A stretch of 64,000 nt of DNA from an uncultured Lachnospiraceae bacterium (lineage in GTDB: Bacteria; Bacillota; Clostridia; Lachnospirales; Lachnospiraceae). Positions 1-64,000 of this stretch are shown here, piece after piece. The stretch is taken from assembly GCA_902793335.1 (NCBI GenBank), contig CADBCZ010000002.1, positions 51,337-115,336 of the forward strand, written 5' to 3'. The notes beneath the pieces are model-generated. The model made no database searches. It saw nothing but the letters and a program-made list of their open reading frames with translations, and had not been told where the DNA came from. Numbering within the stretch: the stretch's first letter is position 1; every line of letters starts with the position of its first letter. A program made the translations under genes and the position numbers.

Positions 1-1
1 T

Positions 2-1027
2 GGTTTTAAGAATATATTATATACCTTCCATTTCTATTCGGGTTCTCATTATGAAGATAAAATGAATAAAGTAAAAAAAGCAATACAGGATGGAACTCCG
101 TTGTTTGTTACGGAATTTGGAATCTGTGATGCATCCGGTAATGGTAACTACGATACAGCTAATGCGGATGAATGGATAAAACTGTTTGATGAAAATAGTG
201 TCAGCTACTGTTGTTGGAGTTTGTGTAATAAGGACGAATCGGCATCTTATCTAAAGTCTTCATGCAGCAAAACGGAAGGCGGATGGATTGAAGAGGATTT
301 GTCGACAACCGGAATTTGGTTAGTAAATACATATCGTGCCCATCAGGATGCTGAGGAAACTGGTCAGCAACCGCCTGCCGGAGAGACAGAGGAGCCAAGT
401 CAGCAACCACCTGCCGGAGAGACAGAAGAACCAAGTCAACAAATCCCGGGAGAAGGAGTGGTAGAAAAAATAAATAATGAAACATATCAGTCTGTCAAGG
501 CAACAAATATGCAGTTGTCAGCTGACTTAAACGGAGTAACAGATGTTGAGATTTCAGATACTTATCAATTAGCTGTCAAAAAAACGATGTCAATAAAGGT
601 AGCATTTAGTCCTAAAGAAGCCGTTGAAGAAAGTATCACGATATCAACCTCTGCACCTGAAGTAGTAGAGGTGAACGGTAATACAATAAAGGGGTTAAAA
701 GCCGGAACAGCAAAGATTACGGTGGTTTCTGCAAATGGTATTACCCACACCTTTAATGTAAAGGTTATGAATGCGCCGGTTAAAAAATTGAGGATTAAGG
801 CATCTAAAAAAACGGTTAAAGTTGGCAAAAAGCTTAAACTAAAAGCGGTTATCAAAAATAAAAAAGCAAGTAAAAAAGTTTTCTGGAAATCGTCAAATGA
901 AGAAATTGCAACAGTAAACCAGAAAGGAATTATTAAAGCTGTTAAGAAGGGTAAAGTGAAGATAACTGCTATTGCGCTTGATGGAAGCGGAAAGAAAGCA
1001 TCACTTGTAATAAAGGTAAAGAAATAA
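2..1027 (+). CDS. GH5-family endoglucanase, C-terminal part (5' end outside window)
   Basis: The reading frame is open from the window edge, so the start lies upstream; 341 residues are visible. Near the edge the motif YTFHFYSGSH resembles the conserved His-containing strand of GH5 cellulases, and VTEFG about 30 residues later matches the strand carrying the catalytic nucleophile Glu. The catalytic part ends with a WSLCNKDESAS stretch typical of the last barrel strand. A Pro/Glu/Gln linker follows, with a 13-residue unit (PPAGETEEPSQQ-like) in two full copies, then a Lys-rich Big_2-like Ig domain at about residues 170-341. The protein is probably secreted and acts on beta-glucans; the signal peptide is not in the window. 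The next gene starts about 20 bases downstream but is functionally unrelated. Family call is firm, substrate is inferred. Confidence 0.85.
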   Translation, partial: GFKNILYTFHFYSGSHYEDKMNKVKKAIQDGTPLFVTEFGICDASGNGNYDTANADEWIKLFDENSVSYCCWSLCNKDESASYLKSSCSKTEGGWIEEDLSTTGIWLVNTYRAHQDAEETGQQPPAGETEEPSQQPPAGETEEPSQQIPGEGVVEKINNETYQSVKATNMQLSADLNGVTDVEISDTYQLAVKKTMSIKVAFSPKEAVEESITISTSAPEVVEVNGNTIKGLKAGTAKITVVSANGITHTFNVKVMNAPVKKLRIKASKKTVKVGKKLKLKAVIKNKKASKKVFWKSSNEEIATVNQKGIIKAVKKGKVKITAIALDGSGKKASLVIKVKK

Positions 1028-1048
1028 AAAGTGACAGAGAGTGGAAAA

Positions 1049-1729
1049 ATGAAGAAAATTCATATAATAGAAGATGACAAGGGAATACGAGAGGAACTTT
1101 CAATTCTTTTAGAGAATGCCGGTTATTCGGTGATAGTAATGGACATTTTTGAAAATGCTTCTGAACAGATTCTGGCTGAAAAACCGGACATGGTTCTACT
1201 TGACATTAATCTGCCTTTCAAAAATGGTAAGGATATATTAAAAGAGATAAGAAGGTCATCTCAGATTCCGGTAATCATGGTGACGAGCAGTGATGCTGAG
1301 CGGGATGAAATCATTTCCATGGGCTATGGAGCGGATGATTATATTACTAAGCCATATAATCCAACACTGTTGCTTCTGAGGATTGGAAATATATTCAAAA
1401 GGATGGGAGCAGGAGCTTCTTTAGAGACAGCACATCTTGGGAATGTAGTGATAGATTTTCGCAGAAGTATTATATCGGATGAGGGTGGAAATGAGACTGT
1501 TCTTACTAAAAATGAAATGCTGATCCTTTCGCATTTATATAGTCATCTCGATTCAATTGTCAGCCGTGATGAGCTTATGACTGATCTATGGAACAACAGT
1601 GAGTACCTGAATGATAATGCACTTACTGTTAATATCAGTCGTCTACGTGCGAAGCTCGCAGATGCCGGTCTTACTGACCCTATCGAGACTCGTAAGGGCC
1701 AGGGTTATATTCTCACCAAAGGAAAGTAG
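1049..1729 (+). CDS. OmpR-family response regulator, BceR-like
   Basis: 226 residues. An N-terminal receiver domain has the acidic pair in IIEDD, the phospho-acceptor Asp in LLDINLP, the Thr/Ser in VTSSD and the Lys in YITKPYNP. A C-terminal winged helix (about 130-226) ends with the usual ETRKGQGY signature. The frame also allows a GTG at 1031, but the ATG at 1049 gives the canonical MKKIHIIEDD start, so I use that. It is followed within 10 bases by a sensor kinase lacking a large extracellular domain, then by a BceAB-type transporter. That order is characteristic of peptide-antibiotic sensing and detoxification modules, in which the regulator activates the transporter promoter. A matching operator lies at 2787-2808. 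Confidence 0.92.
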   Translation: MKKIHIIEDDKGIREELSILLENAGYSVIVMDIFENASEQILAEKPDMVLLDINLPFKNGKDILKEIRRSSQIPVIMVTSSDAERDEIISMGYGADDYITKPYNPTLLLLRIGNIFKRMGAGASLETAHLGNVVIDFRRSIISDEGGNETVLTKNEMLILSHLYSHLDSIVSRDELMTDLWNNSEYLNDNALTVNISRLRAKLADAGLTDPIETRKGQGYILTKGK

Positions 1730-1739
1730 GTTAAATTCA

Positions 1740-2804
1740 GTGAATCCCAAAAGTTATATATGTGATAAGAAAACAGATATATTTCTCTCAATTTTCCTTG
1801 TGTTAGTTACTGTATGGCTGCTTGTTATATTTAAGGTTAATTCCGCGGTGACCATATTGATAATAGGACTTATGATTGTAGTTGAGATTATAAGATTCAT
1901 CCTCGATTACAGACGTAGAGTTGCTTTTTATTTGTCTCTCCTGACAAATGTAGAGCGCCTTGATCAGGCATATCTTGTTCTTGAAACTATGGAACGTCCT
2001 GAATTTCTCGAGGGTCGGTTATTGTATGATATACTTTATAATATCAATAAATCTATGGTTGAAAATGTAAACAGCTATTCAATTAAGAATAAAGATTTCA
2101 GAGAGTATATCGAGCTATGGATTCATGAGGTCAAGCTGCCACTTTCTTCGATAAGTCTGAAGCTTCATAACCTGATAGATGCAGAATCGAAAAGAAATTC
2201 AGCCAACATAGAATTATATAAGAAGCTCCAGTCAGAGGTTCGTCGTATCGAAAGCTTTGTAGATCAGGTGCTTTATTATTCTCGATCTGAAAATGCCGAG
2301 AAGGATTATCATATTACGGAGACTGAGCTTTCAAAGATCATTCATGATGTTGCAATGGATAACAGGGAAACCATTCAGGAAAATGGAATCGATCTCAGGA
2401 TAGAACATATAGAAAATGTTGTTCTAAATACAGATCAGAAATGGTTTTCATTTATAATAGGCCAGCTGATAAGTAATAGCATAAAGTATAAGAAGGACGT
2501 GGGCGAATCTTATGTCAGAATCTATGCTGATACTGAAGGATACATTACCAAGATTTCGGTTGAGGATAATGGTATCGGTATACCAGAGAGTGACAGGAAG
2601 CGTGTATTTGAAAAGTCATTTACGGGAGCAAATGGAATAGGGCATGCCAAGTCAACCGGAATGGGACTTTATATCGTTAAGACTCTTTGTGATAAGCTGG
2701 GACACCGGATATATGTCGAGTCTGAGTTCGGGGAGTGGACAAGGTTTACTATTGAAGTTAAAAAAAATGATTATTTTGGAGTTGTTAACATTACAAATTT
2801 GTAA
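1740..2804 (+). CDS. Intramembrane-sensing histidine kinase, BceS-like
   Basis: 354 residues from GTG 1740, which is preceded by an AAAGTAGG ribosome site. The open frame extends further 5' but overlaps the regulator gene. Two N-terminal membrane segments (about residues 12-30 and 37-55) are joined by only a few residues, so there is no sizeable external sensor. This is typical of Bce-type kinases, which sense flux through their partner permease. The phospho-acceptor His is in LWIHEVKLPLSS. The ATPase domain shows the N box (ISNSIKYK), DNGIGIP and a G box (TGMGLYIVK). The stop codon lies inside the palindromic operator of the downstream transporter genes. Confidence 0.92.
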   Translation: MNPKSYICDKKTDIFLSIFLVLVTVWLLVIFKVNSAVTILIIGLMIVVEIIRFILDYRRRVAFYLSLLTNVERLDQAYLVLETMERPEFLEGRLLYDILYNINKSMVENVNSYSIKNKDFREYIELWIHEVKLPLSSISLKLHNLIDAESKRNSANIELYKKLQSEVRRIESFVDQVLYYSRSENAEKDYHITETELSKIIHDVAMDNRETIQENGIDLRIEHIENVVLNTDQKWFSFIIGQLISNSIKYKKDVGESYVRIYADTEGYITKISVEDNGIGIPESDRKRVFEKSFTGANGIGHAKSTGMGLYIVKTLCDKLGHRIYVESEFGEWTRFTIEVKKNDYFGVVNITNL

Positions 2805-2808
2805 TGTT
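2787..2808. promoter_or_regulatory. BceR-type operator, 22-bp perfect palindrome
   Basis: These 22 bases are their own reverse complement. The centre (2791-2804) reads TTACA-AATT-TGTAA, which fits the consensus I recall for BceR-like regulators, TNACA-N4-TGTAA. It overlaps the kinase stop codon and ends about 17 bases before a plausible -35, the position expected for an activator. The likely ligand is the regulator encoded at 1049-1729. Confidence 0.8.
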
Positions 2809-2824
2809 TAGTAATATTAGAAAA

Positions 2825-2853
2825 ACGACAGTTCTCTTCAACGGGTGTAATAT
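2825..2853 (+). promoter_or_regulatory. Promoter of the bceAB-like transporter genes
   Basis: A weak -35 (ACGACA, 2825-2830) is followed by a 17-base spacer and a -10 TAATAT (2848-2853). The poor -35 next to an upstream palindrome fits an activator-dependent promoter. The transporter ATG at 2894 has an AAGGAGGT ribosome site. Confidence 0.55.
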
Positions 2854-2893
2854 TCAGACATAAGATTAATACACCTAATGAAGGAGGTAAAAA

Positions 2894-3661
2894 ATGGAAG
2901 AAATTCTCAGAATAGAAAATATCGAAAAATATTATGGTAGCAGGTCATCTCTTACCAAGGCATTGGATTTGGTTTCATTTTCAGTTGATAAGGGTGAGTT
3001 TGTTGCGATTATGGGTGCCAGTGGAAGCGGTAAGACAACACTGCTCAACTGTATTTCAACTATTGATAAGGTCACATCAGGACACATATTTATTGGTGGA
3101 GAAGATATCACAAAGCTCAAGGGTAATGATCTCAACAGATTTAGACGTGAGGAGCTTGGATTCATTTTTCAGGACTTTAATCTCCTCGATACTATGACTG
3201 CGTATGAAAACATTGCACTTGCGCTTTCAATCAAAGGAGTAGGTGTAGCCGGGATTGATAGTAAAATCAAAGAAACTGCAAATTCACTCGGTATAGAAGA
3301 AGTATTAAATAAATATCCATACCAGATGAGTGGCGGTCAGAAGCAGAGAGTCGCAGCGGCTCGCGCTATCATAACAGAGCCAAAGCTTGTTCTTGCAGAT
3401 GAGCCTACAGGAGCTCTTGATTCAAGGTCTTCGAAGATGCTTCTTGAGAGCTTCAAGTTCATGAATGAATCAATTCCTGCCACAATTCTAATGGTAACAC
3501 ACGATGCTTTTACAGCGTCATATGCAAAACGCGTTATATTTATCAAGGATGGAAAGATTTTCAACGAGATCATTCGCGCGGATAAATCAAGAAAAGAATT
3601 CTTTAATGAGATCTTAGATGTAATCTCTCTTTTAGGAGGTGACGCCAGTGATGCTCTTTAA
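2894..3661 (+). CDS. Peptide-detoxification ABC transporter ATPase, BceA-like
   Basis: 255 residues, the usual size of a MacB/BceA-type ATPase. Walker A is GASGSGKTT (about residues 41-49), the Q-loop is FIFQDFN, the signature is MSGGQKQRVAAARA, Walker B with the catalytic Glu is LVLADEPTGALD, and the switch His lies in VTHDA. It energises the FtsX-like permease encoded immediately downstream, with which it overlaps by about 10 bases. A strong AAGGAGGT ribosome site precedes the ATG, and the gene has its own BceR-type operator and promoter. The likely role is resistance to bacitracin-like or other cell-envelope-active peptides; the actual substrate cannot be read from sequence. Confidence 0.93.
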   Translation: MEEILRIENIEKYYGSRSSLTKALDLVSFSVDKGEFVAIMGASGSGKTTLLNCISTIDKVTSGHIFIGGEDITKLKGNDLNRFRREELGFIFQDFNLLDTMTAYENIALALSIKGVGVAGIDSKIKETANSLGIEEVLNKYPYQMSGGQKQRVAAARAIITEPKLVLADEPTGALDSRSSKMLLESFKFMNESIPATILMVTHDAFTASYAKRVIFIKDGKIFNEIIRADKSRKEFFNEILDVISLLGGDASDAL

Positions 3662-5675
3662 ATTAGCTCTTAAAAATATAAAGAAAAGTGTGAAGGATTA
3701 TTCTATTTACTTCTTCACACTTGTAATAGGCGTGATCATTTTCTATATATTCAACGCACTGGATACGCAGACTGCAATGTTGGATGTATCAAACTCAACC
3801 AGAGAGATAATGGTACTGATGAGTACATTTCTGGCAGGTGTCAGTGTATTTGTGGCAATAGTTCTAGGTGCACTGATTATTTATGCAAGTAACTTTCTTA
3901 TCAAAAGGCGAAAGAAAGAGTTCGGAGTCTATTTGACATTGGGGATGAGCAAACGGAGAATGTCAACTATTCTGCTTACTGAGACTCTTATCATAGGTAT
4001 TATATCGATGATTGTAGGTCTTGTACTGGGCATAATTCTTTCGCAGTTTATGAGCGTTGCTGTTGCAAACATGTTCGAAGCTGACATGAGCCGGTTCACG
4101 TTTGTTTTTTCGGCAAAGGCTGCAGTCAAAACCATTATATTTTTCGGAATAATGTATGTTATAGTGATGATATTTAATACGATAGCAGTCGGCAGATGTA
4201 AGCTTATCGATCTGCTCTATGCTGAAAAAAAGAATGAACAGCTGAAAGTCAGAAATCCAATACTTTGTCTTACTTTATTTATTATATCCTGTGTGGTTCT
4301 TGGAAGGGCATATTACCTTGTAACGGTGGAGTTGGGAGCTGATTTTTTTTCCAGAACGGATTTGATAAAAGTAATTATTATGGGATCTGTTTCCACATTC
4401 TTTATCTTCTGGTCGGTGTCGGGAAGTATTCTTTATATTGTGACAAGAATGAAGGGGTATTATTTTAAAAAGCTGAACAGTTTCACACTGAGACAGTTTA
4501 GCAGCAAGGCTAATACTATGGTTATGTCTATGACTGTGGTATGCCTGATGCTTTTTCTTACTATCGTTCTTCTGGGTACTGCTATAAGCCTGACACGATC
4601 TATGAATAAGAATATAAAGGATTTCCTTCCGAAGGATATTCAGATAGTTTCAAAGGTAAATATATCTGAAAAAGATGTAAAGACGGTTCTTTCTGAAAAT
4701 GGATTTGATATGAGTAAGCTTAAGGATGTTGCCGGATACAATATATATGATTCTGAGGGACTTACTATGGGAGAGGTTATGGGAGAATACATTCAATCTA
4801 CCCTTAACATGTATACATTTGTATCTGAAGACACTGAAGAACAGATAATGAGTCTCTCTGAATATAATGAGTTTGCGAAGACTTTCGGCAATGAGCAGCT
4901 TGCTATTGAGGATGATCAGTATGCAATAGTTTGTTCTCTGGATTCGGTTGTGAGAGCAAGAAATGAAGCACTGGCTACAGGAAGGACGATTAATTACAGG
5001 GGATTCGAACTGAAGCCGGCTTATAGTGAATGTCAGATTGGAGAGATTCAGCTCAGTACCAATAAAATAAATGAGGGTGTGATTATAGTTCCGGACCATG
5101 TTGTTGAGGGAGCTAAAATTATAGAAAACTCAATTGTAGCAGATTATGTTGCAGATACGCCTGAAGAAATAAATGAAATAGAATTATATGTTAAGGATTT
5201 TATAGAGTCAAAATTTCAGAGAGAGGATGTCCCTTTTGATGACTGGTATCTATTCTATACCACTAAGGAAGTTTCAAAGTCTGCTTCGATTGGGATTGGG
5301 GCTATAGCAACATTTGTAAGCTTATATGTAGGAGTAATATTTCTTATAGCCAGTGCTGCAATCCTTTCATTAAAGGAGTTGTCTGAATCAGCTGATAATA
5401 TTGAAAGATTTGCTGTGTTACGCAGAATTGGAACGGATGAGAAGATGATAGAAGCAGCACTCTTTAAACAGGTGGGTATGTTTTTCTTTTTCCCGATGCT
5501 GTTTGCGATAATCCATTCATTTTTTGGATTAAAGGCATCCAGTAAGATACTTGAAATATTCATTTCTGATGGTATGGGCCTTTCGATATTTGTGACGGCT
5601 GTGATTATAGTAGGTATTTATGGTGGTTACTTCATCATCACCTACATTACCAGCAAAAGAATCATCAAAGGTTAG
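3651..5675 (+). CDS. Peptide-detoxification ABC permease, BceB-like (FtsX family)
   Basis: 674 residues from ATG 3651, with GGAGGT 10 bases upstream; a GTG at 3648 is also possible. The layout is that of BceB permeases: a first membrane helix near residue 25, a group of helices to about residue 310, a large soluble region (about 315-535) presumed to be extracellular, and three C-terminal helices with FtsX-like character (ASAAILSLKELSES, then VLRRIGTDEKM). In Bce systems the permease both removes the peptide from its lipid target and signals to the kinase. The gene ends the operon and is followed by a strong terminator. Confidence 0.9.
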   Translation: MLFKLALKNIKKSVKDYSIYFFTLVIGVIIFYIFNALDTQTAMLDVSNSTREIMVLMSTFLAGVSVFVAIVLGALIIYASNFLIKRRKKEFGVYLTLGMSKRRMSTILLTETLIIGIISMIVGLVLGIILSQFMSVAVANMFEADMSRFTFVFSAKAAVKTIIFFGIMYVIVMIFNTIAVGRCKLIDLLYAEKKNEQLKVRNPILCLTLFIISCVVLGRAYYLVTVELGADFFSRTDLIKVIIMGSVSTFFIFWSVSGSILYIVTRMKGYYFKKLNSFTLRQFSSKANTMVMSMTVVCLMLFLTIVLLGTAISLTRSMNKNIKDFLPKDIQIVSKVNISEKDVKTVLSENGFDMSKLKDVAGYNIYDSEGLTMGEVMGEYIQSTLNMYTFVSEDTEEQIMSLSEYNEFAKTFGNEQLAIEDDQYAIVCSLDSVVRARNEALATGRTINYRGFELKPAYSECQIGEIQLSTNKINEGVIIVPDHVVEGAKIIENSIVADYVADTPEEINEIELYVKDFIESKFQREDVPFDDWYLFYTTKEVSKSASIGIGAIATFVSLYVGVIFLIASAAILSLKELSESADNIERFAVLRRIGTDEKMIEAALFKQVGMFFFFPMLFAIIHSFFGLKASSKILEIFISDGMGLSIFVTAVIIVGIYGGYFIITYITSKRIIKG

Positions 5676-5747
5676 TTCAATTTATGCTGTGTATTGCATA
5701 AATAGAATATGAAAAAAGTTTCGTAAAAAGATGAATAAATAGTCTTG

Positions 5748-5775
5748 ACCTGGCCCCCCTGGGCCGGGTTTATTA
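5748..5775 (+). terminator. Intrinsic terminator after the Bce-like operon
   Basis: A 9-bp GC-rich stem (ACCTGGCCC paired with GGGCCGGGT, one G-U) with a CCCT loop is followed by TTATTATT. Confidence 0.8.
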
Positions 5776-5807
5776 TTCCTTCAAATATAAAACAGGAGGA
5801 ATAATAA

Positions 5808-5885
5808 ATGAATGATCTAAGTCTGCTAACATGGAAAGAAATAAAGGAAATTTGTTCCCCTTGGAATGTCTGTCGATATTTATAG
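5808..5885 (+). CDS. Possible 25-residue ORF or 5' gene remnant
   Basis: An AGGAGG ribosome site 8 bases before ATG 5808 opens a frame that stops after 25 codons (MNDLSLLTWKEIKEIC...). The good start signal and abrupt stop suggest the 5' end of a gene whose remainder has been lost; phage-like coding sequence on the same strand follows at 5919. No homology is recognised. Confidence 0.3.
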   Translation: MNDLSLLTWKEIKEICSPWNVCRYL

Positions 5886-5918
5886 GTATAGGTTCATATT
5901 TTGGATTGAGTGAAATGA

Positions 5919-6143
5919 GGAAGTTCCCGTCAGGGGTGCTCCTCATTTTCTGTTTCAAAAAAGTGGCTGGAGAAGTTATCGGCATATAAGAATATACCTC
6001 GGCTTACCGTGAAATATTTCTCCACGGATACTCCTCAGTACAAAACTGCGCAGATGTACATAGATGGTTTCAAAGCCAAGCTGGAGCATGATACTTCTTA
6101 TAAGGGGTTGTGGACTGTGAATTTTACGCTGAATGAGTTCTAA
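5919..6143 (+). pseudogene. C-terminal remnant of an unidentified, possibly phage tail-related gene
   Basis: About 74 codons are open after an in-frame TGA at 5916 and run to a TAA at 6141. There is no start codon with a ribosome site. The C-terminus (LTVKYFSTDTPQYKTAQMY, then KGLWTVNFTLNEF) recalls small tail-associated proteins of Firmicutes phages that end in a similar W-x-V-x-F-x-L strand. The match is by impression only. The fragment lies between a housekeeping operon and mobile-element remnants, which suits prophage debris. Confidence 0.4.
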
Positions 6144-6262
6144 ACGGAGCAACTTTATGTAGAATAATAAATCAGTCATCGGCTATAATGAGAAATGTGC
6201 CATGTGCCGATATTGGATATGTGGTATGAAATTATATTTCAGTATTCAGGACTAAAAAAGAT

Positions 6263-7039
6263 ATGAACGGTAAAAAAAAGAAAAAGAAGTCAGTAAAGAA
6301 TATAAATCCTTCCAAGAATAATAGTAAAGCTCAAATAAAAGAGGGGAAAAACTATTTGGAAGAAGAAGCAAAGTATTGGTCGAAAGATTATACTAATGAA
6401 CATATACGTGAGCAAATAAAGGAAAATAGCCAGATGTTTAGTTTGATAATAGGGATACTGGCATTTGCACTATTTATAATATTGCTGAGTTTTTTCATAG
6501 CGTATATAAAAAAAGCACCGGATAACCGAGTATGGGGGTTGGTTATAGGAATACCTTTAATGGTTATTGCAGGTGTAGGAATTCACGAGGCTGACTCATT
6601 ATGTATGATAAAACATATCTGGCCTGCCTGCAGTGGAAGAAGGTTAAATGCGCGAGAGATAGATGTACTGGTAAATGCTCCTGATACGATTTGGTTCGGA
6701 GAGTTAGGGGTTTTTGCAACTACCGAGGCTCTGATTGGAATTTATAAAGGTATAACGGTAGTAGAATATGAAGATATAGCTCGCATGGGTATAAAGGTAA
6801 GGCATCATATGAAAAAAACCACAAACGGCTCTTTGCGTGGAAGAATGAGTGCTGGACGGGCAATGTATTATGCACTGACAGATCATTATGACGAATGGGA
6901 TACTTATTATATTGTTGTTTGGATGAAAAATTACCGAAGATTCATACTGACGGAAGTGCAACGAAATGATTGTGAATCATTGATTCCGATTATTAAAGAA
7001 AGGTGCAGCAATGCAGAGTCAATATTGAAAGGAATATAA
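6263..7039 (+). CDS. Unknown membrane protein, 258 aa
   Basis: I do not recognise the family. The first 35 residues are extremely Lys/Asn-rich and probably cytosolic. Two strong membrane helices follow at about 58-80 and 89-106. The remaining 150 residues form a soluble domain with an aromatic-rich end (YDEWDTYYIVVWMKNYRRF) that could be a PH-like beta domain. The start is the first ATG after a stop; no strong Shine-Dalgarno is seen. The next gene begins 3 bases downstream, so the two are probably cotranscribed. Both lie just left of an integrase fragment and may be accessory genes. Confidence 0.65.
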   Translation: MNGKKKKKKSVKNINPSKNNSKAQIKEGKNYLEEEAKYWSKDYTNEHIREQIKENSQMFSLIIGILAFALFIILLSFFIAYIKKAPDNRVWGLVIGIPLMVIAGVGIHEADSLCMIKHIWPACSGRRLNAREIDVLVNAPDTIWFGELGVFATTEALIGIYKGITVVEYEDIARMGIKVRHHMKKTTNGSLRGRMSAGRAMYYALTDHYDEWDTYYIVVWMKNYRRFILTEVQRNDCESLIPIIKERCSNAESILKGI

Positions 7040-7042
7040 AAT

Positions 7043-7675
7043 ATGTCATTTTTTAGCAAATTGTTTAATACGGAAAAAGAAGAAAATAATGCTTTAACCA
7101 AAGAACAGAAGCAGATTGAAAAGAAGCTAAAAAAGCTAAATCATATGAAATATGATGACAAGAAAACATTATCTGCTGTTCGGATTGAAAATCCATATTT
7201 TGGAAATGGATTTTTAGTTAAGGATACAAGTTCGAAAGATGTATGTTACATAGATATACTAGGTGGGTTTAATAATCATTCTTTCGGCGATAAACCGGAT
7301 GCTTCCTATAACTTGTACGAATTTAATGTGCGAGAAGATAATATAGATTATGTCCTTGCTTCCGTGGAGAGTATTTATAAAAAGTCCGATTCGATAATGG
7401 AAGAATGTTATGACGAAATTTATAAACAGATTACTACGTTTTTTGAGGATAATAGTGGCAGTGATTGGGATATTCGTTTAAAGAATGAATTTAGTTTAGA
7501 TTATTTAAAAGAGAATTGGTATGTCGAGGGGCTGTCTATTAATGATGATTGTATAGAAATATCTATTGGTATAAAGGCTGCAGAAAATCCGGAACATGAT
7601 GGTTTTTATAATGTAAGTATATTTGTTGACTATAGTACGCAGGAACCGGATGTTTCGTTTAATGTTGTATGGTAA
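7043..7675 (+). CDS. Unknown soluble acidic protein, 210 aa
   Basis: No family recognised. The N-terminus is Lys/Glu-rich and likely helical (residues 8-35). The rest is acidic and rich in aromatic residues and beta propensity, ending in FVDYSTQEPDVSFNVVW. It starts 3 bases after the upstream membrane protein stop with a GGA-type ribosome site overlapping that stop, so the pair looks like a two-gene operon. The small acidic composition is reminiscent of immunity-type proteins, but there is no toxin to pair it with and I do not claim that role. Confidence 0.6.
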   Translation: MSFFSKLFNTEKEENNALTKEQKQIEKKLKKLNHMKYDDKKTLSAVRIENPYFGNGFLVKDTSSKDVCYIDILGGFNNHSFGDKPDASYNLYEFNVREDNIDYVLASVESIYKKSDSIMEECYDEIYKQITTFFEDNSGSDWDIRLKNEFSLDYLKENWYVEGLSINDDCIEISIGIKAAENPEHDGFYNVSIFVDYSTQEPDVSFNVVW

Positions 7676-7678
7676 AAT

Positions 7679-8332
7679 CGGTTCCTTTTTTCATGCCGTG
7701 AGGAGGTGATGGTTTGTATCCTTTTCCATACCGGGATGAGAATTTCGGAGTTCTGTGGACTTACCTTAAAAGATATCGACCTTAAGAATAAGACAGTAAA
7801 CATTGACCATCAACTCCAGAGAACTTCCGCTATGGAATATGTCATTCAGTCCACCAAGACCAATGCCGGAACGAGAGTGCTGCCGATAACGGATGATGTG
7901 GCGGATATGTTCAGAGCAATCATTGAGGATAGAATACCACCGAAGGTTGAGAAGGTAATTGACGGATATACAGGATTTCTTTTCTACGATGAGGATGATA
8001 TGCCACTTGTGGCTATGCATTGGCAGCATCGATTCAATCATATGGTTGGCAGGTACAATGATATTTATAAGGTACAGATGCCGAACATAACACCTCATGT
8101 ATGTAGACATACCTACTGTAGCAATCAAGCGAAAGCTGGGATGAATCCTAAAACACTTCAATACCTTATGGGACATTCAGATATTTCAGTAACTATAAAT
8201 GTGTACACGCATTTTGGATTTGATGATGCAGAAGAAGAACTCAAGCGAATGGAAGAGTTCAGAAAGGCACAGGCAGAGGTTGAAAAGAAGAATGAGAAAC
8301 CGATGACAAAGAGGATGTTTAAGGCAATATAG
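7679..8332 (+). pseudogene. Tyrosine recombinase (integrase), N-terminally truncated
   Basis: The catalytic domain of a Tn916-type integrase is intact: HTGMRISEFCGLT carries the first catalytic Arg, HVCRHTYCSNQ the H-x-x-R box, LMGHSDISVT the second His, and VYTHFG the nucleophilic Tyr. The core-binding and arm-binding N-terminal domains (about 150-200 residues) are missing. The frame runs back only to the stop of the preceding gene at 7675, so the junction lies at about 7676-7690. A GTG at 7706 with AGGAGG just upstream could give a 208-residue product, but without the N-terminal domains it is unlikely to be functional. A second, even shorter integrase tail ending in the same MFKAI peptide lies at 27384-27542. 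Confidence 0.85.
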
Positions 8333-8347
8333 TATAAAAAGAGGGGG

Positions 8348-8378
8348 CGCTCTGACTTATGGCTGGAGCGTTTTTTTT
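8348..8378 (+). terminator. Terminator after the integrase fragment
   Basis: A short CGCTC/GAGCG stem with a 13-base loop is followed by eight T residues. Confidence 0.55.
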
Positions 8379-8433
8379 CTATAGAAAAAATGTCAATGAG
8401 CCGATATAATTTAGTAAAGAAGGAGTTGATAGT

Positions 8434-9735
8434 ATGGCAAGAAAAGTTGATGCAAAAGGTGGAAATGGAGATGTGATTTTTGATTTAGAAAAGGGCACAG
8501 CAAAAAAATATTTGCGAAATACATCTTCTAAAGATAAAGTTCAACGTTTTGAAAAAGAATTGAATTTATTAGATGAGATTAGCACCTTAGATATTCCAAA
8601 CATTGTAAAAGTTCAAAATGTATTTATAAGTGATGAAAGAATACAAGAATCATATGTTGAAATGAAAAAGTATGACGGCTCCTTGTATGATTTGTTTGAG
8701 ATTACAAGGGGAAATGTTGTTTTTTCTTTAAAACTGATATTGCCTGTAATAAAAGCTTTGGCTCAATTATCAGAATGTTCACCAGCAATATACCATAGAG
8801 ATATAAAGCCTGATAATATTTTGTATGAAAAGGATGGGGATATATATTCACTATTTTTAACCGATTTCGGGACTTGTTTTTTGAAAGATGGAAGTGAAAG
8901 ATTAACGCCTGAAATAATGTCGATTGGTCCACGAATGTTTATTGCACCAGAATATGAGATAGGAAGAGTTGAAGAAGTAGATGAGAAAGGTGACATTTTT
9001 TCTGTTGGGAAGGTGATTTGGTGCATGCTGAATGGTGTTGTAGATGATTTTTTACCGTCTAATTTTTGGTTTGTTGATGAATATAATTTACAAAAAAGAT
9101 TTCCTGATAATCCTGACATGGTAAAAGCAAATGTTATTATAGCATCGTGTTTGAGCACAAATCCGAAAGACAGATGTGATTATTTATCACTGATTTCTCA
9201 AATTGAAGGAGTTGTTTGTGAAAATAGAATACATGTAGAAAATGAAATGAAGCAAAAAGTTACATTGTATCAAGAAAAAAGGAAGATGGAATTAATTGAG
9301 ATAAAAGAAAGAAATAGATTGCTCGTAAACACATTCAGTCAGTGTTATGTTGAAGCTCTTGAAATCTTATTAAGTGAATACGATAATTTTGAATTATTAA
9401 AGGTGTTACATAAAGAATATAAAAATAAGTCACAAGATGGAATCGAATATACAACTGTAAATGTAGAGAATAATTCGGCTCATTATTTGTATAGTAGAAC
9501 ATATGACAGAATTTATATATCGATAAATTATAATCCGGCACATGGAGATGAAAAGTATTGCAACTTAACTATTTCATATAATATTTCTACACCGAGCGCA
9601 AACAGGACAATGAGTTTCAGGTTCGCAGAGAATAACACAATGGTTTGTGAAATTAGTGAAAATATAGAGTTGTTGAATGTTGAAACAATGACCAAAGCCT
9701 TAAATATTATAATTATGGATTATATTTCCTACTAA
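8434..9735 (+). CDS. Serine/threonine protein kinase, 433 aa
   Basis: Eukaryotic-like kinase fold. A glycine loop candidate (GGNGDV) is followed by the ATP Lys in AKKYL. The catalytic loop is HRDIKPDNIL (about residues 121-130) and the metal-binding DFG lies in LFLTDFGTCF (about 144). An APE-like segment (IAPEYE) is followed by DEKGDIFSVGKVIW, the helix-F region. After the kinase (about residue 265) come a charged, probably coiled segment and a beta-rich C-terminal domain of about 150 residues that I do not recognise. There is no membrane helix or PASTA repeat, so it is not the housekeeping PknB. ATG 8434 has AAGGAG upstream. Placed between an integrase fragment and an attachment-site repeat, it is plausibly a single-gene anti-phage kinase; that role is inference. 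Confidence 0.85.
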   Translation: MARKVDAKGGNGDVIFDLEKGTAKKYLRNTSSKDKVQRFEKELNLLDEISTLDIPNIVKVQNVFISDERIQESYVEMKKYDGSLYDLFEITRGNVVFSLKLILPVIKALAQLSECSPAIYHRDIKPDNILYEKDGDIYSLFLTDFGTCFLKDGSERLTPEIMSIGPRMFIAPEYEIGRVEEVDEKGDIFSVGKVIWCMLNGVVDDFLPSNFWFVDEYNLQKRFPDNPDMVKANVIIASCLSTNPKDRCDYLSLISQIEGVVCENRIHVENEMKQKVTLYQEKRKMELIEIKERNRLLVNTFSQCYVEALEILLSEYDNFELLKVLHKEYKNKSQDGIEYTTVNVENNSAHYLYSRTYDRIYISINYNPAHGDEKYCNLTISYNISTPSANRTMSFRFAENNTMVCEISENIELLNVETMTKALNIIIMDYISY

Positions 9736-9757
9736 TCCTTAGTAGTAAACCTCCCTC

Positions 9758-9795
9758 GTTTTACTACCATTTCTACTACTAAGCGGTAGTAAAAC
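9758..9795. repeat. Inverted repeat GTTTTACTACC at an element end
   Basis: Perfect 11-base arms (9758-9768 and 9785-9795) with a 16-base spacer. TTTACTAC-type motifs recur near the att-like sites at 10024-10050, 10181-10200, 25800-25820 and 31270-31295, so this is likely a recombinase or excisionase recognition element rather than only the kinase terminator. Confidence 0.6.
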
Positions 9796-9920
9796 AGTGC
9801 AAAAGTATGCTAAATTTTGCCTCAATCTGCATTTTTGACGTAAAATCACAACAACCACAAAATCCCCGGAAACCCTTGCAAATCAGGGCGTTTCAGGGCA
9901 AAAAGGAGTAAATTAAAACT

Positions 9921-9965
9921 ATGATAAAAGTCTTATTCATCTGCCACGGCAGGACTATGGGATAA
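9921..9965 (+). repeat. att-like scar 1: truncated 5' end of the LMW-PTP gene
   Basis: An AAAGGAG site and ATG open MIKVLFICHG, the N-terminus of the phosphatase encoded intact at 36319, then diverge (RTMG) to a stop. Bases 9921-9950 match the intact gene at most positions, including the TCTGCCACGGCA block. I read it as the half-site left when an element inserted in the gene's P-loop codons. Confidence 0.75.
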
Positions 9966-10004
9966 GTCCTTATGGTTGGCTGTTTTGGGGCATATTTTGG
10001 TATA

Positions 10005-10033
10005 CCGTGGCAAACAAACAATACTTTTACTAC
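10005..10033 (-). repeat. Inverted att-like core in unit 1
   Basis: Read on the minus strand this is GTAGTAAAAGTATTGTTTGT followed by TTGCCACGG, which matches the forward cores apart from about five positions and again encodes VVKVLFVCHG. It forms an inverted repeat with the forward core at 9921. Confidence 0.7.
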
Positions 10034-10076
10034 GGTAATACTACGAATGACGGAATGAAAAGAGGAAAATGTGAAA

Positions 10077-10235
10077 ATGATAAAGGTACTGTTCGTCTGC
10101 TGGGGCAAAACTACTGCCACAAACCCTTATATTTGGCTGTTTCGGGGCATATTTCGGCATACCGTGGCAAACAAACAATACTTTTACTACGATAATACTA
10201 CGAGTGAGCGAATGAAGGCAGTTGCTTATATATAA
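10077..10235 (+). repeat. att-like scar 2: truncated LMW-PTP 5' end opening a 52-codon frame
   Basis: GAGGAAAATG precedes ATG 10077. The product starts MIKVLFVCWGK, then continues for about 40 unrelated codons through the inverted core. The TGCCACGG core is altered here to TGCTGGGG, so this copy may be dead as an attachment site. Confidence 0.65.
10162..10190 (-). repeat. Inverted att-like core in unit 2
   Basis: This is identical to the inverted core at 10005-10033 and on the minus strand also encodes VVKVLFVCHG. Its flanks (GCATACC before, GATAATACTACGA after) also repeat those of unit 1. Confidence 0.7.
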
Positions 10236-10264
10236 GTAGTCAATCGTTAAAGAGTACATCTACC

Positions 10265-10431
10265 GTTAAAAGGTGTACTGATTCTTACCGGGAGGAAACA
10301 ATTACATAATCGAACTACGCTGACTACCGTTGCCGAAAAGGGGCATAAAACGGTAGTTTTTTGATGGTTATGTAAAGGTTAAAAGGTATCGGGGTAAATC
10401 GTTATAAGGTAATGGAGTATGGTTAAAAGGT
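10265..10431 (+). repeat. Three direct copies of GTTAAAAGGT, possible integrase arm sites
   Basis: Exact copies lie at 10265-10274, 10378-10387 and 10422-10431. The same ten bases occur inverted at 25691-25700, about 150 bases before another att-like scar. The link with att-like sites suggests arm-type binding sites of the lost recombinase. Confidence 0.5.
10323..10363 (+). terminator. Terminator-like hairpin ahead of the restriction operon
   Basis: ACTACCG (10323-10329) pairs with CGGTAGT (10351-10357) and is followed by a T run. It would shield the downstream operon from read-through. The stretch 10432-10539 shows no gene. Confidence 0.5.
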
Positions 10432-10539
10432 TTTGAGGTTATCGTTAAGCGATGTTCATGGTCATCGTGAGGAGTAGGTGTTCTTTTTTTATTTAATGGA
10501 TACAGAATGGATAGAAGTTCGACCAGTGAAAAAATATAT

Positions 10540-10567
10540 TTGACTGGGCAAATATATGTGATATAAT
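10540..10567 (+). promoter_or_regulatory. Promoter of the LlaJI-like restriction operon
   Basis: TTGACT (10540-10545), a 16-base spacer and TATAAT (10562-10567) lie about 50 bases before ATG 10618. The downstream XRE protein is a natural candidate for control of this promoter. Confidence 0.75.
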
Positions 10568-10617
10568 TTTATAGTGTATTATTGACTGTAGTTTTTATTT
10601 AACAAGGGAGATTGAGA

Positions 10618-10845
10618 ATGTTGAGTTATAGTCGCCTTTGGCATATGATTCTTGATAAAAATATGAAGAAAACGGATTTATGTGAAATGGCCGGGATAAG
10701 TAGCAGTACTTTAGCGAAACTCGGAAAGAATGAAATTGTTTCTATAGATGTTCTTGAAAGGATATGCGATACATTAGGATGTGATATAGGCGATATCATG
10801 AGTTTCAAGGAAGGAGACAGTTCGTCAAATGAACAGAAGTTATAA
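10618..10845 (+). CDS. XRE-family regulator (controller-like protein), 75 aa
   Basis: A compact Cro/C1-type helix-turn-helix: KTDLCEMAGISSSTLAKLGKNE is the HTH core, and IDVLERICDTLGCDIGDIM the packing helices. The ATG at 10618 is 9 bases after AGGGAG. A TTG two codons earlier is less likely. The gene overlaps the first methyltransferase by 17 bases and heads the operon, as controller proteins of restriction-modification systems do. Such proteins set the order of methyltransferase and nuclease expression. Confidence 0.88.
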   Translation: MLSYSRLWHMILDKNMKKTDLCEMAGISSSTLAKLGKNEIVSIDVLERICDTLGCDIGDIMSFKEGDSSSNEQKL

Positions 10846-12067
10846 TTTTATAGATTTGTTTGCAGGGTGCGGAGGCTTGAGTGAGGGATTCTATAAACAG
10901 GGCTATAGAGCTTTGCTTCATCTCGAACTTGAAGATGTATTTTGTAAAACATTAAAAACAAGAATGAGACACTATGGTTATTCCGAAGAAGAAGTGGAAA
11001 GAGCAGTTTTATGTGCGGACATTACTTCAGAAGGGATAATTGATGAGATAGACAAAAGAGTCAATGAGGAGGTGGATTTGATAATTGGGGGACCTCCTTG
11101 TCAAGCATTTTCGTCTGTGGGAAGAGCGCAGTCTCCTGATTCTATGAATAGTGACCCAAGAAACTATTTATTTGAAAACTATCTTCAAATTTTAAATCAC
11201 ATAAAACCGAAGATGTTTATTTTTGAAAATGTAAAAGGAATTTTGTCTGCTCATCCAAAAGGAGTGAAAATATTTAATATTATCATTAGGGAAATGAGTA
11301 AAACTTACAATATTGTAAGTGATCCTAAGATTATATTACTAAATGCTGCTGATTATGGTGTGCCACAGATAAGAGAGCGAGTTATTCTTATTGGCGTGAG
11401 AAAGGACATTGATTACATAGATGTAAAAGATGTTTATGCACACATTAAGAAAACGAATTCTGATACGGATTCAACCTTGCCTAATTATGTCACAGTAGGG
11501 GAGGCTATTTTGGATTTACCAAAGCTGAATCCCGGCGAAGGGGCAGAAAAACAAAAAATAAAATCGAAAAAAAAAGTTGAAGGCTTTTTGTCAAAGGTAA
11601 GGTCATCCGATAATGTGGTTTATAATCATGTTGCTCGAAACCATAATGATTTGGATAGAGAAAGATATAGAATACTTAGCGAACATAAAAATTGGCAGTT
11701 AAAAGACTTACAAGAAGTAAGACCAGACCTGATACATCATGATCCTAAGCATTTTGGGAATAGGTATACTGTGCAAGAAAGTGATAAACCCGGAAAGACA
11801 GTGGTTGCTCATTTATACAAGGATGGTAATCTTTTTATACATCCAGATCCCAAACAAGCCAGAACATTTACGGTACGTGAGGCTGCAAGAATTCAGTCTT
11901 TTCCCGATGATTTTGTTTTTGAAGGTTCAAGAACAGACCAATATAAGCAGGTTGGAAATGCGGTACCTCCTTTGATGGCTGAGGCGTTTGCTGAGGCATT
12001 GGGATATTATTTAGATGAAATAGAAAACAAAGAAAACAAAAGGAAGGACATAAAGAATGCCTTATAA
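10829..12067 (+). CDS. DNA cytosine-5 methyltransferase 1 (LlaJI M1-like)
   Basis: 412 residues. Conserved m5C motifs appear in order: I DLFAGCGGLSEGF (8-20), IV GGPPCQAFSSVG with the catalytic Cys (about 90), VI FENVKG, VIII QIRERVILIG, and X QVGNAVPPLMAEA. The target-recognition region lies between VIII and IX (about 200-330) and differs from that of the next gene. The gene overlaps both neighbours, so translation is coupled. Two adjacent m5C enzymes followed by McrB-like and McrC-like proteins is the LlaJI arrangement, in which each enzyme protects one strand of an asymmetric site. The target sequence cannot be deduced here. Confidence 0.95.
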   Translation: MNRSYNFIDLFAGCGGLSEGFYKQGYRALLHLELEDVFCKTLKTRMRHYGYSEEEVERAVLCADITSEGIIDEIDKRVNEEVDLIIGGPPCQAFSSVGRAQSPDSMNSDPRNYLFENYLQILNHIKPKMFIFENVKGILSAHPKGVKIFNIIIREMSKTYNIVSDPKIILLNAADYGVPQIRERVILIGVRKDIDYIDVKDVYAHIKKTNSDTDSTLPNYVTVGEAILDLPKLNPGEGAEKQKIKSKKKVEGFLSKVRSSDNVVYNHVARNHNDLDRERYRILSEHKNWQLKDLQEVRPDLIHHDPKHFGNRYTVQESDKPGKTVVAHLYKDGNLFIHPDPKQARTFTVREAARIQSFPDDFVFEGSRTDQYKQVGNAVPPLMAEAFAEALGYYLDEIENKENKRKDIKNAL

Positions 12068-13256
12068 ATTCATAGATCTTTTTTGTGGAGCGGGTGGTTT
12101 CTCATATGGACTTGAAATGGCGGGTTTTGAGTGCATAGGGGGGATTGAACTCAAAGAAGTTATAGCTCAAACACATCAGCTTAACCACAAACATTCAAAG
12201 ACCATTTTTGGCGATATTAGAGAGATACCGCCGGAGAAATTTGCAGAGATTATTAATACGAATCATGTGGATGTAATAATCGGGGGACCACCATGCCCGA
12301 CATTTTCAACGATAGGGGATGCAAAGATAAGGTCCGTAACAGGGAAACCAACATCAGAGGATCCACGTAACCAATTGTTTTTAGAATATTTAAAATATGT
12401 GGATTATTTTAGACCAGAGATATTTGTAATAGAAAATGTGCCTAATTTCATAACTAAATATAAAGGAAAGATTTTTAATACTGCCGTTCAAATAATAGAG
12501 AGTATTGGAAAAGATGATGAGGGTAACGGAGAGGGCATATATGAAGTGGAAAAGCCTGTTCAGGTTGTAAATGCAGTTTATTATGGCGTACCACAAACGA
12601 GACGAAGAATGATGCTTGTGGCTCATAAAAAGACGAAAGCGAAGTTCGATTACCCAAAACCAACTCATTACTATGATCAGGACGATGATGAATCAAAAAA
12701 GCTATTACCGTGTACGACCGTAGCAGATGCAATAGGTGACCTACCAGACATCACAGATAATTGGCGGATAAGCGAAATGCCATATTCTGAGAATTGCAGA
12801 TTAACAGATTACCAAAAATTAATGAGAAAAAATGGTAACGGTAAAACGGTAAAGAACAATATTTGCAGAATGTCAAATGATAGAGCAAAGCGCGTATTTC
12901 CGCACATGAAACAAGGCAGTAAATACATGGATTTACCGCCAGAGATTCGGAAGATATTACCTTTTAGAGAAGATATCTTTCAGGACAGACTTAAACGTTT
13001 GGTATTAAAGGAACCATCATGGACAGTAATTGCGCATATTGGAATGGATGGATATATGTATATACATCCCACCGAAAACAGAACTCTTTCTGTTCGGGAA
13101 GCGGCAAGGATTCAATCTTTTCCAGATGAGTTTGAATTTATTGGAAATCAGCAGGAGACATATGTTCAAGTTGGAAATGCAGTACCACCTTTACTTGGAA
13201 AAGCAATAGGTAACAGTATAATGGATTATCTTCGTGAAGTGGAAAGGAATGGGTGA
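12057..13256 (+). CDS. DNA cytosine-5 methyltransferase 2 (LlaJI M2-like)
   Basis: 399 residues. Motif I is DLFCGAGGFSYGLEMAGF (6-23), motif IV GGPPCPTFSTIGDAK with the catalytic Cys (about 82), motif VI IENVPN, motif VIII QTRRRMMLVAHK, and motif X QVGNAVPPLLGKAI. It overlaps the first methyltransferase by 11 bases. The divergent recognition region (about 200-310) implies a different target or the opposite strand of the same asymmetric target. Confidence 0.95.
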   Translation: MPYKFIDLFCGAGGFSYGLEMAGFECIGGIELKEVIAQTHQLNHKHSKTIFGDIREIPPEKFAEIINTNHVDVIIGGPPCPTFSTIGDAKIRSVTGKPTSEDPRNQLFLEYLKYVDYFRPEIFVIENVPNFITKYKGKIFNTAVQIIESIGKDDEGNGEGIYEVEKPVQVVNAVYYGVPQTRRRMMLVAHKKTKAKFDYPKPTHYYDQDDDESKKLLPCTTVADAIGDLPDITDNWRISEMPYSENCRLTDYQKLMRKNGNGKTVKNNICRMSNDRAKRVFPHMKQGSKYMDLPPEIRKILPFREDIFQDRLKRLVLKEPSWTVIAHIGMDGYMYIHPTENRTLSVREAARIQSFPDEFEFIGNQQETYVQVGNAVPPLLGKAIGNSIMDYLREVERNG

Positions 13257-13262
13257 TAGGCG

Positions 13263-15104
13263 ATGGCGTATTCATATAGAAAGGCAACAGAAGATCTACT
13301 TGATTATTTAGAGCTAAAAAAAGAAGATGTAAAAATAATCGACAACACGAATGGAAGAGGTTTTGTTTGTAAAGCCAATGGAGAGGATATTGTAATTTTT
13401 GTATATCCGATTAGTTGTAAAGAAAACAACCGACAAAATTTCTTTGATACTCGTGATAGTGGTGCTGCAGAGAGAAAAGTCACATGGAACTATGCTTGTG
13501 AAAATAAAATGAAATACTTTTGTCTGGGAATTAATACAGAACAGGAACGATATAGGAACTATGTTTTGAGCCTTGAAAGCAGTGAAGATTCAATAAGCAG
13601 GGTGTCATATAGAAAGGCTGAATTTTCAACAACAAGTACCGGAACACAGGTCAATATACCAAATGATTTTATTCCATCAAGAAAGGTGGAAAGAATACTT
13701 ACACCCAAGGGTTTTTATATTGTTGCAATTAAAAAAGACTTCATCTGGGACTATTTAGAATTGTTTGATAATAGGCCTTATTTATTCAATGCTGATGATA
13801 GTTATAATGTCGAAGATAGTGAATTGTCAGACGAAAAAACAGCAGAGAATATTTTATTGTATGGTGTACCGGGCTGTGGGAAAAGTCACGAGATAAAAGA
13901 TAAATATTGTAACGATGATAGATTTATGGAAAGAGCAGTATTCCACCCAGATTATACTTACTCTGATTTTGTAGGTCAGATATTGCCCAAAGTCAATACT
14001 GAGGCAGATGGAAGCAGAAAAATTACATATTTATTTGAACCCGGACCATTTACAAGAATACTAAAAGAGGCCGAGGAGGACAAGGAGCATTTCTACTTTT
14101 TAGTTGTAGAAGAAATCAACCGTGGTAATGCTCCGGCCATATTCGGAGATATCTTCCAACTTCTCGATAGGGATGATAACGGAGAGAGTGAATACGGAAT
14201 CAGTAATGAGGCAATTGCAGAATATGTATATGGTGATAAGACCAAGAAAATTACGATTCCGTCAAATCTTTATATCCTTGCTACCATGAATACTTCTGAC
14301 CAAAACGTATTCACTCTCGATACAGCTTTCAAGCGTAGATGGTCAATGAAACGTATTGAGAATAATATTGATGGGTGCAAGTATGGTACCCACAAAGTAT
14401 GTAATACAGGAGTAGAGTGGAGGGTATTCGCTAAAACGGTTAATGACCTTATTATAGATATATCAACGGAGAACTTGAGTAATGAAGATAACAGGCTCGG
14501 AGCATATTTTGTTAAAGAGTCTGAACTTGATGATGCTGATAAGTTTGGCGAAAAAGTTCTTATGTACCTGTGGAACGATGCTTTCAAATATGATCATGAC
14601 AAGGTTTTTAAGGCAAAATATCATACCTTGGATGAACTGATAGACGGATTTAAAACGGACGGTCTCAATGTATTTGAAAAAGCAGATTTATTTGTTAAGA
14701 CACCTATCGGTGATGCGGTTATTGAAGGAAGGCAAGTAGATGTTGACAGGTATCTTGAAGGAAAGAAAGATTATCTAATAGCCTATTACAAAGGTTTATT
14801 GGAAGCAGTTAAAAGTAGAGTTCCAGAAACAAAAGATACAAGTACTGGGTCTCTTCAGTATGCTGCATGGAGATCTGATAATATTTCAAAGTCAAGTTTT
14901 GCAGATGTTTATTTGCAGTCTGATAAAATGGTTGTCTTTACAGAAATACCAAAGAAGCCTAAGAGCATAGGCGAGGAACTTGAGAATGATGGACATAAGA
15001 ATCATTATTATCGGATTGAATATAGTGAAGATATGATTAGTGAGATTGTAGAAATAATAGTTGAATCATATGAACAATTGAAAAAAGGTGATGCGAATGC
15101 TTAA
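13263..15104 (+). CDS. McrB-like AAA+ GTPase subunit (LlaJI R1-like)
   Basis: 613 residues. An N-terminal domain of about 190 residues, presumably for DNA binding, precedes the AAA+ module. Walker A is GVPGCGKS (about 201-208), the McrB signature is VVEEINRGNAPAIFGDIFQL (about 279-298), and a sensor segment MNTSDQNVFTLD leads to AFKRRWSM (about 341-360). McrB proteins form GTP-driven hexamers that translocate DNA and activate the McrC nuclease. Here the partner is the next gene, which overlaps it by 8 bases. Together with two m5C methyltransferases this makes a modification-dependent-type machine used as a conventional restriction enzyme. Confidence 0.92.
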   Translation: MAYSYRKATEDLLDYLELKKEDVKIIDNTNGRGFVCKANGEDIVIFVYPISCKENNRQNFFDTRDSGAAERKVTWNYACENKMKYFCLGINTEQERYRNYVLSLESSEDSISRVSYRKAEFSTTSTGTQVNIPNDFIPSRKVERILTPKGFYIVAIKKDFIWDYLELFDNRPYLFNADDSYNVEDSELSDEKTAENILLYGVPGCGKSHEIKDKYCNDDRFMERAVFHPDYTYSDFVGQILPKVNTEADGSRKITYLFEPGPFTRILKEAEEDKEHFYFLVVEEINRGNAPAIFGDIFQLLDRDDNGESEYGISNEAIAEYVYGDKTKKITIPSNLYILATMNTSDQNVFTLDTAFKRRWSMKRIENNIDGCKYGTHKVCNTGVEWRVFAKTVNDLIIDISTENLSNEDNRLGAYFVKESELDDADKFGEKVLMYLWNDAFKYDHDKVFKAKYHTLDELIDGFKTDGLNVFEKADLFVKTPIGDAVIEGRQVDVDRYLEGKKDYLIAYYKGLLEAVKSRVPETKDTSTGSLQYAAWRSDNISKSSFADVYLQSDKMVVFTEIPKKPKSIGEELENDGHKNHYYRIEYSEDMISEIVEIIVESYEQLKKGDANA

Positions 15105-16335
15105 AGATTTTTGCAGAGTATGCAATGTCTTTGATGATGATTTTATCGGGCTTAAATTTGTTGAAGGAAAACCCGAGGTCACTTTTCCGAGGGGATATCG
15201 TAAGTCTGAAAAAGATGAAGATGTAAGGAGAGACATTATTCATCTGCTGACGATTCTACATAAGTTTACTGACAGGCGAGAGGGAACAAGTAAATCAAAT
15301 ACAAAAGATGGAGAGACCTTATCTTTTCCAATTCTTGCATATCAGTACATTATTTACAATTTCCTCGCAAATGGATATTACGCAGAAAAAGATGTGGAAT
15401 ACAGAGTCAGCGACCGGGGAAAAATCAGCTGGAAGAGAACCATACAGCAGATAAAGCCTGTGGTGGACGATGGAAATGTGGTATATCTTGATTTTGTGAC
15501 AAAGAAGAGTATCACAAAATCTGGTATCATCACGAAGATACATGAATACTGCGTATATGAGAGTTTTGCTAAACTCGGGTGGCTTTATTTAAACAGCACC
15601 TTTGTGCCGAGAAAGCCGACTATAAAATTCAATAAGAAGATGTTCATTTCCGTGTTGAATGATGCTCTTAAGAACACTTTTAATAACAATAAGAAGATGC
15701 TCTTTACCAGCATGATAGAGATTATCAAACAGGCTGATGAAAAAGCAGACTTCCCGGATGTTTCATATGGTGTTACGAAGTTTGAACATGTGTGGGAAAA
15801 TCTGATAGACCATGTATTTGGCGAAGATAATAAAGCGGATTATTTTCCGCACGGTCACTATACAATAATCAAGGATGGCAACAGTGTAGAGAGTAGTGCC
15901 CTCGAGCCTGACACTATTATGAAGGTCGGAGACCGACTCTTTATTTTGGATGCGAAGTATTACAAGTATGGAGTGATTCCGAACCCCGGATTTCTGCCGC
16001 CAACATCGTCTATCCATAAGCAGATTACTTATGGAGATTATGTGTTTACAAGCCGGTTTGCAGAAGAGGATAAAATATATAATGCATTCATTATTCCATT
16101 TAAGGCAGAGCCGGATGATGACATACTTAAGTTTGTAAGTATCGGTACAGGAGATTGGATTACTTATGATAAGAATACAGCAAATTATAAGTACGTGCTT
16201 GTAATTCTCCTCGACACCAAATATATCATGGACACTTATTCGAAACATAACATGAAGGACATTGATATGATGGCCGACTTCATAGAGACAAAGCTAAGTG
16301 AGTTTATAGACCAGAAATATCATAAACAAAAATAA
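15097..16335 (+). CDS. McrC-like / LlaJI-family restriction nuclease subunit
   Basis: 412 residues from ATG 15097 (AAAAGGTG six bases upstream). Other in-frame starts at 15088 and 15091 sit inside that ribosome site. The C-terminal half holds a PD-(D/E)XK core: EPDTIMKVGDRLFILDAKYY (about 270-289) supplies the Asp and the D-A-K catalytic strand. The N-terminal half is the region that contacts the McrB-like hexamer. Its place as last gene of the operon after two methyltransferases and an McrB-like protein matches LlaJI. The next gene begins 30 bases downstream, possibly on the same transcript. Confidence 0.9.
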   Translation: MLKDFCRVCNVFDDDFIGLKFVEGKPEVTFPRGYRKSEKDEDVRRDIIHLLTILHKFTDRREGTSKSNTKDGETLSFPILAYQYIIYNFLANGYYAEKDVEYRVSDRGKISWKRTIQQIKPVVDDGNVVYLDFVTKKSITKSGIITKIHEYCVYESFAKLGWLYLNSTFVPRKPTIKFNKKMFISVLNDALKNTFNNNKKMLFTSMIEIIKQADEKADFPDVSYGVTKFEHVWENLIDHVFGEDNKADYFPHGHYTIIKDGNSVESSALEPDTIMKVGDRLFILDAKYYKYGVIPNPGFLPPTSSIHKQITYGDYVFTSRFAEEDKIYNAFIIPFKAEPDDDILKFVSIGTGDWITYDKNTANYKYVLVILLDTKYIMDTYSKHNMKDIDMMADFIETKLSEFIDQKYHKQK

Positions 16336-16365
16336 ATCCTTTCCACGGGGGATTATGGAAGGTTG

Positions 16366-17244
16366 GTGAGGACAATCGAAACGCATTATTTGATTGACTA
16401 CGAAAATGTACATAGTGATGGTCTGACAGGATGTAAGGATTTGAGTAGCACAGACCATATCATTATATTCTTTACTGATAACGCAAAGAATATAGATATG
16501 ACAAATATCTTCGATCATGGAGATGCAACACTTGATATGGAGAAGGTACCTGCCGGAAATCAATCCGCAGATATGCATATTGTATCGTATTTGGGATTTT
16601 TGGCTGGGAACTTTGGAAAATCATGTAAAGTTGTAATTGTTAGTAAAGATACTGATTTTGATAATGTAATTAAATATTGGAAATCAAAAACAGGAATTAA
16701 TGCTTCCAGAACTCAGCAAATAAAAGCTGTGAAGCCTAAACAGGTGAGTACTCCCACCAAACAGCATAGTCAGACATCTAAGCAAAAAGTAAGTGGAGAA
16801 AAGAAGACAAAGCTGAATCAGGAGGTCATGCAGGCAATCCGAAAAGCGGGATATGATGCCACTGTTGCAAATACGGTAGCTCAAATTGCTACAGGCTTAT
16901 ATGGTGATGAGCATATGCTTTCAGAGGTACATAATGCATTGAAGGAGCGTTATACAGACTATCTTGACGTCTATAGTGCTGCAAAGCCTGTTTTGTCAAA
17001 GTATGCTGATTCAGGTGTTGTGCAGAAACCAAAGGTAAATTCAAAGTCATCTATTAATTCGGAAATTCAAAAGCTTTTAAGTAAAGCGGGATTTTCGAAT
17101 GAGATAATAGCGTATGTTACATCAACAGCTGTGAAGAATCTTGGAGTTAAAAACGGAAAGCAACAGACATATAGGTCAATTATCTCGAAGTACGGTCAGG
17201 CTAAAGGATTAAACATTTATAACCATATAAAAAAGCATATATAG
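16366..17244 (+). CDS. NYN/PIN-like nuclease with two C-terminal helical repeats
   Basis: About 292 residues from GTG 16366; a TTG at 16363 is an alternative. GGAAGG lies just upstream, so the start is uncertain. The N-terminal domain has NYN/PIN acidic positions: LIDYENVHSDG (Asp near residue 10), IFFTDNAKN, a GNQSADMHI segment with an Asp, and VIVSKDTDFDN. These would bind metal for RNA cleavage. A basic linker of about 30 residues leads to two copies of one helical module (about 143-205 and 222-291) that share RKAGYD/SKAGFS starts. It follows the LlaJI-like operon by about 30 bases and may be an added RNA-degrading defence arm; that role is inferred. Confidence 0.8.
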   Translation: MRTIETHYLIDYENVHSDGLTGCKDLSSTDHIIIFFTDNAKNIDMTNIFDHGDATLDMEKVPAGNQSADMHIVSYLGFLAGNFGKSCKVVIVSKDTDFDNVIKYWKSKTGINASRTQQIKAVKPKQVSTPTKQHSQTSKQKVSGEKKTKLNQEVMQAIRKAGYDATVANTVAQIATGLYGDEHMLSEVHNALKERYTDYLDVYSAAKPVLSKYADSGVVQKPKVNSKSSINSEIQKLLSKAGFSNEIIAYVTSTAVKNLGVKNGKQQTYRSIISKYGQAKGLNIYNHIKKHI

Positions 17245-17257
17245 GAGGAGCAACAGT

Positions 17258-17731
17258 ATGCAGTTCAATACAGAAATATTCAGCCAGTTCGATAAGAAGT
17301 GGGCATTGCTCACAGCCGGAAACATCGAAGATTTTAATACTATGACAATATCATGGGGTGGGCTTGGAACCATTTGGAATAGGCCTGTTGCCACGGTTTA
17401 TGTCAGAGAGTCCAGATACACCCACGAGTTCATGGACAAGAATGATTATTTCACGGTTAGTTTCTACCCAGAGGTGTGTAAAAAGGTACTCGGTGTTCTT
17501 GGAGCTAATTCCGGCAGGGATATCGACAAGATACATGATAGCGGTCTTACACCAAAGGCTGTGGGTGATTCGGTATCTTTTAAAGAGGCTGAAGTAACTC
17601 TTGTCTGCAAGAAGCTCTTTATGCAACGACTCGATATTGCCAAAATACCTGCCGATGTTGCAAGTGTCGTGTATGCCGATAATGATGCTCATGATATGTA
17701 TATCGGTGAGGTTGTGGATATCATTGCATAA
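17258..17731 (+). CDS. Flavin reductase-like FMN-binding protein
   Basis: 157 residues. The fold signature is visible in LLTAGNIEDFNTMTISWGG, a cofactor-binding strand and loop, then VYVRESRYTHEFMDKND and FTVSFYP. This is the split-barrel family of flavin reductases and FMN-binding proteins. A full AGGAGG precedes the ATG by 8 bases. It lies between a NYN protein and a PLD-type protein, an odd setting for a redox enzyme. It could be a cargo gene, or supply reduced flavin to an unknown partner. Confidence 0.85.
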   Translation: MQFNTEIFSQFDKKWALLTAGNIEDFNTMTISWGGLGTIWNRPVATVYVRESRYTHEFMDKNDYFTVSFYPEVCKKVLGVLGANSGRDIDKIHDSGLTPKAVGDSVSFKEAEVTLVCKKLFMQRLDIAKIPADVASVVYADNDAHDMYIGEVVDIIA

Positions 17732-17753
17732 CTACGGAGGGAGCTGATAATTA

Positions 17754-18755
17754 GTGAAACCTATTAAAGAAGATAATGGTGGAATTCTTGCAAATTTAGA
17801 TGAGGTTGAGTTTTCAACCAATATGGATTGGGATGGCGTCCTTTCAAGGATAACAGATGAAGAAACAATCATTTGTACTTATGGCGAGCCTGATGCCGAG
17901 TATAATCCCTTTTTAAAGACACATTTACCTCATATGAGTAATGTGATGATTGTTAATGGGTTAAACTCTAAGGTATGCAGTGAGGATGCTTATTACAATA
18001 AGATAAAAAGTTTTAATAGCAATGCAAAGGTATACATCAAAGATACAACGCATGCCAAATTTCTCTTGATAGCACCTAACGAGGTTTATGTAACATCTCA
18101 AAATGTAGGATATTCGGACTGGTTTCAAGTGACGGTTCATATAAAGGATCAAGGAGCATTTGATTTTTATAAGAAGGTTATATATGCATATGCAGAAAAA
18201 AAGCTATACTCGGATTTAGCAAAAGACTGGGATGCATTAAGGTTTCTCGCCCCCGAAAGACAGATTATTGGTACTATAGGGCAAAATAGTTCTGCTTCCT
18301 GTGTTACTGTACAAGCACCGCTCTGTAAACTATTTCGTATGACTAATTGGAATGCTAAATTTAATAATATAAGGGATCACCATTTTACAATATGCACTTA
18401 TACTCTTCCTGATTACAATTACGCAGAAATGACGGTAAAGAAGTTATTGAGTTATGGGAATAAGGTTAAAATAATTATAAACAGCCAGTTCAAAAGTGTG
18501 GCTGAAAGGTTGGATAATGCTATAAAAGATAGTCGATTCAGTTACGTATGTCATCCTGCAATTCATGCAAAAATAGTTTTGTGTGATAATCACTCGGTTT
18601 GGATTGGCTCTCATAATTTTGGAAATAGCAGGTGGTTTGAGTCGCTATATCAAATTAAAAATTGCCCTAATGTATATGATTATTACAACCAAAAATTACA
18701 GGATTTTATATATAGTGACTTAAGCATTAATGATTTTATTTTTCCAGACGAGTAG
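17754..18755 (+). CDS. PLD-superfamily protein (two HxK motifs)
   Basis: 333 residues from a GTG start, with GGAGGGAG about 14 bases upstream. Two phospholipase-D-type half-sites are visible: THAKFLLIAPNEVYVTSQNVG (about residues 99-119) and IHAKIVLCDNHSVWIGSHNFG (about 274-294). Each has H-x-K followed by a Ser/Asn segment, which together would form one active site. Families of this kind include lipases and nucleases such as those in restriction and defence systems. No membrane segment is present. A bidirectional terminator follows. Confidence 0.8.
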   Translation: MKPIKEDNGGILANLDEVEFSTNMDWDGVLSRITDEETIICTYGEPDAEYNPFLKTHLPHMSNVMIVNGLNSKVCSEDAYYNKIKSFNSNAKVYIKDTTHAKFLLIAPNEVYVTSQNVGYSDWFQVTVHIKDQGAFDFYKKVIYAYAEKKLYSDLAKDWDALRFLAPERQIIGTIGQNSSASCVTVQAPLCKLFRMTNWNAKFNNIRDHHFTICTYTLPDYNYAEMTVKKLLSYGNKVKIIINSQFKSVAERLDNAIKDSRFSYVCHPAIHAKIVLCDNHSVWIGSHNFGNSRWFESLYQIKNCPNVYDYYNQKLQDFIYSDLSINDFIFPDE

Positions 18756-18797
18756 GATTGTTGTGGGATATAAGTAAAGCCAGTATTATATAAAAAT

Positions 18798-18830
18798 GAA
18801 GGCAATCTGCATATATAGCAGACTGCCTTC
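18798..18830. terminator. Bidirectional terminator between convergent genes
   Basis: GAAGGCA-A-TCTGC pairs with GCAGA-C-TGCCTTC around a 7-base loop. It separates the plus-strand PLD gene from the minus-strand sigma-like gene, and A-rich/T-poor flanks favour its use on the minus strand. Confidence 0.75.
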
Positions 18831-18839
18831 AAAGCATAA

Positions 18840-19349
18840 TTACTGATTGAATTTTGCCAGCTTGTTACGGATCTTCTTGATGTAGTAGGTAACGGTGCCG
18901 TCAGAAATGTTGAGCTTCTCGGCTATTTCTCTCTGTGTCAGTTCCTTGACCATGAGTTCAAATATATCGAGAAAGCGGGCATCTTCGGTTGCCAATGCTG
19001 TACGCATCTCAGCAAGCATGACATTACGCATTGCTTCGCCCTCGACATCCTGTGATGACTGAGGCTCTGTGACACCGTCTTCACTCATCTGCTCGAGAGA
19101 GACGGTGCCTGTATGGGTGCAACGAGCACCATCAAATTCAGCACAGCAGGAGCAGTCCCCGGTACAGCGTTTGCCGTTAATCATGGGACGCTGTTCTTCT
19201 CTGTAGTCCCTCATGGCCTGCTTACGGCCTGGACGCTTGATAGTAAGGTAGACCTTACGGGTACAAGGTATTTTCTTGCCCTTGATGGTCACATAGCATT
19301 CGAGTTCTTCATCGGACTCGATAGATACAGTTAAGTCAGTTCTTTTCAT
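18840..19349 (-). CDS. Sigma-70 region 4-like HTH protein of a mobile element
   Basis: 169 residues. The C-terminus is a clear sigma-region-4/LuxR-type helix-turn-helix (ELTQREIAEKLNISDGTVTY then YIKKIRNKLAKF). The middle has a Cys cluster (CTGDCSCCAEFDGARC) that may bind metal. The N-terminus is basic with beta propensity. Proteins of this size and build are common in conjugative and mobilisable elements of Firmicutes, where they act as transcription regulators. A GGAGGTAAATC ribosome site precedes the ATG. The strand is opposite to the surrounding defence genes. Confidence 0.75.
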   Translation of the reverse strand: MKRTDLTVSIESDEELECYVTIKGKKIPCTRKVYLTIKRPGRKQAMRDYREEQRPMINGKRCTGDCSCCAEFDGARCTHTGTVSLEQMSEDGVTEPQSSQDVEGEAMRNVMLAEMRTALATEDARFLDIFELMVKELTQREIAEKLNISDGTVTYYIKKIRNKLAKFNQ

Positions 19350-19483
19350 TAGATTTACCTCCGTAGTCGTTTTGTGGAAACGGAGATAAACCCGGAACTG
19401 AAGGCATAAAAAGGGCGCAACAACAGACCGAAAAAGAGTTAATACTCCGTTTCAGAATCTGTGAGCTGCGCCATTCCGATAGA

Positions 19484-19568
19484 ACAGTTCATCAGTATTT
19501 GTCACTCATCCCGGAGGTTCGGAAAACCTGCCATGGCCTATGGCAGACCTCCGAGATGAGTGAACTGT
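19484..19568. repeat. Long imperfect palindrome able to form a large stem-loop
   Basis: ACAGTTCA (19484-19491) pairs with 19561-19568. Inside it, 19503-19518 pairs with 19547-19562 over 16 bases with one mismatch, and a CTGCCAT/ATGGCAG hairpin caps the centre. It lies between two minus-strand genes, so it could be a structured leader or terminator, or a replication or transfer origin. Confidence 0.7.
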
Positions 19569-19581
19569 GTTTTGTTAGGGA

Positions 19582-19947
19582 TTAATCGATAGAGAATACA
19601 AACTTGATACTGTCACGTATCCTTTGTGCATCCGCATCGGTTAAGCTACCAATCTTACGCTCGATACAAGAGTTATCAAGCTGAACCATGGTAGATGTTT
19701 TAGCAACGCAGGGATTCTTAAGACCGTCATAAAATTGAAGTATTACATTGGACTTAAGGTCCAGACGGGACAGGCTGCTCGTTATGTAGCAGACTATGCA
19801 AGTGCCTGAAGCTGCGTTCTGGCAATCCTCGGAGAGGATGATGCCGTAATGGTCACCCCTCATGCGATGGGTTTCTTCCTCATCGGTTACAGGGTTGTTG
19901 ATCCAGACGATATCGTACTGGTGATAAATGCTATTAAAGGTACACAT
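19582..19947 (-). CDS. MazF/PemK-like toxin
   Basis: 121 residues. The fold is recognisable: YDIVWINNPV at the first strand, HRMRGDHYGIILSED with the conserved Arg, CIVCYITSS, SNVILQF, and a C-terminal IGSLTDADAQRIRDSI helix. MazF enzymes are ribosome-independent mRNA interferases. There is no obvious antitoxin next to it: upstream on the minus strand there is only a gene scrap, and downstream the sigma-like protein. It may be an orphan or be restrained by a distant antitoxin. AAAGGAGCG precedes the ATG. Confidence 0.75.
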   Translation of the reverse strand: MCTFNSIYHQYDIVWINNPVTDEEETHRMRGDHYGIILSEDCQNAASGTCIVCYITSSLSRLDLKSNVILQFYDGLKNPCVAKTSTMVQLDNSCIERKIGSLTDADAQRIRDSIKFVFSID

Positions 19948-19982
19948 TTTCTTTCGCTCCTTTTCATTAGATTTGCTTGTTA

Positions 19983-20084
19983 GTCAGAATCCCGGCAAAT
20001 GAGCCGTATCAATGGAGTGAACCTGCAGGTGTTCCTGTTGATGATTTGATTATCGGGGTGAAAATGGTGAATGTAAAAGTTTAA
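19983..20084 (+). pseudogene. C-terminal scrap of an unidentified gene
   Basis: About 33 sense codons (VRIPANEPYQWSEPAGVPVD...) end at TAA 20082, with no start or ribosome site and a stop codon upstream. It looks like a remnant from earlier rearrangement just left of the NACHT gene. Confidence 0.35.
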
Positions 20085-20135
20085 AAGCAGTTATAATGGT
20101 GAATGTTTATTGTCATACGAATTGAGGTGTTGAAA

Positions 20136-22856
20136 GTGGCTATTATCAGAAAAGAAGACAATTTTTACCCAGTTCTATGTGGGTCAACCTTATTTTTTAT
20201 TATTTTGGAATACAAAAAGAAAAGGTCGGGAAATCAAGATAAGTGTTTTAAAGACTTTCTTGGAATAATTGATCCTGCATCGATAAGGGGAATAGATGCA
20301 GATTCTCTTCATAAGTATTCTTCTGATTGCAAGAACGGAAAACCACTTCCTGCAAAAGGTGATGTTGTTCGTTTTGGAAAGAAAACAGTATGTAACGTTT
20401 TTAGAGATGATATAAAGAAATCCTATAATGAAATTATTGAGAGAGTAGTAAGTTTTGCAAACACATATTTAGATAAAAAAACCCATGCGTTGATAATCAA
20501 AGCACTAATGGAGTTGATTGAGAAAGATAAGAATTTTGATAATCATAATCGATCCCTTTGTGTTAACCCAGGATTTCTTCCGGCATATAAGGAGGATTTT
20601 CTGAAATCAGATGCTACCATTTATTTCTATAATTTCTTACTTGGAGTTTGGTTCTATTGTTACCAGTATGCGGAAGATGATGAACTGAAAGCTAAAACAA
20701 TAGAACGGTGGACGGATAAAACAAAGAAATATACGGAGAATGAAAGTGTTTTTAACCTTGGATTATCGGGAAAATATGATGCAATTAATCTTTCATACAA
20801 TTATACGGAAAACATTACTGTCTTGAGTGAACAAGAATCCTCAGAAGAAAATGAAGATGACGAAGTAGGGGATGATAGCATTATACTTACATTAGGTAAC
20901 GGTATAATGCCAGATATAACAAAATATGATCCTATGACGCAATCTTTTATCATAACCAAGGAGAGGGTAAAGGAAACGGGAGATAGGTGTAAGAGATATG
21001 TCAGGGCTTCTTCGGAAAGGTATTCGAGTAAAAAGACTTTCTTATATGATGTTGAGCGGCCTTTTAAGGATTTTTATGTATGTAATAGTGTAGCAAGAAG
21101 GCTGATATCACCGATCACTTTTACTAATAGAAACCATTATTATTCAAAACGGGAAGTGCCTAAGATTAATGACATAACTATAGATAAATTAGAAAAACAT
21201 AATAATGTCATTATAGGTAATGGTGGTCTCGGCAAGTCGATGATGTTAAATAAACTGTTTTTGGACGTTGCAAGTGATTATTTGAAGGGTGGAACAAGGA
21301 TTCCCATTATCATAACATTAAGATCTTACCGCCCGGATGAAAAGAGCTTGGAATTTTTACTGACGTCAGAACTTAAACGATTTGATCCTTCGTTGAGAAT
21401 TGAAGATTTATACACGCTCTTCGCTGCGGGAAGGGTGGTCTGCCTATTAGATGGTTTAGACGAAATAAAGAAAGAATATGTATGTGATTTTCAAGATGAG
21501 TTAGACAGAATTAAGGATGCGTACCAAGATTGTTATTTTGTTATCGCATCTCGTGATATACCAGAGGTCAGAACGCTTAATAATTTTGCAGAATATGAGA
21601 TTCAGTTGTTCTCTAAAGAACAAGCCTATGAGATGATACGAAAACTTGATTCTCAATCTGTTGATCAGGAATTAAAGGATAATTTCATTAGGGATTTGGA
21701 AAATGATAGGTTTAAGTTTAAAAGGGACGAAAAACAATCATTTTTAGGTAACCCTTTGTTCCTTACAATAATGCTTATTACATATTCAAGAACTAATGAT
21801 ATTCCTAAGAAGAGGTATTTATTCTACGAAAAAGCGTACTTAGCAATGGCATCGGAATATGATGCAAAAACCAAAAGAATAAACAGACCATTTTTCACGG
21901 GACTGGATGAGAAGAGTTTTCAAAAGTATTTTGCTTACTTCTGTGCAAATACATATGCAGATTCTGCTTTTGAGTTTTCGCATGATGAGATGATAGAATA
22001 TTTTGATTTTGTTATCCGGGAGAATGATTTAGATATTTCTCCTGAAATGTTTATTAAAGATGCAACAGAAAAGCTATGTCTAATGTATAAAGATGGTGAT
22101 ATCTATTGCTTTATTCATAGGTCATTCCAAGAGTATTTTGCAGCATATTGTTTTATAAATATGTTGGATAGTGATTTTGACATCGTATATCACACACTTA
22201 TGGATTTGGATGAACAAATTATAGATGATGAAATATTGTCGATGCTATATAGTATGGATAAGGAAAGGGTTGAAAAGCTTATCTTCATTCCGTATCTTAA
22301 AGAAATGTTTATGTATATGGACAATCCTAAGAAGCAGTTTAAGGAGTATATGAAAGAGTATCATGACACAATACAATATGCAACGGGGATACTCGATGAA
22401 GATATGTGCAACAATGATCCTCATTCGGCTATGTTCCTTTTTATAAGGGATACATACAGATTAGATGGTGGCTATGTTTCGCCCGATTTTGACTATGATG
22501 AAGATTATGCGGATAGTAGTGTTCATTATGTTTATGTTGAGGATATATGGTTGAATCAATCTGCTAAAGCAGGAAACATGCAATTGATGGAAGTTGATAC
22601 TGTTCCGAGCTATATTATTGAAACGTATATGGATGACGATTATATTGAAAAAGAAGGAGGCTTCCTTTGTGATGTTGAGGTGGGATATCTGCTTGAACAT
22701 CCAGAAAGAAATGAGATAGCATATGATATCATCCAATCAAAGGAGTTCTGCTTTAGGAAAGAATTTGAGGCTTTCAAAGAACTGCTAATTACTTTGCAAG
22801 ATAAATATGCTGAACAAAAGAATCAAGGTTACCGTAAGTTTGGTCTGAGAAACTAA
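20136..22856 (+). CDS. NACHT-family STAND NTPase
   Basis: 906 residues from GTG 20136, which has GAGGTG six bases upstream; an ATG at 20103 lacks a ribosome site. An N-terminal region of about 290 residues is not recognised. The NACHT module has Walker A GNGGLGKSM (about 360) and Walker B VCLLDGLDEI (about 435), then GNPLFLTIMLITYSR, typical of the winged-helix arm, and FIHRSFQEYFAAY, a NACHT C-lobe hallmark (about 660). The remaining C-terminus is acidic and helical and would be the sensor. Bacterial NACHT proteins are known single-gene anti-phage sensors, and this gene stands alone between terminators. The effector type cannot be assigned. Confidence 0.87.
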   Translation: MAIIRKEDNFYPVLCGSTLFFIILEYKKKRSGNQDKCFKDFLGIIDPASIRGIDADSLHKYSSDCKNGKPLPAKGDVVRFGKKTVCNVFRDDIKKSYNEIIERVVSFANTYLDKKTHALIIKALMELIEKDKNFDNHNRSLCVNPGFLPAYKEDFLKSDATIYFYNFLLGVWFYCYQYAEDDELKAKTIERWTDKTKKYTENESVFNLGLSGKYDAINLSYNYTENITVLSEQESSEENEDDEVGDDSIILTLGNGIMPDITKYDPMTQSFIITKERVKETGDRCKRYVRASSERYSSKKTFLYDVERPFKDFYVCNSVARRLISPITFTNRNHYYSKREVPKINDITIDKLEKHNNVIIGNGGLGKSMMLNKLFLDVASDYLKGGTRIPIIITLRSYRPDEKSLEFLLTSELKRFDPSLRIEDLYTLFAAGRVVCLLDGLDEIKKEYVCDFQDELDRIKDAYQDCYFVIASRDIPEVRTLNNFAEYEIQLFSKEQAYEMIRKLDSQSVDQELKDNFIRDLENDRFKFKRDEKQSFLGNPLFLTIMLITYSRTNDIPKKRYLFYEKAYLAMASEYDAKTKRINRPFFTGLDEKSFQKYFAYFCANTYADSAFEFSHDEMIEYFDFVIRENDLDISPEMFIKDATEKLCLMYKDGDIYCFIHRSFQEYFAAYCFINMLDSDFDIVYHTLMDLDEQIIDDEILSMLYSMDKERVEKLIFIPYLKEMFMYMDNPKKQFKEYMKEYHDTIQYATGILDEDMCNNDPHSAMFLFIRDTYRLDGGYVSPDFDYDEDYADSSVHYVYVEDIWLNQSAKAGNMQLMEVDTVPSYIIETYMDDDYIEKEGGFLCDVEVGYLLEHPERNEIAYDIIQSKEFCFRKEFEAFKELLITLQDKYAEQKNQGYRKFGLRN

Positions 22857-22861
22857 AACAC

Positions 22862-22893
22862 AAAGGCAAGGAGCAATAATACTCCTTGCCTTT
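22862..22893. terminator. Intrinsic terminator after the NACHT gene
   Basis: A 12-bp stem (AAAGGCAAGGAG with CTCCTTGCCTTT) and an 8-base loop lead into a T-rich tail. Confidence 0.85.
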
Positions 22894-22900
22894 TCTCTTA

Positions 22901-22981
22901 CTATTCCTTCTTGTAGAACATACTCTCAAAGCCTTCAGCTTTAAGGACAAGACCGTCTGCCCGGGACGGTACTTTTGCCAT
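22901..22981 (-). CDS. Possible 26-residue peptide or gene remnant
   Basis: A short minus-strand frame (MAKVPSRADGLVLKAEGFES...) ends in KKE. Composition is protein-like, but no Shine-Dalgarno is seen, so a scrap of a larger gene is as likely. The rest of 22982-23113 holds nothing I can identify. Confidence 0.3.
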   Translation of the reverse strand: MAKVPSRADGLVLKAEGFESMFYKKE

Positions 22982-23113
22982 AACATCACATACAGGTCAA
23001 AGGTAGTTTAGCCAAGTTAGTATGAATAAGGGGTGAATTTCTATGGAAAGTACACATCTTAGGTGTTTGACATATTTATTTGGAGAATAAATCTCTAAAT
23101 AAAGAAATAAATG

Positions 23114-23142
23114 TTGAAAACTGCATATAATTATAATATAAT
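23114..23142 (+). promoter_or_regulatory. Promoter of the AbiL-like pair
   Basis: TTGAAA (23114-23119), a 17-base spacer and TATAAT (23137-23142) lie 30 bases before ATG 23173. Confidence 0.75.
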
Positions 23143-23172
23143 GAATTCAGTTAATATTAGGAGGTGTGCGTC

Positions 23173-24528
23173 ATGTTAGTAAAAGTATCGGTGGAGAACT
23201 TTAAATCATTTGATAAGCGTGAAGAACTTTCTATGGTGTCCTCTAGCAAGATGCAGGGGAACAAGGATCATAAAATAAAGATTAAGCAGATCAATTTGTT
23301 GAAGAATGCTGTTGTATATGGAGCGAACGCTTCTGGTAAGTCAAATTTATTTAGGGTTTTTGATTTTATCAAATCAACTATTAATGATGGACTTCCAGTG
23401 AATTCTGTAAATGACTTCTGTCGTAATTCTATGGAGAATAAAAGCAGAGAAAGTGTATTTGAGTTGCAGTTCACTGTAGGAGATAAATTTTATGCATATG
23501 GTTTTTCTGCAGTATTGAGTGAGAGAAGAATCACAGAAGAATGGCTATATGAATTATTGCAGGATGGATCAGCTAATAATCTATTCATAAGAGAAGGCGT
23601 GAATACTCCAACATTAGGAGAGAAGGTTAAGCTGACAAAAGCGGAAGAAAAACGTTTTTCTGTATATGCAGAGGACTTTGCCGGTTATGAAGGTCAGTTG
23701 TTTTTGTCTGAAATGAATAGAGGAAAAAAATACGAAGAAACATCAAAGTTGATATTCTTTAGAGATGTGTTTAACTGGCTGAATAACAATATTATTATAT
23801 TGAATCCGAATATGGGTATCTCTAATACTGATGCGTATTATAATCAGGAGTCATTGGAGAAGATTAGTGGGTTGATACAGACATTTGATACAGGTGTAAG
23901 CCAGATTAGTACACGAGTTATTTCTATGGACGAACTCAGTAAGATGATTCCTGTAGAAGTGCTCTCTGGAATATTTGCATCATTAAAGAAACAGATGCAG
24001 GCAACAAATATGCCTAAAATCCAGATGTCTTGGAGACTTGCGGATGGATTCTTCAATATTAAGATGGAAGGCAATGAAGAACCGGAGATTACAACACTAG
24101 TATTAAAGCATGGTAAGTCTATCTTTGATTTTAACTTTGCAGAAGAGTCAGATGGAACAAAGCGTCTGTTTGATCTGATAGATATGCTCTTAACTAAGAG
24201 AGAAGATACATTGTTTGTGGTGGATGAGTTGGAGCGCAGCTTGCATCCAAAACTTACAGAACATTTCCTTGAATTATTCATGCAGGCTCGCGAGGGAGAG
24301 CGTATGCAGCTTCTCTTTACAACTCATGAAGATACAATTATGGACCAGGAACTTTTTAGAAGAGATGAGATATGGTTCGTAGAAAGAGATGCCAACAATG
24401 CAAGTGCAATCTATTCTCTTGATCGATTCAAAGAAAGGTATGATAAGAAATTAAGCAAAGCCTATCTTGAAGGAAGATATGGCGCTATTCCTGTGTTTAA
24501 GCAGTTTTCCTTCCGAAAGGAGGAGTAG
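23173..24528 (+). CDS. AAA (ABC-like) ATPase, AbiLi/RloA-like
   Basis: 451 residues from ATG 23173 with GAGGTG upstream. N-terminal VENFKSFDKREELSMV is the typical opening of OLD/RecF-type ATPases. Walker A is GANASGKSN (about 49-57), a signature-like segment is EESDGTKRLFDLID (about 324), Walker B is LFVVDELERSLHP (about 346-358), and the switch His lies in LLFTTHE. It lacks the TOPRIM nuclease domain of OLD proteins. The second gene, an RloB protein, starts 2 bases after its stop. ATPase plus RloB is the make-up of the abortive-infection pair AbiL. The effector action is not established from sequence. Confidence 0.88.
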   Translation: MLVKVSVENFKSFDKREELSMVSSSKMQGNKDHKIKIKQINLLKNAVVYGANASGKSNLFRVFDFIKSTINDGLPVNSVNDFCRNSMENKSRESVFELQFTVGDKFYAYGFSAVLSERRITEEWLYELLQDGSANNLFIREGVNTPTLGEKVKLTKAEEKRFSVYAEDFAGYEGQLFLSEMNRGKKYEETSKLIFFRDVFNWLNNNIIILNPNMGISNTDAYYNQESLEKISGLIQTFDTGVSQISTRVISMDELSKMIPVEVLSGIFASLKKQMQATNMPKIQMSWRLADGFFNIKMEGNEEPEITTLVLKHGKSIFDFNFAEESDGTKRLFDLIDMLLTKREDTLFVVDELERSLHPKLTEHFLELFMQAREGERMQLLFTTHEDTIMDQELFRRDEIWFVERDANNASAIYSLDRFKERYDKKLSKAYLEGRYGAIPVFKQFSFRKEE

Positions 24529-24530
24529 CT

Positions 24531-25226
24531 ATGCCAATTCACACTTATACAAATTGGAATGTTAGACCTTCGGACGCAGAAGAACAGATAGAGCCATTTA
24601 GAAAGTACTTCTTCATCTGTGAAGGTGCTAATACGGAAACATTCTATTTCAGAAAACTAATTGATTTAAGAAAGACCTTAAACATTCATCCATTAATAGA
24701 TATTCGCTTAATGGAAAAGACGGAAGAACATAGTAATCTTTCTTATCCGAAGCAATTGTTAGAATTTGCTGAAACATTGAAAGACGATGAATCCCAAGAT
24801 TTTGATAAGGAACATGATAAGATGATTGTCATTTTCGATGCTGATATATTTGAGGAAAAGGTATCGGGATATGAGGACCTTATCAAAGAAGGCGAGAAGA
24901 GTAACATTATCGGAATTACGAATCCTGGTTTTGAGGTGTTCTTGCTGTTGCATATTGAAGGTGCATACGAAAAGTATATCAAGGATAATAATGACAAGTT
25001 CTTTGAACTGGATGAGAAGAAAAGATATAGATATCCATATAATGTGCTGCTAGAGGCTACTGGAATGAATTCAAAGAAGAATAGTAAGATTGGTGATCTT
25101 GCAGAGAAGGTGGCGGTTGCAATTGCACAGGAAAAATGTATCAATCAGGATGTACACAATGTGAAGGGGCGTGTGTCTAGTAATATTGCAAGTATTATTG
25201 AAGGGATAATTGCGGATAGGCCGTAG
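24531..25226 (+). CDS. RloB-like protein, AbiLii
   Basis: 231 residues. The N-terminal FFICEGANTETFYFRKLID motif (about 27-45) is the RloB hallmark, with a Glu and Asn-Thr-Glu trio resembling TOPRIM-like metal sites. MIVIFDADIFEE (about 98-109) gives the second acidic position and NPGFEVFLLLH the third region. It is the presumed toxic nuclease of the pair, with the upstream ATPase as sensor. The genes are 2 bases apart, and AAGGAGGAG inside the ATPase end serves as ribosome site. Confidence 0.88.
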   Translation: MPIHTYTNWNVRPSDAEEQIEPFRKYFFICEGANTETFYFRKLIDLRKTLNIHPLIDIRLMEKTEEHSNLSYPKQLLEFAETLKDDESQDFDKEHDKMIVIFDADIFEEKVSGYEDLIKEGEKSNIIGITNPGFEVFLLLHIEGAYEKYIKDNNDKFFELDEKKRYRYPYNVLLEATGMNSKKNSKIGDLAEKVAVAIAQEKCINQDVHNVKGRVSSNIASIIEGIIADRP

Positions 25227-25315
25227 GGAGAAAATGAATGATTTAGCTGATATTATGAAAGGTAAAAAAGGAAACCGTTAAATGGAAGTAATTGAAGTAT
25301 TGGAGAAAGAAAACC

Positions 25316-25624
25316 ATGGACAAGTTACGTAAGATAATGGGAATGATGGATATATTTGTATTTGCAGCGACTACATTGGCTATTGCAAGTGTGTTTTATG
25401 AAGGGATGACATTGAAATGGTATGATTTTGTGGGAATTCTTGTGATTTGTATGGATTACTCATTTATGCCGGCGACTATACTTCATTTATTCGCTGACAG
25501 AAAAGAAAAGACCGTATGGATACATTTTTTTTCGTTGTTCATAATTATCATTGCTGTAATTATGAAGTTTGCTGCCACTGAATATCCGGCAATTACGCTG
25601 GTATTGTGGTATTTCTATATCTGA
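25316..25624 (+). CDS. Small three-helix membrane protein, 102 aa
   Basis: ATG 25316 has GGAGAAAG upstream and gives MDKLRKIMGMMD. Three hydrophobic helices lie at about 11-30, 36-57 and 67-95. The family is not recognised. It follows the AbiL-like pair by about 90 bases (two tiny ORFs lie between), so it could be a third component acting at the membrane or merely cargo. Confidence 0.6.
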   Translation: MDKLRKIMGMMDIFVFAATTLAIASVFYEGMTLKWYDFVGILVICMDYSFMPATILHLFADRKEKTVWIHFFSLFIIIIAVIMKFAATEYPAITLVLWYFYI

Positions 25625-25849
25625 TTCTTTTACGGATATTTGATCATAAAGAGATACTTGATAAAGCATTAAACCAGAAGATAATTCAGCACCTTTTAAC
25701 GATGAACCTCCCTTTGCCGGATTTCTGAAAAAATGAAGCCCCATTGAGCAGTTTTGAGGGTTTCAAATGCCCCTTTGGGGAGTAGTAAGACACCCCGATT
25801 TCTACTATGATTTTACTACGAATGAGGGAGGTGAAACGGAGGCATTTTT
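25625..25849. other. Element-end region without genes
   Basis: No coding sequence is seen. It contains the inverted arm-like motif ACCTTTTAAC (25691-25700), GGAGTAGTAAGAC, and two TTTACTAC/TTCTACTA-type motifs (25799-25820), which also mark the sequence left of the scars at 9921 and 31436. Confidence 0.5.
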
Positions 25850-25891
25850 ATGATTAAGATACTTTTCATCTGCCACGGAAGAATGCAATAA
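25850..25891 (+). repeat. att-like scar 3: truncated LMW-PTP 5' end
   Basis: CGGAGG precedes ATG 25850 and the frame reads MIKILFICHG, then RMQ and a stop. The core TCTGCCACGG is kept. Downstream (25892-26013) no gene is seen. Confidence 0.7.
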
Positions 25892-26013
25892 AAATTTCGC
25901 AATTGCCTATAATGATATGAGGGGAAAGGAGTTCGTGTGGGGACTTCTTTTCGTTTATATAAAAATATTGAACCTATCTGATTGCTATAAAATAACGAGT
26001 ATAAAAGGAAAAA

Positions 26014-26042
26014 AGAATTCATATAATAATAAAATGAATTCT
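26014..26042. promoter_or_regulatory. Inverted repeat upstream of the DUF4143 ATPase
   Basis: AGAATTCAT (26014-26022) and ATGAATTCT (26034-26042) are perfect arms around an 11-base AT spacer, about 85 bases before the ATG. It may be an operator. Confidence 0.4.
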
Positions 26043-26125
26043 ATTTCGAGAAAATGAAAAAAATTGAAAAAATCGAAATAAAATGATAAGATGATAATAA
26101 CCAATTTCTGGAGGTGGAGATTGAT

Positions 26126-27319
26126 ATGAAACTAATAGAAAGAACAAAGTATCTTGAACAGCTAAAAAGTGTTCAGGGAGTGCCGGACATAAAGGTTATT
26201 ACCGGAATTCGAAGATGTGGCAAATCAAAGTTGATGGAAGCCTTTATCGAGCATATTAAGAATACAGATGCTAATGCCAATATCATTTATATTGATTTTA
26301 CTGAATTAGATTTTGAAGAATTGAAGGAATACCATGAATTAAATGCTTATGTCAAAAATGCTTATGTAGAATCTAAGAATAATTATCTGTTTATAGATGA
26401 GGTTCAGATGTGTGAAGGCTTTGAAAAAACATTAAATAGTCTTCATGCATCGGAAAAATATGATATTTATGTCACAGGTTCGAATGCATTTTTACTTAGT
26501 AGTGATTTGGCAACATTATTTACAGGAAGAACTTTTAGTATTGAAGTATTTCCCTTCTCGCTTAAAGAGTATATGGAATATTATGAGCTTAAGGATGCTT
26601 ATGAAGCTTATACACAGTATCGTAAAATGGGCGGAATGTCAGGTTCTTATTTATACACAGATGAGAATAGTCGTGCTTCCTATGTTAATGATGTTTTTGA
26701 AACTCTTGTAATTCGAGATATTGTACAAAAGTTCAAAATTCGAAATACGCCACTTATAGAAAAAATAGCAGATTATTTAATGGACAATATTTCGAATGTT
26801 GTTTCTGCAAATAAGATGGCCAATACTTTGGAGTCGAATAAAATTAAAACAAATGACAAGACGGTAGGAACCTATATAGGATATCTATGTAATGCTTTTG
26901 GTTTTTACAGAATTAGAAGATATGATATTCGTGGGAAAAAGTATTTGGCATCAAATGATAAATATTATTTGGCGGATCCTAGTTTTAGAAGTGCAAGAAT
27001 TGGTAATAAGAATCCAGATTATGGAAGAATATCGGAGAATCTGGTTGCGATTGAGTTGCTTAGAAGAGGATACGAAGTATACGCAGGTGTACTGTATAAA
27101 AAAGAGATTGATTTTGTGGCAATAAAGAGAGATGAAAAAATCTATATTCAGGTTTCGGAATACATTGATAATCCGGAAACCTTCGAAAGAGAATATACTC
27201 CATTATTGGCAATAAAAGATGCATATCCCAAAATGATTCTTGCAAGAACACATCAGGAGAATTATCAATATGAGGGAATTCAAATAGTGGATATTGCAAA
27301 TTGGTTGATAAATGAGTAG
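26126..27319 (+). CDS. AAA ATPase with C-terminal DUF4143 domain
   Basis: 397 residues from ATG 26126 (GGAGGTGG upstream). Walker A is TGIRRCGKSK (about 24-33), a Walker B-like strand is NYLFIDEVQMCEGFE (about 89-103), and VTGSNAFLLSSDL is the sensor region. GRTFSIEVFPFSLKEY links to the DUF4143 part, whose C-terminus (GYEVYAGVLYKKEIDFVAI) has a PD-(D/E)XK-like EIDFV strand. These proteins are widespread and often act as stand-alone accessory genes; their function is not settled. Flanked by an att-like scar and an integrase remnant, it is likely cargo. Confidence 0.85.
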   Translation: MKLIERTKYLEQLKSVQGVPDIKVITGIRRCGKSKLMEAFIEHIKNTDANANIIYIDFTELDFEELKEYHELNAYVKNAYVESKNNYLFIDEVQMCEGFEKTLNSLHASEKYDIYVTGSNAFLLSSDLATLFTGRTFSIEVFPFSLKEYMEYYELKDAYEAYTQYRKMGGMSGSYLYTDENSRASYVNDVFETLVIRDIVQKFKIRNTPLIEKIADYLMDNISNVVSANKMANTLESNKIKTNDKTVGTYIGYLCNAFGFYRIRRYDIRGKKYLASNDKYYLADPSFRSARIGNKNPDYGRISENLVAIELLRRGYEVYAGVLYKKEIDFVAIKRDEKIYIQVSEYIDNPETFEREYTPLLAIKDAYPKMILARTHQENYQYEGIQIVDIANWLINE

Positions 27320-27383
27320 TATGGTATAGCTGAGTTGGAGAAGGTATTGTCAAATGAATACCTGAAAAGCGGTAAAACCGCTC

Positions 27384-27542
27384 ACTTCTGATATAGCGGT
27401 AACGCTTAATGTTTATACGCACATCGGATTGGATGATGCAACGGAAGAATTGAGAAAGCTGGAAGAAATGGAAAATGCCCGTAGGGAATTGGAAAAGGGG
27501 CAGGAGAAACCAGTAAGCCAGAAAATGTTTAAAGCAATTTAG
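27384..27542 (+). pseudogene. Tyrosine integrase, C-terminal remnant
   Basis: 53 codons encode TSDIAVTLNVYTHIGLDDAT and the tail ending MFKAI. It aligns closely with the end of the integrase at 7679-8332 and contains the nucleophilic Tyr, but nothing of the other catalytic residues. The join to unrelated sequence is at about 27384. It marks a deleted element between scars 25850 and 31436. Confidence 0.8.
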
Positions 27543-27607
27543 AAAATATCAAATGCAGCCTAAGTCAGAAATGGCTTGAGCGTGTTTGTGGTTATTGGAG
27601 GTAAAAA

Positions 27608-29611
27608 ATGACATCGAAAGAAATAGTAGATGCTGTAACTAGTTATGTTCGTGACGAGAATGCGAAGTATGCCATCTTGATTGATGGAGCATGGGGAAGT
27701 GGAAAAACTTATCTATACGAAAACTATTTGGCGGATGCAATTGATTCAATAGAAGTTGGAAAAAATGAACGGAAGCATAATGTTTACATTTCTCTTTATG
27801 GAATATCTAGTATTGATTCACTTGCTAAACAGTTGATTACCAATTATTTAATATATGTTAAAGGTAACGGGAATAAATTAGTTAAAAAAGGGTTAAAGCC
27901 ACTTGCCGGTATTATAGGTGTAGCTAGTAGTGCATTTTCTTTTTCTATAGGTCCTGTATCAGCAGATTTATCAAATGTATTTGATAAATTAGAGGGGAGT
28001 ATAGATGTCAAAGATATGGTCATTTGCTTTGATGATTTAGAAAGATGTACGATTCCTATTAATGAGTTTTTTGGATTTGTTAATAATTTGATAGAACATT
28101 GTAACTGTAAAGTAATCATCTTAGCAGATGAGAGGAATATTGGAAAAATATATGCAAATACAAATATAGAAGAAAAATATCTTACAGTGCTTTCTGGTGA
28201 TCGTAAAGTTGTTGAGTACATAGGAGATGGGAAAAATAATAGGACACAAAAAACGGGACTGGGGAAAGCCTCAAATGGAGAGATTACAGTAGAAGAAGTA
28301 AAAAAACTAAATGAGATATTATATTCAGAAAATTATTTATATAAAGATATCAAAGAAAAAGTAATTGGTAAAACTATGCTGTATTATCCAGCATTAAAAG
28401 ACGTTATTGAAGAAGTGATAAGTGGAAATGAAAAGAGCAAAGGTATAATTCAAGAAGGTCAATATAAAGATTATTTACTAAAACACATAAATAGTATTGT
28501 AAGTGCATTTACAGAAACAGAGAATCGAAATTTGCGAATTATAAGATCGTGGATCTTTTCTTTTAGAAAAATATATGACGCAACAACGAAATACTATTCT
28601 GATAGTAAATATTATGAAGATATTTTGAACGATTTTCTGCGTTATAGTATATGGGTAGCAGGAGCATTAAAGAAAAATAAAAAGATAACACACAGTGCTA
28701 ATTATGGAAGTCAAGATATGGTTTATTTTGAAGGCCATGAGTATACTCACATTTTTAGATATAGTTTCATTGATGCTTGGATTAATCGTGATGTATGGAA
28801 TGATATGGATTTATCTCAGGCATGTAAGTCGATAATTAAGCGTAGAGAACGAGAAGATGTTGACAATCCACCTAAAGTACATTCGACAGGTAAGGCGTTA
28901 GCTGAATTAAGAGATTGGTATCTTATGGAGGATGCACAAATTATAGAGATACTGGATCATTTAGAAAAAGAAATAGAAGAAAACAAATATGCATATTATG
29001 ACTACTCTAATATTCTTTCTACTTTATTGTATCTTCAAGAAAAAGGGCTCTTTAAAGGAAATATACATCATATCAAAGATGTTATGATTAATTTAATAAA
29101 AAGGGATAATGATATTCAAGAAGAAAATGAATTCCCTAAAGATTTTTCATCTGAAGAAATTAGAAATAAATATAACGAAATATATAAGCCAATTTCAGAG
29201 GAACGAAAAGAACGAAATCGCATACTTAATAAGGAGGATCAAGAAGAGGAAAATATATACAGTAATGCGAATGCATTTTATGAACATTGCTACAAAATGA
29301 AAAACTACTATTGTAGCCATAGATCATTTGTTGAATATTTAGATTTTGAAAAGTTATATATACTAATCAATGAAAGTGACAATGAAGGATTATATACTCT
29401 TCGTCGTGCTTTTAAAGCAATATATTTTATGGGAAATCTTAAGGATTTTTATATTGCAGATATTGAGGGGTTGAAGAAAATTAGAAATGATCTAATGGAT
29501 GAAGCGGTCATAAAACATGGTGGTATTACAAGGAATATTGCGATTGATAGTTTTGCTGATATGATTAAGCAGGATTTAATTCTTTTAGGTGTGGATGAAG
29601 AACAATTTTAA
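27608..29611 (+). CDS. KAP-family P-loop NTPase, 667 aa
   Basis: Walker A is DGAWGSGKTY (about 26-35) and Walker B MVICFDDLERC (about 137-147), the combination seen in KAP NTPases. Between them a hydrophobic stretch (about 95-115, LAGIIGVASSAFSFSIG) may insert into the membrane, as in other KAP proteins. The long C-terminus (170-667) is helical and charged without recognised domains. GGAGG precedes the ATG. A second gene starts 34 bases downstream and is probably its partner. KAP NTPases occur in several defence systems including RADAR, but the adenosine deaminase partner of RADAR is absent here. Confidence 0.85.
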   Translation: MTSKEIVDAVTSYVRDENAKYAILIDGAWGSGKTYLYENYLADAIDSIEVGKNERKHNVYISLYGISSIDSLAKQLITNYLIYVKGNGNKLVKKGLKPLAGIIGVASSAFSFSIGPVSADLSNVFDKLEGSIDVKDMVICFDDLERCTIPINEFFGFVNNLIEHCNCKVIILADERNIGKIYANTNIEEKYLTVLSGDRKVVEYIGDGKNNRTQKTGLGKASNGEITVEEVKKLNEILYSENYLYKDIKEKVIGKTMLYYPALKDVIEEVISGNEKSKGIIQEGQYKDYLLKHINSIVSAFTETENRNLRIIRSWIFSFRKIYDATTKYYSDSKYYEDILNDFLRYSIWVAGALKKNKKITHSANYGSQDMVYFEGHEYTHIFRYSFIDAWINRDVWNDMDLSQACKSIIKRREREDVDNPPKVHSTGKALAELRDWYLMEDAQIIEILDHLEKEIEENKYAYYDYSNILSTLLYLQEKGLFKGNIHHIKDVMINLIKRDNDIQEENEFPKDFSSEEIRNKYNEIYKPISEERKERNRILNKEDQEEENIYSNANAFYEHCYKMKNYYCSHRSFVEYLDFEKLYILINESDNEGLYTLRRAFKAIYFMGNLKDFYIADIEGLKKIRNDLMDEAVIKHGGITRNIAIDSFADMIKQDLILLGVDEEQF

Positions 29612-29645
29612 GCATTAAAAAGAAATAGTTTTGATTTGAAATAAT

Positions 29646-31259
29646 TTGGAGGTGTTACTTATAGATACGAAGGAAATTTCAGAAAAACCTGAAGGTTGGC
29701 CTAAGAATCGCAGGGAATGGAAACTAGATGTATTATGTGAAAGAATGGAAGAATTTAAGAATAATCCAACACATAAAAATAGAGAGATTTTAATAGCATT
29801 AGCCAGTGAACATGATATGAATGAAACTTCTGGATATGGACTGGTTCGTATAACAGAATATGAAGTAGGACTAATTAATTATTTATATTTAGTTAGTACA
29901 GCATATCAGATTAATTCAGTTAAAGTGTATTTATATGATCTAATTTCTGAGGCGACATATATTCATAAGTGGATGTTTAATATGAATCCGGTTTTAGGAA
30001 AGGATGGAAATGAGGATCAATTTGTAGAAGCATATAATGGATTGGACTTGCCACTTAAACTTTATTATTTGGCATATCAAAAATTTATAGTAGAAAAAAA
30101 TGACGATTTTGCTACACAATTAATTACTGTCATCCGTGAAGTGTTGATAGTCGATGAGGATGATGAATTTATAGATTCAATTACGCACGCATTTGTTTCT
30201 ATGATGAATGATCTTAGCTATATGAGAGGAAGTAAAAAGCAATCAATCTGGAAGTTTTCAAGAGAAGAATTGTCTCTGTTATTTGAACTAGAAGCGGAAT
30301 TGCTTAAGAGAAATAATGAATCACCTATAGAGCGCCCGACAAAAGGTGTGTTGATGACACAAATAAGTAATTTTATTTTGAAGTCTAGAAATGGGTACAA
30401 TGAAGATTATATTTGCAAATATCTTCCAATTGAAGTTGCAAGAGAAAGTGTAAAAAATCACCAGATTTGGATGAAGAAAACTACGTTGTTAAATGACGAA
30501 CGTGAACAAAGGGTTATACCAGAATTGTTTGATGATAAATCTTGGATTACATATAAATGGGTTGATGATATTGATTTTACGGCTACAAGAATTTATTACG
30601 TTTCATCATTTAGTAAAAGTGTTAATAATTCGGACATGCAGGATGGATATGGACAGTGCCTATATGGTTATAAGAATGATAGAATATCTGAACTAATAGC
30701 GCCTATTGGAATATGGCATTTGAAGAAAAGGGATGGCATAGAAAATGATATGCCGGATAAAATGGAACGTCCATTTATATCACAAACATTAGCGTTTGAT
30801 GTTATATATGATGTTGAGGAAGCCAAACGGGAGTTGACGTATTTGTTTGGAATTATTGATATGTTTAATATGAGCAATGCAGATAAAAAGAACTTCTTAG
30901 AAGAGATAATGCAATATTGGATTTTGTCAGTAAAGGATGCTAAATGGTCTGGAGAACGAGAAAGAAGATATGTGATTTTTATATATGATAATTATGATTA
31001 CAGAGAAACAGAAATTGATGATACATTTCTAAAAGTGAAAACATCAATTTTTCTTACTCCTGATTTTATCATAGGGAAAAATCCTAGTAGATATGAGATC
31101 CTTTATCAACTAAATGCAAAAAGACATGCACTATATTCAAGAGAATACATGTTATGCAAAAATTGTTTGCTTCAAGATTATGATCAGGCCAGAAAAATGC
31201 CTGAGAAATGTCCGGTTTGTGGTTCGAAAAACGTAGAGCTTATAATTGAAGATGAATAG
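29646..31259 (+). CDS. Unknown protein with C-terminal zinc ribbon, partner of the KAP NTPase
   Basis: About 530 residues, family not recognised. The body is acidic and helical. The C-terminus has two Cys pairs, CKNC and CPVC, about 17 residues apart, forming a zinc ribbon. The start is unclear: TTG 29646 lies in the ribosome site itself; GGAGGTG (29648-29654) is followed six bases later by in-frame ATA 29661, where an ATG would be expected; the first in-frame ATG is at 29745. Either TTG or ATA is used, or a start mutation has lowered expression. It lies 34 bases after the KAP gene on the same strand. Confidence 0.7.
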   Translation: MEVLLIDTKEISEKPEGWPKNRREWKLDVLCERMEEFKNNPTHKNREILIALASEHDMNETSGYGLVRITEYEVGLINYLYLVSTAYQINSVKVYLYDLISEATYIHKWMFNMNPVLGKDGNEDQFVEAYNGLDLPLKLYYLAYQKFIVEKNDDFATQLITVIREVLIVDEDDEFIDSITHAFVSMMNDLSYMRGSKKQSIWKFSREELSLLFELEAELLKRNNESPIERPTKGVLMTQISNFILKSRNGYNEDYICKYLPIEVARESVKNHQIWMKKTTLLNDEREQRVIPELFDDKSWITYKWVDDIDFTATRIYYVSSFSKSVNNSDMQDGYGQCLYGYKNDRISELIAPIGIWHLKKRDGIENDMPDKMERPFISQTLAFDVIYDVEEAKRELTYLFGIIDMFNMSNADKKNFLEEIMQYWILSVKDAKWSGERERRYVIFIYDNYDYRETEIDDTFLKVKTSIFLTPDFIIGKNPSRYEILYQLNAKRHALYSREYMLCKNCLLQDYDQARKMPEKCPVCGSKNVELIIEDE

Positions 31260-31435
31260 TAATTAGAGAGCATTTCTACTACGTTTTTACTACGATTGAT
31301 GTCTGTGTATTGCATAATTTTGCTACAATTTGCATTTTTACATACATATTCATTGAAAGCTGTAAATGCCCCGGAGATTTTGCAAAACCTAGTAAAACTA
31401 CGCGGTATTTATCAAAATATGAAGGAGAAATTTAC

Positions 31436-31486
31436 ATGATAAAAGTCTTATTCGTCTGCCATGGCAATATATGCAGATCGATTTGA
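31436..31486 (+). repeat. att-like scar 4: longest truncated LMW-PTP 5' end
   Basis: GAAGGAG precedes ATG 31436. The frame reads MIKVLFVCHGNICRS, the complete phosphatase P-loop C-x5-R-S, then Ile and a stop. It matches the intact gene further than the other scars, so the crossover region extends at least through this point in some events. The sequence to its left (31260-31435) has TTTACTACG motifs, no gene, and similarity to the stretch before 9921. Confidence 0.75.
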
Positions 31487-31492
31487 AAATTA

Positions 31493-31596
31493 TGTATTTT
31501 CAAGGGTTTTACGACATGATAAAGTGACTTATACCCCCATTGTACCTCTATTTTTATTTTTAAATGTATTTATTAACCAAACTGTTCTCGATAAAA
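31493..31596 (+). repeat. Left-end repeat of class B elements, copy 1
   Basis: About 104 bases (TGTATTTTCAAGG through CTGTTCTCGATAAAA) recur at 34578-34684 with scattered differences, each time just after an att-like scar. The two elements therefore share a left end. Confidence 0.8.
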
Positions 31597-31723
31597 TGAA
31601 TGATATTTGTCACGTCTAAAAATGTTTTGAAAACTATCTGAAGACAGAGTAATAACATAAAATATTGAATAATAACAAATGATATGTTATTATATATAAA
31701 AATATGTTACAAGGAGACGCGAT

Positions 31724-32674
31724 ATGAATAAACAGTTAGAGCAATATTTTGATTGTAAAGTTAAAATTGCAGAATACAAAAATAAATTACCACTGCCAAT
31801 TTTTATGACTGTGCGTGATATTACAATGGTTGAAATATATGGCGTTAACTTTGCTATTGTTGATGTTATGAAAGAGACGGAATTAAGTATTGCTGCGATG
31901 AAAAAGCAGAAGGCAAAATATGAGGAAGCATTACAGTGTCCTATAGCATATCGGGTGTCGTTAAACAGTGTGTCTATGAGAAATGCAATGGTGAAAAACG
32001 GAGTTCCATTTGTGGACTTACCGGGAAATGTTTTTTTGCCATTTATGGGGATAATATTGCTGGATGTCTATAAAAAACAGCTTATCAAAGCGGACAAAAT
32101 GATGCCCGCAACGCAGATGGTGTTCCTTGAATTGTTGTATATGAATGATGAGGAATCTATATTGAAAAGCGAGGCCGCAAACAAGCTCAATTTAACAAAA
32201 ACCTCTATTACAAGAGCAACAGCTCAATTAGAGAAAATGGGACTTATCAGGCAGATGAAATCCGGAACAGAGATTTCTATTATGAGGAATTACTCGCGCA
32301 AAGAGTATTATGAAAATGCAAAAGCATATTTGATTAATCCCGTTCAAAAAGAACTTACAATTCTGCGAAATGAAGCGTCTTTTGAATCATTTACTGCAGG
32401 TGAAACTGCTCTTAGTTATAAGTCAGAATTGAATCCACCCAGAATTGAGGAATGTGCTATCTACAAGGGTGAGGAAGTTGTTGATCATTTAGAAATTGTT
32501 GATGCAAGATCAGAAGACCCGGACGATTGTTTGAAGCTACAATTATGGAAATACAATCCTTCTTATTTTGCAAGAGAAGGCTGTGTTGACCCTGTTTCGT
32601 TGGCATGTACATTTAAAGGTAATGAAGACGAAAGAATAGAAATGAGTATTGAGCAACTGTTGGAGAAAATATAA
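31724..32674 (+). CDS. AbiEi-like winged-helix antitoxin/regulator
   Basis: 316 residues. A central winged helix-turn-helix (ILKSEAANKLNLTKTSITRA then TAQLEKMGLIRQ, about 147-180) resembles MarR/AbiEi regulators. The C-terminal part has YKSELNPPRIEECAIYKGEE, as in the AbiEi-like proteins that pair with a nucleotidyltransferase. The next gene begins right after its stop and is a broken nucleotidyltransferase. ACAAGGAG precedes the ATG. In AbiE systems this protein neutralises the toxin by repressing or modifying it. It appears intact while its partner is not. Confidence 0.75.
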   Translation: MNKQLEQYFDCKVKIAEYKNKLPLPIFMTVRDITMVEIYGVNFAIVDVMKETELSIAAMKKQKAKYEEALQCPIAYRVSLNSVSMRNAMVKNGVPFVDLPGNVFLPFMGIILLDVYKKQLIKADKMMPATQMVFLELLYMNDEESILKSEAANKLNLTKTSITRATAQLEKMGLIRQMKSGTEISIMRNYSRKEYYENAKAYLINPVQKELTILRNEASFESFTAGETALSYKSELNPPRIEECAIYKGEEVVDHLEIVDARSEDPDDCLKLQLWKYNPSYFAREGCVDPVSLACTFKGNEDERIEMSIEQLLEKI

Positions 32675-33427
32675 ATGGTACTGGGATTAGATTCATTTAG
32701 AGAAAAGTTTAAGGATTATGCAGATTATTATACTATTATCGGCGGGACTGCCTGTGATATTTTGCTTGCAGAAGCGGATCTGCCATTTCGGGCAACAAAA
32801 GATATTGATATGATTTTAATTATGGAAGATAACTTTCCGGAATTTGCTGCTATATTTTAGGAATATATAAAAGAAGGCGGATATAAGTGTGGATGGAAGA
32901 ATGAAGAAGATATGCGTTTTTATCGTTTCACAGAGGGCAAAATTGGTTATCCTACTATGATTGAGTTGTTTTCAAGAAAGCCGGGTTATCATCTTGAAAT
33001 AGAAGAGGGAATCATTCCGATTCATATAGATGATGATGTTTCCAGTTTATCTGCGATTCTTCTGAATGATGACTTCTACAATTTTATGATGTCAGGACGC
33101 AGAGTGATTGATGGTATTGGAGTTCTGGGTGCATAGTATCTGATTCCGTTCAAAATGTATGCGTGGATCAACCTACTGGACAGAAAAAGAGCCGGTGAAC
33201 ATGTCAATGACAAGGATTTAAAGAAGCATAAATATGATGTATTCCGATTGTTACAGATTGTTACGGCGGGAACAAAAGTTGAATCAGAGGGATTGGTGAT
33301 AGAAAGTATTCAAAGATATATTGAAGAAATCAGTGTCTTAGATGAATCAGAAGTAAGGCTTATACAGATGGGAATGCCGTTTGATAGAGATAAGGGCGTG
33401 GAGTTACTAAAAGAGATTTATTTGTAA
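32675..33427 (+). pseudogene. AbiEii-like nucleotidyltransferase with two in-frame TAG codons
   Basis: One continuous frame of 251 codons is split by TAG at 32858-32860 and TAG at 33134-33136. The nucleotidyltransferase motif is present: TIIGGTACDIL supplies the G-G-S/T-like loop, and RATKDIDMILIM the Asp pair. Protein-like sequence continues after each stop (EYIKEGGYKCGW; YLIPFKMYAW), and no frameshift is needed. By family feel the first TAG replaces Trp and the second Glu, pointing to two separate nonsense mutations. It starts one base after the regulator stop. Confidence 0.8.
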
Positions 33428-33544
33428 GCAACTATGGTCTGGAATTTGATGTAATTTTGAATTGTTTGGAAAAACTACAAGAAGAGATTCATAAGCTTTG
33501 AATATATTGCCGTTCAAGAAAAGGTCAATTGAGGTGCTGTAGCT

Positions 33545-34153
33545 ATGGCAAATGCTTCTTTATATAAAATAGTTTCATTTTTTTCAGAAATTTCTTCAGT
33601 AAAGAGGTAAATGACCCTTTTATTAAAGATATTCTTGAAGAAAGTTTGGACATACATGAATGGAGACAAGGAAATCTAGATGTTTTTGAACCAGATTACT
33701 TTGTTGATAATATTCCTTTCGAATTTACTTTGGCTTCTGATAGTAAAAAGAAAACTAATTTTATTCAGAAAATGATGAAAGGAACATATGAGTCGGTAAA
33801 TATTGAATCGGATGTATTTGCATACATTGAGGAGAGAATAGCGGATAAAGCAACTAGAAAATACTCTGTAGGGGGGAGTTTGTCTTTGTGTATTGTGTTT
33901 GTTAGATTTGTTTAATTGGGTGTCTGACGAGTATGGTTCAGTTTTTCATGTATTAACAGACTATCCTAGAAAACAATTCTTTGAAATGATTAAGCGTAAA
34001 TACATAAATACTGGAATTTTTAATAATATTTATATAGCTATTCCAGATATGTGTGGTAAATGGTGGACGTTTGATGTGCTTATGGATATCAAAGTTCCGA
34101 TTGTAATTACTCCAGAACAAATGAAGAGTGGTAAATACCCGTTTATAATTTAA
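33545..34153 (+). pseudogene. Unknown gene broken by two homopolymer frameshifts
   Basis: ATG 33545 with GAGGTG upstream starts MANASLYKIVSFF. The frame then shifts at a T7 run (about 33580) into VNDPFIKDILEESLDIHEWR, and again at a G6 run (33871-33876) into LCLLDLFNWVSDEYGS, ending at TAA 34151. Joined, it would encode about 200 residues. The family is not recognised. It is class B element cargo in decay. The gap 33428-33544 holds nothing clear. Confidence 0.6.
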
Positions 34154-34492
34154 AAGCAGATATATGATGAATATATTAAGTAATGGATAAGATACTATGT
34201 ACACATGTGATAATTAAGAAGGTTTGAGGTGTAGTATATGTGCATATTATGCGTTATATGATTTGCAGAAGATGGTGGATAAGGCAAACAACATTATGAT
34301 GAGAAATGAAAAGACGAATTGTGTAAATGCTGATTATGGTATACAGCTATGGAAACGCTATTCTTTAAGTGTGCTGGAAGCTTTATCCCCCCTGTTTGTA
34401 CCCCTATTCTTTCAAAAATATACGATTTTTTGAGATGTTATACGATGATGCGTGATTTTGATAATAAGTCTCAAAGCCAGTTATATCAAGGT
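34154..34492. other. Gene-poor right end of a class B element
   Basis: Only a weak TTG-initiated frame (34224-34433) is present, which I do not accept. At 34385-34420 there is a degenerate copy of the TTATACCCCC...CTATTTTT segment of the class B left-end repeat. Confidence 0.4.
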
Positions 34493-34572
34493 TTGAGACG
34501 ATATGAGAGGTTATAAGGATTATGATAAAAGTACTGTTCGTCTGCCACGGCAAAAACTGTGCTTTTGATTGA
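34493..34572 (+). repeat. att-like scar 5 with class B right end
   Basis: TTGAGACGATATGAGAGG (34493-34510) and TTATAAG lead to ATG 34522 and MIKVLFVCHGK, then NCAFD and a stop. From 34493 to 34553 it is almost identical to 36290-36350 before and into the intact phosphatase gene, with about four differences. Confidence 0.8.
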
Positions 34573-34577
34573 AACAC

Positions 34578-34684
34578 TGTATTTTCAAGGCTTTTGCGAC
34601 ATGGCAAAGTGACTTATACCCCTGTTCTACCCCCTATTTTTGTTTTTAAATGTATTTATTAACCGGACTGTTCTCGATAAAAAA
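34578..34684 (+). repeat. Left-end repeat of class B elements, copy 2
   Basis: This is the counterpart of 31493-31596, located at the same distance after an att-like scar. It marks the left end of the element that carries the DUF3800 gene. Confidence 0.8.
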
Positions 34685-34714
34685 GTATGATTGATTTAAT
34701 TGAAAAACAAAAAA

Positions 34715-34740
34715 TCGCACCTGCTAAACTGCAAGTGCGA
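34715..34740 (-). terminator. Terminator of the DUF3800 gene
   Basis: TCGCACCTGC and GCAAGTGCGA form a 10-bp stem with one mismatch. On the minus strand it is followed by GATTTTTTG. The stretch to 34840 adds a second imperfect inverted repeat (TAATATTAC/GTAATATTA at 34750-34810). Confidence 0.7.
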
Positions 34741-34840
34741 CACTTTTGTTAATATTACGAGTCCTACGCAGCTCCAGGACGGAACAACATATGACTCTAG
34801 TAATATTATACACCATATTTGTATGAAGTCAAACAAAAAA

Positions 34841-35665
34841 TTATTCAGATAAATCATTAAAAAAATCTTCACTTAAAAGGTTTTCATCATCATTATCAGA
34901 AGTAGTAAATTTCTCGCTTACAGGATAGGAGAAGTTTTTGCCCATTTTCTGAAAGCCATATTCCAGATAATGTGATTTGGGGATGAAGTTATTTTCTGTA
35001 AGATTATGTAGTTTGGTGAAAAGCGATACAATCCATTCCTGAAATTCTGTTTCCGGTTCTTTTTGGTCAAGCTCATTTTCGTAATAATGCCTCACGATAC
35101 CAGCAAATATATCGGCGAATTGCACTGCAGGAGTTACAGCAGAGCTGACAAACAAAGGCATTTCTAATATGTGATGGAAAGAACGCCCAAACTTCGTTTT
35201 GAACAGAAAACCTATAATTGCCTCAGCAATTTTTCGGTCAGCATCCTCATGTACCTCATCAAATATCATCATTGCTTTGCCATAGTGATGATGATTACAG
35301 TAAAACTCAACTTTTTTTTAAAGAAGGTAATACTGCTTCGGAAGATGATGTTCTGGAACAATAATTGGTTCATCTGGCTTGTCCATAATTACGGCAAAAA
35401 TAGCAGCGTCATAAGAGGCAATAATGTCTACCATGCCTTCAACATATGCTTTATTATTTGTACGATTCTTGGTAATGGTCGCTTCACGAATAAGTTTTGT
35501 AGACTTTATTTCGTCCTGTTTTCCATAAATAGAATCTTTTAATTTGTATATTTGATTTGTGATCGGTTTAATATCATTCTCATGGATACAGACACCAAGC
35601 AGGATAGGATTCTTGGTTGAATCTGTAGGGCGAGGGTATCCACTTTCATCTATAAATGTAAGCAT
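34841..35665 (-). pseudogene. DUF3800 protein interrupted by an in-frame TAA
   Basis: The full frame is 275 codons. The N-terminus MLTFIDESGYPR is the DUF3800 hallmark (a possible acidic catalytic pair). Downstream MMIFDEVHEDADR and FADIFAGIVRHYYENE are the other conserved blocks. A TAA at 35318-35320 follows LPKQYYLL, and the same frame continues KKVEFYCNHHHYGKAMMIF, so this is a nonsense change and not a frameshift. DUF3800 genes occur in defence islands and may be RNase H-like; the activity is unproven. It is the only gene of the last class B element. Confidence 0.8.
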
Positions 35666-36289
35666 GTAAATATATTGCTCCTATGTTAAGTAATGAATTG
35701 ATTATACTATAAAATGGGTTAACATACTACATGATTTATATAGATTTATTGAAAGCGCATATTATCAATTGTTATGCGACAGGGTAATGTGAGTGAAGAA
35801 GTTCCTTCGGGAACTTCTTTTGTGCTATATTGAAAACAAGAGAGAATATCATGTTGTCACGATTGTAATATAATAAATGAGACTAATAAAAAGAAAAAGT
35901 GTCGGTATAAATGTCGGTATATATTGCTAAAATGATGGTATAAAATATATATAAATAAAACTGAAAAGCTGTGTTAGTGTTAGGTATATTGATAGAATTC
36001 ATAAGAGTCAACATATACATCCTGTGGAGAAAGCGATGAATAAGCTCATCTTATCTGCTTTATACTTAGTAAGATAGAATGGAAAATAGTATTGCATATT
36101 TTAAGAGAAAGTAGTATCTTTTAAATAAGAATTGCGGTGGATATCTTCGGATTACACCTAGAAGAACTTGATGCGTCGGGTTCTTTTTTTAAATAATTAT
36201 CAAAAAATGTATTAGTTGTAGACTGTTTTATGATAGAATAAACACTATCGGGAACAGTCCTTTTTTATTAAAAAGATTGTTAAAATGGC
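35666..36289. other. Intergenic stretch inside the last class B element
   Basis: No supported gene. A 13-codon frame (ATG 36037, MNKLILSALYLVR) with GGAGAAAG upstream is too short to call. A clear hairpin at 35796-35819 and a weaker one near 36160-36190 are terminator-like. Confidence 0.5.
35796..35823 (+). terminator. Hairpin terminator with TTCG tetraloop
   Basis: AAGAAGTTCC and GGAACTTCTT form a 10-bp stem closed by TTCG, followed by TTG. No plus-strand gene ends just before it. Confidence 0.65.
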
Positions 36290-36318
36290 TTGAGACGATA
36301 TGAGAGGTTATAAGAATT
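36290..36318 (+). promoter_or_regulatory. Class B right end supplying the ribosome site of the intact LMW-PTP gene
   Basis: TTGAGACGATATGAGAGG and TTATAAGAATT precede ATG 36319 and are shared with scar 5 at 34493. Leader and ribosome site of the phosphatase are thus element-derived. GAGAGG is a modest Shine-Dalgarno. Confidence 0.7.
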
Positions 36319-36792
36319 ATGATAAAAGTACTATTTGTCTGCCACGGCAATATCTGTCGTTCGCCAATGGCTGAGTTTATATTAAAAGATATGGTAAAGA
36401 AATGTGGAGTAGAGGATTCGTTTTATATCAAATCTGCTGCAACAAGTACGGAGGAAATATGGGGCGACAGGGGTAACCCTGTCTATCCGCCTGCTAAGAA
36501 GGAACTTGCAAAACATGGAATTTCATGCGAGGGTAAGTTTGCTGTACAGATAAAAAAAGAGGACTACAAAAAATATGATTATATCATAGGTATGGATATG
36601 GCTAATATTCGCAATATGGAAAGAATATGTGGAGGCGACCCGGAGAGGAAGATGTACCGCCTGTTATCATTTGCAAGTATCAACAGAGATGTTGCAGATC
36701 CGTGGTATACAGGAGATTTCAAGACAACGTACTATGATGTGTGTTTGGGGTGCAGTGCGTTTTTAGAGTATGTTCTGACAGATTGTTATTGA
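36319..36792 (+). CDS. Low-molecular-weight protein tyrosine phosphatase, intact
   Basis: 157 residues, the full family length. MIKVLFVCHGNICRSPMAE holds the P-loop C-x5-R-S (Cys 8, Arg 14), with the nucleophilic Cys and phosphate-binding Arg. The general-acid loop is DVADPWYTGDF (Asp-Pro near residue 130). The enzyme removes phosphate from tyrosine or arginine residues of proteins. Its first codons are reproduced in five truncated copies upstream (9921, 10077, 25850, 31436, 34522), so the gene is the integration target, restored by the last incoming element. The P-loop codons are highly constrained, which makes them a stable target like those in tRNA genes. Confidence 0.95.
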   Translation: MIKVLFVCHGNICRSPMAEFILKDMVKKCGVEDSFYIKSAATSTEEIWGDRGNPVYPPAKKELAKHGISCEGKFAVQIKKEDYKKYDYIIGMDMANIRNMERICGGDPERKMYRLLSFASINRDVADPWYTGDFKTTYYDVCLGCSAFLEYVLTDCY

Positions 36793-36862
36793 CATCTGAT
36801 ACATATGTTAGATTGTAATAAAATAGAGTCATTATAATAAGATGTTATGAAAACAGCAATTT

Positions 36863-36884
36863 TGTAAAATGTGTAAAATTGTAA
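36863..36884 (+). promoter_or_regulatory. Three phased TGTAA repeats, possible VanR-like binding site
   Basis: TGTAA occurs at 36863, 36872 and 36880, ending 12 bases before the -35 hexamer of the VanR-like gene. The position fits activator binding and autoregulation. Confidence 0.4.
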
Positions 36885-36895
36885 GAATTAAAACA

Positions 36896-36925
36896 TTGAA
36901 TATATAAGATACGTCTATGTATAAT
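36896..36925 (+). promoter_or_regulatory. Promoter of the vanRS-like genes
   Basis: TTGAAT (36896-36901), an 18-base spacer and TATAAT (36920-36925) lie 28 bases before ATG 36954. Confidence 0.65.
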
Positions 36926-36953
36926 TAACATGAGGGTTAGGAGCGATAGGAAA

Positions 36954-37649
36954 ATGTCGGATAAAATATTGATAGTAGAAGACGAGAAAGAGATAGCTGA
37001 TCTTTTAGAGGTATATCTTACCAATGAAGGATATTCTGTTATTAAGGCGGAGTGTAGTAAGGATGCACTTGTATTTATTGAAAAACAGAATATAGACTTG
37101 ATGTTGTTAGATATAATGCTACCGGATATTGATGGATTAACTTTGTGTAGACAGATAAGGGAAAAATATCTGTTCCCGATAATCATGCTTACGGCAAGGT
37201 CTTCGGATATGGACAAGATTAATGGTCTGTCTATGGGAGCGGATGATTATATTACTAAGCCGTTTAATCCGTTAGAGGTTGTGGCAAGAGTTAAGACACA
37301 GCTGAGGCGATACACCAGATATAATACTCAGGAAACAGAGAGTGTAAATGAATTTGACAGAGACGGATTGTATGTGTGTAAAGACAGTCATATCTGTGAA
37401 CTCTACGGTAAAGAGCTTTCTCTGACACCGATTGAATTTGATATATTATGGTATCTGTGTGAGAGAAAGGGTACGGTAGTTTCCTCCGAAGAGCTTTTTG
37501 AAAATGTCTGGGGTGAAAAATATTTTACCAATAGCAATAATACTGTAATGGCGCATATCGCAAGGCTTAGAGAGAAGCTGGGTGATGAACCGAGACATCC
37601 GAAATTTGTTAAGACAGTATGGGGCGTTGGGTATAAAATTGAAACGTAA
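36954..37649 (+). CDS. OmpR-family response regulator, VanR-like
   Basis: 231 residues from ATG 36954 (AGGAGCG upstream); the ATG at 36930 would lack a ribosome site. The receiver shows ILIVEDE, LLDIMLPD with the phospho-acceptor Asp, MLTAR and DDYITKPFNP. A winged helix at the C-terminus ends KTVWGVGYKIE. A sensor kinase follows 50 bases later, then a D,D-carboxypeptidase. That set resembles the regulator, sensor and VanY parts of glycopeptide-resistance clusters, without the VanH, VanA or VanX enzymes. Confidence 0.9.
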   Translation: MSDKILIVEDEKEIADLLEVYLTNEGYSVIKAECSKDALVFIEKQNIDLMLLDIMLPDIDGLTLCRQIREKYLFPIIMLTARSSDMDKINGLSMGADDYITKPFNPLEVVARVKTQLRRYTRYNTQETESVNEFDRDGLYVCKDSHICELYGKELSLTPIEFDILWYLCERKGTVVSSEELFENVWGEKYFTNSNNTVMAHIARLREKLGDEPRHPKFVKTVWGVGYKIET

Positions 37650-37699
37650 AAATGTTGTGCCGGATAGATTCGTGGTCTATTTAAGGATTGGAGAATAGA

Positions 37700-38872
37700 A
37701 TGAAGAAAGATAGTATTATAAAACGTGTATGGAGAGTTGGAAAATACATATTAATACCGGTAGCCCTAATATTTTTACTGACCAATATATACTGGATAGG
37801 TGATTCACTGTCAGGTGGATTGATTGCAGATTGGTTTGAAAGAAGTTTTGTGTATGAATATACTGAAAGTGATCCTCTGGGAGCTGAACGCATTGTTCAA
37901 ACATTTGACTGGTGGGCAATTAAATATTATCTGCTTAAAGTGTTATTAGTTATTGTTCCGGGTATATATATTATTATTATTGCTGTTTCAGAGTTTAAAA
38001 GAAGAAAGGGCAGGAAAGAAAGTGCGAGGCAGATAACGGATTATATTACCAGGTTCGTGTTAAATGATGAGCCGATGCCTACGGATATACCGGAGGAATA
38101 TGGTGAGGTATTTGCCAAGCTTTCGGAAGTGAAATATGCAGAGAATAAGAGAGAACAGGAACTGATGAATGAAACCCAAAGAAAAGATGACCTGGTCACT
38201 TATCTTGCCCATGATCTCAAGACTCCGCTTACAAGTGTAATTGGATATCTAACGCTGCTTAAGGATGAGAAGAGTATTTCGGAAGAAATGAGGGAACGCT
38301 ACACCAATATTGCTGTTAAGAAGTCGGAAAGACTTGAGGTCCTGATAAATGAATTGTTTGAGATAACCAGATACAATATTCATAATGTGGAACTTGAAAA
38401 AGGCAATGTTAATTTTTCTATCATGCTTGAGCAGATAGTGTATGAATTTGAACCCTCGTTAGCAGAAAAACATTTAAGTTTTGAGACTGAAATTGAAGAT
38501 GGAATCGAAGTATATATCGATGCTGACCGTATAGAGAGGGTTGTTGATAATCTTATAAGAAATGCGATTCACTATAGTTATCCTGATACGGAGATAAAGG
38601 TTTCGCTTTCCCAATACAATGACAGTGAAGAAAAGTCAATTGTAAGGCTTATGGTAGAGAATCACGGGAAGACAATTCCGAAGGAAAAGCTTCTTAGAGT
38701 GTTTGAACAATTCTATCGTGTAGATTCTTCAAGAAGTACAACCACCGGAGGCTCAGGACTCGGACTTGCTATTGCTAAACAGTTAGTTGAAGCACATGAT
38801 GGAACGATAGCTGTAGACAGTGAAAATGAGATGATCAAATTTGTTGTGGAGTTGCCAAAAGAGGCGCTGTAA
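37700..38872 (+). CDS. Sensor histidine kinase, VanS-like
   Basis: 390 residues from ATG 37700 (GGATTGGAG upstream). Two membrane helices (about 15-35 and 80-102) enclose a short outside loop of about 45 residues. The phospho-acceptor His is in LAHDLKTPLTSVIGYL, which is the VanS-type DHp sequence. The ATPase domain shows NLIRNAIHYS and a TGGSGLGLAIAKQLVEAHDG box. It presumably controls the carboxypeptidase downstream through the VanR-like regulator. The signal is unknown. Confidence 0.9.
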   Translation: MKKDSIIKRVWRVGKYILIPVALIFLLTNIYWIGDSLSGGLIADWFERSFVYEYTESDPLGAERIVQTFDWWAIKYYLLKVLLVIVPGIYIIIIAVSEFKRRKGRKESARQITDYITRFVLNDEPMPTDIPEEYGEVFAKLSEVKYAENKREQELMNETQRKDDLVTYLAHDLKTPLTSVIGYLTLLKDEKSISEEMRERYTNIAVKKSERLEVLINELFEITRYNIHNVELEKGNVNFSIMLEQIVYEFEPSLAEKHLSFETEIEDGIEVYIDADRIERVVDNLIRNAIHYSYPDTEIKVSLSQYNDSEEKSIVRLMVENHGKTIPKEKLLRVFEQFYRVDSSRSTTTGGSGLGLAIAKQLVEAHDGTIAVDSENEMIKFVVELPKEAL

Positions 38873-38955
38873 GAAATTCGTAAGGTTTTAATCATAAATA
38901 CACAAGTTTATATGTGGAAAGACCGTAAAAACTATAACTGTATATTTGTTATCTT

Positions 38956-38993
38956 AAATGTACCGGATGGGAAATACACCGGTACATTTTTTA
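38956..38993 (+). terminator. Terminator between the kinase and carboxypeptidase genes
   Basis: AAATGTACCGG pairs with CCGGTACATTT (11 bp) around a 12-base loop, followed by TTT. The carboxypeptidase gene may therefore have its own promoter. Confidence 0.75.
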
Positions 38994-39054
38994 ATTATTT
39001 TTATAAATCAACATCATATCATAATATCTAGAAAAAAATTTGGAGGTAACTAAG

Positions 39055-39954
39055 ATGCAGAAGGGAGAAGTTCGTGGTTTTAATGAGTATTATAATTATA
39101 AGATGGTTCCGCAGGAGGTTGCGTGCGCAACAATTATGAGTAAGGAAGCTGGAAAAAGAAAACTTACAAAAAAAGAAAAACGCACAATAAAGATTGACAG
39201 GATTAAAACAAGAATATTACGTGATTTAGTAGTTGCTATGTTTTTCCTTATAATATGTCTTATATTTGTCATGGCAAAGCATGTTGTTGGGAACATCGTT
39301 TCGTATGATAATGAATATGAGGGATTCATTAATACAGTACATGCATTTTCATTAGGTAATGATAACAAAGATGATTCTTACAGTGACAGTTCTGAAATTG
39401 AAGATGGAGAATGGACTACAATTCTTGTAAATAAAAATAATCCGATTCCGGATAGTTATGAGGTGGAACTTACAACACTTTTCAATGGGGTACAGGTGGA
39501 TTCAAGAATATATCCTGAATTACAGAAAATGTTCGATGATATGAGAAGTGAAGGCATTTATCCCGTTGTAGGAGAGGGATATCGCTCTCATGAAGATCAG
39601 AAACAGATGATGCAGGACAAGATTGATGCCTATATTGCAGAGGGATATTCAAGATCGGTTGCTAAACATCAGGCAAAAAAATATGTTGCAAAACCGGGAT
39701 ATTCCGAACATGAACTGGGTATTGCGCTTGATATAAATGCTTCAGAAGAATCAGGAACAACTCATGATGAGGTATATCAGTGGCTTTATAATAACGCTTA
39801 TAAATACGGTTTTATTCTGCGCTATCCTGAAGGGAAAGAGGATATAACAGGTATCGATTACGAACCATGGCATTATCGATATGTAGGTAAAAAGGCTGCT
39901 GCCAAGATGTATGAGAGTGGCCTGACTCTAGAGGAGTATGTAGAAAGTAAATGA
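39055..39954 (+). CDS. Membrane-anchored D-alanyl-D-alanine carboxypeptidase, VanY/LAS family
   Basis: 299 residues from ATG 39055 (GGAGGT upstream). A basic N-terminal tail precedes one membrane helix (about 65-85), and the catalytic domain lies outside. The LAS-peptidase zinc motif is GYSEHELGIALDIN (His and Asp ligands, about 222-235), and the third His is in DYEPWHYRYVG (about 268-278). YRSHEDQKQMM is the conserved start of the domain. The enzyme trims the terminal D-Ala from peptidoglycan stems, lowering vancomycin targets or remodelling the wall. Its position after a VanR/VanS-like pair supports regulated expression. Confidence 0.9.
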   Translation: MQKGEVRGFNEYYNYKMVPQEVACATIMSKEAGKRKLTKKEKRTIKIDRIKTRILRDLVVAMFFLIICLIFVMAKHVVGNIVSYDNEYEGFINTVHAFSLGNDNKDDSYSDSSEIEDGEWTTILVNKNNPIPDSYEVELTTLFNGVQVDSRIYPELQKMFDDMRSEGIYPVVGEGYRSHEDQKQMMQDKIDAYIAEGYSRSVAKHQAKKYVAKPGYSEHELGIALDINASEESGTTHDEVYQWLYNNAYKYGFILRYPEGKEDITGIDYEPWHYRYVGKKAAAKMYESGLTLEEYVESK

Positions 39955-39997
39955 TAGTAAATATAGGACAAAATATTTAAGTGTTTATTTGTGAAAT

Positions 39998-40049
39998 TAG
40001 ACAATTGCGAAACGCATGTATATGGTATATCTCGTTTCGCAATTGTCTA
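39998..40049. terminator. 17-bp hairpin between convergent vanY-like and hydA genes
   Basis: TAGACAATTGCGAAACG and CGTTTCGCAATTGTCTA are perfect arms around an 18-base loop. It probably ends transcription from both sides. A half-like copy (TTTCGCAATTGCCTA) occurs at 25894. Confidence 0.7.
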
Positions 40050-40061
40050 TTTGTGAGATAA

Positions 40062-41837
40062 TTATTTAATTTCGTTAAAACCTTCTCTTGCAGCATAGCT
40101 TGTATGAAGCAATTCATGTGCTTTGTGAGAATTAGGCTCTCCAAGGAATTTTTCGTAAAGCTCAGATACTTGAGGATTGTTATGTGATTGTCTGATAGGA
40201 CGTCCCTCATCCTCTTTGTAGAGTGCCTGTGCACGTTTTTCCTTGTATGTATCCATGATGTCAGGATCTTCGTTAGGAAGGAAGCATTTTCTTACATAAG
40301 GCTGTCCACCTCCGTTGATACATCCACCCGGACATCCCATTATCTCTATAAAATGATACTTTGACTTACCTGCGCGAATATCATCTAGCAGAATCTTAGC
40401 GGAACGCATTCCTGAAGCCAAAGCAACGTTAATTGTAGTGCCGTTGATATCTAATGAAGCTTCGCGGATTCCGGCATCATGACCTCTTACCTCTGTAAAG
40501 GTAATATTTTCTTTTTCTTTGCCTGTAAGTTTGTAATAAACTGTACGAAGAGCGGCCTCCATAACACCGCCGGTTACACCAAAGATTACTCCTGCTCCGG
40601 AATATTCACCCATGATGTCCTGATCCCAATCTTCATCAGGAAGATGCTTGAACATGATACCTGCACGCTTGATCATACGGGCAAGTTCTCTTGTAGTGAT
40701 TACTGCGTCTACATCAGGAATTCCGTTAACCTTTAGCTGCTCACGTTCTTTCTCAAACTTCTTGGCTATACAAGGCATAACTGAAACCACGAATATATCT
40801 TCCGGTTTAATACCGTTTTGTTCAGCCCAGTAAGACTTGATGATTGCTCCCTGCATTTCGTGAGGTGACTTACAAGAAGATAAATGTGGAAGAAGGTCGC
40901 CATAATTATATTCAGCGTAGTTAATCCATCCGGGAGAACATGAGGTTATCATTGGAAGTACACCGTTATTCTGTATTCTTCCAAGAAGCTCTGTTCCTTC
41001 CTCCATGATAGTAAGATCGGCACCGAAGTTAACATCATATACTTTTTCGAAACCAAGTCTTCTAAGAGCTGCAATCATTTTACCTGTTACAGGAGTTCCT
41101 ATCGGATAATCGAATTCTTCTCCGAGTGCTGCACGTACAGCAGGAGCAGCCTGAACAATTACATGTTTTCCTGACTTCATTGCCTCATCAACTTTATCTA
41201 TTTCTGAGTGCTCCATCAAAGCCCCTGTAGGACATACATTTACACACTGCCCACACTGGATACATGGAGAGTCGGCAAAGCTTCTGTCACCTGCAGGTGA
41301 AACAAATGTATTGAAACCACGATTTTCAAATCCTAAAATACCGATACCCTGAGCATTCTCACATCTGGCAATACACCTGCCGCAAAGGATACATTTTGAT
41401 GTATCTCTGACAAGCCCAGGTGCTAATGTATCAATATGTGTTTCTGAGTGCTCGCCTGAGAACATGAGCTCTCTTGAGCCTGTAATGGAAGCCACGTGAA
41501 GCAATTCACATTTTCCGTTTTTGTCGCACTGCTGACAGTTTTGATTGTGGTCGGAAAGAAGAAGTTCAACACTGTTTCTTCTTGCTTCAACCGCTTTAGG
41601 AGAGGAGATTGTAATCTCCATTCCTTCAGATATTGGATATACACAGCTTGCTACAAGACCTCTTGCGCCGGTTGCCTCTACGAGACATACACGACAAGAT
41701 CCGGCATTGCATTCTCCATTGTTAAATGTGCAAAGAGACGGAATTTCATATCCGCATTGCTTTGCGGCTTCTAATATGGTCAAGCCCTCCTCTACCTGAT
41801 AGGAGATGCCTTCTATTTTAATGTTAATTTTAGCCAT
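40062..41837 (-). CDS. hydA: [FeFe]-hydrogenase catalytic subunit, electron-bifurcating type
   Basis: 591 residues. An N-terminal [2Fe-2S] domain (Cys 36, 43, 48, 51) is followed by a His-Cys [4Fe-4S] motif (about 97-110) and a two-cluster ferredoxin part (CILCGRCIARC and CIQCGQCVNVC, 149-202). The H-cluster motifs are L1 TSCSPGW (Cys 300), L2 MPCIAKK (Cys 356) and L3 GCPGGC (Cys 502 and 506). It evolves or oxidises H2 in the cytosol, sharing electrons with NAD(P)H and ferredoxin through HydB and HydC. It is the last gene of the minus-strand hydCBA operon, 17 bases after hydB. Confidence 0.96.
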   Translation of the reverse strand: MAKINIKIEGISYQVEEGLTILEAAKQCGYEIPSLCTFNNGECNAGSCRVCLVEATGARGLVASCVYPISEGMEITISSPKAVEARRNSVELLLSDHNQNCQQCDKNGKCELLHVASITGSRELMFSGEHSETHIDTLAPGLVRDTSKCILCGRCIARCENAQGIGILGFENRGFNTFVSPAGDRSFADSPCIQCGQCVNVCPTGALMEHSEIDKVDEAMKSGKHVIVQAAPAVRAALGEEFDYPIGTPVTGKMIAALRRLGFEKVYDVNFGADLTIMEEGTELLGRIQNNGVLPMITSCSPGWINYAEYNYGDLLPHLSSCKSPHEMQGAIIKSYWAEQNGIKPEDIFVVSVMPCIAKKFEKEREQLKVNGIPDVDAVITTRELARMIKRAGIMFKHLPDEDWDQDIMGEYSGAGVIFGVTGGVMEAALRTVYYKLTGKEKENITFTEVRGHDAGIREASLDINGTTINVALASGMRSAKILLDDIRAGKSKYHFIEIMGCPGGCINGGGQPYVRKCFLPNEDPDIMDTYKEKRAQALYKEDEGRPIRQSHNNPQVSELYEKFLGEPNSHKAHELLHTSYAAREGFNEIK

Positions 41838-41854
41838 AATTAAAATTCCCTCCC

Positions 41855-43741
41855 TTATTTCTTAGAAATTGCATTGAGACGACAAGAGCTCATGCATGAA
41901 CCGCATTTAACGCATTTTGATGAATCAATTACAAAGGAAGCGAGCTTGTGTCCTTCAGGAATATAATCTGTACGTTTAATACAATCTGTCGGACATCCTT
42001 TTGCACACATACCACAGCCAATGCATTTTTCAGGGTCAATACTGTATTCCATAAGATTCTTACATACGTGAGAAGGACATTTTTTATCCTTTATATGTGC
42101 AATATATTCATCTCGAAAATGAGTAAGTGTTGAAGTTACAGGGTTAGAAGCTGTCTGGCCTAAAGCACAAAGTGAGTTGGCTTTAACGGTTGCACTCAAT
42201 TCTTCGAGCTCGTCGAGATCCTCCATGGTACCGTTTCCTTCTGTTATACGTGTAAGTATCTCAAGCATACGCTTGGTACCTATACGACATGGTGAACACT
42301 TACCGCAGGATTCATCGCAGATAAATTCCATGTAGAACTTGGCAACATCAACCATACAGTTATCTTCATCCATAACAATTGCACCACCGGAACCCATCAT
42401 GGATCCCTTCTGTACTAAATTGTCAAAGTCGATTGGTTCATCCAAAAATTCTTCAGTAAGACATCCGCCGGAAGGTCCGCCTGTTTGAATAGCTTTGAAT
42501 TTCTTTCCGTCAGGAATTCCGCCGCCGATATCATATATAAGTTCGCGGAGAGTAGTACCCATAGGTACTTCAACAAGTCCAACGTTATTGACTTTACCAC
42601 CAAGTGCAAATACTTTGGTACCTTTAGAATTTTCGGTTCCGACTTTAGAAAATTCCAAAGCTCCTTCTCTTAATATGTATGGTATACATGCAAGAGTTTC
42701 AACATTGTTAATAATGGTAGGTTTACCCCAAAGTCCCTTGACGGCAGGGAATGGTGGCCTCGGTCTTGGATTGCCTCGCTTACCTTCAATAGAATTAAGC
42801 AATGCAGTTTCTTCACCACATACGAATGCACCTGCTCCAAGTCGTAAATGACAATGGAATGAAAAGTCTGTTCCAAGTATGTTATCGCCGAGAATTCCCA
42901 GATCTTCTGCCTGTTTGATGGCAGTTTTTAAACGATTAACAGCGATGGGATATTCAGCACGAACATAGAAATATCCGTTTTTTGCACCGATAGCATAACC
43001 TGCTATCATCATACCCTCTATAACAGCAAGAGGATTACCCTCTAATATACTTCTGTCCATGAATGCACCCGGATCACCTTCATCACCGTTACATACCACG
43101 TATTTTTCTTCGCTTTCGACATTGTGGGCAAACTGCCATTTTCTTCCTGATGGGAATCCGGCACCTCCACGACCTCTTATGCCTGAGGCGAGAACTTCGT
43201 CAATGACCTCCTGTGGAGTCTTTGAAAGGGCATTTTTAAGACCTTTAAAAGCTCCCATACCCAAAGCTTCGTTGACATCTTCAGGATTGATCTGTCCACA
43301 TCCGTGAAGAGCAATTCTGTGCTGCTTCTTATAGAAATTAATATCCTCCTGTTTGCTAACCTGTTTGCCTGTTGAAGGATCAACATAAAGAAGTCTCTCA
43401 ACGATAGTATCATTTACTATATCAGAGTCGACAATTTCGACTACGTCATCGACTGTAACCAAACGATAAAGAGTATCTTCAGGATAAATCTTTACAAATG
43501 GTCCCTGTGAACAGAAACCAAAGCATCCTACGATATTAACGGTGGTCTTGTAGGAAACATCTTTTTCTTCGAGACATTGTTCAAATTTTTTCTTAATTTC
43601 CATTGAGTTATTAGAGAGACAGCCTGTTCCACCGCATATAACAATATGACGCTTACCGTCGTTACCTGCTAATTTATCATTAAAACAACTTGTACAATGA
43701 GCAGAGCGATCTTCCAGATTTTCGATTGAAGTTATTTTCAT
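41855..43741 (-). CDS. hydB: Bifurcating hydrogenase flavoprotein subunit, NuoF-like
   Basis: 628 residues. A thioredoxin-like [2Fe-2S] domain comes first (CGGTGCLSN and GCFGFCSQGP). The NuoF core follows, with the NADH/FMN-binding GRGGAGFPSGRKW and NGDEGDPGAFMDR, then the [4Fe-4S] site CGKCSPCRIGTKR. The C-terminus holds two [4Fe-4S] ferredoxin motifs (CIGCGMCAKGCPTDC and CVKCGSCMSSC). This subunit is where flavin-based electron bifurcation takes place in the family. The start overlaps the hydC stop by 4 bases, giving coupled translation. Confidence 0.95.
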   Translation of the reverse strand: MKITSIENLEDRSAHCTSCFNDKLAGNDGKRHIVICGGTGCLSNNSMEIKKKFEQCLEEKDVSYKTTVNIVGCFGFCSQGPFVKIYPEDTLYRLVTVDDVVEIVDSDIVNDTIVERLLYVDPSTGKQVSKQEDINFYKKQHRIALHGCGQINPEDVNEALGMGAFKGLKNALSKTPQEVIDEVLASGIRGRGGAGFPSGRKWQFAHNVESEEKYVVCNGDEGDPGAFMDRSILEGNPLAVIEGMMIAGYAIGAKNGYFYVRAEYPIAVNRLKTAIKQAEDLGILGDNILGTDFSFHCHLRLGAGAFVCGEETALLNSIEGKRGNPRPRPPFPAVKGLWGKPTIINNVETLACIPYILREGALEFSKVGTENSKGTKVFALGGKVNNVGLVEVPMGTTLRELIYDIGGGIPDGKKFKAIQTGGPSGGCLTEEFLDEPIDFDNLVQKGSMMGSGGAIVMDEDNCMVDVAKFYMEFICDESCGKCSPCRIGTKRMLEILTRITEGNGTMEDLDELEELSATVKANSLCALGQTASNPVTSTLTHFRDEYIAHIKDKKCPSHVCKNLMEYSIDPEKCIGCGMCAKGCPTDCIKRTDYIPEGHKLASFVIDSSKCVKCGSCMSSCRLNAISKK

Positions 43742-44235
43742 GCTGTCACCTCCTTCTTTTCAGCTATAAGGTAACTTGCTATTACTTCGTTAACCTGCGA
43801 AACTGTCATTTTGGGGTATACTTTACCATTGATGGAAACGGCAGGAGCTATTCCGCAAGCTCCGATACAACGTAATGCATCAAGGGTGAAAAGACCATCT
43901 TCTGTGGTTTCGCCCGGTTTGATATGAAGCAGCTCGGAAAATTTATCAATTACCTGTTGTGCTCCTTTAACATAGCAGGCTGTACCCAGACAGCATCCGA
44001 TTACATATTTTCCCTTAGGGGTGAGAGAAAAGAAAGAATAGAAAGTGACAACTCCGTATATTTCTGCAACGGATATACCGGTTTTTTGAGAAACGATCTC
44101 CTGTACTTCTAGTGGAATGTATCCGTACTCGTTCTGAATATCACTTAATATCATCATAAGCGGTGTTTTTTCATCTTCATAGCGGGCACAGATTTCCTCA
44201 ATTTTTGCTACAGCAGCAGCATTTAACTTCCCCAT
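43738..44235 (-). CDS. hydC: Bifurcating hydrogenase [2Fe-2S] subunit, NuoE-like
   Basis: 165 residues, the typical NuoE length. The N-terminal helical part is followed by a thioredoxin-like domain with cluster ligands in CCLGTACYVKGA and RCIGACGIAP. It passes electrons to HydB. It is first in the operon, preceded by AAGGAGG and by a sigma-A-type promoter at 44358-44386. Confidence 0.95.
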   Translation of the reverse strand: MGKLNAAAVAKIEEICARYEDEKTPLMMILSDIQNEYGYIPLEVQEIVSQKTGISVAEIYGVVTFYSFFSLTPKGKYVIGCCLGTACYVKGAQQVIDKFSELLHIKPGETTEDGLFTLDALRCIGACGIAPAVSINGKVYPKMTVSQVNEVIASYLIAEKKEVTA

Positions 44236-44357
44236 AGATTATCCTCCTTGTAAATGTTATAAAATATTGCTATTAACGGTCTGATTGTCGAATGTCTGAA
44301 TGATGCCATGAAAAAAGTAATAAATATTTGACCCAAAATGACAATAAATATAGCGAT

Positions 44358-44386
44358 ATTATACCAAATTTTTACGTTTTTCTCAA
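44358..44386 (-). promoter_or_regulatory. Promoter of hydCBA
   Basis: On the minus strand TTGAGA (44386-44381), a 17-base spacer and TATAAT (44363-44358) lie about 120 bases before the hydC ATG, leaving a long leader. Confidence 0.7.
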
Positions 44387-44466
44387 TGGAAAATTAATGA
44401 ATATTTGTTTAATATTTGATATAATCATCTCGTTGGAGTTTAATTTGTAATTGAGGATTCGTTATA

Positions 44467-45021
44467 CTATTTTCTGCGTTTTTTCTTTAGATGAGTGTCG
44501 ATTGAACGATAAAGTTTAACTGTTAATATTCCTATTAATGAGCCTATGATTGCTGCACACAGAACGTCGGTAGGGTAGTGAACACCTACATATAATCTTG
44601 AAATACCGATAAGAGTTGCAATTATTAGTGCGAAAATGCCATATCTTACAGGCATTGTTTTGAAAATGATAACCGCAACGACAAAGGCGGCTGCGGTGTG
44701 GCCTGATGGAAATGATTTGTCAGAAAACAAAGGTACAATAGCCTTAAAGTTTTTGATGACATCATAGGGGCGCATTCGTCCTACGGCGGGCTTTATCAAA
44801 AGATTGATTATAAGGGCATCAAGAACCAGTCCCAATATACACATGTAACCGGTGCGACGATGCTTTGGTGTCATTAGAAGCAGAATGATTACAAGAATTG
44901 TTATTAGCCCCCAGTCTCCTAAATGAGTAACCGGTATAAAGAATTTGGAAAGGGATGTGTTTCTTATATGCTCCTGAATGTAGACAAGTATATTTGAATC
45001 AAGTTTTTGTATGGAATCCAT
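44467..45021 (-). CDS. PAP2-family membrane phosphatase
   Basis: 184 residues from the ATG at 45021, which has GGAGG eight bases upstream. The frame is open 38 codons further 5' without a ribosome site. PAP2 motifs are present: KPAVGRMRP, PSGHTAAAF and SRLYVGVHYPTD. Five or six membrane helices are evident. Enzymes of this kind dephosphorylate undecaprenyl pyrophosphate or phosphatidic acid; given the cell-wall genes nearby, the first is plausible. It is monocistronic. Confidence 0.88.
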   Translation of the reverse strand: MDSIQKLDSNILVYIQEHIRNTSLSKFFIPVTHLGDWGLITILVIILLLMTPKHRRTGYMCILGLVLDALIINLLIKPAVGRMRPYDVIKNFKAIVPLFSDKSFPSGHTAAAFVVAVIIFKTMPVRYGIFALIIATLIGISRLYVGVHYPTDVLCAAIIGSLIGILTVKLYRSIDTHLKKKRRK

Positions 45022-45183
45022 GGTTATCCTCCGGTGTAAATTATTTGATGAGTAAAGATGTTCTTTAACATAGATGATAGGCTGTAAAAAAGAAAGATAG
45101 AAAAAGAGGTCTTTACCGATAGGTAACAATATCATATATTGTATATTAATGCAATCGTATAAACGTTTATAAAGGAGAAGAAA

Positions 45184-45681
45184 ATGTCAGAAATAGATAG
45201 ATTAAAGGAAATAGTAAGACGGCTTCGTGCAGAGGATGGGTGCCCATGGGACAGGGCACAGACACATTCAAGTCTTAAGGCTGCCTGTGTTGAGGAGGCG
45301 GCAGAGGTTGTGTGCGGGATCAATATATTGGATAGTACGGGAAATGCAGATAATCTTAGGGAAGAACTTGGTGATCTGTTGTTGCAGGTAGTTATGCATG
45401 CTCGTATCGCAGAGGAAGAGGGACTTTTTGATTTTGAAGATGTGGCTGGAACGATAAGTGATAAGATGGAAAGACGTCATCCCCATGTGTTTGCAGGGGT
45501 GGAATATGCTAATGATGAGGAACGACATGCGGCATGGGAAGAGATCAAGAAAGCCGAGAAGGAAGGGAGAGAATGGCAGGAAGAATACCTCTCTAAAGCA
45601 TTTGATGAGTCAAAGGAACTGATAGAGGTTGCTAAGAGGAGAAAAGGGTTTACTAATATAGTTGATGTTGAATCTATGTAA
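45184..45681 (+). CDS. mazG: MazG-family nucleoside triphosphate pyrophosphohydrolase
   Basis: 165 residues. The opening DRLKEIVRRLRAEDGCPWDR and the metal-binding helices VEEAAEVVCG and LREELGDLLLQVVMHA carry the E-E-x-x-E and E-x-x-D ligands. The C-terminal half includes WEEIKKAEK. It hydrolyses NTPs to NMP and pyrophosphate, a house-cleaning role. It is shorter than two-domain E. coli MazG, as is usual in Firmicutes. AAAGGAG precedes the ATG. The type I restriction operon starts about 50 bases downstream. Confidence 0.93.
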   Translation: MSEIDRLKEIVRRLRAEDGCPWDRAQTHSSLKAACVEEAAEVVCGINILDSTGNADNLREELGDLLLQVVMHARIAEEEGLFDFEDVAGTISDKMERRHPHVFAGVEYANDEERHAAWEEIKKAEKEGREWQEEYLSKAFDESKELIEVAKRRKGFTNIVDVESM

Positions 45682-45734
45682 TTGTATAATATTTATAGGT
45701 GGTTATAGATTTGTTTTCCGGAGAAGGTGGTCTT

Positions 45735-48700
45735 ATGAGTAATTTTTCGTTTTTAGAAAGTAAATGGAGTGATCTTTCAAAACTTGGTGAGTTTGCAGAG
45801 AAGTATGTATATTCGGATCCTAATGCATCAATGATTAAGCAGGGAATGTTGTGTGAAACAATGGTGCAGTATATGCTTGCATATGACGGAATCAAAGAAC
45901 CGGAATATGATAATACGCATGCTAATAGGATATCAATTCTGAAAAGGGCGGGATTGCTTCCAAGAGAGATAGATAATTCTCTATACATTTTAAGAAAGAA
46001 AAGAAATGATGCAACACATGCAGGTGCAGATGATAAGGAAACTGCGCTTAGTAATCTGAAGCTTCTATATGAGGTTTGTGTTTGGTTTATGCAGGTGTAT
46101 GGTGATTATGGTTATAAGCCAACAGAATATGAGATGCCAAGAGATAAATCTGTGAGCATTAAAGAGCTTGAGGAGGAAAATGCAAGACTTAAGGAGCGTG
46201 AACACAGTCTTGTTGTTGAAATAGCAAACATACAGAAAATAGGTGAGGAAAATGATAATCGTCGCAGGCAGGCATTTAAGAAGGCTGTTTTTGTTAAGCC
46301 CAATGAAGCCCAGACCAGAGAATTGATTGACGAACAACTTCGCAGAGTGGGGTGGGAAGCTGATACAAAAGAATTAAAATATTCTAAGGGTACAAGACCT
46401 GAAAAAGGAAGAAATATAGCGATTGCGGAATGGCCTACGGATTCAACAACGGGTAATGGCGGTTATGCTGACTATGCGCTATTTCTTGGTGAGAAAATGG
46501 TCGGAATTGTGGAGGCAAAGAAGAAGCATAAGAATGTATCGTCTGTGTTGGATGAGCAGTGTAAGGATTATGCAAAGAATATCAAGGCAGAGCATGAGAT
46601 ATATACAATTAAGAGATATGGTGAATATCTTGTGCCATTCCTATTTGCAACTAACGGACGTGATTATATCAAACAGTATGAGAATATGTCAGGAATATGG
46701 TTCCGCGATGCAAGAAATGATTTCAATGCACCACATGCTCTTTCGGGATGGCCGAGTCCTGAAGGTCTTGCACAGGATCTTGAAAAGGATATTGAGGAAG
46801 CGGACAGGAAGCTTGCCGCAACTGGATATGAGTTGTTAGAAGATCTGGATGGACTCAATCTAAGGTATTATCAGATCGAGGCAATCAGAGCAGCGGAAGA
46901 AGCGATTACAAATCATCAGCGAGAAGTACTTCTTGCGATGGCAACCGGAACAGGAAAGACACGGACTGTTCTTGGAATGATTTATCGTTTTCTTTCGGCA
47001 GGAAGATTCAAACGTATTCTTTATCTGGTTGACAGGACAGCACTAGGTGATCAGACTATGGATACATTTAAGGATGTCAGACTTGAGGATCTTAAATCGC
47101 TTAATCAGTTATACGACATTAAAGATCTTGGAGAGAAGGATTTTGAACGGGACACCAGAGTGCATATTGCTACGGTGCAAAGTCTTGTCAAACGTATATT
47201 ATATAATGAGTCAGAACAGAAACTCGGAGTGTCGGATTATGACCTCATAATAGTAGATGAGGCACACCGTGGTTATATATTAGACCGAGATATGGATGAG
47301 GATGATATATGGTACAGGAATCAGGATGACTTCCGCAGCAAATACAGAGCGGTGATAGATTATTTTGATGCGGTAAAGATTGCGCTTACTGCAACGCCTG
47401 CATTACATACAACGGAGATTTTCGGAACGCCTGTATATACTTATGACTATCGTACTGCCGTTATTGACGGATATCTGTGTGATCATGATGCACCGCATAT
47501 TATCACAACAGAGCTTAGCCGCAATGGAATAACATTTGAAGCAGGAAGTACGGCGCCTGTATATGATCCGGTGACTAATACGGTGATAAACAGTGCAGAA
47601 TTACCGGATGACCTTACATTTGAGGTGGAAGACTTTAATAAGAAAGTAATTAATAAGAGTTTTAATGAGACAGTTCTTGCGGAGATATTTGATAACATTG
47701 ATCCTAATGAGGACGGTAAGACTTTGATATTTGCCGTAAATGATGCCCATGCGGATATGATAACCCAGATACTTAAGGACTTCTACACTGAGAGAGGGGT
47801 TAATGAGGCTGCCGTTATGAAGATTACCGGATCAATAGAAAACGGTAATTCTAAGAAAATTCGTGAGATAATCAAACGTTTCAAGAATGAGAGATTTCCC
47901 AATATTGTGGTTACGGTTGATCTGCTCACTACTGGTATTGATGTAGAGGAGATTGTTAATCTTGTATTCCTTAGACGAATACGTTCAAGAATACTGTTTG
48001 AGCAAATGTTAGGACGCGCAACAAGGCTTTGTCCTAAGATTGATAAGACACATTTTGAAATATATGATGCGGTGGGAATATATGATGCATTAGAAAATGT
48101 TTCTACGATGAAACCGGTTGTTGCTAATGCAAGTACGTCTTTTGATGATCTGTTAAATGGTATGGAAGTAATATTGTCTGATGGCAGTAATGATGAATCT
48201 GATATGCAGCGGGATAGCGACAATAATAGCACACTCTCAGAGCAGAAACTTCAAAACCAGATAGATATGATAATAGCTAAGATGCGCCGTATGCGAAGTA
48301 AAATATCCGAGAATAATCGTGCACAGTTTGCCTCGCTTTGCGGTGGCAGGACGCCGGAAGAATTTATTGATGACATCAGACATCTTCCTACCAATCAGGC
48401 GGTGGACCTTATTAAGAAGAGTAGAGATGCATTTGACTACATGAAGGGTGAACACATAGAACGTCCGGTATTTATCAGTGATAAGAAGGACAGGCTTGTA
48501 TCTCATGAACGTGGTTATGGTGATGCAACCAAACCGGAGGATTACCTAAGAGAGTTTCAGGAGTTCATTGATAATAATATTAATGAAATTGCGGCTCTTA
48601 ATATTGTTGCTACAAGACCAAAGGAGCTTACAAGAAAAGATTTGAAAGAGTTAAGGCTTATACTTGACCGCAATAACTTCAACGAAACAATGCTTAATAC

Positions 48701-49034
48701 CGCATGGAAGGAAATGACCAATGAGGATATAGCAGCGGATATTATCAGTTTTATTAGGCAACGCAGTCTTGGCGATGTTCTTATAAGTAAGAATGACAGA
48801 ATACACAATGCTGTTAAAAAAACAAAGAAAGCCCATCCGGAGCTTAATAAGATGCAGATTAACTGGCTCGACAGAATTGAGGCGTATCTTATGAAGGAAA
48901 CAGTACTTGGTAAGGAATCATTTGATGCAGAAGCATTCAGAAACAAGGGCGGATACAATGCGGTTAATAAGGCATTTGGTGAGAAACTTGACGAGTTCAT
49001 TGAAGAGATAAATGATAATATGTATTCGGCTTAA
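45735..49034 (+). CDS. hsdR: Type I restriction enzyme, R (endonuclease/translocase) subunit
   Basis: 1099 residues from ATG 45735 (GGAGAAGG upstream); the frame is open 12 codons further 5'. A DUF4145-type N-terminus (RKKRNDATHAG) is followed by a nuclease domain with D-E-x-K residues in GYADYALFL and VGIVEAKKKHK (about 255-275). The helicase motor has Walker A MATGTGKTR (about 402), DEAHRG (about 510), a TATPA motif and a TTGIDVEEIV segment. The C-terminal domain binds the methyltransferase core. It starts the hsdR-M-S block; hsdM follows after 106 bases. Confidence 0.95.
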   Translation: MSNFSFLESKWSDLSKLGEFAEKYVYSDPNASMIKQGMLCETMVQYMLAYDGIKEPEYDNTHANRISILKRAGLLPREIDNSLYILRKKRNDATHAGADDKETALSNLKLLYEVCVWFMQVYGDYGYKPTEYEMPRDKSVSIKELEEENARLKEREHSLVVEIANIQKIGEENDNRRRQAFKKAVFVKPNEAQTRELIDEQLRRVGWEADTKELKYSKGTRPEKGRNIAIAEWPTDSTTGNGGYADYALFLGEKMVGIVEAKKKHKNVSSVLDEQCKDYAKNIKAEHEIYTIKRYGEYLVPFLFATNGRDYIKQYENMSGIWFRDARNDFNAPHALSGWPSPEGLAQDLEKDIEEADRKLAATGYELLEDLDGLNLRYYQIEAIRAAEEAITNHQREVLLAMATGTGKTRTVLGMIYRFLSAGRFKRILYLVDRTALGDQTMDTFKDVRLEDLKSLNQLYDIKDLGEKDFERDTRVHIATVQSLVKRILYNESEQKLGVSDYDLIIVDEAHRGYILDRDMDEDDIWYRNQDDFRSKYRAVIDYFDAVKIALTATPALHTTEIFGTPVYTYDYRTAVIDGYLCDHDAPHIITTELSRNGITFEAGSTAPVYDPVTNTVINSAELPDDLTFEVEDFNKKVINKSFNETVLAEIFDNIDPNEDGKTLIFAVNDAHADMITQILKDFYTERGVNEAAVMKITGSIENGNSKKIREIIKRFKNERFPNIVVTVDLLTTGIDVEEIVNLVFLRRIRSRILFEQMLGRATRLCPKIDKTHFEIYDAVGIYDALENVSTMKPVVANASTSFDDLLNGMEVILSDGSNDESDMQRDSDNNSTLSEQKLQNQIDMIIAKMRRMRSKISENNRAQFASLCGGRTPEEFIDDIRHLPTNQAVDLIKKSRDAFDYMKGEHIERPVFISDKKDRLVSHERGYGDATKPEDYLREFQEFIDNNINEIAALNIVATRPKELTRKDLKELRLILDRNNFNETMLNTAWKEMTNEDIAADIISFIRQRSLGDVLISKNDRIHNAVKKTKKAHPELNKMQINWLDRIEAYLMKETVLGKESFDAEAFRNKGGYNAVNKAFGEKLDEFIEEINDNMYSA

Positions 49035-49140
49035 TAGAAAGAAGTTGAAAAGATAATGAAATAATAAGGTGATATTTTAAGTCGGGTTTGGATTAGGAAT
49101 ATCTAACAGTATTTCGTGTAATACAGGAGGATAAAAATAA

Positions 49141-50559
49141 ATGACAAACAATGAGATAGTGGCAAAATTATGGAATCTTTGTAATGTGCTTCGTGATGAT
49201 GGAATAACATATCATCAGTATGTTACAGAGCTTACATATATATTGTTTTTGAAAATGGCAAAAGAGACTGACAGAGAGGAGCAGATTCCTGAAAAGTACC
49301 GTTGGGATGAGCTTGTAAAAAGAGATGGTATGGAATTGAAGAGATTCTATGCAGACCTTCTTAAAGAACTGGGTGATAATTGTAAAGGTCGAATTCAGGA
49401 GATATACAATGGAGCACAGAGTAATATTGATGCGCCTGCCAACTTAAAGAAGATTATTACTAACATAGATGCACTTGACTGGTACAGTGCCAAAGAAGAA
49501 GGTCTAGGTAATTTGTATGAGGGCTTATTGGAGAAGAATGCTAATGAGAAGAAATCCGGTGCAGGACAGTATTTTACACCGAGAGTTCTTATTGATGTTA
49601 TGACAGAGCTTATTGCACCACAGGCAGGGGAGCGTTGTAATGATCCGGCTTGTGGAACATTTGGTTTCATGATAGCGGCAGACAGATATGTGAAAGAACA
49701 TACCAATGATATGTTTGATCTGGATGAGGACGAAATGCATTTCCAGAAGTATGAGGCATTTACCGGTGGTGAGCTCGTTCATGAGACACATAGGCTTGCA
49801 CTTATGAATGCAATGTTACATGACATTGAGGGAAAGATATATCTATGTGATACTTTGTCAAATGAAGGCAAGGTGATGAACGGTTTTGATGTGGTGCTTA
49901 CCAATCCGCCATTTGGTACAAAAAAGGGTGGAGAGCGTGCCACAAGAGATGACTTCACATTTCAGACAAGCAACAAACAGCTTAACTTCCTTCAACACAT
50001 TTATCGCTCTTTGAAAGCTGATGGCAAGGCGAGAGCGGCAGTTGTGTTACCGGATAATGTTCTTTTTGCTGACGGTGACGGTGAGCGTATTCGTGATGAC
50101 TTGATGAATAAATGTAATTTGCACACAGTACTGCGTCTTCCAACCGGAATCTTCTATGCTCAGGGTGTTAAGACTAATGTGTTGTTCTTTACAAGGGGAG
50201 AGAATGATTGCAACAATACAAAAGAAGTATGGTTCTATGACCTTCGTACAAACATGCCGTCATTTGGTAAAACCAATCCGCTGAAGTTGGAGCATTTTGA
50301 TGACTTCAAGAAAGCATATCTTGCAGATGACCGTCATGCAGTAAATGACGAGCGATTTAGCTGCTATACCTATGAGCAGATATCAGAAGAAGGAAAGGCA
50401 CACAGCCTTGACCTTGGACTTATCCGCGACGATTCGGTACTTGATTATGACGACCTTCCCGACCCGATTGAAAGCGGTGAGGTGTGTATCGAGAAGTTAG
50501 AAGAGGCAGTTGATTTACTAAAGAGTGTTGTGAATGAGTTGAAGGCGTTGGAAAAGTAA
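49141..50559 (+). CDS. hsdM: Type I restriction enzyme, M (adenine methyltransferase) subunit
   Basis: 472 residues. The N-terminal helical domain (LWNLCNVLRDDGITYHQYV) is followed by GAGQYFTPRVLIDVM, motif I DPACGTFGF (about 176) and motif IV NPPFG (about 257), the N6-adenine methyltransferase signature. GVKTNVLFF lies near motif VIII. It methylates the site chosen by HsdS and forms the M2S core. AGGAGG lies 13 bases before the ATG. Confidence 0.96.
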   Translation: MTNNEIVAKLWNLCNVLRDDGITYHQYVTELTYILFLKMAKETDREEQIPEKYRWDELVKRDGMELKRFYADLLKELGDNCKGRIQEIYNGAQSNIDAPANLKKIITNIDALDWYSAKEEGLGNLYEGLLEKNANEKKSGAGQYFTPRVLIDVMTELIAPQAGERCNDPACGTFGFMIAADRYVKEHTNDMFDLDEDEMHFQKYEAFTGGELVHETHRLALMNAMLHDIEGKIYLCDTLSNEGKVMNGFDVVLTNPPFGTKKGGERATRDDFTFQTSNKQLNFLQHIYRSLKADGKARAAVVLPDNVLFADGDGERIRDDLMNKCNLHTVLRLPTGIFYAQGVKTNVLFFTRGENDCNNTKEVWFYDLRTNMPSFGKTNPLKLEHFDDFKKAYLADDRHAVNDERFSCYTYEQISEEGKAHSLDLGLIRDDSVLDYDDLPDPIESGEVCIEKLEEAVDLLKSVVNELKALEK

Positions 50560-50605
50560 GATAATTGCAAAAGCTAAATGTATAAATACCGGAGGACTTT
50601 CTGAA

Positions 50606-52000
50606 ATGGCAAAGGGAAAGAAGAAAGAGGAATTAACAATAGAAGAAAAATTGGAGCAGGCTTTAGTTCCACGCGAAGAGTGGCCTTATGAGGTGCCAGA
50701 GAATTGGTGCTGGGTGAGGTTAGGGAGTATTAGTAAAATAATATCAAAAGGGACAACTCCCAAAGGTGGAAGAGAGGCATATGCCCCCGAAGGGGTTAAT
50801 TTTTTACGAATAGAAAATATTAATGATGATGGTTATATATCTCATGAGCATATGGTTATGGTCAAAGAAGATGTACATCTTGGTGTACTTAAACGCTCTA
50901 TACTTCATAAAAATGATATACTTATTTCTATTGCTGGAACGTTGGGGAAAACAGCTATTGTAAGAGAAGTGGATTTGCCAATGAATACAAATCAAGCAGT
51001 TTCATTTGTTCGGTTATCAGATGATAGAATTAATGAAAAATATATAAGATATTCTATTGATAATCCAATAATACAAAGACTATTGTTGTCAAAAACAAAA
51101 GTTACATCAATTCCTAATTTGACTTTAGAAATAATTTCTGATTGTTATGTTCCTTTTGCACCGTTAGCTGAGCAACAACGAATCGTTGACCGAATTGAAA
51201 GTCTGTTTTCAAAACTAGATGAGGCAAAAGAAAAGGCACAGGAAGCACTTGATAGTTTTGAAGAGAGAAAGGCGGCTATTCTTCATAAGGCTTTTTCGGG
51301 AGAGTTGACAAAGAAGTGGAGAGAGGAGAATGGGGTAAGTATTGATACATGGGAGAAGAAAAAAATATGTGATTTTGCAGATGTGAAGGGCGGAAAGAGA
51401 ATTCCTAAAGGAAAATCATTAATAAATGAAAATACAGGTCATCCTTATCTTAAAGCAGGGAATCTAAAAAAGGGAACTGTCATAGATGATGGAATAATGT
51501 TTGTTCCAGATGATGTTTTACCTCAAATAAAGAATTATACTGTAAATGAGGGCGATGTTTATATTACAAATGTTGGCGCATGTATTGGAGATTGCGGGGT
51601 TATACCCCCCAAATATGATGGAGCAAATTTAACCGAAAATGCAGTAAAAATAACCAATCTTAAAAAATGCATAAATTTGTATCTTTCCTATTATATAGCA
51701 TCTAATAATGTGCAACATGAAATAAAAACTAAAATTGCTTCTGCAACATTAGGGAAATTATCTATAGCAAATGTAAAAAGCATTACAGTAAGTTTGCCGA
51801 GCATTAATGAACAAAAAGAAATAATTGATAAGATGGAATCGTTATTAGAAAAATCCGATGAGGCATGCAACTATCTGAATAAAGTTATTTGTTATTTAGA
51901 GGTTATAAAAAAATCTATTCTTGCAAAAGCGTTTCGGGGCGAGTTGGGAACAAACAATATGGAAGAAGAATCACTTGAATTGCTAAAAACTATTTTATAA
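50606..52000 (+). CDS. hsdS: Type I restriction enzyme, S (specificity) subunit
   Basis: 464 residues. Two target-recognition domains (about 20-195 and 245-420) are separated by a helical spacer with EQQRIVDRIESLFSKLDEAK and ending KAAILHKAFSGELTKKWREE. The second domain ends with a similar ILAKAFRGELG tail, so the halves are pseudo-symmetrical. It sets the bipartite DNA target. No inverted-repeat shufflon or second hsdS is seen nearby, so the specificity appears fixed. Confidence 0.95.
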   Translation: MAKGKKKEELTIEEKLEQALVPREEWPYEVPENWCWVRLGSISKIISKGTTPKGGREAYAPEGVNFLRIENINDDGYISHEHMVMVKEDVHLGVLKRSILHKNDILISIAGTLGKTAIVREVDLPMNTNQAVSFVRLSDDRINEKYIRYSIDNPIIQRLLLSKTKVTSIPNLTLEIISDCYVPFAPLAEQQRIVDRIESLFSKLDEAKEKAQEALDSFEERKAAILHKAFSGELTKKWREENGVSIDTWEKKKICDFADVKGGKRIPKGKSLINENTGHPYLKAGNLKKGTVIDDGIMFVPDDVLPQIKNYTVNEGDVYITNVGACIGDCGVIPPKYDGANLTENAVKITNLKKCINLYLSYYIASNNVQHEIKTKIASATLGKLSIANVKSITVSLPSINEQKEIIDKMESLLEKSDEACNYLNKVICYLEVIKKSILAKAFRGELGTNNMEEESLELLKTIL

Positions 52001-52023
52001 GGATAAGGAACGGTGATGTTTGT

Positions 52024-55000
52024 ATGTCTATAAAATTATTTAATAAATTAAATAATAAGTATTTAAGTAATGAAGTTTTGGATGAAAGTCGTAGATACGA
52101 GTCATTAGCTCCATCATCTGATGTTGGAAATGGAGAAGAATATATTGCGGCACTCGAGTGGGCTATTCAACAAGATGATATTACAAATATTGCCGTATCG
52201 GGACCTTATGGCTCCGGAAAAAGTAGTATTATTAAAACATTTTTAAAAAGAAATAAAAACATACCTACATTAAATATTTCACTTGCTGCATTTAATTTAG
52301 AAGAAATGCAAACTGAAGTTGATGGGGATGATAATAAAAAGATAAATAAATTAGATGAAGAAAAGCTTGAGATAGGAATATTAAAGCAGCTTTTTTATAA
52401 GGAATCTTATGAAATAATACCGCAGAGTAGATACAGAAAACTTCATAAAGAGAAATTATCAAGTAATATATTTACCGCTAGTGTAGTAGAGATACTTATT
52501 ATAATCGGTTTATTGTTATTTTTACCAAATATATTTGTCAAGATGGTTGAGCAGATAACCATATTTTTATCGGTTATATTAAATTTTTTTATGATGGATA
52601 ATTTATGTTGTGATAGTTTCCTTTTTGCATTTATTATTTCATGTATACCAGTTGCTTTATTTATATTTAGTATTGCATACTTAATAATGAGAATAAAAAT
52701 AAATTTTTATATAAGTAAAATTAATTTGTTAGATAAAGCTACACTTGAAACAGATGATACATCAAAAGAATCTATATTCAACAAAAATATGGACGAAATT
52801 GTATATTTTTTCGAGGCAACGAAATATAAAATTGTTGTTATAGAAGATTTAGACCGTTTTGATAGTACTAATATTTTTGTAAAATTACGTGATTTGAATG
52901 GAGTAATTAATAATTATACTAAGATAAAAAGAAAAGTGGTTTTCATATATGCAATTCGAGATGATATGTTTGGAGAAGAAGAACGTACTAAGTTTTTTGA
53001 TTTTATAATTCCCATTATACCTTATATAAGTTCAACAAACTCTGGTGAAATAATGCGTGAAAAACTTGGTTTTACAAGTTTTTCAGAAAAAAGTGAATGT
53101 TATGATATATCTGCACAATTTGTATCAATGGTGTCTCCATATATATCTGATATGAGAATACTTACTTGTATATGTAACGAATTTAATATATATAAAAATA
53201 CGTTGAAAAATAATCAGAATTTGAAATTAACTGATGAACATATGTTAGCAATGATTGTATTTAAAAATTTATATCCTAGAGATTTTGCTGAATTAGAAAA
53301 TGGCTATGGTATAGTGAAAATGGCATTTGATAATAAGGAAAAATATATAAAATTAAAATGCGATGATATAGAGTCGGATATAAATAATTACAGGAATAGG
53401 TTGGAAAGAATTAATACAGAGTGCTTAAATAATGTAAGAGAATTAAAAATTATATTCATTTCGCAATTTTTAGATAATAAATTTAATTCTTATGAAATAT
53501 CTGTAGATAATAAAAGAATCAATATAGATAACTTTTTGGATGATAGTTATGATATGACACAATTAAAGAATAAAAAAATCACCTTGTATTATTATGCTGG
53601 ATCATATTATTCATCAAGTATTACGGTTGATCTAAAGGAAAAGAATAAGGATTATGAAGAATTTTTTTCGAGATATTCTAATTTGAAGAATGGTAAGGAT
53701 GAGAGTAAAAACAAGATAAGTATTAATATAGAAAAAAGAGAAAAGGAAATTATGGCTTTACATAAGTATTCTTTAAGTTATCTTATCTCTAAATATGATG
53801 TAGACACACTGTTCGATAAAGATATTCAAAATAATAAATTATTAATATTTCTTCTGCGACATGGTTATATTGATGAGCAGTATGAAGATTATATTAATTA
53901 TTTCCACCCCAATAGTATAACCCATGGGGAAATGAATTTTATTTTGAGTGTTAGGAATTATGAACCTATTGGAGATTACAATTACGAATTGAAAAATATC
54001 TCTAGAATATATGATAGATTGCAAGATTTTGAATTTGGTCAAAAAGAAATATTGAATTATAATTTAGCCGATTATTTGCTAAAAGAGAAAGCAAATTCAA
54101 AAGCGTTTTATGAGTGGATGGGACAGTTATCGAATCATTCACAGACAAGTATGGATTTTATTAAGGCTTATGTGGAAAGAGGCAGAAACCTTTCGTTGTT
54201 TATTAGATATTTATGCAAAGAAAATGGAGAGTATTGGAAAGATATTATTGAGGCAGATGATTTTTCTCTGGATAGCCAATATAAGTATTTTCTATTGATG
54301 ATTGAATATGCAGACATAGAGGATGTATTAAAGCAGAATATTATAAAAGGAAGTGATTTGGGTATAGTATATGATTTTGTTATAAGTATGCCGGATATAT
54401 TACAAAAAATGAAATATATTAATGTTTCGCGACAGAAAGCATTGATACAAAGTCTTGATATTCATTTTTCTAATGTTGAGATTGAAGGGATATCAGATGA
54501 ATTGCTGCAAATGATTTTTGACGATGCTTATTATGTTATTAATAGAACTATGATTCAAAGAATATTTGAATGGAAACACGCAGAAAACATAGATGATTTG
54601 AATAAGGCCAATTACACATCAATAAAAAAATTGGAATATGATTCTTTGCTGGAATATGTTCATTCAGACTTTATGCAATATGTTAGAGATTTGATAATAA
54701 TATCCGAAGATAATACAGAAGAGTCAATGGAAGCAGTTGAGGATATTTTGGAAAGATTGGTATCAGAAGATGTTGAATTATGTATTGAGGTTTTGAAAAA
54801 GGAACATACATATTGGGAAAATATTGGTGAGTGTTGTGATGGTGTTGAAGAGGAATCAAGTTCAAAGCAAATCAAAACAGTTTGGAGTTTTTTACTCCGA
54901 AACAAATGTGTAGCTCCAACGTGGAATAATTTTAGCACATATTATAATAGGTATGGTCTAGCAAATGCGCTAGTGGAATTTGTGAATTCTAGCATTGATG

Positions 55001-55668
55001 AGTTGTTATCAGATGATTATTCTAATTTATCTGAAGATGTTAAATTTGAATTACTACAATCAGAATTATCAGCAGATACCTTCGAAAAATACATTACTAA
55101 TATGCCTATGGATAGTTTTAATGGTAAGTTGGAAGAATTTGAGGATGAAAAGATATTAATTATGATTAGTAATAATTTTATACCATTTAACAAAGCTTAT
55201 TTTACAGAATTATCAACTATATCACCAGACTTGAGATTATTATATATTAAATGTAATAAAGAACAGTTTTTTGAAATGATGAATGGATTGAAAATAACAA
55301 ATGCAGAATTGATTGATCTTTTAAATGGTAGTGACTTTAACAATATTGAAAAAGAAAAGTTGGCAAGCTGTATAACTGTTGATATGGTTAATACGGATTT
55401 GGCATTAGTGATAAGTAATATAACTTGCAATGTGTCAAAAGATATTGTCGAAGCAGCTTGGGATATTTTAGAAGAAGAAAAAAAATATCAGTTATTATTA
55501 AATCACATTAATGTATATAAAGATAATGAGCTTGCATTAAAATTCAAAGAACTCAATCATGTATATCATGGATTGGCTGATAGAGATAGAAGACATAAGG
55601 TTACTTTATATTATGATAATTATAATTATATAGGATGGGTTAGGAAGGATACTAGTATAACTGGTTGA
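52024..55668 (+). CDS. YobI-like membrane P-loop NTPase (KAP-related), 1214 aa
   Basis: The N-terminus matches YobI-type NTPases: EYIAALEWAIQQDDI leads to Walker A VSGPYGSGKSSI (about 58-69) and PTLNISLAAFN. Two strong membrane helices lie at about 151-180 and 195-222, inserted in the NTPase domain as in KAP proteins. Walker B is KIVVIEDLDRFD (about 268-279). The remaining 850 residues are helical, acidic and Asn/Lys-rich, unassigned. Base composition is more AT-rich than the preceding hsd genes, suggesting separate origin. It starts 23 bases after hsdS stop. The role is unknown; the context suggests defence at the membrane. Confidence 0.82.
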   Translation: MSIKLFNKLNNKYLSNEVLDESRRYESLAPSSDVGNGEEYIAALEWAIQQDDITNIAVSGPYGSGKSSIIKTFLKRNKNIPTLNISLAAFNLEEMQTEVDGDDNKKINKLDEEKLEIGILKQLFYKESYEIIPQSRYRKLHKEKLSSNIFTASVVEILIIIGLLLFLPNIFVKMVEQITIFLSVILNFFMMDNLCCDSFLFAFIISCIPVALFIFSIAYLIMRIKINFYISKINLLDKATLETDDTSKESIFNKNMDEIVYFFEATKYKIVVIEDLDRFDSTNIFVKLRDLNGVINNYTKIKRKVVFIYAIRDDMFGEEERTKFFDFIIPIIPYISSTNSGEIMREKLGFTSFSEKSECYDISAQFVSMVSPYISDMRILTCICNEFNIYKNTLKNNQNLKLTDEHMLAMIVFKNLYPRDFAELENGYGIVKMAFDNKEKYIKLKCDDIESDINNYRNRLERINTECLNNVRELKIIFISQFLDNKFNSYEISVDNKRINIDNFLDDSYDMTQLKNKKITLYYYAGSYYSSSITVDLKEKNKDYEEFFSRYSNLKNGKDESKNKISINIEKREKEIMALHKYSLSYLISKYDVDTLFDKDIQNNKLLIFLLRHGYIDEQYEDYINYFHPNSITHGEMNFILSVRNYEPIGDYNYELKNISRIYDRLQDFEFGQKEILNYNLADYLLKEKANSKAFYEWMGQLSNHSQTSMDFIKAYVERGRNLSLFIRYLCKENGEYWKDIIEADDFSLDSQYKYFLLMIEYADIEDVLKQNIIKGSDLGIVYDFVISMPDILQKMKYINVSRQKALIQSLDIHFSNVEIEGISDELLQMIFDDAYYVINRTMIQRIFEWKHAENIDDLNKANYTSIKKLEYDSLLEYVHSDFMQYVRDLIIISEDNTEESMEAVEDILERLVSEDVELCIEVLKKEHTYWENIGECCDGVEEESSSKQIKTVWSFLLRNKCVAPTWNNFSTYYNRYGLANALVEFVNSSIDELLSDDYSNLSEDVKFELLQSELSADTFEKYITNMPMDSFNGKLEEFEDEKILIMISNNFIPFNKAYFTELSTISPDLRLLYIKCNKEQFFEMMNGLKITNAELIDLLNGSDFNNIEKEKLASCITVDMVNTDLALVISNITCNVSKDIVEAAWDILEEEKKYQLLLNHINVYKDNELALKFKELNHVYHGLADRDRRHKVTLYYDNYNYIGWVRKDTSITG

Positions 55669-55738
55669 ATTAGAGTTGTTTAAGATAGTATAAATATAAT
55701 AATGATTTGAAGGGGTTTGTTTAAATTGGAAAAAAATT

Positions 55739-55891
55739 ATGTTTTATAGTATTATTCTGGTTTTGGGGTGCTTTATAGTAATGTTTTTTTTAGAGCAAGA
55801 TTCAAGATTATCGAATTTAGTATGTAATTTATTTGCTGGTTTTCTTGTTTCATTTATTAATGCATTTATATGCTATTCATATAAAAAATAA
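55739..55891 (+). CDS. Small two-helix membrane protein, 50 aa
   Basis: ATG 55739 gives MFYSIILVLGCFIVMFFLEQ followed by a polar turn and a second helix (NLFAGFLVSFINAFICY), ending SYKK. The ribosome site is weak (GGAAAAA), with GAAGGGG further upstream. The clear helix-turn-helix hydrophobic pattern argues for a real gene. It is just downstream of the YobI-like NTPase and could be a membrane partner or toxin-like peptide. Confidence 0.5.
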   Translation: MFYSIILVLGCFIVMFFLEQDSRLSNLVCNLFAGFLVSFINAFICYSYKK

Positions 55892-55960
55892 TATAACCAA
55901 TTAAATTAAATAAGTTTAAATGAGTATCTGTTTTAATATTTATAAGTATTAGGATATGCT

Positions 55961-56620
55961 ATGATAGAAGTAAATACAAAAACAACACCCAAAATTAAAT
56001 TTCAATCAGAACATAGAATTGAACAAATGCAATCGGGTCACATTTATATGAAAGAATTGGAATACTTTCGTAGATTAGAGATGGATAAAGGTGACTTTGA
56101 TGCGGGAGATATGGCGGAGGCAATTCCGTTTTCAACAGCATATGAAACACCTTCTGGAATTCCATGTACATTACGCATTATGGACGATACAAAATCTAAT
56201 TATGTAATGTGCTTGATGGAACCTACATTTAATAATGGCGAGTGCATTTTTACTGATGTTCAAAAATATAAATTTGGTGAATGGGGAGAATATGCCTTAA
56301 TAATTACAGATGTTGAGGTGTTGTACAGAAGGATAGAAGACAAGATTATTGAAGATATGAAATTGTTTAAGGATAAGGTATTCTATTACGATGAGACTCA
56401 ACCGGAATCAATCGAGCAAATGGATATGGAGACAAAGGGGTTATATACACTTGCGTTTATGAAAAGGATGAAATATTTATATCAGCAAGAATATCGCTTT
56501 GTTGTACAGAGTGAAATAATAAAGCAAGATAATATAATTTTCGAGATAGGTGATATAAGTGATATATCTATAAAAATAGCAAGTAAGCAATTACTGGAAG
56601 AAGGAATCTTATTGAAATGA
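55961..56620 (+). CDS. Unknown protein, 219 aa
   Basis: Not recognised with certainty. The sequence YMKELEYFRRLE near the start and YLYQQEYRFVVQSE near the end give a faint resemblance to DUF2971-type proteins, which open with a stretch on the state of the reader and close with a Q-x-E-Y-R-F strand. No membrane helix or signal peptide. ATG 55961 follows TAGGATATGCT, a poor ribosome site. It lies between the YobI-like unit and the SOS-like promoter. Confidence 0.55.
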   Translation: MIEVNTKTTPKIKFQSEHRIEQMQSGHIYMKELEYFRRLEMDKGDFDAGDMAEAIPFSTAYETPSGIPCTLRIMDDTKSNYVMCLMEPTFNNGECIFTDVQKYKFGEWGEYALIITDVEVLYRRIEDKIIEDMKLFKDKVFYYDETQPESIEQMDMETKGLYTLAFMKRMKYLYQQEYRFVVQSEIIKQDNIIFEIGDISDISIKIASKQLLEEGILLK

Positions 56621-56678
56621 TATTATATAGAGTCAGAAAACGCCATAGATTTAGAGACTGAATAATTAGTAAATATTA

Positions 56679-56707
56679 TTGACAAACATATGTTCGATTG
56701 GTATAAT
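56679..56707 (+). promoter_or_regulatory. Consensus promoter with LexA-like box in its spacer
   Basis: TTGACA (56679-56684), a 17-base spacer and TATAAT (56702-56707) make a perfect sigma-A promoter. Bases 56683-56696 read CAAACATATGTTCG, one change from the Gram-positive LexA/DinR box CGAACATATGTTCG. A repressor bound there would block RNA polymerase, so the following operon is predicted to be induced by DNA damage. Confidence 0.75.
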
Positions 56708-56774
56708 GGACTGCATAGAATACTTTATAATTATTTTGTGTTAACTATTTGTTATTGTGAAAGAAGGTGTTACT

Positions 56775-57890
56775 ATGCAGTCGTCAATGGATGAACGTAC
56801 TTTTCTTGAATTTTATGAGAATTCACTATTGTGTTATTCGCAGAATTTGCAAAGATTTATTTGTAAAGCATTAGAACAGGAACATCGAATAACATATGAC
56901 CAACAGATGAATTTACAGGATGACCGTAATGTGTTATATTTTGAATCAAAAAATGATTATAAAGATATAATATCTAAGACGTCAACCAATAGAGCATTCA
57001 TTAATTTTTATGAAGCATTTGAATTCAAAAAGTTGTATAAGTATTCTGTTCCATTATTTTTTGAATTTGATAGTGACATGGGAATTAATGATCTTTTTGA
57101 AGATAAACAGGTTATCTTGTTTGACGTAAATGAATATGAATCACAATTTGTTATTGATAGTGCACTGAAGAAAGCAACGCCGTTGGTTTTGCTTGATAAT
57201 GACAAAGCATTTATTAAGTTTGTTATTCAAAAAACATATGTTAAGACTGATACTTATGAGCCGGTTGATTATAGATATCCTATTGTGATATATATAGACT
57301 TAAGCCTTAATATACTTGAGATTAGATATGATTCTTTGAAATTCGGTGGTCAGATTGAAAGTGAACCTTATAGTATGATAGTTAAGGATTGCATTGCTTG
57401 GTTGAAAAATAATTTGCCAATAACATTGTTTTCGTGCGATCATGATGATATAATCTCAATTATTAATGATAAGACCAACACAGATGTACTTATGTATAAG
57501 CAGATGATGGAATTGAACTCGGGTGCTGCTGCTGAGTTGACAGCTTCAGGAGAGAAGGATTCAATACTCCCGTTTATAGGCGAGATAAGAGAGCTGATTG
57601 ATGATAATGAAGACTTGTTTAATGAGTCGGATAATATTAAGCAATTATTATTACAGTATCTTAAGGAAAAAGAAGAAACAGCGAGTTATCCATATATCTA
57701 TGTAAAGTGGATTAAGCCTGTAGTTTCGAAAAGCTATATTGTAAGAATTACATTTGATTATTTCAATAATAAGTATACTCTGTTGCAGCATATAACCGGT
57801 AATTGTACTGATTTAGGAATGGGGCGAATGAATGATGCAATCAAATATCTTTGTGAAAGTAGGTCCTTTGTTAAAGGAGAAACAATTTAA
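56775..57890 (+). CDS. Unknown protein, first gene of the SOS-like operon, 371 aa
   Basis: ATG 56775 has GAAGGTG upstream; a GTG at 56757 is an alternative. The family is not recognised. The sequence is acidic, with mixed helix and strand and no membrane segment. A middle segment (IVIYIDLSLNILEIRYDSLKF, about 175-195) looks like two adjacent strands, and a PYIYVKWIKPVVSKSYIVRI segment (about 310-330) like another sheet. It overlaps the next gene by about 59 bases and is transcribed from the LexA-boxed promoter. It may be the sensor or adaptor for the nuclease two genes down. Confidence 0.7.
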   Translation: MQSSMDERTFLEFYENSLLCYSQNLQRFICKALEQEHRITYDQQMNLQDDRNVLYFESKNDYKDIISKTSTNRAFINFYEAFEFKKLYKYSVPLFFEFDSDMGINDLFEDKQVILFDVNEYESQFVIDSALKKATPLVLLDNDKAFIKFVIQKTYVKTDTYEPVDYRYPIVIYIDLSLNILEIRYDSLKFGGQIESEPYSMIVKDCIAWLKNNLPITLFSCDHDDIISIINDKTNTDVLMYKQMMELNSGAAAELTASGEKDSILPFIGEIRELIDDNEDLFNESDNIKQLLLQYLKEKEETASYPYIYVKWIKPVVSKSYIVRITFDYFNNKYTLLQHITGNCTDLGMGRMNDAIKYLCESRSFVKGETI

Positions 57891-58200
57891 TATTGATGTT
57901 GATTCATTTATCAATCATATGGCTTATTATACATCTGGTAAATTCGTGTATCCTAGTGCAATTCATAGAGAGCTTAAGCTAAGTATTCAGGATGTGTATA
58001 GTATAATGGAACTTTGCGCTGAGCAAGGTCTTTTAGAACAGTATTTACAGATATACTGTCCGAGATGTCAGAGATTTGTAGGTAGTGATAATATATATAA
58101 GACCGCATTGGAAATACCGGAAATCGTGAATTGTGTACATTGCGATGAGGAGATTAATAATCCATTACAGCATGCAGTTGTAATTTATAAGGTATTATAG
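57832..58200 (+). CDS. Winged-helix-like zinc-ribbon protein, 122 aa
   Basis: Overlaps the upstream gene by 59 bases in another frame; two ATGs (57832, 57835) are possible, as is GTG 57856. The N-terminal part (VDSFINHMAYYTSGKFVYPSA then IHRELKLSIQDVYSIMEL) looks like a winged helix. The C-terminal part has CPRC and CVHC about 25 residues apart, a zinc ribbon. Its stop is followed directly by the ATG of the nuclease gene. The tight overlaps on both sides argue for one functional unit. A DNA- or RNA-binding adaptor role is inferred. Confidence 0.7.
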   Translation: MMQSNIFVKVGPLLKEKQFNIDVDSFINHMAYYTSGKFVYPSAIHRELKLSIQDVYSIMELCAEQGLLEQYLQIYCPRCQRFVGSDNIYKTALEIPEIVNCVHCDEEINNPLQHAVVIYKVL

Positions 58201-58917
58201 ATGAAAAAAGATGAAAAAAATGAAAGCTTTACAAAGATTGATGAATTGCTTGATAATGGAGGGTACACACTCGCAGATTATATAGAATATTATGGACAAC
58301 GTAAATCAAAGTTATTAATGATGAATGATGACAGTTATAACTTGTTCTGTAATCTATATTCTGATTTGTTGAGCAATAAATATGGTCAAGATGAAAAAGG
58401 TGCCAGATTAGAAGAATTGACTGCATTATTATTTAGTAAAAGTGTTAGAAATGTTTTTAATGTTTATAGAAATTGCAGGACTAGCACTAACGAGATAGAT
58501 TTGGTAATAAGTTGGACAGAGAATGCAAGACTGTCAGGTATTAATAATATATATCCTTGTTTTGGAGATTATTTCTTGTGTGAATGCAAGAATTATAAAG
58601 AACCAGTTACAGTTACATATATTGGTAAGTTTTGTTCGCTTATGTCTGTATCCGATATTAATTTAGGAATAATGATATCTTGGGAAGGAATATCGGGAAG
58701 AGGTAAATGGGATGCATCAAAAGGACTTATCAAGAAGGTTGCATTGCGTGAGAACAGATATATAATTGTAATTGATAAAGATGACTTGAAACAAATTTTT
58801 GAAAAGCAAACTAATATTTTTTCTTTAATATATGATAAATATTTAGCACTAAAGAATGATATTGATTACAGTAAATATATTAAAAAACATGGTGCACAAG
58901 ATATAATTAGATTATAA
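58201..58917 (+). CDS. PD-(D/E)XK nuclease, Mrr-like
   Basis: 238 residues, starting immediately after the zinc-ribbon gene stop. The nuclease core shows a helix Glu in RLEELTALLFSKS (about 69-81), NEIDLVISW with the catalytic Asp (about 98-106), and FLCECKNYK with the E-x-K strand (about 125-133), the order found in Mrr/HJR-type restriction-like endonucleases. The C-terminal half (IMISWEGISGRGKWDASKGL) follows the Mrr pattern of substrate-facing helices. As last gene of the SOS-like operon it is the likely effector, cutting DNA. A strong terminator follows. Confidence 0.82.
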   Translation: MKKDEKNESFTKIDELLDNGGYTLADYIEYYGQRKSKLLMMNDDSYNLFCNLYSDLLSNKYGQDEKGARLEELTALLFSKSVRNVFNVYRNCRTSTNEIDLVISWTENARLSGINNIYPCFGDYFLCECKNYKEPVTVTYIGKFCSLMSVSDINLGIMISWEGISGRGKWDASKGLIKKVALRENRYIIVIDKDDLKQIFEKQTNIFSLIYDKYLALKNDIDYSKYIKKHGAQDIIRL

Positions 58918-58962
58918 AGAATCAATACCTTTTCTAATGAACACATAGGATTGAAAGGTTAT

Positions 58963-59000
58963 AAAAATGTCAGAACATAATTTTATGTTCTGACATTTTT
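58963..59000 (+). terminator. Strong terminator closing the SOS-like operon
   Basis: AAAAATGTCAGAACATAA and its exact complement (18-bp arms, loop of 2 or more) end in TTTTT, 45 bases after the nuclease stop. Confidence 0.88.
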
Positions 59001-59096
59001 GAATAGAAATAAGAGAACGTAGATGCAATGTTATAATCATAAATAGTATATTTATGCTGTATTTTAATTGTAAAAAATATTATGGGAGATGAATAA

Positions 59097-59831
59097 ATGA
59101 CACACTACAATTGTCTTATAGTTGATGACGAGATAGAACTTGCAAAGATGACTTGTGAATATTTTCAGATGTTTGATATCACATCGGTATATGTCGATAA
59201 CGGAGATGAAGCGATATCATTTATTGAAGAAAATGATGTTGATCTAGTGCTGTTAGATATTAATCTGGGAGATAAATCAGGCTTTGATGTATGCAGAAAG
59301 ATAAGAGAGGATAAACAGATACCGATACTTTTTATCAGTGCAAGACAGAGTGATGATGATGTTTTGATTGCCCTGTCGATCGGTGGGGATGACTATGTGA
59401 AGAAACCATACAATCTGTCTGTTTTGCTTGCAAAGGTCAAGGTTAATCTTAAGCGTATTGAACAGATGAAACAGGCTGAGGCATCGGGCTTGCAGATGAC
59501 ACAAGCTGAAGATAATTCTGAGACTGGTGGTTTGGATACACCTTCATCGGATGTTATAAAACTGGATCCTGCAACTATGTCTGTTATTTTACAGAATGAA
59601 AAGATTTCGCTTAAAGCTAAAGAGTATGCACTTTTGCAGTGCTTGTATGAACATAAAAATACTATCGTCACAAAAGAGACTTTGTTTGATGAGGTGTGGG
59701 GAGATGCGTTTTTCTCAGACGGGACTCTCAATGTACATATACGCAAGTTAAGAGAGAAGTTAGAGAATAATCCAAACGAGCCAAAACTTATCAAGACAAT
59801 ATGGGGGACGGGATATATACTGGAGGTGTGA
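59097..59831 (+). CDS. OmpR-family response regulator
   Basis: 244 residues. The receiver has CLIVDDE, LLDINLGD with the phospho-acceptor Asp, FISAR and DDYVKKPYNL. A linker of about 30 residues (KQAEASGLQMTQAEDNSETG) is longer than usual and Gln/Glu/Ser-rich. The winged helix ends KTIWGTGYILEV. GGGAGATGA precedes the ATG. The cognate kinase gene begins 75 bases later but carries an internal TAG, so the regulator may be without its normal partner. Confidence 0.9.
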   Translation: MTHYNCLIVDDEIELAKMTCEYFQMFDITSVYVDNGDEAISFIEENDVDLVLLDINLGDKSGFDVCRKIREDKQIPILFISARQSDDDVLIALSIGGDDYVKKPYNLSVLLAKVKVNLKRIEQMKQAEASGLQMTQAEDNSETGGLDTPSSDVIKLDPATMSVILQNEKISLKAKEYALLQCLYEHKNTIVTKETLFDEVWGDAFFSDGTLNVHIRKLREKLENNPNEPKLIKTIWGTGYILEV

Positions 59832-59906
59832 GAAAAGGATAAAGTAAACGACAGATAAACAGTTACTGCAAATCATATATAATTATTAAAAAGGTAATGT
59901 AATTTT

Positions 59907-61226
59907 ATGAAGATTAAATGGATAGCGATAATTTATACCATTATAATGTTGTTTATGTTAAAGCTCATGAACGGTTCATTTGGACAGGAAAACTTTTCAC
60001 GCCGTGATATGGTGTATTATAACGATATAATTGAACAGATTAAAACAGCATTTAATGAAGGAATGCCAATTGAGGATATTGAGAAGAAGTATAAATGTGA
60101 AATTGTCTTAGAAAGTGATTCTGACTATATGGCAAGGCTTTTCAACTATTATGCTGATTACGGTTTGGTTATGGACTTTGATGAAGAGAATGTGTCAGGT
60201 AAGATATGTCTGTCATCAGAACAAAGTGCATTTTCTATAGCCAGAGATAATGTGCGTCTGAATATTATATATGCCTGGGGAGCTTTGCTTGTAGCCGGGT
60301 ATGTTTTGATCTGTGTGATATATTATTATTATATAAGACCATTTCACGAACTACAGCGTTTTTCGACTGAGATTGCAAAGGGTAATCTTGATGCTTTCCT
60401 GCCAATACATAAAACTAATATTTTTGGAGCATTTACAGAGAGCTTTGATGTTATGAGAGAGGAGCTGGCTTCGTCAAGAATTCGCGAGGCAAAAGCCGAG
60501 AAAAGCAAGAAGGAGCTGGTAGCTCAGTTGTCACATGATATCAAAACACCGGTTGCAACGATCAAAGCGACCTGTGAAGTGCTTGAGTTGCAGGAAAAAA
60601 AGAGAATCGATGAGAACATATCTGATAAAGAGAAAATACGGATAGAGAGCTCGCTTGAAAAGATTGGATATATAACAAGTAAGGCTGATACAATCGACGA
60701 GCTGATCAACAATATGTTTTAGGCCACTCTTGAAGAACTTAACGAGCTTGAGGTTAAGCCGGTAGAGACTGATTCAAGAGTTATTTCGGATTTTTTCAAT
60801 GAGCTGTCAGCATTTAGGAATATTGTTATAGAGAATGAACTGCCGGAGTGTCTGGTTTATATGGATAAGCTGAGAATGGAGCAGGTTATCGGTAACATAA
60901 TCGGTAACTCAGCAAAGTATGCGGGAACCGATATTAGTGTAACATACAAAGACGGATATGAGATAGACAGTCGTACAAAAGAGAAGTTTGTGTGTATAGT
61001 GATAAGGGATTATGGTAATGGTATTCCTGATGAGGAAATATATAACGTTACAGAGAAATTTTACCGTGGTCAAAATGCTACTGGTAAGCAAGGCTCGGGA
61101 CTTGGCTTATATCTTGCAAAACATTTTATGGAGATGCAGATGGGTGGATTTGAATGTTACAATCATAAATCTGTTGATGGTGAGAATGATGGATTTGTGT
61201 CGGAATTATACCTTAAGAAGGTCTGA
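59907..61226 (+). pseudogene. Sensor histidine kinase split by an in-frame TAG
   Basis: One 439-codon frame has a TAG at 60720-60722. The first part has two membrane helices (about 3-17 and 114-134), an external domain of about 95 residues, a HAMP-like stretch (FHELQRFSTEIAKGNLDAFL), and the DHp His in LSHDIKTPVATIKAT. The stop falls in NNMF-stop-ATLEELNELEV, the linker to the ATPase domain. The second part has the N box (IIGNSAKYAG), RDYGNGIP and GSGLGLYLAK. No start with a ribosome site serves the second part, so without read-through the DHp and ATPase halves are not joined. There is no other lesion, so the mutation looks recent. Confidence 0.88.
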
Positions 61227-61388
61227 CATCACTATGAAAGTTAAATAATCAAGATTGAAGAGATTAAACTGGAATTTATGTTTTAATTTGGTTGACATAA
61301 TGACGTTGAATTGAAAAATATTTCGTAATAATAAATAAAAATATAAGCAAATTAAACGAAGATTTACTGCAAAATTAACAAAATACCA

Positions 61389-61417
61389 TTGTAATTTCAT
61401 AGGGGATGCGGTATAAT
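61389..61417 (+). promoter_or_regulatory. Promoter of the OPT transporter gene
   Basis: TTGTAA (61389-61394), a 17-base spacer and TATAAT (61412-61417) lie 30 bases before ATG 61448. Confidence 0.7.
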
Positions 61418-61447
61418 ATCGAACATTGTGTGTATAAGGAGGAGAAA

Positions 61448-63361
61448 ATGAACGAGAAACAAAACACAAACGAAACATTTAAACCGTATGTTCCGGCAGA
61501 AAAGATTACACCGGAATTTACAGTAACATCGATAATCATGGGTATTTTGCTCGCAATTATTTTTGGTGCAGCCAATGCTTATCTGGGTGTTAAAGTTGGT
61601 ATGACCGTATCAGCTTCTATTCCTGCAGCAGTTATCTCAATGGGTGTGATCAGAGTTATCATGCGTAAAGATTCTGTTCTTGAGAGTAACATGGTCCAGA
61701 CCATAGGTTCTGCAGGTGAGTCACTTGCAGCGGGAGCTGTTTTTACGATGCCTTGTCTTTTTTTGTGGGCAAAAGAGGGTGTAACTGATGCGCCAAGTAT
61801 GGTAACTATTTCACTTATTGCTTTATGCGGAGGACTTCTTGGAGTTTTATTCATGGTTCCGCTTCGTAATGCGCTTATAGTTAAGGAACACGGAATCCTT
61901 CCTTATCCTGAGGGAACAGCATGTGCCGAGGTTCTTCTTGCAGGTGAAGAGGGTGGTGCAAGTGCGAAGACTGTATTTGTCGGAATGGGACTTTCAGCAC
62001 TTTTTAAGTTCGTTGTTGATGGACTTCAGGTTGTACCTGGTGTTATAACAGCACCTATCAAAGCATTAAAGACCGAGCTTTCAGCTGAGGTTTATCCGGC
62101 TCTTATCAGTGTTGGATATATCTGTGGAGCAAAGATTTCTTCATATATGTTTGCCGGTGGTATTCTTGGATGGTTTGTACTTATCCCTGCAATTGTGATT
62201 TTTGGTGGAGAAACAATTTTATATCCCGGAGATGTTCCGATTGCTGAAATGTATGCAACAGCTGGCGCAGCAGCAATCTGGAGTAAGTATATAAGGTATA
62301 TCGGAGCAGGTATGGTTGCAGCCGGTGGTATTATAAGTCTTGTTAAATCGATGCCTCTTATTGTTAAAACATTTGTTGAAGCAATTAAAGGTTTAAAGGG
62401 TGGAAATGGCAGCACAACTAAGAGAACAGAGCAGGATATCGATATGCGTCTTGTTGGTGCCGGAGTTGCATTAATTGTAGTCCTTATCTGGTTACTTCCA
62501 CAGATACCGGTATCATTCGTTGGTGCAGTTCTTATCGTGCTATTCGGTTTCTTCTTTGGTGCGGTATCTTCAAGAATGGTTGGTCTTGTAGGTAGCAGTA
62601 ATAATCCTGTTTCAGGAATGGCTATCGCAACCTTAATATTCTCAACACTTTGTTTAAAGGCTACAGGAGATGTCGGTGCGCACGGAATGGTTGGTGCTAT
62701 CGCCATCGGTTCAATCATCTGTATCATTGCTGCTATGGCAGGTGATACTTCACAGGATTTAAAGACCGGTTTTATTCTTGGTGCTACACCTAAGAAGCAG
62801 CAGATTGGAGAGCTTATCGGTGCTGTTATCTCAGCATTTACAATCGGTGGAGTTCTTAGACTTCTCGATTCAGCAGGTGGATTCGGAACCAAGGAGTTTG
62901 CAGCTCCACAGGCAACACTTATGAAGATGATAGTAGAGGGGGTTATGGACGGTAATCTTCCGTGGGCACTAGTATTCATCGGAATTTTTGCTGCAGTTGT
63001 TGTTGAGATACTTGGTATTCCTGTTCTTCCCGTTGCAATCGGTTTGTATCTTCCGTTAGAGCTTAGCTCAACAATTATGATCGGTGGTATAATAAGACAT
63101 TTTGCTGACAGGAAGAACAAGGAATCAGAGGCAGGTCAAGGTGTATTATTCTGTTCAGGAATGATTGCAGGTGAAGGACTTGTAGGAATTCTTCTGGCTA
63201 TTCTTGCAGTAGTCAATGTTGCGGATAAGGTGAATCTTTCAGGCGTTCTTAATACAGGAACAGTTGGTGCAATTGTTTTGATGGCACTCATGATTTTCTT
63301 TGTGGTTAAGTTTGCAAATTCAGATGCCGGAAAGGCATCTAAGAAGGCTGCTAAGAAATAA
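61448..63361 (+). CDS. OPT-family oligopeptide transporter
   Basis: 637 residues from ATG 61448 (AAGGAGGAG upstream). At least 14 hydrophobic helices span the protein. Family markers include FGAANAYLGVKVGMTVSASI near the N-terminus, NMVQTIGSAGESLAAGAVFT, PYPEGTACAEVL, and GSSNNPVSGMAIATL in the middle. OPT proteins are proton-coupled importers of peptides or metal-chelate compounds. A PqqD-like gene follows 56 bases later, a pairing that recurs in Clostridia as far as I recall. Confidence 0.92.
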   Translation: MNEKQNTNETFKPYVPAEKITPEFTVTSIIMGILLAIIFGAANAYLGVKVGMTVSASIPAAVISMGVIRVIMRKDSVLESNMVQTIGSAGESLAAGAVFTMPCLFLWAKEGVTDAPSMVTISLIALCGGLLGVLFMVPLRNALIVKEHGILPYPEGTACAEVLLAGEEGGASAKTVFVGMGLSALFKFVVDGLQVVPGVITAPIKALKTELSAEVYPALISVGYICGAKISSYMFAGGILGWFVLIPAIVIFGGETILYPGDVPIAEMYATAGAAAIWSKYIRYIGAGMVAAGGIISLVKSMPLIVKTFVEAIKGLKGGNGSTTKRTEQDIDMRLVGAGVALIVVLIWLLPQIPVSFVGAVLIVLFGFFFGAVSSRMVGLVGSSNNPVSGMAIATLIFSTLCLKATGDVGAHGMVGAIAIGSIICIIAAMAGDTSQDLKTGFILGATPKKQQIGELIGAVISAFTIGGVLRLLDSAGGFGTKEFAAPQATLMKMIVEGVMDGNLPWALVFIGIFAAVVVEILGIPVLPVAIGLYLPLELSSTIMIGGIIRHFADRKNKESEAGQGVLFCSGMIAGEGLVGILLAILAVVNVADKVNLSGVLNTGTVGAIVLMALMIFFVVKFANSDAGKASKKAAKK

Positions 63362-63417
63362 ATGTAGCTGTTTTGGGCAGTTGTCTGTTGTATAGGATTT
63401 GAATTGGAGAATGTGTG

Positions 63418-63777
63418 ATGAAATCAAAGAAGAAAGATGCTTTATCTAAGAACTATCTTGATTATATTCCACAGAAAGTGGAAGAATATAAGTGGGAGCA
63501 GGACGAAGAAGGTAATGTAACTATATTTGTTGAGAACAAAGGTGCATTTAACAGAATAGCACAGAAGTTTTTTAAAAAACCAAAGGAGTCACAGATTCAC
63601 CTTCAGGGAATAGGCAATTTTATCTGGCCGCTCATAGATGGCAAAATAAGTATATATGAAATGGGAGTCAAAGTTAAGGAACGTTACGGTGAAGAGGCCG
63701 AGCCTTTATATGAAAGACTTTCGGAGTATATACGAATCCTGGAACAGTATGGGTTTGTAACGTTGAAGCAACAATGA
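63418..63777 (+). CDS. PqqD-like peptide chaperone protein
   Basis: 119 residues from ATG 63418; a GTG at 63415 is an alternative (TTGGAGAATGTG upstream). The PqqD/RRE fold is recognisable in IGNFIWPLIDGKISIYEMGV, where the helix holds the typical W-x-L-I-D-G sequence, and LYERLSEYIRILEQYGFVTL at the C-terminus. PqqD-type domains bind leader peptides, but no radical-SAM enzyme or precursor peptide is in the window. It may work with the adjacent OPT transporter. Confidence 0.82.
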   Translation: MKSKKKDALSKNYLDYIPQKVEEYKWEQDEEGNVTIFVENKGAFNRIAQKFFKKPKESQIHLQGIGNFIWPLIDGKISIYEMGVKVKERYGEEAEPLYERLSEYIRILEQYGFVTLKQQ

Positions 63778-63801
63778 TCATAGAAAAATAACAGAAGTTT
63801 T

Positions 63802-63835
63802 AGGGAGAGTGACATTTGTCACTTTCCCTTTTTTT
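63802..63835 (+). terminator. Terminator after the OPT/PqqD genes
   Basis: A 13-bp stem (AGGGAGAGTGACA with TGTCACTTTCCCT, one G-T pair) is followed by a run of T. From 63836 to the window end no gene is seen. Confidence 0.85.
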
Positions 63836-64000
63836 AATTTAATGACATATGACACTATCATTATTATGGTTCCGGATATATAATAAGGCCATAAGATAAC
63901 ATAGGTGATTGCGAAACTCTATGAATTGTGAATTGCGTTGTGCATGTTATACAAATTCCATAAGCACGGTGCTTTCGAGCCGCCGGTACTTAACGAATGC

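Follow-up and report, generated by a model that had tools for sequence, protein, structure and literature searches.

Copies of the phosphatase gene start in the window

The window, i.e. the complete analysed stretch of 64,000 nucleotides from contig CADBCZ010000002.1 of an uncultured Lachnospiraceae bacterium (GCA_902793335.1), contains one complete gene of the LMW-PTP type (PTP gene in the following) and five broken copies of its start. A scan with a degenerate 31-bp pattern of this start, allowing up to three mismatches, yielded matches on the + strand that begin exactly at positions 9921, 10077, 25850, 31436, 34522 and 36319, with no match expected by chance according to 100 dinucleotide shuffles. 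These are the six positions that the preliminary description had named as phosphatase starts, and as proposed there, only the copy at 36319 continues into a full gene, which specifies a protein of 157 amino acids with a PF01451 domain (106 bits). With zero mismatches the pattern detected five sites in the whole assembly, every one inside the array, and the sixth copy at 10077 was recovered only when one mismatch was allowed. The broken reading frames comprise 14 (9921), 13 (25850) and 16 amino acids (31436 and 34522), and that of 10077 extends over 52 amino acids, starting with MIKVLFVCWG followed by unrelated sequence. By eye, each ATG of the core is preceded by a purine-rich, ribosome-site-like stretch, in line with the earlier view that every fragment has its own ribosome site.

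Similarity is also clear outside the core: aligned together with the core, the right flanks of 9921 and 10077 share 115 of 141 columns; 107 of 137 columns match between the right flanks of 31436 and 34522, and the 30 bp just before 34522 and 36319 differ at two positions. Homology of the core ends at CACGGCA, within the codons of the C-x5-R loop to which the att core had been assigned, and two pairs of loci in related genomes (see below) switch at the same point.

Genetic composition of the array

The features identified in and next to the array are as follows.

7706..8332, + strand: tyrosine integrase of E0, the leftmost element, truncated at its 5' end (PF00589, 9.3e-31)
8434..9735, + strand: protein-kinase-like cargo of E0 between integrase and att site (PF00069, 1.1e-18; PADLOC PD-T4-6-like, 4e-22)
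9736..9951, + strand: right arm of E0 and att core (core 9921-9951), ACTAC-type arm repeats (sequence matches, motif)
9952..10107, + strand: E1, gene-free element of 156 bp, ending in core 10077-10107 (match to L063)
10002..10033, - strand: inverted, diverged core copy in the left arm of family-A elements (24/32 matches)
10159-10190, - strand: second inverted, diverged core copy (24/32 matches)
10108..25880, + strand: E2, integrase-less element or composite that spans 15.8 kb up to and including core 25850-25880 (both ends with ACTAC-type arm repeats)
10829..16335, + strand: LlaJI-like restriction-modification operon of E2, with two C5 methylases, an AAA_5 protein and RE_LlaJI (Pfam, PADLOC)
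17754..18755, + strand: PLD-like protein, weakly DrmC-like
19582..19947, - strand: PemK/MazF-like protein (PF02452, 6.5e-13)
20103..22856, + strand: NACHT-domain protein (PF05729, 3.7e-9; no match in PADLOC)
23164..25226, + strand: AAA_21 and RloB pair, AbiLi/AbiLii in PADLOC
25881..31466, + strand: E3, with an AAA_14/DUF4143 gene, an integrase remnant, a KAP NTPase and an unknown gene, core 31436-31466
27384..27539, + strand: C-terminal integrase remnant within E3 (52% identity to residues 371-423 of the L088 integrase)
31467..34552, + strand: E4 with core 34522-34552, containing short frames and the gene of a MarR-like wHTH protein (both ends with TACCCC-type arm repeats)
34553..36349, + strand: E5, with a DUF3800-like remnant (match below the Pfam cut-off); its right end supplies the current PTP start (core 36319-36349)
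36319..36792, + strand: complete LMW-PTP gene, the attachment gene (PF01451, 2.1e-30)

The truncated integrase of E0 matches the L088 integrase in its residues 211-423 with 65% identity and groups with PTP-adjacent integrases in a phylogenetic tree, the nearest being that of L248 (85% over 196 columns), and the order integrase, cargo and core recurs in L248 and L249. Among matches of at least 150 bp, the right arm of E0 corresponds to 20 other places up to base 9951-9954, regardless of the sequence that follows. The core at 9921, previously implied to be the displaced original gene start, is instead the right end of an element bearing integrase and kinase genes. The window therefore holds at least six elements; the earlier minimum of four was too low, while the serial insertion as such was supported. 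An outermost decayed scar representing the original 5' end was sought at 5001-10000 and was not found.

The arm repeats belong to the ACTAC type in E0 to E3 and to the TACCCC type in E4 and E5. No intact integrase of the PTP clade was found in the window or in the source genome, only remnants, and the assembly of 157 contigs is 98.5% complete, so that an intact copy could be missing from it. Since the window displays two arm types, integrase remnants only and mainly defence-like cargo, its array is probably fixed or dependent on functions supplied in trans.

Integrases associated with the PTP core

Thirty loci were chosen from 200 family genomes by integrase score alone, representing 30 of the 31 best integrase matches, with one genome's second match left out. 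A PTP core is located 145-533 bp downstream on the same strand in 28 of them (27 full genes, one scar) and at 1711 and 1896 bp, past one cargo gene, in the remaining two. Accordingly, the integrase adjoins the target gene in all 30 loci, as in dusA-type islands, the window having remnants only. The domains PF02920 and PF00589 were present in all five integrases scanned. In the sister clade, separated with a tree support of 100/100 and showing 42-46% identity, none of ten loci had a core within the 2.7-3.3 kb examined downstream. The tree was calculated without L235 and L236, which duplicate L248 and L249, it includes seven rows from PTP-selected loci, and its window row was labelled PTP by hand. 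A set of 17 weaker integrase matches was picked by hand from a longer list. One member of its PTP part, L255, has no core in 3.3 kb.

Conversely, an integrase match was detected upstream in 24 of 80 named PTP loci within the DNA examined, and the loci without such a match are cut short, decayed, empty or in a different use. Among 34 IMG/VR loci found by integrase, a loose pattern gave a core-like match downstream in 14, eight were cut off within 3 bp, and 12 had no core, seven of these with at least 3.6 kb examined downstream. A Ruminococcus phage whose integrase is 55% identical has no core in 4.9 kb. Related integrases are thus not all located at PTP. Plasmid records yielded 39 related integrases, all below 60% identity and the best at about 45%. 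One phage record ends in the LMW-PTP gene.

Arm repeats and the origin of the gene fragments

In a set of 15 elements, the two arms of the same element have longer words in common than shuffled pairings (mean 10.8 versus 8.2), and none of 20000 permutations reached the observed value. A first comparison of 13 elements with longer arms had given a mean of 11.5 within elements versus 9.0 for other pairings; for the final one the arms were shortened, and two viral loci and the permutation test were added. By eye, left and right arms agree in nine of the 15 elements; they disagree in L161, L165, L122, L169 and L167 and agree only nearly in L273, and the non-agreeing elements are read as composites or as having decayed ends. 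The sequence of the repeats varies between elements, the core stays constant.

The fragments might alternatively be remnants of tandemly duplicated or decayed PTP genes, as each carries a start codon and a ribosome-site-like stretch and as a contig may contain two full PTP frames, as in L036. However, all five window fragments depart from the gene within 16 codons, as do, by eye, most of 18 scars outside the window (a set without L001-L024, most of which were replaced by longer versions of the same places), and their flanks are repeated arms with integrase-type repeats instead of gene sequence. Moreover, integrases picked without knowledge of PTP were at the site in 30 of 30 loci. Because of the common break point and the arms, duplication is contradicted and was rejected as highly improbable.

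SCC islands are similar composite arrays with inverted repeats at their ends, and an accretion in which a large serine recombinase of the Ccr type leaves integrase-less units and tandem att scars was therefore considered. The inverted core copy in the arms of family-A elements, also visible in L034, L063, L260, L261, L262 and L263, would fit such a process. The associated enzyme, however, is a tyrosine integrase of the Tn916 type and not a Ccr serine recombinase, arm-type direct repeats suit the former, and a crude motif scan of an earlier set of the loci revealed a single serine-recombinase-like ORF (L057), 3.7 kb upstream of the gene. A serine-recombinase or SCC-type origin was consequently rejected, with hardly any probability left to it.

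Distribution and synteny of the site in related genomes

The core pattern was detected in 186 of 397 family genomes and two or more cores in 51, the source genome included; a control with the reversed pattern gave none among the matches listed. Several tandem elements bounded by the same core were present in the window and also in L166, L170 and L171 (20 loci examined), with up to five scars per region in the window and in L171.

Near-identical DNA occurs at the PTP site in different species. The genomes G437 and G436 are 99.88% identical over 8.37 kb up to the core, past which one continues into the phosphatase and the other into another element; their PTP genes are 73.5% identical over 438 bp. 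L272 and L270 share 6.05 kb at 97.8% identity, with a switch between phosphatase and element again at the core, and TTTAACTCAA repeats flank both sides in L270, as attP or a tandem would show. In G433 and G440, 96.2% identity over 3 kb extends from the PTP start onward, and no match of at least 300 bp, the minimum in this comparison and in that of G437 and G436, was found upstream. Eight same-genus loci (without L001-L024 and L125-L160, which are short or duplicate) have at least two downstream genes in common in all 28 pairs and no upstream gene in common within the DNA examined. Contig ends lie within 600 bp of PTP upstream in 20 of 80 loci and downstream in one of 80 (p = 2e-5), and insertion at the site would account for one in four fetched contigs breaking off shortly upstream of the gene.

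Multiple 5' fragments and junction pairs were found in relatives. An array-free genome with both flanks of the window was not found: the permease gene of the left flank is not located beside PTP elsewhere in the genus, the empty-site comparison in the genus of G215 covered one genome only, and G423, with the same left flank as G360, has no recognisable left scar. No excised circle was seen, an attP-like junction was present in L270 only, and a terminal repeat was present in none of eight phage or viral records tested.

A further reading is that integrase-less units, the 156-bp one included, still move by integrases of other elements, like cassettes of an integron. E1 and E2 have ACTAC arms like E0, whose integrase fragment is the longest in the window, and E1 with its left core is identical to L063 (positions 172-358) at 163 of 187 positions without an indel, compared with 311 of 483 aligned columns for the PTP genes; the unit is present in two species. 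AAA_21/RloB and KAP cargo recur at the site in other same-genus genomes: window positions 22995-25114 are 93.2% identical over 2125 bp to L118 (matches of at least 150 bp considered), where the copy begins 487 bp past a scar, and a KAP relative lies between scar and PTP in L122. Movement, on the other hand, was not observed, and L063 is the one further copy of 156-bp length that was recognised. The interior of E1 was matched in eight of 397 genomes, the window's own included, the seven others lack a second core about 156 bp on, and in four of these the matching stretch forms the left arm of a longer segment. Such trans-mobilisation is therefore a tentative and rather unlikely reading. An integron cassette array in the strict sense was rejected, the integrase being of the Tn916 type and not of the IntI type. 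Folding the 156-bp unit and its cores as single-stranded DNA gave a result not clearly better than that of shuffles (z -1.1) and thus no clear sign of a folded attC site.

Cargo of the elements

The window clearly carries defence-like cargo, and no mobilization or replication gene was found among its proteins scanned with Pfam. Other arrays include a P-type ATPase, a fumarate-reductase-like pair and an ABC transporter, and RepA_N (three), MobA/MobL (one) and Tn916-Xis (one) were detected among 89 cargo proteins. In PADLOC, sets of 76 and 89 cargo proteins yielded 386 and 478 families, and a set of 69 downstream proteins yielded 188; since these tallies count families, not proteins, and the downstream set also has type I restriction matches, a defence enrichment of the cargo is not established. 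The designation of the site as a defence-island landing site is thus only partly right: it suits the mainly defence-like cargo of the window, but not the cargo named for other arrays or the phage record ending in the gene.

Proposed model of integration

Serial insertion at the P-loop codons of LMW-PTP by tyrosine-recombinase elements is supported, because integrases adjoin the core, elements have arm-type repeats, synteny breaks at the core, and near-identical loci differ past it. Very probably the array arose by repeated site-specific integration of elements with Tn916-Int-like tyrosine integrases, for which the first ~31 bp of the gene serve as recognition site.

An incoming, presumably circular element, bearing arm-type direct repeats at both ends, would carry its own gene start and ribosome site at its right end. 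Strand exchange, which would follow tyrosine-recombinase chemistry, probably occurs in or beside CACGGCA (His-Gly-Asn codons of the C-x5-R loop), its exact bases being predicted. Upon integration the start copy of the element would join the gene body, the former start would stay behind as a scar, and the rebuilt core could take the next element. The phosphatase would then be expressed from element promoters.

It is possible, if doubtful, that LMW-PTP is a family-wide and still active accretion platform in gut Lachnospiraceae, in which a constant P-loop core is used by many integrases with differing arm-repeat codes and unrelated elements stack and move. Mobilizable elements, prophages, integrase-less defence cassettes and a gene-free unit of 156 bp would then stack at one site and move independently or in trans, and each newcomer would give a signalling phosphatase another promoter and altered first codons, e.g. 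His to Trp in the P-loop.

Comparison with known systems

Insertion into the 5' end of protein genes and tandem accretion have already been described, in the available parts of the literature, for dusA, ftsK, rbgA and ssrA. A literature search on the present target revealed no paper combining a phosphatase term with all other terms. Site-specific accretion is a known process, for which the LMW-PTP start represents a new target.

According to the accessible part of the report on dusA islands (PMC4482086), a tyrosine integrase acts at the 5' end of a protein gene, which receives a new 5' end from the inserted island; the integrase is the common feature, cargo is diverse, and short semiconserved direct repeats are present. 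The PTP elements resemble them in all these respects, including direct repeats in target codons and restoration of the gene by the element, but their target is LMW-PTP (PF01451), the integrase is of the Tn916 type (PF02920), and the named hosts are mostly Lachnospiraceae and other Clostridia, whereas dusA integrases are described as proteobacterial in that part (PMC4482086). Tn916 itself, with which the integrases share PF02920 and PF00589 and the cargo proteins scanned one Xis match, inserts with low target specificity and lacks flanking direct repeats as far as outlined in the part available (PMC4701971); in contrast, the best 30 loci of the PTP integrase clade are all at PTP.

In tandem accretion of ICEs, IMEs and CIMEs, as far as the available text describes it, integrase-less units keep att sites (PMC5704250), and several elements lie in tandem at one site with the same att core as their boundary, as found in the window; the PTP array differs from the systems covered there in its 5'-end target, up to five scars, the 156-bp unit and variable arms on a constant core. 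The ssrA islands of Dehalococcoides, in the portion of the report at hand, are likewise numerous in tandem, bounded by a short target-gene repeat and equipped with specialised cargo, about half (15 versus 16) being without an integration module, but there a serine recombinase acts at the 3' end of an RNA gene (PMC3146451), as opposed to a tyrosine integrase and 5' codons in the PTP array.

The PTP core provides a precise, searchable boundary for mobile and defence cargo across a large bacterial family, and its integrases are natural enzymes whose target is conserved coding sequence. The constant core with variable arms makes testable how many elements coexist at one site without cross-excision. 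Tandem arrays are frequent at the PTP site.

Copies of the phosphatase gene start in the window

The preliminary description had interpreted a series of broken starts of a low-molecular-weight tyrosine phosphatase (LMW-PTP) gene as the result of serial insertion into that gene; the copies exist as described, and this reading is in essence correct. Six plus-strand copies of the 31-bp gene start, which reaches into the C-x5-R codons and is the proposed attachment site (the core), are located at positions 9921, 10077, 25850, 31436, 34522 and 36319 as described, with none expected from 100 shuffles. The whole gene (PF01451) is present only at 36319, and the other five copies depart from it within 16 codons. 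In the proposed integration, an element would bring a new gene start that is joined to the gene body, leaving the old start as a scar. The cores delimit the following elements:

E0, ending with the core at 9921 (+): integrase fragment, kinase gene and right arm
E1, 9952 to 10107 (+): 156 bp
E2, 10108 to 25880 (+): 15.8 kb, carrying LlaJI-like restriction-modification, PIN7, flavin-reductase-like, PLD, PemK, NACHT and AAA_21/RloB genes
E3, 25881 to 31466 (+): AAA_14 gene, integrase remnant, KAP gene and unknown gene
E4, 31467 to 34552 (+), and E5, 34553 to 36349 (+): short, decayed in appearance

The flanks to the right of the cores at 9921 and 10077 agree in 115 of 141 columns when aligned together with the core, those to the right of 31436 and 34522 in 107 of 137, and those to the left of 34522 and 36319 in 28 of the last 30 bp. 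The integrase fragment of E0 at 7706 clusters in the integrase tree with that of the compared locus L248 (85% identity, 196 columns), and the gene at 29646 matches the cargo gene following the L249 integrase (67.5% over 1641 bp). An intact integrase of the PTP-adjacent clade was not found in the genome assembly of the window.

Distribution of the core and synteny in related genomes

The core was detected with at most one mismatch in 17 of 26 genomes of the genus, including that of the window. The family sampled was taken as Lachnospiraceae, since most relatives of the gene that carry a family name belong there; the core pattern occurred in 186 of the 397 genomes drawn from it, and the reversed-pattern control gave 0 in all entries listed. 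At least two cores were counted by eye in 51 of the 397 genomes (own genome included), a number that may also comprise two whole genes or cores on separate contigs. Among the matches listed, 18 contigs of other genomes carry several cores, in the same orientation within each contig and with neighbours 1.6-22 kb apart. Among 20 regions examined, L166 and L170 each possess three scars and a full gene, and the densest array, L171 (G377:C6), has five broken starts in roughly 10 kb.

In a comparison of eight loci from a single genus, every one of the 28 pairs has downstream genes in common (73-94% identity; 98-99% for L123/L124), and no pair has an upstream gene in common within the up to 6 kb compared to the left of the leftmost core (just 1.3-2.3 kb in L074, L106 and L124). 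Genomes G433 and G440 match at 96.2% identity across 3 kb beginning at the PTP start, with no match of at least 300 bp before it. G002 and G011 have both outer flanks in common (left 89-90%, right 96.9%) and differ in the core-adjacent contents, the G011 array being divided between two contigs and the left match stopping about 1.5 kb short of the leftmost scars. Both flanks are common to G360 and G423 (97.9% and 90.7%), as is one internal stretch of 1.1 kb; a left scar was not recognisable in G423. Of 80 loci, 20 have a contig end within 600 bp upstream of the gene and one has a contig end downstream (p = 2e-5), the pattern that assembly breaks at repeats would produce.

Junctions and the inferred crossover point

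An 8.37-kb stretch of G437 continues across the core to a complete phosphatase gene, whereas a 99.88% identical stretch of G436 is followed after the same core by another element; between these genomes, PTP gene identity is 73.5% over 438 bp. The G436 stretch is on a small contig, which may be misbinned; the difference at the core stands in either case. The viral records L272 and L270 from IMG/VR agree at 97.8% over 6.05 kb and then switch at the core in the same manner. In L270, TTTAACTCAA repeats flank the core on both sides, as expected for attP or a tandem junction.

In the window, the right arm of E0 at 9734-9951 has matches at 20 other places (24 rows, four repeating a place), and these matches end at 9951-9954 regardless of whether a gene or a scar comes next. 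One further match extends as far as 10073, since the next sequence at that place is a similar left arm. The phosphatase of L063 shows C-W-G in place of C-H-G, with TGG versus CAC in its left scar; this difference puts the exchange on the 3' side of the triplet, at GGCA. This His-to-Trp change arrives with the right end of the 156-bp element, so that insertion can rewrite a residue of the active-site loop. Trp for His in the P-loop (CWGNICRS) is found in the phosphatases at L063:328, L218 and L257.

Integrases associated with the site

Integrases of about 400 aa, with PF02920 (Tn916 arm-binding) and PF00589 (catalytic) domains in all five scanned, are encoded by genes that end shortly upstream of PTP. 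In the available DNA, an upstream integrase match was present in 24 of 80 named PTP loci, and in 18 of these it lay no more than 400 bp from a core. Sampling independent of PTP, with one integrase searched in 200 family genomes, gave matches of E 1e-30 or lower in 110 genomes, and the 31 best matches provided 30 loci. In 28 of these the core lies downstream, 145-533 bp away and on the same strand (27 full genes, one scar); in the other two, one cargo gene intervenes and the core follows after 1711 and 1896 bp.

Among 17 hand-picked weaker matches (42-52% identity), six are adjacent to PTP (L250, L251, L252, L254, L256 and L257) and the remaining 11 lack this adjacency. Ten of the 11 form one clade (support 100/100), and the eleventh, L255, falls within the PTP part of the tree. 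The 34 IMG/VR loci retrieved by integrase include 14 with a core-like match downstream (pattern, up to six mismatches), eight that end within 3 bp and 12 without a core, seven of these despite at least 3.6 kb of sequence. These 12 loci, along with a Ruminococcus phage that has a 55% identical integrase and no core-like match in 4.9 kb, argue against a strict rule linking integrase and PTP.

Arm repeats

Within the elements, repeats occur in pairs, both following a core and preceding the next one; those that follow a core are 11 bp apart in 9 of 15 elements. The repeats consist of TTTA and a variable segment (CACC, CAAC, CCAA, CGAC, CTAC, ACTC) or of TTGTACCCC. Tn916 and lambda integrases bind arm-type sites, and by likeness to these the repeats are regarded as putative arm-type binding sites. 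The longest words shared by the two arms averaged 10.8 within elements and 8.2 in shuffled pairings, with 0 of 20000 as high (n = 15), although related elements are among the 15 and the pairings are therefore not independent. By eye, left and right arms agree in nine of the 15 elements and nearly in L273; the disagreement in L161, L165, L122, L169 and L167 suggests composites. In the window, ACTAC-type repeats occur in E0-E3 (in E3 at the right end only) and TACCCC-type repeats in E4-E5 (in E5 at the left end only).

Additionally, in one group of elements (family A) the left arm harbours the entire core a second time, inverted and diverged, roughly 50 bp in from the element's end (10002-10033 and 10159-10190, minus strand, in the window). 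This copy, seen also in L034, L063 and L260-L263, could represent a second core-type site.

Precedents and cargo

Insertion at the 5' end with restoration of the gene is known for dusA (PMC4482086), ftsK, rbgA and ebfC are 5'-end integration targets (PMC4701971), accretion of IME/CIME elements has been published (PMC5704250), as have tandem islands at ssrA (PMC3146451). No paper combining a phosphatase with the other terms searched was listed in a literature search that covered few subscription papers and preprints; the main text of a recent integrase-bioprospecting paper, in the portion available, does not mention phosphatase (PMC12884075). The LMW-PTP gene is a new target, at which a process of a known rather than a new kind recurs widely and often in series.

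The cargo of other elements is mixed, including RepA_N, IstB-like, MobA/MobL and Tn916-Xis proteins, restriction and Abi proteins, a P-type ATPase and a fumarate-reductase-like pair. The record of Monoglobales phage CHVD 5762 (L303, PV036456.1) encodes a related integrase, followed by a DNA methyltransferase before the attachment site, and ends inside a PTP-type phosphatase gene, so that prophages probably use the site too. Downstream of PTP, a scan of 69 proteins, 18 of them from the window (36930-63777), gave strong type I restriction-modification matches, which probably sit at about 45.7-59 kb of the window.
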